Source: a virus
Reading direction: 5' to 3' (one strand)
Virus record (IMG/VR): IMGVR_UViG_3300007735_000969
Location: 1 to 29,935 of that record
Length of the DNA stretch: 29,935 bases
The notes beneath the pieces were generated by a model. It did not search any database. It was given only the letters and a program-made list of their open reading frames with translations, and was not told where the DNA came from. Below are positions 1 through 29,935 of this stretch, piece by piece. The translations under genes and the position numbers were made by a program. Each line of letters opens with the position of its first letter. Position 1 is the first letter of the stretch.

Positions 1-1
1 C

Positions 2-427
2 TTCCGGGTCCACGACAGCGGTGACTTCCACTCCCTGCTCACCATCCACCTGTGGCGCACCATCGTGGACCGCTGCCCCGCCACCCGCTTCTGGTTCCCG
101 ACCCGCACCTACCTCTTCCCCCACTGGCTGCCCGCCCTCCGTCAGCTCCACGCCCGACCCAACGCCTGTGTCCGTCCGTCCGCCCTCAACTTCGGCGACG
201 AACCACCCGCCATTCCCGGCCTCGGCCATGGCACCGTCTCCATGTCGCAGTCACTGCCCGGCATCCGCAACTGCCCGAAGACCATCTCCGGCGGCTCGTG
301 CTCCGACCACGACTGCCGCACCTGCTGGGACGACACCGACTACGTCAACTACCTGCCCCACGGCCACGTCATCACGCCCCGTGAACGTGCCGTCCGCCTC
401 ACGATCGGAGCCACCGATGCCCGCTGA
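2..427 (+). CDS. GP88-family phage protein, 5' end outside the window
   Basis: The reading frame is open from the first bases, so the start lies upstream of the window; 141 residues are visible. The visible N-terminal part reads FRVHDSGDF, followed by a Trp-rich stretch with LLTIHLWRTIV and FWFPTRTYLFP. This is the pattern I know from the mycobacteriophage 'gene product 88' family (RxHDSGDF, then a WxxI helix and a YTRS-like strand). The C-terminal part has several cysteines (CPK, CSDHDCRTC), which could bind a metal. The biochemical role of the family is not known to me. Its stop overlaps the next gene by 11 bases, indicating one transcript. A degenerate copy of the genome-wide repeat core (CCCCCACTG) lies at 118-126 and encodes PHW. 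The family call is from memory of motifs, not from a search. Confidence 0.6.
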   Translation, partial: FRVHDSGDFHSLLTIHLWRTIVDRCPATRFWFPTRTYLFPHWLPALRQLHARPNACVRPSALNFGDEPPAIPGLGHGTVSMSQSLPGIRNCPKTISGGSCSDHDCRTCWDDTDYVNYLPHGHVITPRERAVRLTIGATDAR

Positions 428-758
428 CATCGTCGTCGAGGACACCATGCCCGACGACCGACAGATCCTCCTCCTCTGCCGCCTCTCCCCCTCCGACTCC
501 GTCGTCGTCACCTGCTGGTTCGACTACGAGCAGAAGTGCGGACTCTCCGCCATCTCCGACAACAACGGCGACGACCTCTGCCTCGACCCGCTGGTCCACG
601 ACCTGCTCCTCGTCGCACTCGACCGCCGCTTCGGCCTCACCAAGTTCCTCCGTTCCTACCTCTCGGAGTCCGACCGCAGGGACGGGGACATCTACAGATC
701 CAGTCGGCCCATCGACTGGGACACCATCGCCAAGGAAAGGAGGTCCGACACCGATTGA
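417..758 (+). CDS. Hypothetical protein, 113 aa
   Basis: Starts at ATG 417 inside the end of the preceding gene and ends at TGA 758. The product is acidic and probably soluble: it opens MPADIVVEDTMPDDRQILL, has a central CWFDYEQKCG segment with two cysteines, and ends in a charged stretch containing PIDWDTIAKERR. I do not recognise the family. A later small gene at 1629-1931 also carries a DWDNI tract near its C-terminus, but this is too short to claim homology. Codons favour C in the third position, as in the neighbouring early genes, so it is very likely coding. Its last codons contain a strong ribosome-binding site at 735-744, which appears to serve the next small gene. Confidence 0.7.
   Translation: MPADIVVEDTMPDDRQILLLCRLSPSDSVVVTCWFDYEQKCGLSAISDNNGDDLCLDPLVHDLLLVALDRRFGLTKFLRSYLSESDRRDGDIYRSSRPIDWDTIAKERRSDTD
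735..744 (+). promoter_or_regulatory. Exceptionally strong Shine-Dalgarno sequence
   Basis: GAAAGGAGGT is a ten-base match to the complement of the 16S rRNA 3' end (anti-Shine-Dalgarno). It lies inside the 3' end of the 417-758 gene. Most other starts in this block have weak or no such sequence, so this site points to translation starting just downstream, most plausibly at TTG 755. The spacer of 11 bases is on the long side. Confidence 0.6.
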
Positions 759-853
759 AGCGCGAGACATCGAACCCTTTACGACTCATCAACCCTGTCA
801 CCGTCTACATCCTCATCATCCTGTACAACGTACTGTGCTTCCTCTCATCCTAA
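755..853 (+). CDS. Small membrane peptide, 32 aa, TTG start
   Basis: An open frame of 32 codons begins at TTG 755 and ends at TAA 853. It fills what would otherwise be a gap of 105 bases in a gene-dense region. The start is chosen because the strong Shine-Dalgarno sequence at 735-744 precedes it and no ATG is available in any useful position. The peptide has a short basic, polar N-terminus and then one hydrophobic segment (PVTVYILIILYNVLCFLSS) that would cross a membrane once. It is placed among other very small early phage genes, which often encode host-takeover peptides; that role is inference only. Its base composition is less GC-rich than its neighbours. Confidence 0.45.
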   Translation: MKRETSNPLRLINPVTVYILIILYNVLCFLSS

Positions 854-863
854 CGAGACAACC

Positions 864-1466
864 ATGATCCACGGATACAACGAACTCTCCATGCCCGTCA
901 CCTCCGAACAGATCGACAACGCCTCCGGTCTCCGGGAGCGGCTCACCCTCCTGGCCTCCATCGTCGGTCCGCTCCAGCCCCATCTCCAGCAGTGCATCCG
1001 CAACGCCGAGATCGAGCGCTCCTCCCTCGACCACTACAAGAAGCAGGTCGAGGACCTCCGCTCCTCCCTCGCCGCCATGCTCCGCTGCGAGATCCGCAAC
1101 ACGGTGCAGACCGAGCTCGACCACCGCGTCGGCTCGTTCATCCACGAGGACAACCTCACCGAGCGCATGATCGACGAGATCTCCAACAGCCGCCGCATCC
1201 GCTCCGAGATCGGGGAGGTCGCCCGCCTCGCCCTCGACCTCGACGACCTCAAGGAAGACGTCAAGTCCGACATCGAGCGCGAGCTCGACGACAAGATCGA
1301 GGACGCCATCTCCAACTTCGACTTCGGCGACATCCTCGACGACCACGCCCGCACCATCGACGCCGGAGTGTCCAAGCGTCTGGCCGAGGAGATCGGCGAC
1401 GACCCCAGCCACCCGCTCATCAACGCCATCGTCTCCGCCCTTGTCCTCCGTCTCGCCAACAGCTGA
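864..1466 (+). CDS. Coiled-coil protein, 200 aa
   Basis: Starts at ATG 864, ten bases after the small membrane peptide; an internal ATG at 891 is an alternative start. The product is rich in Glu, Asp, Arg and Leu in a heptad-like pattern from about residue 50 to 155 (for example YKKQVEDLRSSLAAML and LALDLDDLKEDVKSDIERELDDKIEDAI), so it should form long helices or coiled coils. No catalytic motif or membrane segment was seen. I do not recognise a family. Third codon positions are very strongly C or G, which supports true coding. It could be a scaffold-like or DNA-organising early protein, but nothing in the sequence proves a role. Confidence 0.75.
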   Translation: MIHGYNELSMPVTSEQIDNASGLRERLTLLASIVGPLQPHLQQCIRNAEIERSSLDHYKKQVEDLRSSLAAMLRCEIRNTVQTELDHRVGSFIHEDNLTERMIDEISNSRRIRSEIGEVARLALDLDDLKEDVKSDIERELDDKIEDAISNFDFGDILDDHARTIDAGVSKRLAEEIGDDPSHPLINAIVSALVLRLANS

Positions 1467-1496
1467 CCGCACCGCAGGGGCGATGCGACCGCCCCT

Positions 1497-1507
1497 CACC
1501 CCCACTG
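1497..1507 (+). repeat. Intergenic copy of the CACCCCCACTG repeat
   Basis: One of two exact copies in this window that lie outside any gene. It sits in the 46-base gap between the coiled-coil gene and the membrane peptide that starts at 1513, followed by the common extension ATC. It occupies the place where a ribosome-binding site would be expected, yet it is C-rich and cannot act as one. Confidence 0.85.
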
Positions 1508-1512
1508 ATCCC

Positions 1513-1632
1513 ATGAACGACAACATCACCGTCTCCCGTGCGACCATGCACATCCTCGTGGCCTCGTCCATCTCGGGCTGGGCCCTCGCGTTCTTCCTGA
1601 TCGGAGTCCTTCTCGGAGGTGCATCCCGATGA
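1513..1632 (+). CDS. Small membrane peptide, 39 aa
   Basis: Runs from ATG 1513 to TGA 1632 and overlaps the next gene by ATGA. The N-terminus is polar (MNDNITVSRATM), followed by a single hydrophobic segment of about 20 residues ending GVLLGGASR, so a one-pass membrane peptide is expected. No family is recognised. The start is fixed by the lack of other start codons that would keep the hydrophobic segment intact. No Shine-Dalgarno sequence is visible, and the bases just upstream are a copy of the genome-wide repeat. Confidence 0.6.
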   Translation: MNDNITVSRATMHILVASSISGWALAFFLIGVLLGGASR

Positions 1633-1931
1633 CCGTCAAGCCCCCCGCAAAGAACCATCCGTGGCGCAAGCAGGCACCACGCTGGACCCACAACGTCCAG
1701 CACATCCGCCTCGCCTTCCCGCCCTTCACCGACACCGTCCACCACGAGAAGCTCGTCGCCCTCCACCGCGACCTCGTCGAGCTCCTCGCCAAGCACGACC
1801 TCCCGTCCGAGCCCTCGTACACCGGGTTCTACCGGGCCAACGCCGACTGGGACAACATCGACCGTCCCACCGACTGCGTCAACCACTGCGACCGTGGGTC
1901 CAACGCCGACGGAGTCGACAATGAACCCTGA
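1629..1931 (+). CDS. Hypothetical protein, 100 aa
   Basis: Starts at ATG 1629, overlapping the previous stop as ATGA, and ends at TGA 1931, overlapping the next start at 1921 by 11 bases. The first 20 residues are basic and proline-rich (MTVKPPAKNHPWRKQAP). The middle is predicted mostly helical (EKLVALHRDLVELLAKHD). The C-terminal part is acidic with two cysteines (TDCVNHCDRG). I do not recognise it. The junctions on both sides place it in the same early operon, and the codon choice matches its neighbours. Confidence 0.7.
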   Translation: MTVKPPAKNHPWRKQAPRWTHNVQHIRLAFPPFTDTVHHEKLVALHRDLVELLAKHDLPSEPSYTGFYRANADWDNIDRPTDCVNHCDRGSNADGVDNEP

Positions 1932-2316
1932 ACCCACCAACCTCAACGACCTCGCCGCCATCGCCCGCACCACCAAGTCCGCCCACTACCGACGCGCCCT
2001 CTCCACCGCCACCTCCGAGATCGAGTTCCTCCGCGCCGAGCAGAGGTTCCAGCGGGACCGCATCCGGTACCTCGAGGGCAAGCTCGGCATCGACATCCCC
2101 GCCGAGTACGCGGACGAGCGGACCAAACTGAGGGCCCGCATCAAGGAACTCGAGGGCATGATCGACTGGCACATCGACATGGTGATCGGCGACGCATGGC
2201 TGTGCCGCATCGAGGGCAGGTTCGAGGACATCGACCTGCTCCTCGGCAACGCCGTCGGCAAGGAGATCCAGGCCTACGAGATCGACACCTCCCACCACGA
2301 GAACACCCATGAGTGA
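1921..2316 (+). CDS. Helical, coiled-coil hypothetical protein, 131 aa
   Basis: ATG 1921 is preferred over the in-frame ATG at 1894 because it gives the usual short overlap with the upstream gene. Residues 25-85 are strongly charged and heptad-like (ATSEIEFLRAEQRFQRDRIRYLEGKL, then ERTKLRARIKELEGM), which indicates a coiled coil. The C-terminal part contains a conserved-looking WHIDMVIGDAWLCRIEG stretch. No enzymatic motif was found and no family is recognised. It overlaps the next gene by eight bases and belongs to the same transcript. Confidence 0.7.
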   Translation: MNPEPTNLNDLAAIARTTKSAHYRRALSTATSEIEFLRAEQRFQRDRIRYLEGKLGIDIPAEYADERTKLRARIKELEGMIDWHIDMVIGDAWLCRIEGRFEDIDLLLGNAVGKEIQAYEIDTSHHENTHE

Positions 2317-2542
2317 ACCCACCAACGCAGAGCGGGCCGAACGTGCCCGCAACGCCCTCGCCGCCTACATCGACAACCTCCCTCGAGAGCGAGCCCGCCT
2401 CGAGGAACCCGACATCGCCTGCCTCATCGACCTGATCGCCGACTCGATGCACCTCTTCGGACACGAGGCCGTCACGAACGCCTTCAACGTGGCAACCATC
2501 CATCACAACGCCGAGCTCATCGAAGACGAGGAGTCCGAGTGA
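2309..2542 (+). CDS. Hypothetical small helical protein, 77 aa
   Basis: Runs from ATG 2309 to TGA 2542 and shares GTGA with the glycosylase gene downstream. The product is acidic and largely helical (ERAERARNALAAYIDNLPRERARLEE, then ACLIDLIADSMHLFGHEAVTNAF) and ends in a run of Asp and Glu. No membrane segment, cysteine cluster or catalytic motif is visible. It directly precedes the uracil-DNA glycosylase and polymerase genes, so translational coupling to replication genes is likely. Acidic small proteins are common phage inhibitors of host nucleic-acid enzymes, but nothing here demonstrates that. Confidence 0.65.
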   Translation: MSEPTNAERAERARNALAAYIDNLPRERARLEEPDIACLIDLIADSMHLFGHEAVTNAFNVATIHHNAELIEDEESE

Positions 2543-3201
2543 ACCTGCCCGTCTTCCCATCGCACCCCGACTGCCGCACGTGCGGCCGATGGGAACTGGT
2601 ACCCCGGAACCCCGGCGTCCCCACCACCCGGTGGGGATTGCCGGGACCGGACGCTCCCGTCCTCGTCTGCATCGGCCCCGCCCCCGGATACCACGAACAC
2701 ACGCACAACGAACCCTTCGTCGGCAAGCCCGGTCGCCTTCTCCGCGACATCCTGCTTGCCGAACTCTCCACTCTGTGTACCATCTACGGCACGTACCTCG
2801 TGCGCTGCGGACCGGAGCCGGACGCCAAGGCCCGCGACTACAAATCCTGCCACCCCCACTGGTCCTCCGACCTGGCCGCCATCCTCGCCGCCCACCCGTG
2901 TTCCCAAATCCACATGCTGCTGCTCGGTGCCGACGCGGCCACCCAGTTCCACCGCCTGCTGCTCTCCACCCGGTGCTCCCATAAGGACGCGATGGCCCGC
3001 AACGGCAAGCCCGTCACCACCCTCGGCCGCGAACTCCTCGTGTTCTCCACGCTGCACCCGGCCGCCATCCTCCGCAACAACTCCCTCATTCACACCGTCG
3101 AGGATCACATTGAGCTCCTCATCTCCACCGTCCGTGGCTGCGCCCCGATCCCGACCGACCCCGACATCCAGCCACCCCGATCCCCGCACCATCAGCCTTG
3201 A
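2539..3201 (+). CDS. Uracil-DNA glycosylase, family 4-like (Fe-S)
   Basis: The 220-residue product starts at GTG 2539, coupled to the previous gene by GTGA. It shows the marks of family 4 uracil-DNA glycosylases, which excise uracil from DNA. The first motif is GPAPG at residues 46-50, then PFVGKPG at 59-65, and the third motif is TLHPAAILRN at 171-180. Four cysteines at 12, 15, 90 and 104 (CRTC near the N-terminus, then RCGP and CHPHW) match the arrangement that binds a 4Fe-4S cluster in the thermophilic family 4 enzymes. It lies directly upstream of, and overlaps, the DNA polymerase gene. SPO1-like phage polymerases carry a comparable glycosylase-like domain fused at the N-terminus, so this pair may be the split or frameshifted equivalent. 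An exact repeat copy at 2851-2861 encodes HPHW, next to the fourth cluster cysteine. Confidence 0.85.
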   Translation: MNLPVFPSHPDCRTCGRWELVPRNPGVPTTRWGLPGPDAPVLVCIGPAPGYHEHTHNEPFVGKPGRLLRDILLAELSTLCTIYGTYLVRCGPEPDAKARDYKSCHPHWSSDLAAILAAHPCSQIHMLLLGADAATQFHRLLLSTRCSHKDAMARNGKPVTTLGRELLVFSTLHPAAILRNNSLIHTVEDHIELLISTVRGCAPIPTDPDIQPPRSPHHQP

Positions 3202-5170
3202 CATCGAGACCTATGGCATCACCAGGTTCACCGCAGCCGGACGACTCCTCCCCGAGCAGACCGTCTTCCATCCCGCCCGATCGGTCGACGCCGACGGATG
3301 CCCCGTCCGTGACCTTGTTCAGACCGTTTCCGTCACCGTTGCCCGTGCTGATGTTCAGCTGGCCGACCTCCGTCCCGGACCAACCTTCGTCTTCCAGCTC
3401 CACATCCCCGCCCACCGACGGCACCTCGCCCGATGGCTCGGCCACGCGCACACCATCCTCGGGATGAACCTGCAGTTCGACCTCCTCTACCTCCGATCCC
3501 AGCCCGACCTCCGCTTCCATCTCGGCCATCAGGTCCTGGTCGATCTCTCGGTCCTCAACTACCTTCACTCCGAGCTCCGACCCGAACGCTCCCTCAAGGC
3601 GCTCGGTCCCATCCTCGGGACCCATGCCTACCCGAAGGAGCAGCTCGACCGCACCAAGAGATACCACGATGCACGAGATCCCCAGCTCCATCGGTACAAC
3701 GCAGCCGACACCCACAACACCCTCCTCGCCTGCGCCGAACTCGCCCGCCGGATCCGCGCCGACTACCCCGGCACCGACAAGCTCTCCCCCGAGTGCATCA
3801 CCCACTACAGCGACACCGTCTGGACAGTGGTACGCATGTCGGAAGCAGGGGTGCCCATGGATCGGGCTGGCCTACTACAGCTGGAGCAGGACGTTCTGTC
3901 CCGCATGCGGGACCTTGAGGTCTCTGCCCAATCCCAGGGACTGATCCTCTCCGGCAAGGGCTCGGCCCAGTCGAAGCTGGCCCTCATGCAGGAGGCCTGC
4001 ACCCACATCGAGGCCACGCACCCGGACCTCCGATCGCACCCCCTCTTCCAGCTCACCGAGGCCAAGCGCGAGATCGCCGTCAACGACGTGAACCGCCAGC
4101 TCTTCCTCTCGCACCAGCTGCCCGACCACATCAAGTCCCGGCTCGAGCTGCTCGGCACCTACTCCTCGCAGCAGAAGCTCCTGTCCTCCTACCTCTTCCC
4201 GCTCCTGCGCCACCAGCGCATGGACCCGGCCAACAAATCCTCCCGCCTCATCGCCCGGCCCGGCGGATCAGTGGGGGTCTCCTATCCCACGTGGTTCGTC
4301 ACCCCCACTGCATCGAAGGACGGAGCCGGAGGCGAGGGCGGAACCCTGCAGGGGCGCATCACCTGCAAGAACTTCCGGCACCAGACCGACCCCGACGAGA
4401 TCAAGAAGCACTACCGCAGCCGCTGGCCCCACGGTCACATCGTCGGCTACGACCTGTCGCAGATCGAGATGGTCGTGGCTGGCCTGCTCTCCGGCGACGA
4501 GGCCCTGTGCTCGGCGTTCTCCGCCGAACCCCCGCTGGATCTGCACACCAGCCGTGCGACGCAGGTGTTCGGGCCCGACATCGTGAAGGACCCCGACTTC
4601 AAGAAGGTCTACCGCCAGGCCGCCAAGGGTGCCAACTTCGGCGATCTGTTCCGGGCCGGGGCCGCCACGCTGCAGACCCAGGTGTTCAAGATGACGGGCG
4701 TCGTCGTGCCGATGACGATCTGCGACAACATCGTCCGCACCCGTGCATCATCCCGGCCCGGCCTGTGGTCCTGGCAGGAGCGCCTCATCAAGGAGACGAG
4801 GGCCGCCGGGTACGTGGCGCTTCCGTTCATCGGACAATCCCGGCGCTTCATGGGCGGCGACGCATACGACGTCTCCGAGATCGTGAACATGCCCATCCAA
4901 TGCACCGCCGGGAACGTGCTGCTCCGCATCCAGCACCACCTGCACGGGACCCTGCCTTCGATCAACGCCGCCGCCCCCGACATCCTCATGTTCCTCAACG
5001 TGTACGACGCGATCTACTTCGACTGCCGCTCCGACGCAGCCGTTGACCGCCTCGACATCCTGTTCCGTGACGCCTTTGACCACGTGACAACCGTTGGCTA
5101 CTGGGGTAGACTGTGCGCCAAGCTGGGTCGATCCGTTCCGATCCGCTACGAACGCACCATCTACACCTGA
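3110..5170 (+). CDS. Family A DNA polymerase with 3'-5' exonuclease domain
   Basis: About 686 residues; the replicative polymerase of the phage. The exonuclease motifs are present: SLDIETYG (Asp31, Glu33), GMNLQFDLLYL near 118-128, and YNAAD (Tyr196, Asp200). Polymerase motif A is YDLSQIE (Asp448). Motif B is RQAAKGANFG (Arg502, Lys506, Phe510), with a Phe where the usual Tyr of the O-helix would be. Motif C reads NVYDAIYFD (Asp633), so the usual His-Asp-Glu has become Tyr-Asp-Ala, keeping only the catalytic Asp. No ATG lies upstream of the exonuclease motif. TTG 3110 is preferred because GAGG precedes it by six bases; GTG 3134 is an alternative. Either start overlaps the glycosylase gene by 68-92 bases in the +1 frame, so a frameshift fusion is also possible. 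An inverted pair of repeat copies lies at 4269-4310. Confidence 0.9.
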   Translation: MSSSSPPSVAAPRSRPTPTSSHPDPRTISLDIETYGITRFTAAGRLLPEQTVFHPARSVDADGCPVRDLVQTVSVTVARADVQLADLRPGPTFVFQLHIPAHRRHLARWLGHAHTILGMNLQFDLLYLRSQPDLRFHLGHQVLVDLSVLNYLHSELRPERSLKALGPILGTHAYPKEQLDRTKRYHDARDPQLHRYNAADTHNTLLACAELARRIRADYPGTDKLSPECITHYSDTVWTVVRMSEAGVPMDRAGLLQLEQDVLSRMRDLEVSAQSQGLILSGKGSAQSKLALMQEACTHIEATHPDLRSHPLFQLTEAKREIAVNDVNRQLFLSHQLPDHIKSRLELLGTYSSQQKLLSSYLFPLLRHQRMDPANKSSRLIARPGGSVGVSYPTWFVTPTASKDGAGGEGGTLQGRITCKNFRHQTDPDEIKKHYRSRWPHGHIVGYDLSQIEMVVAGLLSGDEALCSAFSAEPPLDLHTSRATQVFGPDIVKDPDFKKVYRQAAKGANFGDLFRAGAATLQTQVFKMTGVVVPMTICDNIVRTRASSRPGLWSWQERLIKETRAAGYVALPFIGQSRRFMGGDAYDVSEIVNMPIQCTAGNVLLRIQHHLHGTLPSINAAAPDILMFLNVYDAIYFDCRSDAAVDRLDILFRDAFDHVTTVGYWGRLCAKLGRSVPIRYERTIYT
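4269..4310. repeat. Inverted pair of CACCCCCACTG-type repeats inside polymerase
   Basis: A reverse copy at 4269-4279 (one mismatch: GACCCCCACTG on the minus strand) faces an exact forward copy at 4300-4310. The two ten-base arms CAGTGGGGGT (4269-4278) and ACCCCCACTG (4301-4310) are perfectly complementary, separated by 22 bases. The encoded peptides are SVGV and TPT, so different reading frames are used. A stem could form in RNA or extruded DNA. Confidence 0.8.
5084..5112 (+). promoter_or_regulatory. Putative sigma-70 promoter upstream of the HTH and nuclease genes
   Basis: GTGACA (5084-5089), a 17-base spacer, then TAGACT (5107-5112): five of six and four of six matches to the -35 and -10 consensus. 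It lies in the 3' end of the polymerase gene, so transcription would start about 50 bases before the ATG at 5174. Based on sequence match only. Confidence 0.4.
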
Positions 5171-5173
5171 ACC

Positions 5174-5476
5174 ATGCCCGAAACCCTGCAACCCAACCAC
5201 CGCCGGATCATCGCCCTCCTCAACAAGGGACACAACGCCGCCGAGGTGGCCTCCATGGTGGACATCTCCCGCAAGCGCGTGTTCGACCTGGCCCGCCGCC
5301 ACGGCGCCCCGACCAACCCGATCGTGAAGCCGGGCGGACGGATCGAGAAGCAGATCGTGAACGCATCCCGCGTCCTCACGATCCCCGAGATCGCGTCGGC
5401 CTTCCGCATCGCCGAGTCCCGGATCAAGGAGATCCTGTCCCGGGTCGACCGCACCACGAAAGCCACCCTTCGGTGA
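5174..5476 (+). CDS. Double helix-turn-helix DNA-binding protein, 100 aa
   Basis: Starts at ATG 5174, three bases after the polymerase stop, and ends by sharing GTGA with the nuclease gene. Two helix-turn-helix-like segments are visible. The first is at residues 10-36 (IIALLNKGHNAAEVASMVDI, then SRKRVFDLARRHG). The second is at residues 60-90 (NASRVLTIPEIASAF, then RIAESRIKEILSRV). Between them is a basic, Pro/Gly-rich linker. This layout suggests a small regulator or a DNA-binding accessory to replication. No family name can be given with certainty; it resembles the N-terminal HTH of many transposase-type and regulator-type domains. Confidence 0.7.
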   Translation: MPETLQPNHRRIIALLNKGHNAAEVASMVDISRKRVFDLARRHGAPTNPIVKPGGRIEKQIVNASRVLTIPEIASAFRIAESRIKEILSRVDRTTKATLR

Positions 5477-6021
5477 AGCGCAGCTGGACCATCCTGCAGG
5501 ACGACCGGGAGAAAACACCCCTCCTGTTCCCCTCCAACATGGTCATGCTGGACGACGCCCACCTCCCCTGCGAACGCCGATCCTGCACCGTTTCGCTCAC
5601 GGTCGCCAAGAAACGCCTGCCCACGGGGGACTACGCCCTGGAAGGCTTCGAGTCCCGGGTCCTGATCGAGCGGAAGAAGCACCTGCCGGAGCTCTTCGCG
5701 AACCTGCTCACCCCCACTGGTCGGGAGCGGTTCGTCAAGGCCTGCGACAGGCTGCGATCCGAATGCGCCCATCCGATACTCATCCTCGAAGGCACCATCG
5801 GCCACCTCGTCAGGACCGCCCGGGCCCAGCTCGACGTGGATCCCTGGCTGGTGGTCGACGCACTTCACCGCATCTGCCTTGAACGACGAATCCAGATCCT
5901 CTACCTTCCAGCCGCAACCCCCGAGCAACGCAGATCAGTGGGGGAGGAAGTCGCGAGACTCCTGATCAACGGAGCCCTGACCCATGCCGAACACCCCGCT
6001 TCAGACGTTCCGGACAGTTGA
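5473..6021 (+). CDS. ERCC4-type (XPF/MUS81-like) nuclease
   Basis: The 182-residue product starts at GTG 5473, overlapping the previous stop. It has the signature of ERCC4-domain nucleases, which cut branched or flap DNA with a metal-dependent active site. The marks are DDRE at residues 10-13 near the N-terminus, LPTGDY at 49-54, and IERKK at 65-69 (the GDY...ERK core), followed by helices with LFANLL and RFVKACDRL. There is no helicase and no obvious helix-hairpin-helix domain, so the protein is a bare nuclease domain. Its place directly after the polymerase suggests a job in resolving replication or recombination intermediates, or in degrading host DNA; this is inference. Two repeat copies lie in the gene, at 5709-5719 (forward) and 5936-5944 (reverse core). 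Confidence 0.8.
   Translation: MKRSWTILQDDREKTPLLFPSNMVMLDDAHLPCERRSCTVSLTVAKKRLPTGDYALEGFESRVLIERKKHLPELFANLLTPTGRERFVKACDRLRSECAHPILILEGTIGHLVRTARAQLDVDPWLVVDALHRICLERRIQILYLPAATPEQRRSVGEEVARLLINGALTHAEHPASDVPDS
5709..5944. repeat. Oppositely oriented repeat copies in the ERCC4 nuclease gene
   Basis: An exact forward copy at 5709-5719 (encoding TPT) is followed 217 bases later by a reverse core copy at 5936-5944 with one mismatch in the full 11 bases. Both carry the preferred extension after the core: GTC for the forward copy and ATC for the reverse copy. Confidence 0.75.
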
Positions 6022-6952
6022 GCCCGCCAACTACGGCTTCGGCGCTTCAGCCACCATGGCCTCGCGCCCCTTCGTCCTCTCGTGGATTCGTACACCTACG
6101 TTCACATCGAGTGGCGGGGCCACGGGCACGGTTACTAACGCCGCCAGCACCGCCACCACCACCAACGGCCTAGGATGGAACGACGGTGGTCCCACCACCA
6201 CGGTAAGTGGGACCCCTCCGACGCAGGTGAACCCGCTCTTGAACGCAGATCGCTGCTTGCCGTGGGTGGCCCGGAGCATGGAGCACATCTATCCGGTCAA
6301 GGTTCCCAACGCCTACGACCGCATCTACATCTTCCCGATGTACTGCATCGAGGCACGTGCTGGCGCCTCCATTTCCGCAACCATAAGTGGTGCGTACCTC
6401 GGATCGTCGGCCATTCCGTTTGGACTGATCCCCGAGACGCGGGGATACACGACCACGGGCAAGGCGGATCCTCTTCTCTCCCGGCTTCCGGACGATCTGC
6501 TGGATCCTTTCATCGCGGCGAATCCGATCGAGCCCAGCGGAGCAGCTGCTGTGTCGAGCCTTCCGAGCACCAGGACCAATGGCTTGTGGACCACGCTGCC
6601 TCCGTACAGCGCCAACTTCACGACCTCCAATGTCGCCAACGCCAACAGCGAAAGTCTACCTTCGCACATCGCGCGGTCAACCTCCACCGCCAACGGAAAG
6701 CTTGGAGCAGCCTACAACTTCCCGGTGGACATCTCCATCTCCAAGGCTGGTATAGGCGCAATGACCGCCGCCAATGTCCAGGTAGCAACTGGGCCAGTGA
6801 TCGTGGGCTTGGGTCTCGAGTTCCAGATCCTGGGTTGCGAGGAGATCGTGCTGTCCCCGGTTGTCGGACCCGGATCCTTCAACTGGACTGTTGCTACCGC
6901 TGGTGACAAGTTCCGGATCCACTGGTTCATGATGGGCGTGTTCCTGGGGTGA
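5984..6952 (+). CDS. Unrecognised protein with virion-protein-like composition, 322 aa
   Basis: ATG 5984 overlaps the nuclease gene by 38 bases; ATG 6057 is an alternative. The protein is rich in Ser, Thr, Ala, Gly and Asn, low in charge, and has long beta-like stretches (SATISGAYLGSSAIPFG, VQVATGPVIVGLGLEFQIL, DKFRIHWFMMGVFLG). This composition is typical of phage capsid-surface, decoration or fibre proteins and not of early enzymes. I do not recognise a family. It is odd that it sits among rightward replication and lysis genes, far from the leftward structural block. Its codons look less strictly C/G-ending than those of its neighbours, which could mean recent acquisition. Structural function is inference from composition. 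Confidence 0.6.
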   Translation: MPNTPLQTFRTVEPANYGFGASATMASRPFVLSWIRTPTFTSSGGATGTVTNAASTATTTNGLGWNDGGPTTTVSGTPPTQVNPLLNADRCLPWVARSMEHIYPVKVPNAYDRIYIFPMYCIEARAGASISATISGAYLGSSAIPFGLIPETRGYTTTGKADPLLSRLPDDLLDPFIAANPIEPSGAAAVSSLPSTRTNGLWTTLPPYSANFTTSNVANANSESLPSHIARSTSTANGKLGAAYNFPVDISISKAGIGAMTAANVQVATGPVIVGLGLEFQILGCEEIVLSPVVGPGSFNWTVATAGDKFRIHWFMMGVFLG

Positions 6953-6955
6953 AAC

Positions 6956-7225
6956 ATGACCGAAGAATCGAAGCGCAACTCGCAGCTGGTCGCGTCGTGG
7001 GCGCAGTTCGTGGCGATCTGCATCGGCATCGGCACCATCCTGGTGTACGTGGGCCGCAAGGACGCGCAGCTGGCGACCACCACGGAGCAGGTCGTCGAAC
7101 TTCAGAAGATCGTGACCGACCTCGCGAAGACGCAGATCGTGTCCACCCTGAAGGACGAGCATCAGAGCGAGCAGATCAGGGACCTGTTCGACCGTGTCAC
7201 CAAGCTTGAGGGATTCAGACGATGA
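6956..7225 (+). CDS. Membrane-anchored coiled-coil protein of the lysis region, 89 aa
   Basis: Starts at ATG 6956, three bases after the previous stop, and shares ATGA with the holin-like gene. Residues 11-33 form one hydrophobic segment (SWAQFVAICIGIGTILVYVG). Residues 36-86 are charged and heptad-like (ATTTEQVVELQKIVTDLAKT, then KDEHQSEQIRDLFDRVTKLE). One membrane anchor followed by a coiled coil is the architecture of inner-membrane spanins and of some small holin-accessory proteins. Its position directly before a holin-like gene supports a lysis role, but the family is not recognised. Confidence 0.6.
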   Translation: MTEESKRNSQLVASWAQFVAICIGIGTILVYVGRKDAQLATTTEQVVELQKIVTDLAKTQIVSTLKDEHQSEQIRDLFDRVTKLEGFRR

Positions 7226-7422
7226 AGGCATCCTGGCGTACAACCTCTGCGGGCATCGCGGCCATCCTCGTGGCCGTCGGCACCGCGCTCACCGCTCTCA
7301 CCGACTCCGATCCGACCACGCTGCCCGACTGGGGCGCGGTCATCGCCGCCGTCATCGCTGGCATCGGCCTGATCTTCGCCCGCGATGAGAAGGTGTCGAG
7401 CGAGCAGGCAGGGGTCAAGTGA
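7222..7422 (+). CDS. Holin-like membrane protein, 66 aa
   Basis: Begins at ATG 7222 (ATGA overlap) and ends at TGA 7422. Two hydrophobic segments are visible, residues 11-26 (GIAAILVAVGTALTAL) and 37-53 (WGAVIAAVIAGIGLIFA), joined by a short acidic turn with Asp-rich sequence. The protein ends in a charged tail, ARDEKVSSEQAGVK. The pattern 'GI..I...G.AL.AL...DW...IAAI.AGIGLIFA.D' is one that I know from small phage proteins annotated as holin-like and found next to lysis genes. Holins open the cytoplasmic membrane at the end of infection. No endolysin gene is seen in this window, so it must lie elsewhere or be virion-borne. Confidence 0.65.
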   Translation: MKASWRTTSAGIAAILVAVGTALTALTDSDPTTLPDWGAVIAAVIAGIGLIFARDEKVSSEQAGVK

Positions 7423-7423
7423 C

Positions 7424-7690
7424 GTGCTCGACCGGATCATCGCGCAGATCGCCCTCGCGCTCTTCTCGTGGCTCGAGCGCCGCATGGAGCGTGGCACCGT
7501 GGCGGTCGATGCTGAGCTGGATCGCGCTCGTCTCCGTCGTGCTGGTTCTCGCATCAATGATTGGCTGCGCTCGGACGGTGCTGGTCCCGGAGGGAAGCCC
7601 GATCCGCGTGGGCCCGGATGCCAAGGCACGGGTGTATGCGCGTGTCGACGGCGAGTGGCGCCTGAGCCAGAACAAGGTCGAGATCCCTGA
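7424..7690 (+). CDS. Small protein overlapping the lipoprotein gene, 88 aa
   Basis: GTG 7424 follows the holin-like stop by one base and is preferred over the in-frame ATG at 7385. The first 20 residues (VLDRIIAQIALALFSWLERR) form an amphipathic, membrane-seeking helix. The rest is basic and then rich in Gly and Pro, with DRARLRRAGSRINDWLRSDG in the middle. Similar short proteins often follow holins in phages. The separate lipoprotein frame begins inside this gene, a layout like the nested Rz/Rz1 spanin pairs, so this could be the inner-membrane partner. It lacks a clear full-length membrane segment and a coiled coil, which weakens that reading. Confidence 0.5.
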   Translation: MLDRIIAQIALALFSWLERRMERGTVAVDAELDRARLRRAGSRINDWLRSDGAGPGGKPDPRGPGCQGTGVCACRRRVAPEPEQGRDP

Positions 7691-7751
7691 AGGCTGGTAC
7701 ATGGTGCCTCCTTCGTTCGTCGACGATGACCCCCTGCCCGGCGATGCCTAG
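7509..7751 (+). CDS. Small lipoprotein, candidate outer-membrane spanin (Rz1-like), 80 aa
   Basis: Reads in a different frame from the gene it overlaps. ATG 7509 gives a clean lipoprotein signal: hydrophobic MLSWIALVSVVLVLASMIG followed by Cys20 as the likely lipidated residue. An upstream ATG in frame (7419) would put a long basic stretch before the signal, so 7509 is chosen. The mature part is short: CARTVLVPEGSPIRV, a central variable region, then EIPEGWYMVPP. The 'TV.VP.G.P.R...DLPEGWY' pattern is one I know from small phage proteins found after holins. Outer-membrane spanins fuse inner and outer membranes at lysis, which would imply a Gram-negative host. Ends at TAG 7751, overlapping the next gene. 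Confidence 0.65.
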   Translation: MLSWIALVSVVLVLASMIGCARTVLVPEGSPIRVGPDAKARVYARVDGEWRLSQNKVEIPEGWYMVPPSFVDDDPLPGDA

Positions 7752-8004
7752 AGCCCGGAACAAGATCCGGCTTGATTCGGCGGTGCCCGGGGACATGGGC
7801 GTCCGCTGGTGGACCACGGGCGAGGTGGCCCGTCACTTCGGCGTTGCGACTCGAACCGTCTCGAAGTGGATAGACTCGGGGATCATGATCGGAATCAGGT
7901 TGCCGAAGTCCAGGGAACGGCGGGTGCACCCGAACGCCATCCGGGAGTTCGAGGCCTGGTACGGATTCGACAAGGCCAGGGGTTCCCGGAAAGCCGGGGG
8001 CTGA
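7744..8004 (+). CDS. MerR/excisionase-type DNA-binding protein, 86 aa
   Basis: ATG 7744 overlaps the lipoprotein stop as ATGCCTAG; an in-frame ATG at 7726 would add six residues. The core WWTTGEVARHFGVATRTVSKWIDSG is a winged helix-turn-helix of the MerR/excisionase ('helix-turn-helix domain 17') type. It is followed by the usual wing and by RRVHPNAIREFEAWYG, which corresponds to the 'R..p...l..fl' end of that domain. Such proteins bind short DNA sites as repressors, activators or recombination directionality factors. No integrase is present here, so regulation of phage transcription is the more likely role. It lies immediately before the sigma-like gene, suggesting that the two act together. 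Confidence 0.75.
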   Translation: MPRARNKIRLDSAVPGDMGVRWWTTGEVARHFGVATRTVSKWIDSGIMIGIRLPKSRERRVHPNAIREFEAWYGFDKARGSRKAGG

Positions 8005-8007
8005 CGT

Positions 8008-8547
8008 GTGGACACACGCTACAGCCGCAACCCTGCCGACCATCTCGGCTTCCTGATCTGGTGGTGCAGGGACACGCAGCGCAAGGGCCGCTTCCTCCGG
8101 TGGTCCCACGAGGAGCTGCTGGCCGAGGCCTACATCCAGGCCCACCGCCTGCTCAACTCCAACTTCGACCCGTCCAAGTCCACGGTCGTGACGTTCCTCA
8201 AGGCGTTCCTGTGGGGAGCCGTGCACTACTCGTACTGGAAGAGCCACGGGTTCCGGTTCACCGGGAACGGGGTCGCGCCGAAGGTGCCCTTGACAGATCT
8301 GGTAGATTGTGAATATGTTGCCGTCGACGAGACCCCTGTGTTCAGGCACGAGCTGCCGGACCTGACCGACGAGGAGTGGACCGTTGTGAGGATGAGGTGC
8401 GACGGGTACACCATGACCCAGATCGCCTCGGTGCTCGGACTGAAATCCCCCCAGTCCGTGTACAACCGCCTCGTGAAGATAAGGGGGAAGTTCATGACAG
8501 GAGACGAAGATGCCCCCCGAGACGATCCCGACCCCCCTCCCGACTGA
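8008..8547 (+). CDS. Sigma-70-family-like factor, 179 aa
   Basis: Begins at GTG 8008, four bases after the previous stop. Residues 35-78 (HEELLAEAYIQAHRLL, then FDPSKSTVVTFLKAFLWGAV) resemble sigma region 2 ('DDLVQEAY.....FDPSRG.F.TWL'). Residues 118-160 (LTDEEWTVVRMRCDGYTMTQ, IASVLGLKSPQSVYNRLVKIR) resemble the region 4 helix-turn-helix that reads the -35 element. The size fits an ECF-like factor. It probably redirects host RNA polymerase to a set of phage promoters, for example the late leftward operon; that target is inference. Region 2 is divergent, so a transcription regulator that only resembles sigma remains possible. A sigma-70-type promoter lies in its coding sequence. Confidence 0.65.
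   Translation: MDTRYSRNPADHLGFLIWWCRDTQRKGRFLRWSHEELLAEAYIQAHRLLNSNFDPSKSTVVTFLKAFLWGAVHYSYWKSHGFRFTGNGVAPKVPLTDLVDCEYVAVDETPVFRHELPDLTDEEWTVVRMRCDGYTMTQIASVLGLKSPQSVYNRLVKIRGKFMTGDEDAPRDDPDPPPD
8290..8319 (+). promoter_or_regulatory. Putative sigma-70 promoter upstream of the recombination genes
   Basis: A perfect -35 TTGACA at 8290-8295, an 18-base spacer, and TATGTT at 8314-8319 (four of six). The stretch 8296-8320 is markedly AT-rich for this genome. It lies in the middle of the sigma-like gene, about 190 bases upstream of the nuclease gene at 8510. Confidence 0.45.
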
Positions 8548-9937
8548 CCACGGACGCAGCGCCCGCATGTACCTCGAGACCGAGGGACTGATCGCCCGCG
8601 TCCCCTCCATCCGCTCCTCCGACTACAGCTCCGCCCTCTCCGATCCGTTCGGCTACTACCTGCGGCGACGCCTCGGCCTCACGCCCGCGCTCTCGTACTC
8701 GGAGGCCCTGTCCCGGGGCTCGTACTTCCACACGCTGTTCGCGCTCTACGACCGCGACGACCGCTGGCAGATCTTCAAGCGGCAGTGCGAGTCGCGCATC
8801 GCCGAGATCAACCAGATCTGCAGGGATCTCCGCATCACGGAGACCGCACGTGCCGACGCCGTGCAGAACGAGCGCATCGACCAGGCCTACGCATCAGCGT
8901 GGTACGACGCCTTCGAGAACCTGCCCTGCCTCAACAAGGACAGCGCACTCGACATCCTGTCGGACAACTTCGTCAAGCTGGGCGCCGAGCTCCGGCTGAC
9001 GTGGATCGACGAGCGGTTCCCGAAGACCCGGCAGGTGGCGCAGTTCGACCTGCTGCTCCTCAACCGCAAGACCAACAAGCTGTGGATCGTGGACGCGAAG
9101 ACGACCGCCGCACCCCCACTGATCAGGTTGTCGACGGTGCGCGAGGAGTTCCAGACGCAGCACTACCTCCATGCGCTCGAGTGGTTCCGGGACCGTGGCC
9201 TGCTGTCGCGCGAGTACCCGCAGGTCCCGGCGGACGCGGAGATCGGTGGCATGATGCACGTCGCCATCCTCAAGCCGTCGATCCAGTTCGGCCAGGCGGA
9301 CCGCGACTTCCACTGGGAATCCGAGGGCAAGCGCACGGGCGTGTCCGGGCGCATCATGAGGACGCCAGTCACCCTGCAGTCCCGGGGGACCCACGTCATC
9401 AAGTGGACCGCCAACGCGCCGTACCTCGAGCCGTTCTGCGGCAGCGTGGACGAGTGCCTGCAGGAGCTGCACGAGCGCACGGGCAAGAAGCCGGAGCGCG
9501 TGTACCAGGGCGAACCATCCCTTGCCAACTATGTACAGCGGTGTAGCCGCTGGTACAAGGGCGAGGGCGAGTACCTCGACAGGGCGCCTGACTTCGACAA
9601 CGATCCACCTATCAACATTTCGTACACCCACGCATCGACAATGCTTGACAAGGATTGGAGATTGTCCTATCTTGATCGCGTTGCCATGATCCATGACCTG
9701 GCAACAAGAGAGGCAAACCCATGCAACTTCCTCAAGAACATCGACGCATTGCGGATGGGATCGAAGCTGGCGAACTTCAGTCCGTTCTACCTGACGGAGC
9801 CGAAGGACTGGCCGATGCTGGTGCAGGCTCAGCACTTCCTGATCGCGCACCGCGACGGAGGCGATCTTCCCGCAAGTCCGGAACCGCACGAGTTCGAGGG
9901 ACTGATCGAGAGCCTCGAGCCCGAGCGCCTCACGTGA
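8510..9937 (+). CDS. RecB/Cas4-like PD-(D/E)XK exonuclease, 475 aa
   Basis: ATG 8510 is supported by AGGAG six bases upstream, although it overlaps the sigma-like gene by 38 bases. The N-terminal SSDYSSALSDPFGYYLRRRLG corresponds to the 'S.S....CP..Y' start of RecB/Cas4 nucleases. RGSYFHTLFALYD supplies the motif I His (His74). The catalytic core is QFDLLLLN with Asp180, then LWIVDAKTT with Asp195 and Lys197, and the QxxxY motif is QTQHY (Gln215-Tyr219). Such enzymes resect DNA ends and, beside a Sak4-type annealing ATPase, make a phage recombination pathway. Four cysteines for a Cas4 iron-sulfur cluster are not evident. An exact repeat copy at 9111-9121 encodes APPL directly after the catalytic DAK strand. 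The last quarter of the gene is AT-richer and holds a promoter-like sequence. Confidence 0.8.
   Translation: MPPETIPTPLPTDHGRSARMYLETEGLIARVPSIRSSDYSSALSDPFGYYLRRRLGLTPALSYSEALSRGSYFHTLFALYDRDDRWQIFKRQCESRIAEINQICRDLRITETARADAVQNERIDQAYASAWYDAFENLPCLNKDSALDILSDNFVKLGAELRLTWIDERFPKTRQVAQFDLLLLNRKTNKLWIVDAKTTAAPPLIRLSTVREEFQTQHYLHALEWFRDRGLLSREYPQVPADAEIGGMMHVAILKPSIQFGQADRDFHWESEGKRTGVSGRIMRTPVTLQSRGTHVIKWTANAPYLEPFCGSVDECLQELHERTGKKPERVYQGEPSLANYVQRCSRWYKGEGEYLDRAPDFDNDPPINISYTHASTMLDKDWRLSYLDRVAMIHDLATREANPCNFLKNIDALRMGSKLANFSPFYLTEPKDWPMLVQAQHFLIAHRDGGDLPASPEPHEFEGLIESLEPERLT
9645..9673 (+). promoter_or_regulatory. Putative sigma-70 promoter for the HTH-Sak4-SSB genes
   Basis: A perfect TTGACA at 9645-9650, an ideal 17-base spacer, and TATCTT at 9668-9673 (four of six). 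It lies in an unusually AT-rich part of the exonuclease gene. Transcription from here would cover the DNA-binding protein, the Sak4-like ATPase and the putative SSB. Confidence 0.5.
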
Positions 9938-10278
9938 TGTTCCACGACGAGTACGTGCGGCTGGTGATCAAGCCCAAGGTCGACATGATCCTCGAGGATG
10001 GCGTCGACTCCATCGGCCAGCTCACCGCCCGCTTCAACGAGACGTTCGAGTGCAAGGTCTCCAAGTCCCGCATCGCCGAGTGGCTCAAGCTCCTCGGGTA
10101 CCGGGTCACCCGCGTCGTGCACATCGCGCGGCCCGAGCGCAACCGCCCGCAGCCCCAGCAGGAGCCACGGATGCAGGAGCGCGAGGAGTTCAGGACCGAG
10201 CACCGCCAGATGCAGTTCAACTACCCGGCGCCACAGGGCGTGTTCAGCAACGTGGTCATGCCGGGATTCCAGGAGTAG
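9937..10278 (+). CDS. Small DNA-binding protein, 113 aa
   Basis: ATG 9937 overlaps the nuclease stop as TGATG; GTG 9934 is a near-identical alternative. Residues 14-50 (MILEDGVDSIGQLTARFNET, then KVSKSRIAEWLKLLGYRV) form a helix-turn-helix-like unit in which the second helix SKSRIAEWLKLLG would contact DNA. The C-terminal half is basic and Gln/Arg/Pro-rich and probably disordered, ending in a short NYPAPQGVFSNVVMPGF tail. Its location between the exonuclease and the annealing ATPase suggests a recombination mediator or a local regulator. No family is recognised. Confidence 0.65.
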   Translation: MFHDEYVRLVIKPKVDMILEDGVDSIGQLTARFNETFECKVSKSRIAEWLKLLGYRVTRVVHIARPERNRPQPQQEPRMQEREEFRTEHRQMQFNYPAPQGVFSNVVMPGFQE

Positions 10279-10282
10279 AAAG

Positions 10283-11179
10283 ATGACCGTGACGACACAG
10301 GCAGGAAGGTTGCCGCAGCAGCGGTACTCGAACCTCGGCTTTACCGGGGTCAAGATGATCCATCCGCCGGAGAAGCTGTTCGGCCTGATCTGCGGCCTGC
10401 CCGGCGAGGGCAAGTCCCAGTTCATCCACAGCCATCCGGACTCGTGGGTCTGCAACATGGACTGCACCTCGAGCATGGGCGATCCGCAGGCCACGATCTG
10501 GCCGGGCATCAACCAGCAGGGCCAGCCCATCGACGTCACCGGGGAACCACTGGTGCTCACGTGGGAGGCGGTGCAGGCGAAGATCGACCTGCTGTGCAGC
10601 CTCGCCAAGAACAACCAGCCCCGCCCCGCCACCGTGTTCTTCGACTCGCTCGGCACGTGGATCCCGCTCCTCAAGGACTGGATCACCCGCTCGAACGACA
10701 AGAAGGACTGGCGCGAGATGGACGGACGACGCTCGTGGGACCAGCTGTACGACATGGTGATCGACACGTGCCTCACGCTGCGGCGCTACGGCTACGGGGT
10801 CTACATCATCTGCCACGTCGTGAACGCCAAGATCCCCCTGGGCGACGACAAGTACGTGTTCAAGCCCGAGCTCACGATCACCGACGGCTTCTACAAGCGG
10901 CTCTACCCGCTGTTCGAGATGGTCGCCGCGATCTCGGCCGACTGGGTCACCGAGCAGCGCGAGGTACAGCAGCCACCGATCGTCAAGGACGGCAAGACCG
11001 TCGTCCTCAAGCCGAAGGTGGTCACCGAGAAGCGCAAGCGCCACATGTTCTCGGTAGACTCCGAGACCCTGTCCGGCATCACCAAGCACCGCGTCAAGAT
11101 GGACGCCGAGTTCGAGCTCCCCGAGACCGGGGGCTGGGCCGAGTTCGTCCGCCGATACACCAACCAGACCAGCGCGTAA
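10283..11179 (+). CDS. Sak4-like RecA-fold ATPase (recombination), 298 aa
   Basis: ATG 10283 has a good Shine-Dalgarno (AGGAG eight bases upstream). Walker A is GLPGEGKS at residues 38-45 and Walker B is TVFFDS at 117-122. YIICHV at 174-179 is the beta strand that ends in the sensor His or Gln of RecA-fold ATPases. The protein lacks the extra domains of a helicase or RecA. With its size and neighbours (RecB-like nuclease before, putative SSB after) this fits the Sak4 group of phage single-strand annealing ATPases, also called AAA_24. These bind and anneal single-stranded DNA with the help of a phage SSB. A DnaB-like or RadA-like assignment is the main alternative. Confidence 0.8.
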   Translation: MTVTTQAGRLPQQRYSNLGFTGVKMIHPPEKLFGLICGLPGEGKSQFIHSHPDSWVCNMDCTSSMGDPQATIWPGINQQGQPIDVTGEPLVLTWEAVQAKIDLLCSLAKNNQPRPATVFFDSLGTWIPLLKDWITRSNDKKDWREMDGRRSWDQLYDMVIDTCLTLRRYGYGVYIICHVVNAKIPLGDDKYVFKPELTITDGFYKRLYPLFEMVAAISADWVTEQREVQQPPIVKDGKTVVLKPKVVTEKRKRHMFSVDSETLSGITKHRVKMDAEFELPETGGWAEFVRRYTNQTSA

Positions 11180-11213
11180 CGCTGGTACACCTTTCAGTCA
11201 GGAGAAGTCAGCC

Positions 11214-11780
11214 ATGGCAAATCAGAAGATCAGCGCAATGTTCGCAGCCCAGAAGCAGGCGTTCGGTGACGCCAACCCCGACACGGGCGTCGGCGGTCTC
11301 GGCGAGTGGCCAGCCGAGGGTGAGCACGACTGCTACGTCCTCGCCCTGGAGATCAACGAGAAGGCGACCTACCGCTTCAACACCGACCAGGGCCAGCAGG
11401 TCGAGCTTGCGGCCACCGAGTTCCGGTTCCGCTACCAGCTCCTCAACGACGAGACCAACCCGGACAGCCCGCTCGTCTGGGGCGGCGCACCCTTCACGTT
11501 CCCCGAGAACGCCGGGGCGGTGACCGCAGAGGGCCGTCGCATGGGCCTGCAGATCGAGCGCAACCGATTCTGCGGACATCTCAGCACCCTCCTTGGAAGC
11601 AAGGTCGGAACCGCTGATGGTCTGGACATCGCGACCGCCATCGAGAAGGCGCTCGAGACCCTCGGCTCCAACAAGCAGGTGGTGGCCACCGTCCGGTGCC
11701 AGTACCGCAAGGGCAAGGGCAACAGCGCCTCCAAGGTCTACAAGACGGAGTTCCTCAACAAGCTCCTGTCCGAGGCCTGA
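11214..11780 (+). CDS. Putative single-stranded DNA-binding protein, 188 aa
   Basis: ATG 11214 follows AGGAG at a good distance in a 34-base gap. The product opens MANQKISAMFAAQKQAFGDA. It then has a beta-rich central domain (HDCYVLALEINEKATYRF, ATEFRFRYQLLND, GAPFTFPENAGAV) and a lysine-rich C-terminal region (VRCQYRKGKGNSASKVYKTEFL). I do not see a canonical OB-fold signature or an acidic tail. The call rests on position, because Sak4-type ATPases are usually followed by their partner SSB or a DUF669-like protein, and on the fold-like pattern. It ends at TGA 11780, directly before a strong hairpin and a repeat copy, which suggests the end of a transcription unit. Confidence 0.55.
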   Translation: MANQKISAMFAAQKQAFGDANPDTGVGGLGEWPAEGEHDCYVLALEINEKATYRFNTDQGQQVELAATEFRFRYQLLNDETNPDSPLVWGGAPFTFPENAGAVTAEGRRMGLQIERNRFCGHLSTLLGSKVGTADGLDIATAIEKALETLGSNKQVVATVRCQYRKGKGNSASKVYKTEFLNKLLSEA

Positions 11781-11786
11781 ACCAAG

Positions 11787-11832
11787 CACCCCCACTGATC
11801 GAGGGGGTGGGGCCCACAAGCTCCACCCCCTC
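11787..11832 (+). terminator. Strong GC hairpin with overlapping alternative hairpin that uses the repeat
   Basis: The arms 11801-11813 and 11820-11832 form a 13-pair stem (GAGGGGGTGGGGC with GCTCCACCCCCTC, one G-U pair) around a six-base loop. It lies just after the SSB stop codon. No T-run follows, so it is not a textbook intrinsic terminator and may be Rho-assisted or an RNA-stabilising end. An exact repeat copy at 11787-11797 begins with CACCCCC, which can instead pair with GGGGGTG at 11803-11809. The two stems share bases and cannot form together. Confidence 0.55.
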
Positions 11833-11923
11833 CACCCAGTACACTTCTCCATGCCGGGGTGCCGAGAGTGCATCTTCGCTTGCCTTATCGGAACCAAGCG
11901 GTTGTCTCCCTTGGACGCGAAAG

Positions 11924-12463
11924 ATGGATCGGTCCCACGAGCTCTCGGCCCCCTACATGGAATGCCCGACGGAGTGCCGCCTGGCCTCCCTCGGGAGAAC
12001 TACCCGGCTTTGGGTGTCCCCCTTGCCGTTGCGGTTGATGTTCTCTGGTTTCAAGAGCCTTGGGGTGGTCGCTCCCTGTCCCCCTAAAGAGATCAAGAAC
12101 GCCTTCACCCTCAACGTGCGGGGGACACCCAGCCTCCTCTCGTACCCCGGGTCCAGGCACTGGCTGGTTGCGACGTTCGCCATGCCGGAAGGGTCCACAC
12201 CCGAAGACCCTTTCGCTGGCGAGCCACCCCACCATCGCGTGGATGGGGTGGATGCCCGACTCATCCTGACCCTCAGTTCGAGAGGTCTGGCGTATCTGGC
12301 CAACGTCGATATCGGACGTTCCTCGTTGACCCACATGGCGGCCAGGGTCCTGGATCGTGAGCCCGATTCCAGGATCCTGGTCCGTCTGCTTCCACGCTAC
12401 GCCAAGGGCGCGGTCCGCTGGTTCCCGGAGCACCGGGCATTCCAGTTCTGGGCCGCCATCTAG
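11924..12463 (+). CDS. Hypothetical protein at the convergence point, 179 aa
   Basis: The last 130 codons (from about 12070) have the codon usage of a true gene, encode an unbroken sequence such as DARLILTLSSRGLAYLANVD and LVRLLPRYAKGAVRWFPEHR, and end at TAG 12463. The start is uncertain: ATG 11924 and ATG 12038 are both possible, with no convincing ribosome-binding site. An overlapping frame at 11851-12087 (MPGCRECIFACLIG...) is open too, and minus-strand frames are open as well, so a frameshift or degenerate gene cannot be excluded. No family is recognised. Its stop shares CTAG with the stop of the leftward 1120-residue protein gene. The segment 11833-11923 holds nothing else that I can name. 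Confidence 0.45.
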   Translation: MDRSHELSAPYMECPTECRLASLGRTTRLWVSPLPLRLMFSGFKSLGVVAPCPPKEIKNAFTLNVRGTPSLLSYPGSRHWLVATFAMPEGSTPEDPFAGEPPHHRVDGVDARLILTLSSRGLAYLANVDIGRSSLTHMAARVLDREPDSRILVRLLPRYAKGAVRWFPEHRAFQFWAAI

Positions 12464-15400
12464 TAGCCCTGGAACGACTGCATCCCGGTCTCCTGGGCCG
12501 CCGCCTGCTGCTGCTCCGCCGTCAACGGAAGCGCGTTGATGCGACGGGCCTCCGCCCGCTGACGGGCCGTGTTGGCGCCCGTGATGGCTTCCTCCGCCAG
12601 CCCCAGGTTGGCCGCCCGTCCGGACGCCATCTGCTGGAACAACGGCCTCTGCTCCGGCGGCATGCGGTCCAGGATGCGCTCGGTCCGGCTGACCAGCCTG
12701 TTCTCCATCGCCGCATCCAGCTGGTCCTTGCTGATCGTCAGGTCCATCCCGTACCGCCGCTTGAACTCGGCCTTGATCGACTGCATCTTCGGGATCTCGT
12801 TGCTCAGCAGGGCCGCAATCGCCCGCCTCCGGTACTCCACGATCTGCTCACGGTTCTTCAACAGGTACCCGTCGAAGTCCGCCGTCTGCTGGAACTGGCC
12901 CATGTCCACGCCCAGCTGCTTCGCGAAGATCATGCCCGGGCTCTGGTAGTCGATCAGGGTTCCATCGGCCTTGTAGACCGCGACCATGCCCTCCGGGGTC
13001 CGTTGCTTGAAGTCCACATACGTCTTCTGCAGCGCACCCGGCAGCCCGAACAGCGGACTCTCCGGCAGGTTCTGGCTCAGGTTGAGGGCCCGCGAGATCG
13101 CGATACCCCCCGGCACCAGTCTCGGGATGTTGTTCTGCAGGAGCTCCCGCTGCCCGGGGTCCAGCGCACCGCGCACGATGTTCATCGGGATGTCGACCAC
13201 CGGGGGAATCGGGATGTACTCGTTCCCCTCCTGGAAGAACCTATCGCCACCGACCACCTGCGTCAGGCTGGCCCCGAACAGACCCGGGCTCAGGTCCACC
13301 CCGAACGTGTTCTTCCCCACCTCGTAGAAGATCGCGCTGGTGCCCATGCCCCTGATGAAGTCCTGCGTGATTCCCTTCAGCGCACCCCGGTCTCCGAGCC
13401 GTGCGCTCTGGTACGTCAGCGCCGTCGCACTCCGCAACGGGAAGCTGAGGAACTGGCGGAACAGCGGGTTGTTGCCGACGCGGCCCAGCGGTCCCACGCC
13501 CTGGAACGCCAGCGGCGTGTTCAACGTGTTGCCGCCGAACTGCGTGGCGCTCACCATCTCGTCGACGTCGCCGAGCATCCTGTAGTAGTCCGCGCTTCCC
13601 CGCGACACGTTCCGTCCTGCGGCCCGGTACGCATTCTCCACCGAGTGCGCGGCCACGCTGCGGTTCAGCCACTCCGCCTTCTCGAACAGCTTCATCGGGT
13701 AGTCGAAGAAGTACGACTCCTTCTTGGCTACGTTGCCCAGCGCATCGCCCTTGTACGAGATCGTGTCCAGCGTCGAGAACGTGTCCCTTCCGATCTGGAT
13801 CAGGTTCTCTCCGTCCACGTTCGAGTACTTGAAGTGCTTGTTGATCAGCTTCAGGTGCTCGTCGTCCGTGAGCGCCCGGAACCCGTACTTCCCGACGCGC
13901 TCGCTCATGTACCCGCCGAGCTCCTTGAACGCCTGCGTGTATCCCTTCAGCACGTTCCCGAGTCCGCCATACGTGCTCGCCAGCAGCAGCGGCTGCATCA
14001 TGTTCATCGTCACGGACGCCAGGTTCAGGCCCAGGTGCGTCACGTAGAAGTACTTCGCCAGCGCACCGCTGATGCTCTTGGCCTCTCCGAACGACAGCTC
14101 CGCGTTTGCGACCTCGTCCAGCCTTCTGTACAGCCCCTGGCCCCAGCTGCCCGCACCCTTCATCGCCTTGCCGATCCCGGAGTCCAGCATCGCGCGGATG
14201 CCCTCCTTGCCCTTGATCAGCGCCATGTGCGTGGCCACGTGCTCGACCTTCTGCACCCCCACTGATTGGCGCAGGATGACCTCCAGGGCCTCCTTCGCGA
14301 ACCGATCCTCCAGCAGGAAGTGCTGGTCGTGCAGCACCTGCGCCAGGCTGGTGCGGCCGTCCATGCCCGGGTTCGTGACCCGCGAGTCCGCCAGGGCCTT
14401 CAGCTTCTCCGGCTTCGCCGTGCCGAGCACGTCCTTGATCCGCTGCTCGAGGCGCGGCAGCTGGTCCGTCGTCTGCACGTACAGCGCATGGCTGACCCCG
14501 GTGTCCCGAAAGTAGCGGCTCAGCGACTCCTGCGTGTTGATGCGGTACGTCCGGGCCACGTCGCCACGGTCCTGGATCTTCCGGATCCGCGCCCTTGTCT
14601 TGTTCAGCAGCTTGTCCCCCTCCTGGGTGCGGCCGAACATCGTCAGCACATCCTCGAGATCGTCGGGATCCCACTGCCCGGACGCCGACCGCCTGCTGAT
14701 CGAGGCCCCGGTCGCCACGAGCGCACGGCTCCTGCGCTGCTCCATCAGCGCGGCCGCGTTCGTCGTGCCCTTCAGGTCCACCAGGTTCCTCGGCATGTAG
14801 AACTCGGGCTGCGCCTCGATGACGTCCTTCACCATGGCGCGGAACTGGTCCACCCCCACTGCTCCGGAGCGCACGGCCTCGGCCATCTCGGGCCCCAGCA
14901 GCATCGCCGACACCTCGACGCCGCTGCCCTTCATCGCGCTCTTGTCCGAGAGCCCGTACCGGAGGCCCTGCCAGATGCGGAGGATCTTCTGCTCGTCCGC
15001 CTCGAAGACCCCGGTCCGCTGGAACACGTCGTCCTTGCCGAACAGCCGGGCCCGCCTCTGCTGCTGGGCCTGGCGCATCGCATCCCGCAGCTCCAGCAGT
15101 CCCATCCTGCCCAGCTCCGCGTCCATGTCCAGGGCCACGTACCGGGGCCTTGCCTTCTGCACCACCTTGAGAACCCCGTTCTTCACCACGGGGATCTTCT
15201 CCACCAGGTCCCGGTCGAATCCGTTCAGCGAGACCCACAGCGCGTGAGCCGCCCGCTTCACCTGGGCCTTCTTCGCTGGATCCGCGATACGCTCGAAGTT
15301 CAGCGTGTCCACGCCCATGCGCTCGAGCGACTTCCGCAGCGGTTCCGCCACGGACGCCATCATCTCGCGCTCCATGGTGTCGACGCCCTTGGTGAACGCC

Positions 15401-15822
15401 TGCACCGCCGGGGTCAGCGCCGTGCCCTGGAACTTCTGCATCGGCGCCAGCATTCCCAGCGCCGAGTGGAGACCGCCCTGCTCCTTCACGAACGGACTGA
15501 ACCGCTCGCCCAGGTCGAAGATGGCCTTGCCCGTCCGGCTCAGGGCCTGCCCGGCCACCGGGCTCGTGACCGCCATCAGCAGCACGAACGGATTGGTGAC
15601 CACGTCCACCACCGAGTCCGTGATCGCGTTCCTTCCGATCCGGTCCTTCAACCGATCGGTGAACAGATCGCGCTCCTTCGGCGTCAGGGTGTCGACGTCG
15701 ACCAGCGTCTGCAGCGCACCCTTGACGGTGAGCTCGTTGTCGAGGGCCTGCGTCAGCAGCAGCGACGGCTTCTCGTAGCTTGCGAGCTGCTCGAACGGAA
15801 GTGCCATCGGGATCTGGCTCAT
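12460..15822 (-). CDS. Large putative internal virion (DNA ejection) protein, 1120 aa
   Basis: ATG at 15822, stop at 12460, the last and largest-but-one gene of the leftward block. The protein is mostly helical and charged, with some hydrophobic stretches: VVDVVTNPFVLLMAVTSPVA near residue 72, and LGLNLASVTMNMMQPLLLAS and GMGTSAIFYEVG in the second half. The C-terminal region is Ala/Gln-rich. Large size, position at the end of the virion operon after other Gln/Ala-rich proteins, and scattered membrane-active segments resemble the T7 gp16-type internal proteins that form the ejection channel; there is no recognised N-terminal lytic transglycosylase motif. The call rests on architecture and gene order, not on a specific motif. 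Two exact repeat copies, at 14254-14264 and 14851-14861, encode SVGV and AVGV on the sense strand. Confidence 0.6.
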   Translation of the reverse strand: MSQIPMALPFEQLASYEKPSLLLTQALDNELTVKGALQTLVDVDTLTPKERDLFTDRLKDRIGRNAITDSVVDVVTNPFVLLMAVTSPVAGQALSRTGKAIFDLGERFSPFVKEQGGLHSALGMLAPMQKFQGTALTPAVQAFTKGVDTMEREMMASVAEPLRKSLERMGVDTLNFERIADPAKKAQVKRAAHALWVSLNGFDRDLVEKIPVVKNGVLKVVQKARPRYVALDMDAELGRMGLLELRDAMRQAQQQRRARLFGKDDVFQRTGVFEADEQKILRIWQGLRYGLSDKSAMKGSGVEVSAMLLGPEMAEAVRSGAVGVDQFRAMVKDVIEAQPEFYMPRNLVDLKGTTNAAALMEQRRSRALVATGASISRRSASGQWDPDDLEDVLTMFGRTQEGDKLLNKTRARIRKIQDRGDVARTYRINTQESLSRYFRDTGVSHALYVQTTDQLPRLEQRIKDVLGTAKPEKLKALADSRVTNPGMDGRTSLAQVLHDQHFLLEDRFAKEALEVILRQSVGVQKVEHVATHMALIKGKEGIRAMLDSGIGKAMKGAGSWGQGLYRRLDEVANAELSFGEAKSISGALAKYFYVTHLGLNLASVTMNMMQPLLLASTYGGLGNVLKGYTQAFKELGGYMSERVGKYGFRALTDDEHLKLINKHFKYSNVDGENLIQIGRDTFSTLDTISYKGDALGNVAKKESYFFDYPMKLFEKAEWLNRSVAAHSVENAYRAAGRNVSRGSADYYRMLGDVDEMVSATQFGGNTLNTPLAFQGVGPLGRVGNNPLFRQFLSFPLRSATALTYQSARLGDRGALKGITQDFIRGMGTSAIFYEVGKNTFGVDLSPGLFGASLTQVVGGDRFFQEGNEYIPIPPVVDIPMNIVRGALDPGQRELLQNNIPRLVPGGIAISRALNLSQNLPESPLFGLPGALQKTYVDFKQRTPEGMVAVYKADGTLIDYQSPGMIFAKQLGVDMGQFQQTADFDGYLLKNREQIVEYRRRAIAALLSNEIPKMQSIKAEFKRRYGMDLTISKDQLDAAMENRLVSRTERILDRMPPEQRPLFQQMASGRAANLGLAEEAITGANTARQRAEARRINALPLTAEQQQAAAQETGMQSFQGY

Positions 15823-15837
15823 GTCCTAAGTATCTCC

Positions 15838-15898
15838 GAAACAAGAAGAGGCCACCCATTCGGATGGCCCCTTCCGGAGGTAGAAAGATGCTTGTTTC
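15838..15898 (-). terminator. Intrinsic-terminator-like hairpin inside a larger inverted repeat
   Basis: Read on the minus strand, 15869-15850 forms an eight-pair stem, GGCCATCC with GGGTGGCC (one U-G pair), closed by the tetraloop GAAU. It is followed by the pyrimidine-rich tail TCTTCTTGTTTC. This is a good Rho-independent terminator directly after the stop at 15897. An outer eight-base inverted repeat, GAAACAAG (15838-15845) and CTTGTTTC (15891-15898), encloses it. The terminator would reduce transcription of the 1120-residue protein gene, which begins only 16 bases past the structure. Confidence 0.65.
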
Positions 15899-16337
15899 AG
15901 AACGTGCTCCGCCACCGGATCCGCACGTTGATGCTGCCTGCGACTCCCGCGAAGTCCCCGCTGTTCAACAACCACAGGGCGCTTCCCGAAGGCACCAGGT
16001 TGTTCTGGGTGCTCACCGTGAACCCGCTCGTGGTCCCGGTCTCCGCCAGAACCGGATACGACCCCCCGGTTGTCAGCGCCAGTCCCGTCGTCACGTCGAC
16101 CTGTCCCGTCGGCGGGCTCGCGTAGTTCGGGACCGTCGTTCCGGGAACCGCCACCACCTTCGTGGTCAGGTTCTGGTTGACGGAGTCCTCCACATACACG
16201 CCCACCGAATCGACCACGATGTTCCTGTCCGGAAACAACACCGGATACTTGCCGTGGTTCGGTGCATGCACCGTCACGCTCGTGACCTGGAAGTCCCCCG
16301 GATAGTACCGGGACACCAGCGGGATCTGTCCGGCCAC
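15897..16337 (-). CDS. Virion-like protein, paralogue A of a tandem pair, 146 aa
   Basis: Starts at GTG 16337, preceded on the minus strand by GGAGG five bases away, and ends at 15897. It begins MAGQIPL, has YYPGDF near residue 13, then a beta-rich Thr/Val/Gly sequence (NIVVDSVGVYVED, NLVPSGSALWLLNSGDF), and ends SINVRIRWRSTF. The next gene upstream encodes a protein with the same start, the same core phrases and the same ending, so the two arose by tandem duplication. The beta-rich, low-charge composition and place in the virion operon point to a structural protein such as a decoration or tail-surface protein; that is inference. Its stop is followed at once by a terminator-like hairpin. Confidence 0.7.
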   Translation of the reverse strand: MAGQIPLVSRYYPGDFQVTSVTVHAPNHGKYPVLFPDRNIVVDSVGVYVEDSVNQNLTTKVVAVPGTTVPNYASPPTGQVDVTTGLALTTGGSYPVLAETGTTSGFTVSTQNNLVPSGSALWLLNSGDFAGVAGSINVRIRWRSTF

Positions 16338-16349
16338 GGTCGCCTCCGA

Positions 16350-16820
16350 TCAGAGCTGGCTGCGGTACCGGATCTGGATGGAACCGCGCTCGACGCCCGT
16401 GAGCGAGATGCTGGCGACCCACCAGATGGTGGAGCCAGCCGGGACCAGGTTGTTGACCGGAACACCGTTTGACTTCACCAGGTCGAACCCGGAGGTGACG
16501 CCACTGATGTACCGATTGCTTGGTCCTCCGGAGACAGGAGACCCACCCGTCATCGCGATGGCGGTGGTGACGTTGAACGTCGTGCCCGTCGAGTTGCCGG
16601 AAACGTACGTCGGAGAGGCGTTGTCGGTGACATACGCCACACGCAGGTTGGTGGTGCTGTCCGGGCCGTCATTGATCGTGACGATCACCGAGTCGATGAT
16701 CAGGTTCCGATCTGCGTACAGCATGACGCACGAGCTCGCCATGGCCTGGTAGATCGGGAATGTCACCGTCGCGAAGTCGTTGGGGTAGTACTTGGTGTCG
16801 AGCGGGATCTGTCCGGCCAT
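16350..16820 (-). CDS. Virion-like protein, paralogue B of a tandem pair, 156 aa
   Basis: ATG at 16820 with a good Shine-Dalgarno on the minus strand (GAGGTGA). It shares with its neighbour MAGQIPL, YYPNDF, DRNLIIDSV (DRNIVVDSV in the other), VNNLVPAGSTIWW (QNNLVPSGSALWL) and the ending SIQIRYRSQL (SINVRIRWRSTF). The rest differs, so the copies are old or evolve fast. It is also beta-rich and probably part of the virion. Whether the two form a mixed oligomer is unknown. No outside family is recognised. Confidence 0.7.
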   Translation of the reverse strand: MAGQIPLDTKYYPNDFATVTFPIYQAMASSCVMLYADRNLIIDSVIVTINDGPDSTTNLRVAYVTDNASPTYVSGNSTGTTFNVTTAIAMTGGSPVSGGPSNRYISGVTSGFDLVKSNGVPVNNLVPAGSTIWWVASISLTGVERGSIQIRYRSQL

Positions 16821-16828
16821 GGGTCACC

Positions 16829-17335
16829 TCATTGGGAGTCTACGAGAGCCTGTACGATATCGGGAGAATCGGGGTTTGCCTGGGGGTTTCCAAAGCCACC
16901 TGTGGCCATCTGGTACGCGACGCTCTCGAGGAAGTCGCTTCGCTGCCCGCCACCGATCACGACCGCGCCCTGCGGCAATGTCCTTCCGACCAGCAGCTGG
17001 TTGTACAGCTGGGGGTTCGCGGCCGCCAGCCGCATCATGTTGTCGGCCATGGCCCTCTGGAGCCGCTGGGCCTTCATCGCCTGGGCCGCCTGGTACCTCT
17101 GCCTCTTCAGCTCTTCCTTGATGTCCCGGTCGTACCCGGTGAACTCCTGCTTGACCGCGCTGCCCAGTCCCTGCGCGATGTCCACGCCGAACAGCGCCGT
17201 CGGAACACCGACACCGAGGCCGACCATCGGACTGCTGAAGTCGAGCCCAATACCCTTGGCTCCTCTGCCGACCTTACGGAGCGGATCCACCAGGCCCGAC
17301 AGTCCCTTGAACGCCGACGCCGCGATGCGACTCAT
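16829..17335 (-). CDS. Hypothetical virion-operon protein, 168 aa
   Basis: ATG 17335 shares ATGA with the upstream gene's stop. The first half is Gly-rich and mildly hydrophobic (GLSGLVDPLRKVGRGAKGIG, PMVGLGVGVPTALFGVDIAQ). The second half is a charged helix (DRDIKEELKRQRYQAAQAMK, AQRLQRAMADNMMRLAAANP), and the C-terminus is Gly/Asn-rich. The mixture of a Gly-rich membrane-active segment with an amphipathic helix resembles small internal virion proteins that go out with the DNA in podoviruses. No family is recognised and no catalytic motif was seen. Confidence 0.65.
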   Translation of the reverse strand: MSRIAASAFKGLSGLVDPLRKVGRGAKGIGLDFSSPMVGLGVGVPTALFGVDIAQGLGSAVKQEFTGYDRDIKEELKRQRYQAAQAMKAQRLQRAMADNMMRLAAANPQLYNQLLVGRTLPQGAVVIGGGQRSDFLESVAYQMATGGFGNPQANPDSPDIVQALVDSQ

Positions 17336-17700
17336 GGCTGCACCTCGATCCACTGGTAGCTCTCGTTTCGTTCCGCCATCCGTTCCGCCACCTTGCGGTC
17401 CACGATGGTCGCGATCCCGATCACGCTCTTGCCCTCGTCGGCGAGGTACCTGGACCACACGAAGCTGCGATCCTTCCTCCGCAACCGCGCCGACTTGCTG
17501 AGCTCCCACAGGAACCTGCGGACATGGGCCTTCGCCTTGAGCTCGCGACCCTCGACCACCATCGGTTCCCGGGTCACGTTGAGCAGCACCCCCACTGACC
17601 TGGATTCAGTGGGGGTGATCTTGACCAGGCCGAACCCACGTGCGTTGTGGGACTCGACCAGGTCGTGCGAGAGCTGCTTCACGTCGTCGAGCTGCGTCAT
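17332..17700 (-). CDS. Hypothetical basic protein, 122 aa
   Basis: ATG 17700 overlaps the stop of the upstream gene by four bases, and its own stop overlaps the next start. The product is basic and soluble-looking, with LVKITPTESRSVGVLLNV in the first third, a helix VRRFLWELSKSARLRRKD, then a beta-like FVWSRYLADEGKSVIGIATIV and a short helical end. I do not recognise it. It is the gene that carries the perfect hairpin made of two repeat copies at 17587-17617: the codons for ITPT and SVGV are the two arms. It looks more like a small enzyme or regulator than a structural protein, though it is in the virion operon. Confidence 0.65.
   Translation of the reverse strand: MTQLDDVKQLSHDLVESHNARGFGLVKITPTESRSVGVLLNVTREPMVVEGRELKAKAHVRRFLWELSKSARLRRKDRSFVWSRYLADEGKSVIGIATIVDRKVAERMAERNESYQWIEVQP
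17587..17617. repeat. Perfect inverted repeat made of two CACCCCCACTG copies
   Basis: A forward exact copy (17587-17597) and a reverse exact copy (17607-17617) are separated by nine bases. The flanking A and T also pair, giving 12-base perfect arms (CACCCCCACTGA and TCAGTGGGGGTG) with a seven-base loop CCTGGAT. It lies within the coding sequence of the 122-residue protein and encodes ITPTESRSVGV. Confidence 0.95.
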
Positions 17701-19934
17701 CCGTACCTCGCCATCATCTCCTCGATGCTCGGGCGACTGGGCTGCGCCAGTGCTCCGAGCGAGGCCCGGTTGGCCTGGATCAGCGAGTTCATCGCCATGT
17801 CCTGAGTGTACTGCTGATTCATCTGGTCAAGCTGCTGCTGGCGCTGGATCGCCGCAAGGTCCACCATGCGCTGCATCTGACGGACCTGCTCCCGCCCGGC
17901 CAGCTCGCCCTGTGCGCCCTGCCCGACCGCGCTCAGGGCCTCGAGTGCGCGGAGCCTGCGCTCGTCCGCCGCATCCACGGTTCCCTGCTTTGCAAGGTCG
18001 AGAAGCTGGTACGCCGCGAACGCGCCGAACAACGGGCCCAGGAACCGCATCGCCCCGCCAGCTGCGCCAGCCGCGCCCATGCCGCCGCTCCCGGTGATCG
18101 ACGCCAGCCGCTTCCTGAGAGCCGCGACCCCCTTGCCCTTGCCGAGCCCGGTCTGCATCGGGCCCTTCTTCCAGGGACCAGCCTTGGCCTTCGGAGCAGG
18201 TGCACCCCCACTGGTCGCAGGTGCCGGAGCCGGAGCACCAGCGGGCGCCGGAGCACCGGGAGCCGTCGGCCCAAGAACGTCGCGCAGGGTGCCCTTCGGA
18301 GCGGGTGCCGCAGGCGCCGTAGCTGGAGCCGTCGCTGGTGCAGGAGCCGCCGCAGCCGCTGAAGCCGGAGCAGGTACGTTCGTCGTGCCGGGACGCTCGG
18401 CGATGATCTTCGCCGCAAGTTCGTTGCGAGCAGTTCGCTGAGCCTCGGTGGCCTTCCTGTATGACGAACCGTACTTGGCCTTGTCGGCACCTACGGCAGC
18501 GCCCCACGCCTTCTTCTCGGCGTCGGTCATCTCGACACGGTCCGTCTTACCCGTCGTCGAACCACGTGGTGCTCGCTTCTCCAGCTTGCCCTCGGCCTCG
18601 AGCTTGGCCACAAGTTCGCCACGGGCCGCCCGCTGCTCCGGAGTCCACTTGTTGGCCCGTGCAGCCTGGGCTCCGAAACCCTTGCCGTACTTCTCCGGAT
18701 CGGCATTGACGGCCTGCTGAAATGCAGTGAGTTCCTTCTTCGACGTCTCTGCTGGAGCAGCAGCTGCGGTCGGAGCGGCAGGTGCCGAAGGTGCCGGACC
18801 ACCATCCATGGATCGCTTTCCAGCAGGCGCTTCCGCCGCAGCAGGAGCAGCCGGAGCAGTGGCTTCCTTGGGACCTGCATCCATGGGCCGCTTGCCCTGG
18901 CTCTTGCGAGCCTCTTCGGGAACCGCCACGCGCTTGGCCGTCTCGAAACCGGGCGAGGCCTGCTTTACGGGAGACTCCGGCTTCGGAGCGGCAACCTCGG
19001 TCTCGCCGACCTTTGCGGAACCCACCTCGCCTGCGCGGGGCTTGCGGAACGTCAGCCTGTCGGAGCGGATCTTGCCTCCGCCCGCCGTGATCAATGACGA
19101 GTGCGCGTTCGAGATCTGCGTGTCGATCCCCTTCGGGACCGTCGTCGCCTTCAGCTGATCCTTGATCGTGTCGAAGCGCTTGATGTCGTCGTCCATGTCC
19201 GGAAGCGACGTGAGGCCGGACTGCTTGAAGGCCTCGTGAGCCATTGCCAACTCACCCAGTTTGTTACGGGTGGCCGTCGGCAGCGAGAGCGCCCTCTCCC
19301 CGAACGTGCTCCGAAGAACCCGATTCTGCACTTCAGCCGTGGAACGTCCCCAGTCTTCCTTGAAGTTCTTGGCCCGAAGTCCCTTGATACGGTCCTCGGG
19401 TGAACCCTTTTGCCTGAGTTCCTTCACTTCCTGACCATCGCCGTCGTAAGCGTCGACGATCTCCCCGTCCTTCACCGTCTTCTTGGAAAGACCCTCGATC
19501 GTGGGGGTCTTGCGGGCGTTGCGCTTGATGGCGTCCATCCGCTCCAGCTGTTCCTTGCGGGACGGCTTCGGGGTTCCGGCGGGCTCGGGAGTCTCGGCGG
19601 GAGGAGGGGCCTTTCCGGATTCGACGGCCTTGCGCTGCTCGAGTTCCTTGCGGGCAGCCTCGAGTTCGGCCTTCTCCTTCTCCGCTGCCGCGCTGGTCTC
19701 GGCGGCCTTCGTGTCCGGAACGAACGGTTTCTCGCCCGGAGCGGCCACGAGCTTGCCGTCCTTGTTGACGGAGATGACGTTCTGCTCCAGGAGCCCGCGC
19801 AGCGTGGCGGCCACTTCCTTGTTGGTTCCGGCCGCCTTGACGAGATCGTCGAGCGTGGCCTGCGTCAAGGCCCCTGCGCCCCACTCGTCGTTCAGCTTCT
19901 CGAGAAGGGCTTCGATGTTCTGCTTCTTCGCCAT
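17697..19934 (-). CDS. Long Ala/Pro/Lys-rich internal virion-like protein with internal repeats, 745 aa
   Basis: ATG 19934 with GGAGG seven bases upstream. The N-terminal 120 residues include a helical domain (MAKKQNIEALLEKLNDEWGA, then EVAATLRGLLEQNVISVNKD) and a Lys/Glu/Ala coiled coil. The middle is Ala/Pro-rich and low in complexity (long APAPATAP-type tracts near 520-590). Two imperfect repeats of about 48 residues lie at roughly 401-450 and 465-512, sharing 'A..AV.AD..KYG...', 'QR.AR.EL.AK..AE'. The C-terminus has a Gly/Ala hydrophobic stretch (GGMGAAGAAGGAMRFLGPLF) and a Gln-rich helix. Size, composition and position suggest an internal or tail-associated structural protein, but no family is recognised. 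A repeat copy at 18203-18213 encodes TSGG. Confidence 0.65.
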   Translation of the reverse strand: MAKKQNIEALLEKLNDEWGAGALTQATLDDLVKAAGTNKEVAATLRGLLEQNVISVNKDGKLVAAPGEKPFVPDTKAAETSAAAEKEKAELEAARKELEQRKAVESGKAPPPAETPEPAGTPKPSRKEQLERMDAIKRNARKTPTIEGLSKKTVKDGEIVDAYDGDGQEVKELRQKGSPEDRIKGLRAKNFKEDWGRSTAEVQNRVLRSTFGERALSLPTATRNKLGELAMAHEAFKQSGLTSLPDMDDDIKRFDTIKDQLKATTVPKGIDTQISNAHSSLITAGGGKIRSDRLTFRKPRAGEVGSAKVGETEVAAPKPESPVKQASPGFETAKRVAVPEEARKSQGKRPMDAGPKEATAPAAPAAAEAPAGKRSMDGGPAPSAPAAPTAAAAPAETSKKELTAFQQAVNADPEKYGKGFGAQAARANKWTPEQRAARGELVAKLEAEGKLEKRAPRGSTTGKTDRVEMTDAEKKAWGAAVGADKAKYGSSYRKATEAQRTARNELAAKIIAERPGTTNVPAPASAAAAAPAPATAPATAPAAPAPKGTLRDVLGPTAPGAPAPAGAPAPAPATSGGAPAPKAKAGPWKKGPMQTGLGKGKGVAALRKRLASITGSGGMGAAGAAGGAMRFLGPLFGAFAAYQLLDLAKQGTVDAADERRLRALEALSAVGQGAQGELAGREQVRQMQRMVDLAAIQRQQQLDQMNQQYTQDMAMNSLIQANRASLGALAQPSRPSIEEMMARYG

Positions 19935-19936
19935 GG

Positions 19937-21589
19937 TCAGCCTCCGATGTATCCGGCGAGTTCGGCAAGCCGACGCTCAGCCTCGTTGAGTCCGCGCAAC
20001 CGTCCCTCCGCCTCGATCTGCGGCTCGAGCCGCCCGAGGTTCTCCTCGACGCCGAGGGCATCGAACACGGACTGGACCTTCTGACGGCCGAGGCCCTGAA
20101 GCATCTGCCCGTACTGCTCCGGGCGCAGGAACTGCAGCCGGGGATCGGCCTGGATGAGCCGTGCGCTCAGGGCCTGGATCTCCTCCTGCGACATGCCCAT
20201 GGTCTCGAGCTCCTGCACCAGGTTCTGCAGCTCGGTGCTCTGGCCCATGCCGTAGGCGATCTCCGCCTTGCGGACCACCCCGGACATGTCGCGCTTGGAC
20301 ATGTCGCTGATGGGTCGTCCGGCCACGCGGGTCATCATCTCCTTGTCGTTCAGCACACCCTGGATCATGTCCTGCACGGTGTCCAGGCCCTTCAGGCTTT
20401 CGTCGAGAAGCTGGATCTCGGGAGCGTCACCCCCACTGGCCTGGTAGCTCGCGAGCGCCTCGCCACGGTTCATGCTGATGGTGTCGAGGCCGTCGAAGAG
20501 CGCCATGATCTGCTCGTCGCCCATGCCGAACTGTCGCATCTTCGCGATGTTCGACGCGATCCGCTCGCGGGTCTGTACCTGGTCGACGCCACGCGCACGG
20601 GGATCGAGACCCGCAAGGATGCCTGCATACGTGACGGCCTCGGCGGCGGCTGCTGCAGCTCCGGCCTTCTCCGCACCCTCAAGACCGAACGCAGGACCGT
20701 TGAGGTCGATCGCGTTGTGCACGATCGAGGTCGCCATCGCGCTGCCGTTCTTCATGAACTCGGTGGCACGTCGACGCGCGAGATCGGCGTCCCCGGTGCT
20801 GCCGAAGAACTTCTGCACCTCGTCTGTTGCGGTCTTCAGAACCATGAAAGACGGGTCAATACCCATCTGCTGAAGTCCACCTTCGGCGGTTCTTTGTCCG
20901 GATTCAGACACGTAGGTATCCAAGGCCCGGTTGATCTCGTTGAGGAAGCCGCCTTCCAGTTGGTCCTTGGTGACCGCGTACTGGTATCCCGACAGCACGG
21001 CCTGATCCGCGATGCTGCGACGCTCGCGAAGAGCCTCCTGGTAGGCGGTCATCCTCGCCTTCACTTCCCCAAGACGGTCCTGACGGACACCCTGTGCCAG
21101 CCCCATGCCGATCTCGGCGGCCCCGATCATCTCCTCCAGGTTGGCCGCACCCATCTGAAGATCACGGCGCTTGGCGCGGAACTCCTTGAGGCGGGGATCG
21201 TCCGACTTCATCGCGGCGATCTCCTGCTCGTTGCGGGCCAGGTCCATGTCGAGCTGCTTCATCTTCATGGAGATCAACCGCTCGAGCCTCGCCTGCTCCC
21301 TGTTGAAGCCCATCGTGGCCTCGAACTGACCCTGCTGCTGGCCCATCTCGGCCTGCGCCATGCGCTCCCGGCTCGCGTTGAGCTTCTCGTAGTTCTCGGC
21401 TTCCGCCTGCAGGCCACGCTCGAACTGCTGGCCCTGCTGCGCCATCTTCTGGCGCTCCAGACCCATCTGCTGCTGGGCGAGGGCGAAGTCCATCTTGGCC
21501 CGCTGGTTCTGCGATGCGAGGCCGAGGGCCTGGGTTCCGGCCGCAAGGCCTCCGAGGAACTGGTCGGTGTTGCTGGGAATCGCGCTCAT
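19937..21589 (-). CDS. Coiled-coil internal virion-like protein, 550 aa
   Basis: ATG 21589 shares ATGA with the upstream gene; it ends two bases before the next start. The first 170 residues are Gln/Met/Ala-rich and helical (AKMDFALAQQQMGLERQKMA, then NREQARLERLISMKMKQLDM), strongly suggesting long coiled coils. The rest stays helical with moderate charge, including an Ala-rich tract (EKAGAAAAAAEAVTYAGILA). There is no signal peptide or enzyme motif. Three consecutive genes with this style are typical of podovirus internal core proteins (T7 gp14-gp16 type), which leave the capsid ahead of the DNA. The assignment is by architecture and order. A repeat copy at 20428-20438 encodes ASGGD. Confidence 0.65.
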   Translation of the reverse strand: MSAIPSNTDQFLGGLAAGTQALGLASQNQRAKMDFALAQQQMGLERQKMAQQGQQFERGLQAEAENYEKLNASRERMAQAEMGQQQGQFEATMGFNREQARLERLISMKMKQLDMDLARNEQEIAAMKSDDPRLKEFRAKRRDLQMGAANLEEMIGAAEIGMGLAQGVRQDRLGEVKARMTAYQEALRERRSIADQAVLSGYQYAVTKDQLEGGFLNEINRALDTYVSESGQRTAEGGLQQMGIDPSFMVLKTATDEVQKFFGSTGDADLARRRATEFMKNGSAMATSIVHNAIDLNGPAFGLEGAEKAGAAAAAAEAVTYAGILAGLDPRARGVDQVQTRERIASNIAKMRQFGMGDEQIMALFDGLDTISMNRGEALASYQASGGDAPEIQLLDESLKGLDTVQDMIQGVLNDKEMMTRVAGRPISDMSKRDMSGVVRKAEIAYGMGQSTELQNLVQELETMGMSQEEIQALSARLIQADPRLQFLRPEQYGQMLQGLGRQKVQSVFDALGVEENLGRLEPQIEAEGRLRGLNEAERRLAELAGYIGG

Positions 21590-22842
21590 GCGAAGGCTCC
21601 GAAGTTAGGCACGGCGATGTTCTCGATGCCGGGCGTGGTCGCTCCCGCCAGGTAGCCGCTCAGGCCTGCGAACATGCTCACGAACTGCTGGGGATTCTGC
21701 CGGATCATCTCGGCAACCGACTGACGGCCCTGCATCTCGAACAGCACCGACTGCTGCATCGCGCTGGCCATCGCGTTCTCTCCGGCCATGCGGATGTTCG
21801 CACCGAGCTCGCGGACCTGCTGGCCCAGCTGCTGGTTCATCTGCATCGCCTGCAGGGTCTGGCCCCCGAACGTCGTACCCATCTGGCCACGGAGCTGGCC
21901 GCCGGACAGCGTCTGCTGGGCCTGCGACTGCCGGAGTCCCGCGAGGTTGCCCTGCATCGAGGCGATCTGCTGGTTCATGTTGCTGAAGATCCCGGTCACC
22001 GACTGCGTGACCTGGTTGCTGACGTCGCCCATCAGCTGCTGCTTGAGAGCCGCCTTCTCCGCCGGGTTGGCGTCGAGCATGTCGATCTCGGCCATCCGGC
22101 TCTGGGCGCTCTGCCGCATGCCGAAGGCCGCGTTGGCCGCATCCTGGGCGCTGGTGTCCCGGAACTCGCCGATGGCCTTCTCGTAGCCGGACACGGCCGC
22201 AGCCGCCTGCTGGTTGGCTGCCGCGATGTCCTGGCCCACCTGGCCCATCTGCTGGTCGCGGAACGTCTTGAACTCGTCGAAGTCCCGCTGGCTCTGCGCG
22301 GCCCCACGCTCGACGCCTGCCGCGATCTGCTGCAGATTCGCCCGCTGCTGGGCCGCCGACCCCTGCAACGTGCCGATGCCCCGCTGCAGCGCCTCCTCGG
22401 TCAGCCCCGTCTGCTGCTGACCCTGCTGGAACATCTGGTTCATCGCGCCCTGCTGGTTCCGCATGTCCGTCGCCATCGCGTTCGCCAGCTGCTGCTGCAT
22501 GTTCACGGCCTGCGGATCCGGACCGCCGAACTGGAACGTCGTCCCGGGGGACCTTCGGCCTCCGTACTGAGCCGCGATGCCCATGGTGCCCCCTGCCCTC
22601 GGCACGAACTCCCGTCGACCACGCATCGCCTGCGGGGCCTGGATCGGGGCCTGGGCCATGCCACCCCCACTGGATCCCATGCGCTGGCCCATGCCTCCGG
22701 GCACCCCTGGACGGGAACCGGGGCTGCCACCACCCTGCCGGAAACGGGACGAGGCCATGCGCCGGGCGGCGTTGCCGAAGCCGGACGGACCGAAGTTGGA
22801 GAACGCGGACAAGGGGTCTTGGTTGGAGTTGAACTGGCTCAT
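21586..22842 (-). CDS. Gln/Ala/Met-rich internal virion-like protein, 418 aa
   Basis: ATG 22842 overlaps the upstream stop (ATGA). The first 95 residues are Gly/Ser/Arg-rich and probably disordered (RFRQGGGSPGSRPGVPGGMG). Residues 100-370 are very rich in Gln, Ala and Met with helical periodicity (QQQLANAMATDMRNQQGAMN, then MQGNLAGLRQSQAQQTLSGG). The C-terminus is more hydrophobic (SMFAGLSGYLAGATTPGIEN). This fits a small internal virion or ejection protein. Earlier ATGs in the same open frame would run back into the tail-protein gene and are rejected. A repeat copy at 22662-22672 lies in the disordered region and encodes SSGGG. Confidence 0.7.
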   Translation of the reverse strand: MSQFNSNQDPLSAFSNFGPSGFGNAARRMASSRFRQGGGSPGSRPGVPGGMGQRMGSSGGGMAQAPIQAPQAMRGRREFVPRAGGTMGIAAQYGGRRSPGTTFQFGGPDPQAVNMQQQLANAMATDMRNQQGAMNQMFQQGQQQTGLTEEALQRGIGTLQGSAAQQRANLQQIAAGVERGAAQSQRDFDEFKTFRDQQMGQVGQDIAAANQQAAAAVSGYEKAIGEFRDTSAQDAANAAFGMRQSAQSRMAEIDMLDANPAEKAALKQQLMGDVSNQVTQSVTGIFSNMNQQIASMQGNLAGLRQSQAQQTLSGGQLRGQMGTTFGGQTLQAMQMNQQLGQQVRELGANIRMAGENAMASAMQQSVLFEMQGRQSVAEMIRQNPQQFVSMFAGLSGYLAGATTPGIENIAVPNFGAFA

Positions 22843-25800
22843 CAGCTTCCTCGAATGTGGGAGGACCTTTCGACCGAGGTGATCGACCCGCGCACGATAC
22901 ACCCGAGCAGCCGGAAGTCGAGATCCGGGCACAGGATCCGGATGCCCGGCGTCAGGGAGTTGCCCTTCACGCCGTAGCGCCCGTCTGAAGAATCGGATCC
23001 GAAGGCCGCGTACACCATGCCTTCGTCGTCTTCCACCGACGAGTACAGCTCTCCAGCGGTGGTCTTGGTGAGGGCCACCCTGGACGGGTCTTCCTCGACG
23101 CCCGAGTACACCAGCCCGGAGAATCGGGCCATCGGTGCGCCAGCGGTTGCCGCATCGTTCTTGTAGGGATCGGAGACGTCGCTGAATGCGGCGCCGATGC
23201 TGCTGATCACCTTCATCCGGAAGAAGTCCGCGTTCGAGAACACCATGCCCTGCTCGTTCTCGAGGCCGATCGGATGCCCGGCCCACTCGAACACGATCGG
23301 GCTCACCGCGAAGACGTCTCCGACCTTGACCGAGGTGATCCACGATGTGGACCCGGTCGTGTACTCGGGATACACGAACGAGGACGTGTTGTACATGACG
23401 CGAACCTTCTTGCCGATGTCGTTCGGATTCTGCGTCGACCACACCAGGTACATGTAGCCGAACTTCCAGGCATCGGTGCCGACCGTGGTGTTGGCCGAGG
23501 AAAACTGGAACGACTTGTTGATGTTGTCCCAGGTGCTGGTGGCCACGAGACGGGCGTCCCCGTCGAAGTCGAGCGTGGTCAGCCGCCTGAATCCGATCAG
23601 CGACGGGAACCCGGTCTGCACGGTCTTGACCGCGTTGACATCGACCACGTACACGCGCGGTCCGTCGAAGCTGTTGTAGCCAGCGGGGGTGCCAGGGCGA
23701 TTCTCCTGGTTGTTCTGCAGGAAGAACGCCCTTCGGCATAGGTCGTTGGAGGCCTCGAGTCCGGAGGTCCAGTTGATCGGCCAGGATCCCTGGGCGCAGT
23801 GGTTGAAGTTCGCGTCCTTGACCTTGGTGGTCTTTCCGGTCGAGAACCACAGGATGTAGCTCTCGAACTGCACCGGGTTGTGCACGAACAGGCAGTTCAT
23901 GTAGGGGTCGTAGGCGACCTGCACGGACGACAGGTCGTTCTTCCACTCGCGCACGATCACCGAGTTGATGTTCCGGATCTCGTCGAGCTGTCCCTGCATG
24001 TCGACGCTCTTGAGGCCGTGGCTCGTCACGAAGTACGCCGACGAGCCCACCGAGTCCACGGCCTTCGGATTCACGATGCCGTAGCCCTCGTGCATCTCGG
24101 TGACCTTGATGTACGGGCCGCTCTTGCGGACGTGGTACACCTTGTCCCTTGACAATCCGATCACGTTGGAACCGACCTTCGCGAACCGCACCACCTCGTT
24201 GCTGGGCACGGTCGGGTTGTATCGGTTGAACGGCGGGAACAGCTCCGGGCTCATGTCCATCAGGCTGGACCACCTCATCTCGCCGAGTCCGCGCACGACG
24301 TCGGTGGTCCGGTCCAGCTCCGTCGTCGACGCCGGGGGGACCTCCACCTTGGACACGAGCATCGTGTTCTGGTGGAACATCGCGGTTCCGCCGAACGGCA
24401 TCTTCTCGTCGAAGACGCTGCGGTCCACATACGGATCCTGGTACACCAGCTGCTTGTCCTCCAGCTGGTAGAAGTACATCGCATGCCGCGTCGTGGTCGC
24501 GTCTCCGAACGTGCGCCCGGTTCCGTTGAGGCAGGTGTGGTAGTCCGACAGCTGGATGATCGCGTCAAGGAACGGAAGCCCGGCGATCATGGTGCCGCCC
24601 GCATCCTGGATCTTCACGCTGCGGTACACGTACATCATGTCGTACTTGCTCGAGTCGTACACGACCTCGATGCCGATGTAGTGGTCCTGCTTCGTGCTGA
24701 TGGTGTTGCCGCCCTCGGTGCGGACCGCCATGAAGTCCTCGCTCCGCACCTGCGCCACGGAGCTGAACGCGCTCTTCCTTCCCGTCTTCGAGTTCACGAG
24801 CACGTATCCGAAGCTGTAGTCGCCGGGCTCGAACTTCCGGGCCTGGAACCTGTGCTCCGTCGTGAAGGTGCCCACGGAGCTCTGGTACAGGAACCCGGTG
24901 CAGTCGGTCCTCTTGACCTGGACCTTCCACTGGTACTTCTTGCCGTATGCCAGGCGCTGGTTCGGGAACAGCGAGGCCGGGGAGTACGACGTCGTGGTCA
25001 GCCCTGTGACGACGCAGTGGTTGTCGATGTTGCCGAGGCCGTCCTCGATGAGGAACACGTCCCAGCGCACGTTCGCGTTCAGCGCGGTGCCGCTCGGGTA
25101 GTACGACGTCCAGTCGAGCTTCGGCGTGACGCTGACTCCCGTCTGCCTGTTCGCCGGATTCAGCAGCTGCGTCAGGATCCCGACCCCGTCGGTGCATGCC
25201 CCACCAGTCGCGCCATGGGTGTACGGGCTGCCGGGCTGGGTCACCGCTCCGGCCGCAGGCACGGTGTCGTTGTAGCAGATGCCCGTCGCCTCGTTCGGGA
25301 ACAGGTTCTCCGCCGAGTACGGATCGCTGTCGACGAGCACGACCTGTGCGCTGGCCGGACGACCAGTCGCCAGGTTCGTGAACGACCCGGGTGCGATGCC
25401 CCGTTCCGGGCTCAGCAGCGTCGGCTGCATTCCCGGCCCCGGGATCGTGCCGCTGCCCGTGAGCCCGATCACAGTGGGGGTGAGGAACACCTTGTTGGTG
25501 TACGTCACCGTCAGCTTCGGACGGATCGAGTAGTTGGGCTGGGTCCTTCCGGCGAGCGACAGCAGGAGCCCTCCGGTCGTGCCGCGCACGATCACATCGG
25601 TCTTCCGCGTGAACGCCTGCGAGGCTCCGGTGATGGCCCGCTCCACGATCGTCGTGGCATCCCACGAGACCCTGCCGAGGAAGCCCACCCCCACTGTATT
25701 GCTGACCTGGTACGTCGCGTCGTAGCTGCCGCCAGCCGTGCTCCACGCGGTCGCGGTGGCACGGTTGTTCCAGGTCACCTGCGACTCGTTCCACAGCACC

Positions 25801-26540
25801 GACGTCGACGACGGATCCGTGATCGGAGCGGTGATCAGGGTCCCTGACGCCGAGAGCGTGTTGCCAGTGACCGTAACCTCGAGCGTGGCGGACTCCACGA
25901 TCTTTCCGGTCTCGGCCGACGTGTCGAACCGTAGGAACGCATTCTTCGTCGGCGTACCACTTGCGACCTCCAGCGTCAGCGGCTGCGTGGACTCGTAGTT
26001 GGTGGTTGCGGCCGCCGAGTTCACGAAGGCGTCGGCCTCGCAGGCGTACTCCTTGGTGCGGCTGGCCTCGATGTAGAAGAGCGCGGGGCTGCGACCCTCG
26101 ACGAACGAGTACACGAACCGTCCGGCCACCTGCACGTCGAACTGCTTGGTCGCCGACACGCCCTGCATCAGCATGGTGCAGTAGGTCCACGTCAGGTTGA
26201 CCGAGTCCCAGTAGTCGATGAAGACGTCCGCGAAAGCAGGGGCGGCAGGACGCACGGCCCGGTACACGAAGCCGTAGCCGTAGTGCTCCGAACCGATCCG
26301 GAAGTCGACGGGCTTGAGGTCGATCACCTGCGACTTGTAGGTGTGGTTCGCCTGGTTCTTCAGCTGCGACATCGTGTGCACGAGCTGGTAGCCGGGGAAC
26401 GGCTTCAGGCCACCCTCGCTACGGCCGTCCACCCCGGTCATCTCGCTCGAGTAGCCGCGCTGCACCCCGGGGCGCTCGATGCGCTTGTCGAGCGTCGTCT
26501 CCATCACGGGGTAGGACCAGTCGGTCTTCATCTCGGCCAT
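22842..26540 (-). CDS. Large tail or hub protein with a DNRLRE-type domain, 1232 aa
   Basis: ATG 26540 follows GAAAGG on the minus strand. The N-terminal 160 residues (DKRIERPGVQRGYSSEMTGV, then FPGYQLVHTMS) are of the phage tail-hub or nozzle kind. Residues 166-348 look like a DNRLRE/CBM96-type beta domain: ADAFVNSAAATTNYEST, AFLRFDTS, SATLEVTVTGN, LWNESQVTWNNRA, PKLTVTYT. Around 470-570 a fibronectin-type-III-like segment follows (SVTPKLDWTSYYPSG, KKYQWKVQVKRTDC). The rest is beta-rich, with PFNRYNPTVPSNEVVRFAKV and KVYHVRKSGPYIKVTEMHEG reminiscent of tail-nozzle propellers. The likely role is tail assembly and cell-surface carbohydrate contact. Repeat copies at 25686-25696 (TVGVG) and 25472-25482 (TPT) lie in or just after the DNRLRE-like domain. 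Confidence 0.7.
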   Translation of the reverse strand: MAEMKTDWSYPVMETTLDKRIERPGVQRGYSSEMTGVDGRSEGGLKPFPGYQLVHTMSQLKNQANHTYKSQVIDLKPVDFRIGSEHYGYGFVYRAVRPAAPAFADVFIDYWDSVNLTWTYCTMLMQGVSATKQFDVQVAGRFVYSFVEGRSPALFYIEASRTKEYACEADAFVNSAAATTNYESTQPLTLEVASGTPTKNAFLRFDTSAETGKIVESATLEVTVTGNTLSASGTLITAPITDPSSTSVLWNESQVTWNNRATATAWSTAGGSYDATYQVSNTVGVGFLGRVSWDATTIVERAITGASQAFTRKTDVIVRGTTGGLLLSLAGRTQPNYSIRPKLTVTYTNKVFLTPTVIGLTGSGTIPGPGMQPTLLSPERGIAPGSFTNLATGRPASAQVVLVDSDPYSAENLFPNEATGICYNDTVPAAGAVTQPGSPYTHGATGGACTDGVGILTQLLNPANRQTGVSVTPKLDWTSYYPSGTALNANVRWDVFLIEDGLGNIDNHCVVTGLTTTSYSPASLFPNQRLAYGKKYQWKVQVKRTDCTGFLYQSSVGTFTTEHRFQARKFEPGDYSFGYVLVNSKTGRKSAFSSVAQVRSEDFMAVRTEGGNTISTKQDHYIGIEVVYDSSKYDMMYVYRSVKIQDAGGTMIAGLPFLDAIIQLSDYHTCLNGTGRTFGDATTTRHAMYFYQLEDKQLVYQDPYVDRSVFDEKMPFGGTAMFHQNTMLVSKVEVPPASTTELDRTTDVVRGLGEMRWSSLMDMSPELFPPFNRYNPTVPSNEVVRFAKVGSNVIGLSRDKVYHVRKSGPYIKVTEMHEGYGIVNPKAVDSVGSSAYFVTSHGLKSVDMQGQLDEIRNINSVIVREWKNDLSSVQVAYDPYMNCLFVHNPVQFESYILWFSTGKTTKVKDANFNHCAQGSWPINWTSGLEASNDLCRRAFFLQNNQENRPGTPAGYNSFDGPRVYVVDVNAVKTVQTGFPSLIGFRRLTTLDFDGDARLVATSTWDNINKSFQFSSANTTVGTDAWKFGYMYLVWSTQNPNDIGKKVRVMYNTSSFVYPEYTTGSTSWITSVKVGDVFAVSPIVFEWAGHPIGLENEQGMVFSNADFFRMKVISSIGAAFSDVSDPYKNDAATAGAPMARFSGLVYSGVEEDPSRVALTKTTAGELYSSVEDDEGMVYAAFGSDSSDGRYGVKGNSLTPGIRILCPDLDFRLLGCIVRGSITSVERSSHIRGS

Positions 26541-26543
26541 GGT

Positions 26544-27047
26544 TCAACCTTTCGGTTCCTCGAGCGGAACCCTCTTCGCAGCCAGATTATCCCATGCCCC
26601 GGTGGGGCACTTCGCCTCCGGCATCGTCGCCTTGATCGTCAGCTCCGCCCGTCCACGCTCCCCGCAGCCGCAGGCCGTGCACCAGCCCAGCTTGCCAGCC
26701 TCGTTCGCCCGCTTGAGATTCTGACAGCCGTTGCAGATCTCCAACCGATCGCGGTACTGATCCGCAGGCACGGGTCCCTTGACCACCCTGCTGATCTCCG
26801 CCTTCGCCCAGCTCAGCGCCTTCGACACGAACCCCGGCGCCGCCTTCTTCACTTCCTTCAGTTCCTGGGTCCTCCGTTCCTGGCGGGCCTGCTGGAACTT
26901 CGCCACATGCTCCCCGTCCTTCATGTCCGGCAGGTTCAATGGCACGAATCGCCGCATCGAACACGCCGAACACCGGGCCTCGAACGCCGGAGTCCTTCCG
27001 ATCCTCGGATGCCTGCACGTTCCGTCGTTGTCCCAGAAGCACTTCAT
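26544..27047 (-). CDS. Zinc-ribbon-like cysteine protein of the virion operon, 167 aa
   Basis: ATG 27047 overlaps the upstream stop (ATGA) and the gene ends three bases before the tail-protein start. Cysteine pairs occur at 26/29 (CSAC), 105/108 (CNGC) and 123/126/128 (CTACGC), with another Cys at 147 (CPTGAW) and two at 3 and 11. The C-terminal half (RLEICNGCQNLKRAN, then CTACGCGERGRAELTIKATM, then CPTGAW) has the layout 'C..C......C..CGC...K......CP...W' that I know from small phage zinc-ribbon proteins. The middle is a charged helix. A metal-binding structural or assembly role is likely; the precise function is unknown. Confidence 0.7.
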   Translation of the reverse strand: MKCFWDNDGTCRHPRIGRTPAFEARCSACSMRRFVPLNLPDMKDGEHVAKFQQARQERRTQELKEVKKAAPGFVSKALSWAKAEISRVVKGPVPADQYRDRLEICNGCQNLKRANEAGKLGWCTACGCGERGRAELTIKATMPEAKCPTGAWDNLAAKRVPLEEPKG

Positions 27048-28615
27048 ACGATGTCGAACCCCCACGTGATCGCGTGCTCCGTGGTCCCCGTGAAGCTTGG
27101 GAAGTCCGGACACACCAGCTCCACGTCCCCGCAGACCACCGAATCCACCGTGGACGTGACGAACTGCCCGGTAGCCTGATTGACCCACACGCACTGCTCG
27201 GACTGGACCGACGCAGGGTACGTCCTGGTGCAGCAAAACGGGTAGCTGTGTCCGGTGGTGTCTCCGTACTGGTACACGACCTTCTTATCCCGATAAGTCC
27301 TGTCGAGAGGGGTGCAGTAGTCGGCCACGCCGCACATGTTCAACAAGCTTATGAAGTTGAACGGGTCAAGAGAGAAGCCCATCACAAGGCCAGAGCTCGG
27401 GGGATACAGATTGAACAGTGGAGCCCCGATGGACGGCGGATTCGGAAGGTACATCATGCCCGAGGGATGATCCCCAATGAAGCCGTTGCCGGAGTCGCAA
27501 GGCGTGATCGGATCCTCGAACGTCGACGACGACATGCAGTTTCCGGAACCGATGATCACCCAAGGGTCGATGGACGGCAGGTTCACGTTGTACGACGTGC
27601 TACACGCTTCGGCCGGGGCACTGCAGCCCTTGTTCATGCAGGGACCCATGCAAAGGTCGTGCGTGTGCACCCCCACTGAAACCTGGTTCGGGTTGGGGTT
27701 GAAGATCAGGATCGGACGATCGCACTCCGTGTCGCACTCGCGCTTGCAGGAGATCGTGATCACGGAACCCGGCACCCAGTGCGACTGATGCTCGTTGCAC
27801 CAGGCCGCATTGCTCTGGAGCCCGGTGTTGATCAACAGCCCAGCCTGGTTGTACTGGGCGGGGCGGCCCTGCAGCGTCACGTTCCAGACCCACGACCTCT
27901 CCTGTATGACCTTGACGAGGATATTGGCCGCAGGCTTCGGACCGAATCCGTCGCATGCGTTCTCGTCCGCCCATGCCTCCTGGAACTCCTCGCAGTTCCA
28001 GAAGAAGCATTCGTGTCTTCCAGTGCTGGAACCGTCGCACGTGAACTGGTTGCTCCTGCAGTAGTTGGCGTCCGTGCACGTGCAGAACCCTGTGTTGATG
28101 TCATAGACACCCAGGGATACGGCGCAAGGACATGCCGAACGCAGACACTCGTTGTTGTACTGGCCGTCGTACTCAGCTTGAGCCCCAACCGATGGAGAAT
28201 CAATGGTGGTAGCTTCGTAGGTGCCGTCGCCGTCAAGGTCGAAGCGGAAGTGTCGATCACAGATCTGGTAGTCATTTTGAAGGCCAGTGGTCCCGTTACC
28301 TGCGGTGCCATCGGTCGGGACATCGGATCCGCCGACGGACCAGATACGCTGGATGTACTCGTAGGAGAAGTCGCAGGAGTTCGCGTAGTAGCGGTACGTG
28401 GCGCAGCTGCTTCCGGTGCGCTGCACCGTCGCCGTGATGGACCAGTGGATCTCTCCCGTAGTTATCGTCTGGTTCGACGGACTGAACGTCTCCTGCTCGA
28501 TCCAGCTTCCGGTGAGCACGATCGTGAACGGCGTCGACGGACTGCAGGCCCAGAAGTCGCAGCAGTCGGGACAGCTCTGCTTCTGGCAGCAGCACCCGGA
28601 GGAGACCACGCTCAT
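27044..28615 (-). CDS. Extremely cysteine-rich virion-operon protein, 523 aa
   Basis: ATG 28615 overlaps the upstream stop (ATGA). By my count the product has about 37 cysteines (7%), which is very unusual for a phage protein that folds in the cytoplasm. They occur as CCC and CC pairs, CPDCC, and CxC pairs such as SACPC and FCTCTDANYC, spread along the whole length. Between them is Ser/Thr/Asn/Gly-rich beta-like sequence. A DLDGDGTYEA segment near residue 126 looks like a calcium-binding loop. There is no signal peptide. It could be an adhesin or fibre stabilised by disulfides or metals. No family is recognised. The upstream neighbour also carries C....C motifs. A repeat copy at 27668-27678 encodes SVGV. 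Confidence 0.7.
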   Translation of the reverse strand: MSVVSSGCCCQKQSCPDCCDFWACSPSTPFTIVLTGSWIEQETFSPSNQTITTGEIHWSITATVQRTGSSCATYRYYANSCDFSYEYIQRIWSVGGSDVPTDGTAGNGTTGLQNDYQICDRHFRFDLDGDGTYEATTIDSPSVGAQAEYDGQYNNECLRSACPCAVSLGVYDINTGFCTCTDANYCRSNQFTCDGSSTGRHECFFWNCEEFQEAWADENACDGFGPKPAANILVKVIQERSWVWNVTLQGRPAQYNQAGLLINTGLQSNAAWCNEHQSHWVPGSVITISCKRECDTECDRPILIFNPNPNQVSVGVHTHDLCMGPCMNKGCSAPAEACSTSYNVNLPSIDPWVIIGSGNCMSSSTFEDPITPCDSGNGFIGDHPSGMMYLPNPPSIGAPLFNLYPPSSGLVMGFSLDPFNFISLLNMCGVADYCTPLDRTYRDKKVVYQYGDTTGHSYPFCCTRTYPASVQSEQCVWVNQATGQFVTSTVDSVVCGDVELVCPDFPSFTGTTEHAITWGFDIV

Positions 28616-29415
28616 GTGCAGTTCACCTGGAGCGGATTGACCATGTGGAACCAGGGAACCCCGGCCTCGTCCATGAACATCGGCACCCGGGCCCCGACGG
28701 GGATTGCCAATCTGGTGAGCGTGGCACCCGTGGGCGGGACGTTGCCTCCGTTGTTGGCGACGCTGTACTCGTGCTCGTTGATGGCGAGGCCGGAGACGCC
28801 GCTGGTCCTCGGGTTGGTGCGGGCCGTGACCTCGGTCCAGCCGTACTGGTAGTACGTCGGGGAACCCGGCAGCGGCGATGTCAGCGGCGCGGACACCGAG
28901 GTGATCTGGGCCTTGAACATCGTCTGCGACGGACCGTAGCCGCAGTCGCAGCCGGAACCTGATCCGCCCGTGCCACCCCCACTGGTCGCGCCGCACGTGT
29001 CGGCAAGGCACTCGTCGATGCCGAAGTACAGGCCGTTGGGATCCTGCAGGCACTTGCCGGAGACGCACGAGTAGCGGATGCGCTCCTCCGGCCCCACGGG
29101 TGGAACCGATTCAGGGTTGGCCGTACCGGAGACGGCCGATGCCGCCGGGTTCGAGAGCACCGTGAAGAACGGCGTCGAGAATCCGCCGGACCCGTCGGAG
29201 ATGGGCCCGAAGAAGGAGGAGGCCAGCGACGGACCCGTGAGCTCCGGCACCGTGCCCGGCGCCGAGTACGGCATCACGTCGAAGAACTTCAGTGGGGGTG
29301 CCACCGTCACGACCTGGAACCCGAGGTTGATCCGGTTCGTGAGGGAACCGGAGAACGTCGGCAGGATCTGCTCGAACTCGCGGTTCGCGGTGTTGAGGAG
29401 TTCGTCGTTGGCCAT
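28612..29415 (-). CDS. Virion-like protein with Cys/Gly-rich central insert, 267 aa
   Basis: ATG 29415 overlaps the upstream stop as TGATG and its own stop overlaps the next start. The N-terminal half contains ELLNTANREFEQILPTFSGS and beta-like stretches. In the middle is a compact cysteine cluster (YSCVSGKC, then FGIDECLADTC) and then a Gly/Ser linker with a CDCGYG end. The C-terminal part is beta-rich, with GARVPMFMDEAGVPWFHMVN at the end. The cysteine spacing resembles small disulfide or metal-binding modules found in phage fibre proteins. No family is recognised. Repeat copies lie at 28974-28984 (TSGGG, in the Gly-rich linker) and at 29290-29300 (reverse, PPL). Confidence 0.65.
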   Translation of the reverse strand: MANDELLNTANREFEQILPTFSGSLTNRINLGFQVVTVAPPLKFFDVMPYSAPGTVPELTGPSLASSFFGPISDGSGGFSTPFFTVLSNPAASAVSGTANPESVPPVGPEERIRYSCVSGKCLQDPNGLYFGIDECLADTCGATSGGGTGGSGSGCDCGYGPSQTMFKAQITSVSAPLTSPLPGSPTYYQYGWTEVTARTNPRTSGVSGLAINEHEYSVANNGGNVPPTGATLTRLAIPVGARVPMFMDEAGVPWFHMVNPLQVNCT

Positions 29416-29935
29416 CAGAACACGAAGAGGTTCATGTTGTCGACGGTGCCCCCGGTGAACCGCTTGCCGGACCGGGAGTTCATGTTGCCGAGCGTGTCGT
29501 GCGCGGTCTTGATGGCCTGGCGGTACGAGACCATCAGCGCCTGCATGTGCGCCTGGTTGATCTTGCGTCCGACTCCGGCCCGCATGGCGGCGCTCAGCGA
29601 GATGGCGTCGATCATCGGTTCCATCAGGAACGGAACCACCTCGTAGCTGTAGGACCCGGCCGCATTGACGGCGGCGGTCCTCAACGTGCACACCCGCGTG
29701 GACACGTTGTACGCGGACACCGTGCATTCGTCGGTGACGTTGGAGCCGAACACGCGCAGGTAGCAGCCGACGTAGGCGTTCTCGCGCTTGTCGAGCATGC
29801 CGACCGTTACCGACGACGGAAGCGTGAAGGTGCCGTTGGCGTTCAGGGTTCCCGAGCTGGAGGAGACGTAATGGGCCGCGACGTCGCCGGACGGAACGTA
29901 CAGGATCGTGTACGTCTTGGTCTCGGTCGGGCACG
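29415..29935 (-). CDS. Putative head-tail adaptor-like protein, 5' end outside the window
   Basis: The minus-strand frame is open to the right edge, so the start lies beyond the window; 172 residues are visible, and the internal Met at 29798 is not taken as the start. The visible N-terminal part is beta-rich (TYTILYVPSGDVAAHYVSSS). The C-terminal part is helical: YEVVPFLMEPMIDAISLSAA, then a basic stretch, then MVSYRQAIKTAHDTLGNMNS. The phrase 'YE..PFLMEPMIDAI.L.AAM' followed by 'Y..AI..A...LGN' resembles adaptor (tail tubular A or gp11-like) proteins of podoviruses. Being just upstream of virion genes fits that role. The call is tentative. Confidence 0.5.
   Translation of the reverse strand, partial: CPTETKTYTILYVPSGDVAAHYVSSSSGTLNANGTFTLPSSVTVGMLDKRENAYVGCYLRVFGSNVTDECTVSAYNVSTRVCTLRTAAVNAAGSYSYEVVPFLMEPMIDAISLSAAMRAGVGRKINQAHMQALMVSYRQAIKTAHDTLGNMNSRSGKRFTGGTVDNMNLFVF

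Follow-up and report, generated by a model that had tools for sequence, protein, structure and literature searches.

A dispersed DNA motif kept by selection within the coding genomes of one uncultured phage family

The window analyzed here, a 29,935-nt stretch of DNA, covers part of the genome of an uncultured, lytic-looking phage whose relatives have genomes of approximately 53 kb. The phage encodes a polymerase, an SF3 helicase, a PD-(D/E)XK exonuclease, a Sak4-like ATPase, an ERCC4-type nuclease and an SSB-like protein (Table 1). Among 38 scanned proteins, which covered the late gene block in part, we recognized no primase, integrase, repressor, ParB or HNH nickase; the absent primase may merely be unrecognized, or may be supplied by the host. 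We found no RNA families, and no annotated relatives in the phage collection by DNA, terminase, exonuclease or Sak4.

The window also carries the 11-base motif CACCCCCACTG. Our recount returned the 18 exact copies reported in an earlier sequence-only reading, 15 forward and 3 reverse, and one-mismatch matches were present at four further positions (2563, 4269, 5936 and 23681). Sixteen of the 18 exact copies lie within genes, while those at 1497 and 11787 fall outside all gene models, in agreement with their earlier placement between genes. As had also been observed, the coding copies occupy several codon phases and the 3′ flank favors RTC; we counted ATC in 5 and GTC in 4 of the 18 copies. Coding copies run both sense and antisense, being sense in the left gene block and mostly antisense in the right one.

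Table 1. Motif copies and candidate reader genes in the window ("kept" gives the number of genomes retaining the site).
Feature	Position	Strand	Remarks
Exact copy	1497..1507	+	Intergenic, outside gene models
Exact copy	2851..2861	+	Uracil-DNA glycosylase (UDG) gene; HPHW in the gene's frame
Family-A DNA polymerase	3182..5170	+	Possible user of the signal
One-mismatch copy GACCCCCACTG, core intact	4269..4279	-	DNA polymerase gene; core kept 12/16
Exact copy	4300..4310	+	DNA polymerase gene; core kept 8/16
Exact copy	5709..5719	+	ERCC4-type nuclease gene; core kept 14/19
Reverse copy CTCCCCCACTG	5936..5946	-	ERCC4-type nuclease gene; core TCA GTG GGG, rare TCA included, kept 19/19
RecB/AddB-type PD-(D/E)XK exonuclease	8510..9937	+	Possible user of the signal
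Exact copy	9111..9121	+	PD-(D/E)XK exonuclease gene; codons CCC CCA CTG kept 20/20
Small three-helix HTH-like protein	9937..10275	+	Between exonuclease and Sak4; in both genera; weak candidate reader
Sak4-like ssDNA annealing ATPase	10280..11179	+
Exact copy	11787..11797	+	Intergenic; some relatives with a neighboring copy
Exact copy	14254..14264	+	Large late gene, antisense; kept 4/12
Exact copy	14851..14861	+	Large late gene, antisense; not kept
Convergent pair of exact copies, 17587 (+) / 17607 (-)	17587..17617		Inside gene 17332-17700; 11-bp arms, 9-base spacer
Exact copy	18203..18213	+	Late gene, antisense (Ser-Gly-Gly); not kept
Exact copy	20428..20438	+	Late gene, antisense; not kept
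Exact copy	22662..22672	+	Late gene, antisense (Ser-Gly-Gly)
Exact copy	25472..25482	-	Late gene 22842-26540; not kept
Exact copy	25686..25696	+	Late gene 22842-26540; kept 2/9
Exact copy	27668..27678	+	Late gene; not kept
Exact copy	28974..28984	+	Late gene (linker)
Exact copy	29290..29300	-	Late gene; not kept

The motif is far above chance, as previously claimed: dinucleotide shuffles of the window (n = 100) gave a mean of 0.08 copies and a largest count of 2, against 18 in the real sequence. After 1000 rounds of synonymous-codon shuffling inside the genes, 2.13 copies remained on average, 2 of which were the untouched intergenic ones, so that approximately 0.13 coding copies are expected with codons preserved versus 16 observed; this run read the UDG segment 2543-3178 in the overlapping polymerase frame, which affected one site. 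Multiple reading frames, antisense copies and the codon shuffles rule out a peptide-level explanation, and the shuffles, along with retention of the motif in relatives, support the earlier proposal that selection acts on nucleic acid; neither of the two outcomes named in advance as refuting it was observed. Evolution retains the motif even though it is dispensable to the genes. We could also rule out an assembly or adapter artefact, because many separate metagenome contigs carry the motif and its flanks drift among them, as well as promoters or operators, since the copies have no tie to gene starts and are not co-directional with genes.

The core CCCCCACTG was kept in all of the approximately 20 close relatives (polymerase 75-93% identical), which carry 21-35 core copies on their longest contigs, roughly 30% of them reverse, at a density of about one every 1.5-2 kb throughout the two gene blocks. 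A distant genus (polymerase approximately 40% identical) keeps TCCCCCCAC(T). Scoring site conservation on gene-wise codon alignments, we found three sites frozen throughout the relatives, even at rare codons, with drift at adjacent synonymous positions; most other sites, including those in late genes, turn over, and the density persists. The earlier suggestion that copies sit in tolerant positions holds for the turned-over sites and for the Ser-Gly-Gly linker of the scaffold gene; the frozen copy of the exonuclease gene does not fit it. Results for dispersed sites identified with a PWM agreed with those for the exact core. A 14-base scan for other families carrying the motif returned mostly single chance matches, and the core-dense contigs were family members or short fragments. 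These data show CCCCCACTG, whose flanks vary with the lineage, to be a signal that one phage family carries at the DNA level. It is kept by selection and independent of genes and transcription, and we have high confidence that it belongs to the class of phage-encoded DNA signals.

Phages carrying the motif span a G+C content of 45-67%, so its presence depends on the phage and not on the composition of one host. This bears on the idea that it mimics a host genome signal, namely a DNA uptake, Chi or segregation motif. Uptake sequences have a comparable density and regular spacing, but the motif tracks the phage lineage over this whole G+C range, and 483 bacterial genomes from two phyla, which may not include the host, showed no enrichment over the reversed control. 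These genomes represent the phyla of two MAGs that contain distant relatives; the relatives found in MAGs were all distant, lay on three contigs and say little about the host. Mimicry, raised in the sequence-only reading, is thus unsupported in these genomes, and we regard it as very unlikely.

The 15:3 orientation bias in the window is real, but the argument that had been built on it fails because the C-rich top strand yields such a bias: near-sites one to two mismatches from the core are distributed 63 forward to 24 reverse, compared with 16:5 for exact cores (p = 0.81), and this control rules out the window strand bias as evidence of polar function. Composition likewise predicts the strand ratio in each close relative tested, and no polarity beyond composition is therefore seen in the close genus. 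Two distant genomes did display a bias beyond composition, G012 (17:3, p = 0.001) and G013 (15:6, p = 0.014); G015 did not. Spacing along each strand was more regular than chance. Forward-strand gaps in the window had a CV of 0.43 versus 0.99 in subsets of 2-mismatch sites (p = 0.0003), comparable regularity (p < 0.005) was present in seven of nine genomes, and forward gaps below 1 kb and above 5 kb were both rarer than chance. With the strands combined, spacing was not clearly regular, suggesting that distance counts along one strand.

Localized nicks in virion DNA, as in T5 or phiKMV-like phages, had been put forward as one role; a phage nickase would leave these ligatable breaks at its recognition sites, as also in phage tf. 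In tf and LUZ24-like phages these sites read 5′-TACT/RTGMC-3′ and number 9-14 per 46-kb genome, and the resemblance includes a short asymmetric motif (9 bases and 14 copies in tf) that occurs in both gene blocks regardless of gene direction and differs at one base among relatives (PMC3517423). The genome of tf shares the two-block layout, the sites of PaP3 are likewise regularly spaced (CV 0.43), and ACT followed by a purine is common to both motifs, which otherwise share no sequence. The defining feature of strand exclusivity nevertheless fails: tf confines its sites to one strand (14:0) against composition (near-sites 99:121), whereas here the sites divide between the strands as expected from composition, about 30% of the 21-35 sites per large contig being reverse. 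In addition, 19 of 19 genomes retain one reverse copy unchanged, nicking at convergent copies, 18 bases apart, would sever both strands, and neither an HNH nickase nor a ligase was found among the 38 scanned proteins (late block in part). Nick sites therefore appear distinctly improbable.

The motif is probably a signal for the machinery with which the virus itself copies or repairs DNA, and the regular same-strand spacing seen here, independent of genes, is a feature expected of start sites. We tentatively favor, as a possibility still well short of an even chance, a start or processing signal, phage-specific and strand-read, for the replication-recombination machinery, for example a set of dispersed DNA-synthesis start sites. 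The signal would be read on one strand by the phage polymerase, SF3 helicase, RecB-type exonuclease, Sak4 and SSB-like protein, and its likeliest job would be to start DNA synthesis on the displaced or lagging strand. The main strand would need a site every few kb and the other strand less often, at no fixed places, and when a site is lost a nearby replacement would soon be favored. Three observations count against start sites, namely a strand ratio in the close genus that composition fully explains, reverse gaps of up to 13 kb and the absence, on complete maps, of the orientation switch expected from two-way replication from a single origin.

The closest comparisons are the T7 primase, which starts at 5′-(G/T)2GTC-3′, and SCCmec CCPol-MP. 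The start sites of both are read on one template strand, as the motif would be if it has a priming role, but these sites are short or degenerate and are not counted out along the genome. CCPol-MP offers a precedent: it is a family-A polymerase acting with a helicase; it primes at preferred sites, preferring to start opposite C, and the partner helicase binds such a site (PMC7581432). Unlike CCPol, the phage polymerase has an exonuclease domain, judging by its motifs. Known primases require just 2-5 bases (PMC7581432), and a priming site of 9-11 bases would therefore be unusual. The more specific proposal, that a phage family lacking a recognizable primase has hard-wired approximately 25-35 coding-embedded start sites, one every ~2 kb, read by its own replication proteins, strikes us as unlikely; if true, such a dispersed, turnover-tolerant replication signal would be of a kind not described before.

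Convergent copies bear on a Chi-like or self-protection role, in which the motif would stop or switch the phage RecB-type exonuclease or a host resection enzyme, so that phage ends are resected only briefly and handed over to Sak4. The convergent pair in the window recurs with identical spacing and a different spacer in G005, G023, G008, G002, G021 and G007, and convergent pairs within 250 bp number 26 against 8 expected, an arrangement that would shield a break on either side; such pairs are, however, partly common by descent. The exonuclease gene adjoins the Sak4 region and itself contains a copy kept unchanged in 20 of 20 genomes, and, like the Chi sites of RecBCD and AddAB, the motif is over-represented, genome-wide in both orientations and gene-independent. 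Known Chi sites, however, are host signals of only 5-8 bases that should abound in the host genome, whereas the present motif, at 9-11 bases, tracks the phage and was enriched in none of the 483 bacterial genomes tested, which may not include the host. The phage exonuclease also comes without a helicase or Chi-scanning partner of phage origin, and a Chi-like role seems to us unlikely.

Sites for a DNA-binding protein that organizes, silences or marks the genome, whether stoperator-like or serving packaging or compaction, would account for other features. The paired inverted site, its two copies always offset by 18 bases, points to binding by a dimer, and the phage has small HTH-like proteins. 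Like the stoperators of Cluster A mycobacteriophages (13 bp, ~24 copies), the motif is asymmetric and dispersed in many copies, with a consensus that drifts between lineages, as that of stoperators does between subclusters; recombination between direct stoperator copies has been reported (PMC5712189), and mutual avoidance of same-strand copies, as seen here, is expected if recombination deletes close direct copies. Cluster A stoperators are mainly intergenic, oriented with transcription and positionally conserved, whereas here 16 of 18 copies are intragenic, orientation does not track transcription and most sites turn over, and we reject membership in that class on location and orientation. 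A temperate-phage repressor reads stoperators; none, nor an integrase, was found among the 38 scanned proteins (late block in part). The best candidate reader, the HTH-like protein encoded at 9937-10275, is predicted to form three helices (pLDDT ~84-91 over the first 50 residues) and returned no significant match in a fold search. Its HTH diverges strongly in G009 and G011 (29% identity) while the motif core is unchanged, and we therefore demoted it to a weak candidate. Overall, binding-protein sites are an unlikely explanation.

The motif imposes a strong, family-wide, DNA-level constraint on coding phage genomes and fits none of the known classes tested. Since the core is conserved over approximately 60% protein divergence, its reader should be among the handful of shared genes, and could be found by direct binding tests. 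If the copies are replication starts or Chi-like control points, replication and recombination would become mappable in uncultured phages from sequence alone, and the family would offer a clean case of selection on the density of a signal and not on its position.

The 18 exact copies of CACCCCCACTG reported by the sequence-only reading were recovered in the window at the same positions, 15 on the + strand and 3 on the − strand, compared with 0.08 in shuffles that kept dinucleotide content; four further places lay one mismatch away. The shared inner core, CCCCCACTG, occurred 21 times, with CA as its 5′ flank in 18 cases and often with RTC after it, in agreement with the 3′ preference noted earlier. 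No comparably over-represented second word was found in the window. The earlier proposal that selection acts on nucleic acid withstood shuffling of synonymous codons within genes, which yielded ~0.13 coding copies versus 16 real ones, a result unchanged by the reading of one segment in an overlapping frame.

The motif was also maintained in relatives. Every close relative (family-A DNA polymerase 75–93% identical) was core-dense, with 21–35 copies per large contig and lineage-specific flanks (C-A, A-A or G-C precedes the core and A or G follows), while in a second genus (polymerase ~40% identical) TCCCCCCAC(T) replaced the core, with 20–21 copies in each of two 50-kb genomes. Because the flanks vary by lineage and the second genus carries an altered form, across phage G+C contents of 45 to 67%, the motif must be old and drift along with the phage. 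No excess over the reversed control was detected in 294 + 189 bacterial genomes belonging to the same phyla as two MAGs that hold distant relatives; these phyla may not be those of the true host. An array in one control bacterial genome seems to be a tandem or CRISPR-like repeat with no relation to the phage motif (see table).

Codon alignments revealed sites frozen at the DNA level: CCC CCA CTG in the exonuclease gene (unchanged in 20/20 genomes), TCA GTG GGG, a reverse-strand copy, in the ERCC4 gene (19/19), and AGT GGG GG in the scaffold gene (9/9). These include the rare codons CCA, TCA and AGT, each used 3–5% of the time; at other four- or six-fold degenerate columns of the same genes, a single codon was kept in only 10–15%. 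In late genes, most window copies were absent from all relatives, which have their own copies nearby. Mean retention was 0.34 for window sites versus 0.145 for other 9-mers, the excess being due to the early-gene anchors; at turned-over sites, density is what selection retains.

Features discussed in the text, with their locations
Feature	Location	Strand	Details
Inverted motif pair 17587/17607	window 17587-17617, inside coding gene	+ then -	11-base arms, 9-base spacer
Small three-helix, HTH-like protein	window 9937-10275	+	in both genera, flanked by RecB-type exonuclease and Sak4; conserved C-terminal tip NVxMPGFxE
Three small early-block proteins	window 5174-5476 and 7726-8547		HTH or sigma-region-4-like stretches
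One early-block product	window 7726-8004		matches to MerR-like and small-terminase profiles
One early-block region	window 8008-8547		relatives have one motif copy each, position differing
Capsid-like gene of a relative	L074:16470-18185		zero core copies in 9/9 genomes
SF3/D5-type helicase of a relative	L075:11192-12652		no attached primase domain
ACCCCCACTG array, control bacterial genome	G372:C14:7-106		four copies, exactly 30 bases apart, contig end

The argument that the 15:3 orientation reflects polarity did not hold, since the + strand is C-rich and near-sites (1–2 mismatches from the core) already run 63:24 forward, making this ratio expected. Composition accounted for the strand ratio in every close relative tested; among distant genomes, the bias exceeded that expected from composition in two (17:3 and 15:6) and not in a third. 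No orientation switch point was found on complete maps. In tf, a phage with known localized nick sites, those sites run 14:0 against near-sites of 99:121, whereas the motif here occupies both strands as composition predicts, and by this one-strand criterion the motif is not a tf-type nick site.

Spacing in the window was regular along the forward strand, where the coefficient of variation of gaps was 0.43, versus 0.92 under uniform placement; random draws of 2-mismatch near-sites gave 0.99 (p = 0.0003). The same comparison with near-sites gave p < 0.005 in 7/9 genomes, tests that are not independent because of shared ancestry. When forward gaps were pooled, those shorter than 1 kb or longer than 5 kb were fewer than chance, a pattern also seen in G013 and G015, two relatives' genomes. 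Loss of DNA between repeats, a process reported in stoperators (PMC5712189), could also explain why close direct copies are scarce. With strands combined, spacing was not clearly regular, and the distance that matters is therefore the one along a single strand. Reverse copies lay within 250 bp downstream of a forward copy in 26/85 cases versus 8 expected (opposite order, 7 versus 8), an enrichment that is suggestive only, because several pairs are identical by descent. For the tabulated pair, relatives (L073-L086) kept the arms and 18-base offset constant, with a different spacer in each.

The record is linear (29,935 bases), with a + strand left block encoding uracil-DNA glycosylase, family-A DNA polymerase, ERCC4-type nuclease, PD-(D/E)XK exonuclease and Sak4, and late genes on the − strand at right. 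Genes for an SF3/D5-type helicase, terminase, portal and capsid are present in addition in complete relatives (~53 kb). A 99-base terminal repeat on one relative's contig (G008) and the differing map starts among contigs show the map to be circular or circularly permuted. AT skew tracks transcription direction in the window and complete relatives; GC skew is mostly negative over both window blocks and slightly positive past ~31 kb on the rotated map of complete genomes. No annotated phage close to the window phage was found. Among the matches listed for 38 proteins of one genome (Pfam, and 25 of the 32 matched PHROGs families), there was no DnaG- or AEP-type primase, integrase, repressor, ParB or HNH nickase. 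Matches named "DNA primase" cover the helicase half only, and in the genome carrying the tabulated helicase a primase was recognised nowhere else.

Motif position and orientation ignore genes, which speaks against a regulatory role. The tabulated HTH-like protein is a weak candidate reader, since its HTH is strongly divergent in two genomes with an unaltered motif core; in L017 and L020 a divergent version takes the place of its N-terminal half. The reading left is of a signal spread across the genome, which phage proteins would read along a strand. Our second choice is that the motif controls the phage's own resection in a Chi-like way, and our third is an architectural or regulatory protein-binding site. 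We favour candidate start sites for DNA synthesis, because density matters over position, per-strand regularity is on the kilobase scale, and the motif drifts slowly with the replication genes; such sites would also suit a phage without a recognisable primase and have a fitting precedent in CCPol-MP (PMC7581432).
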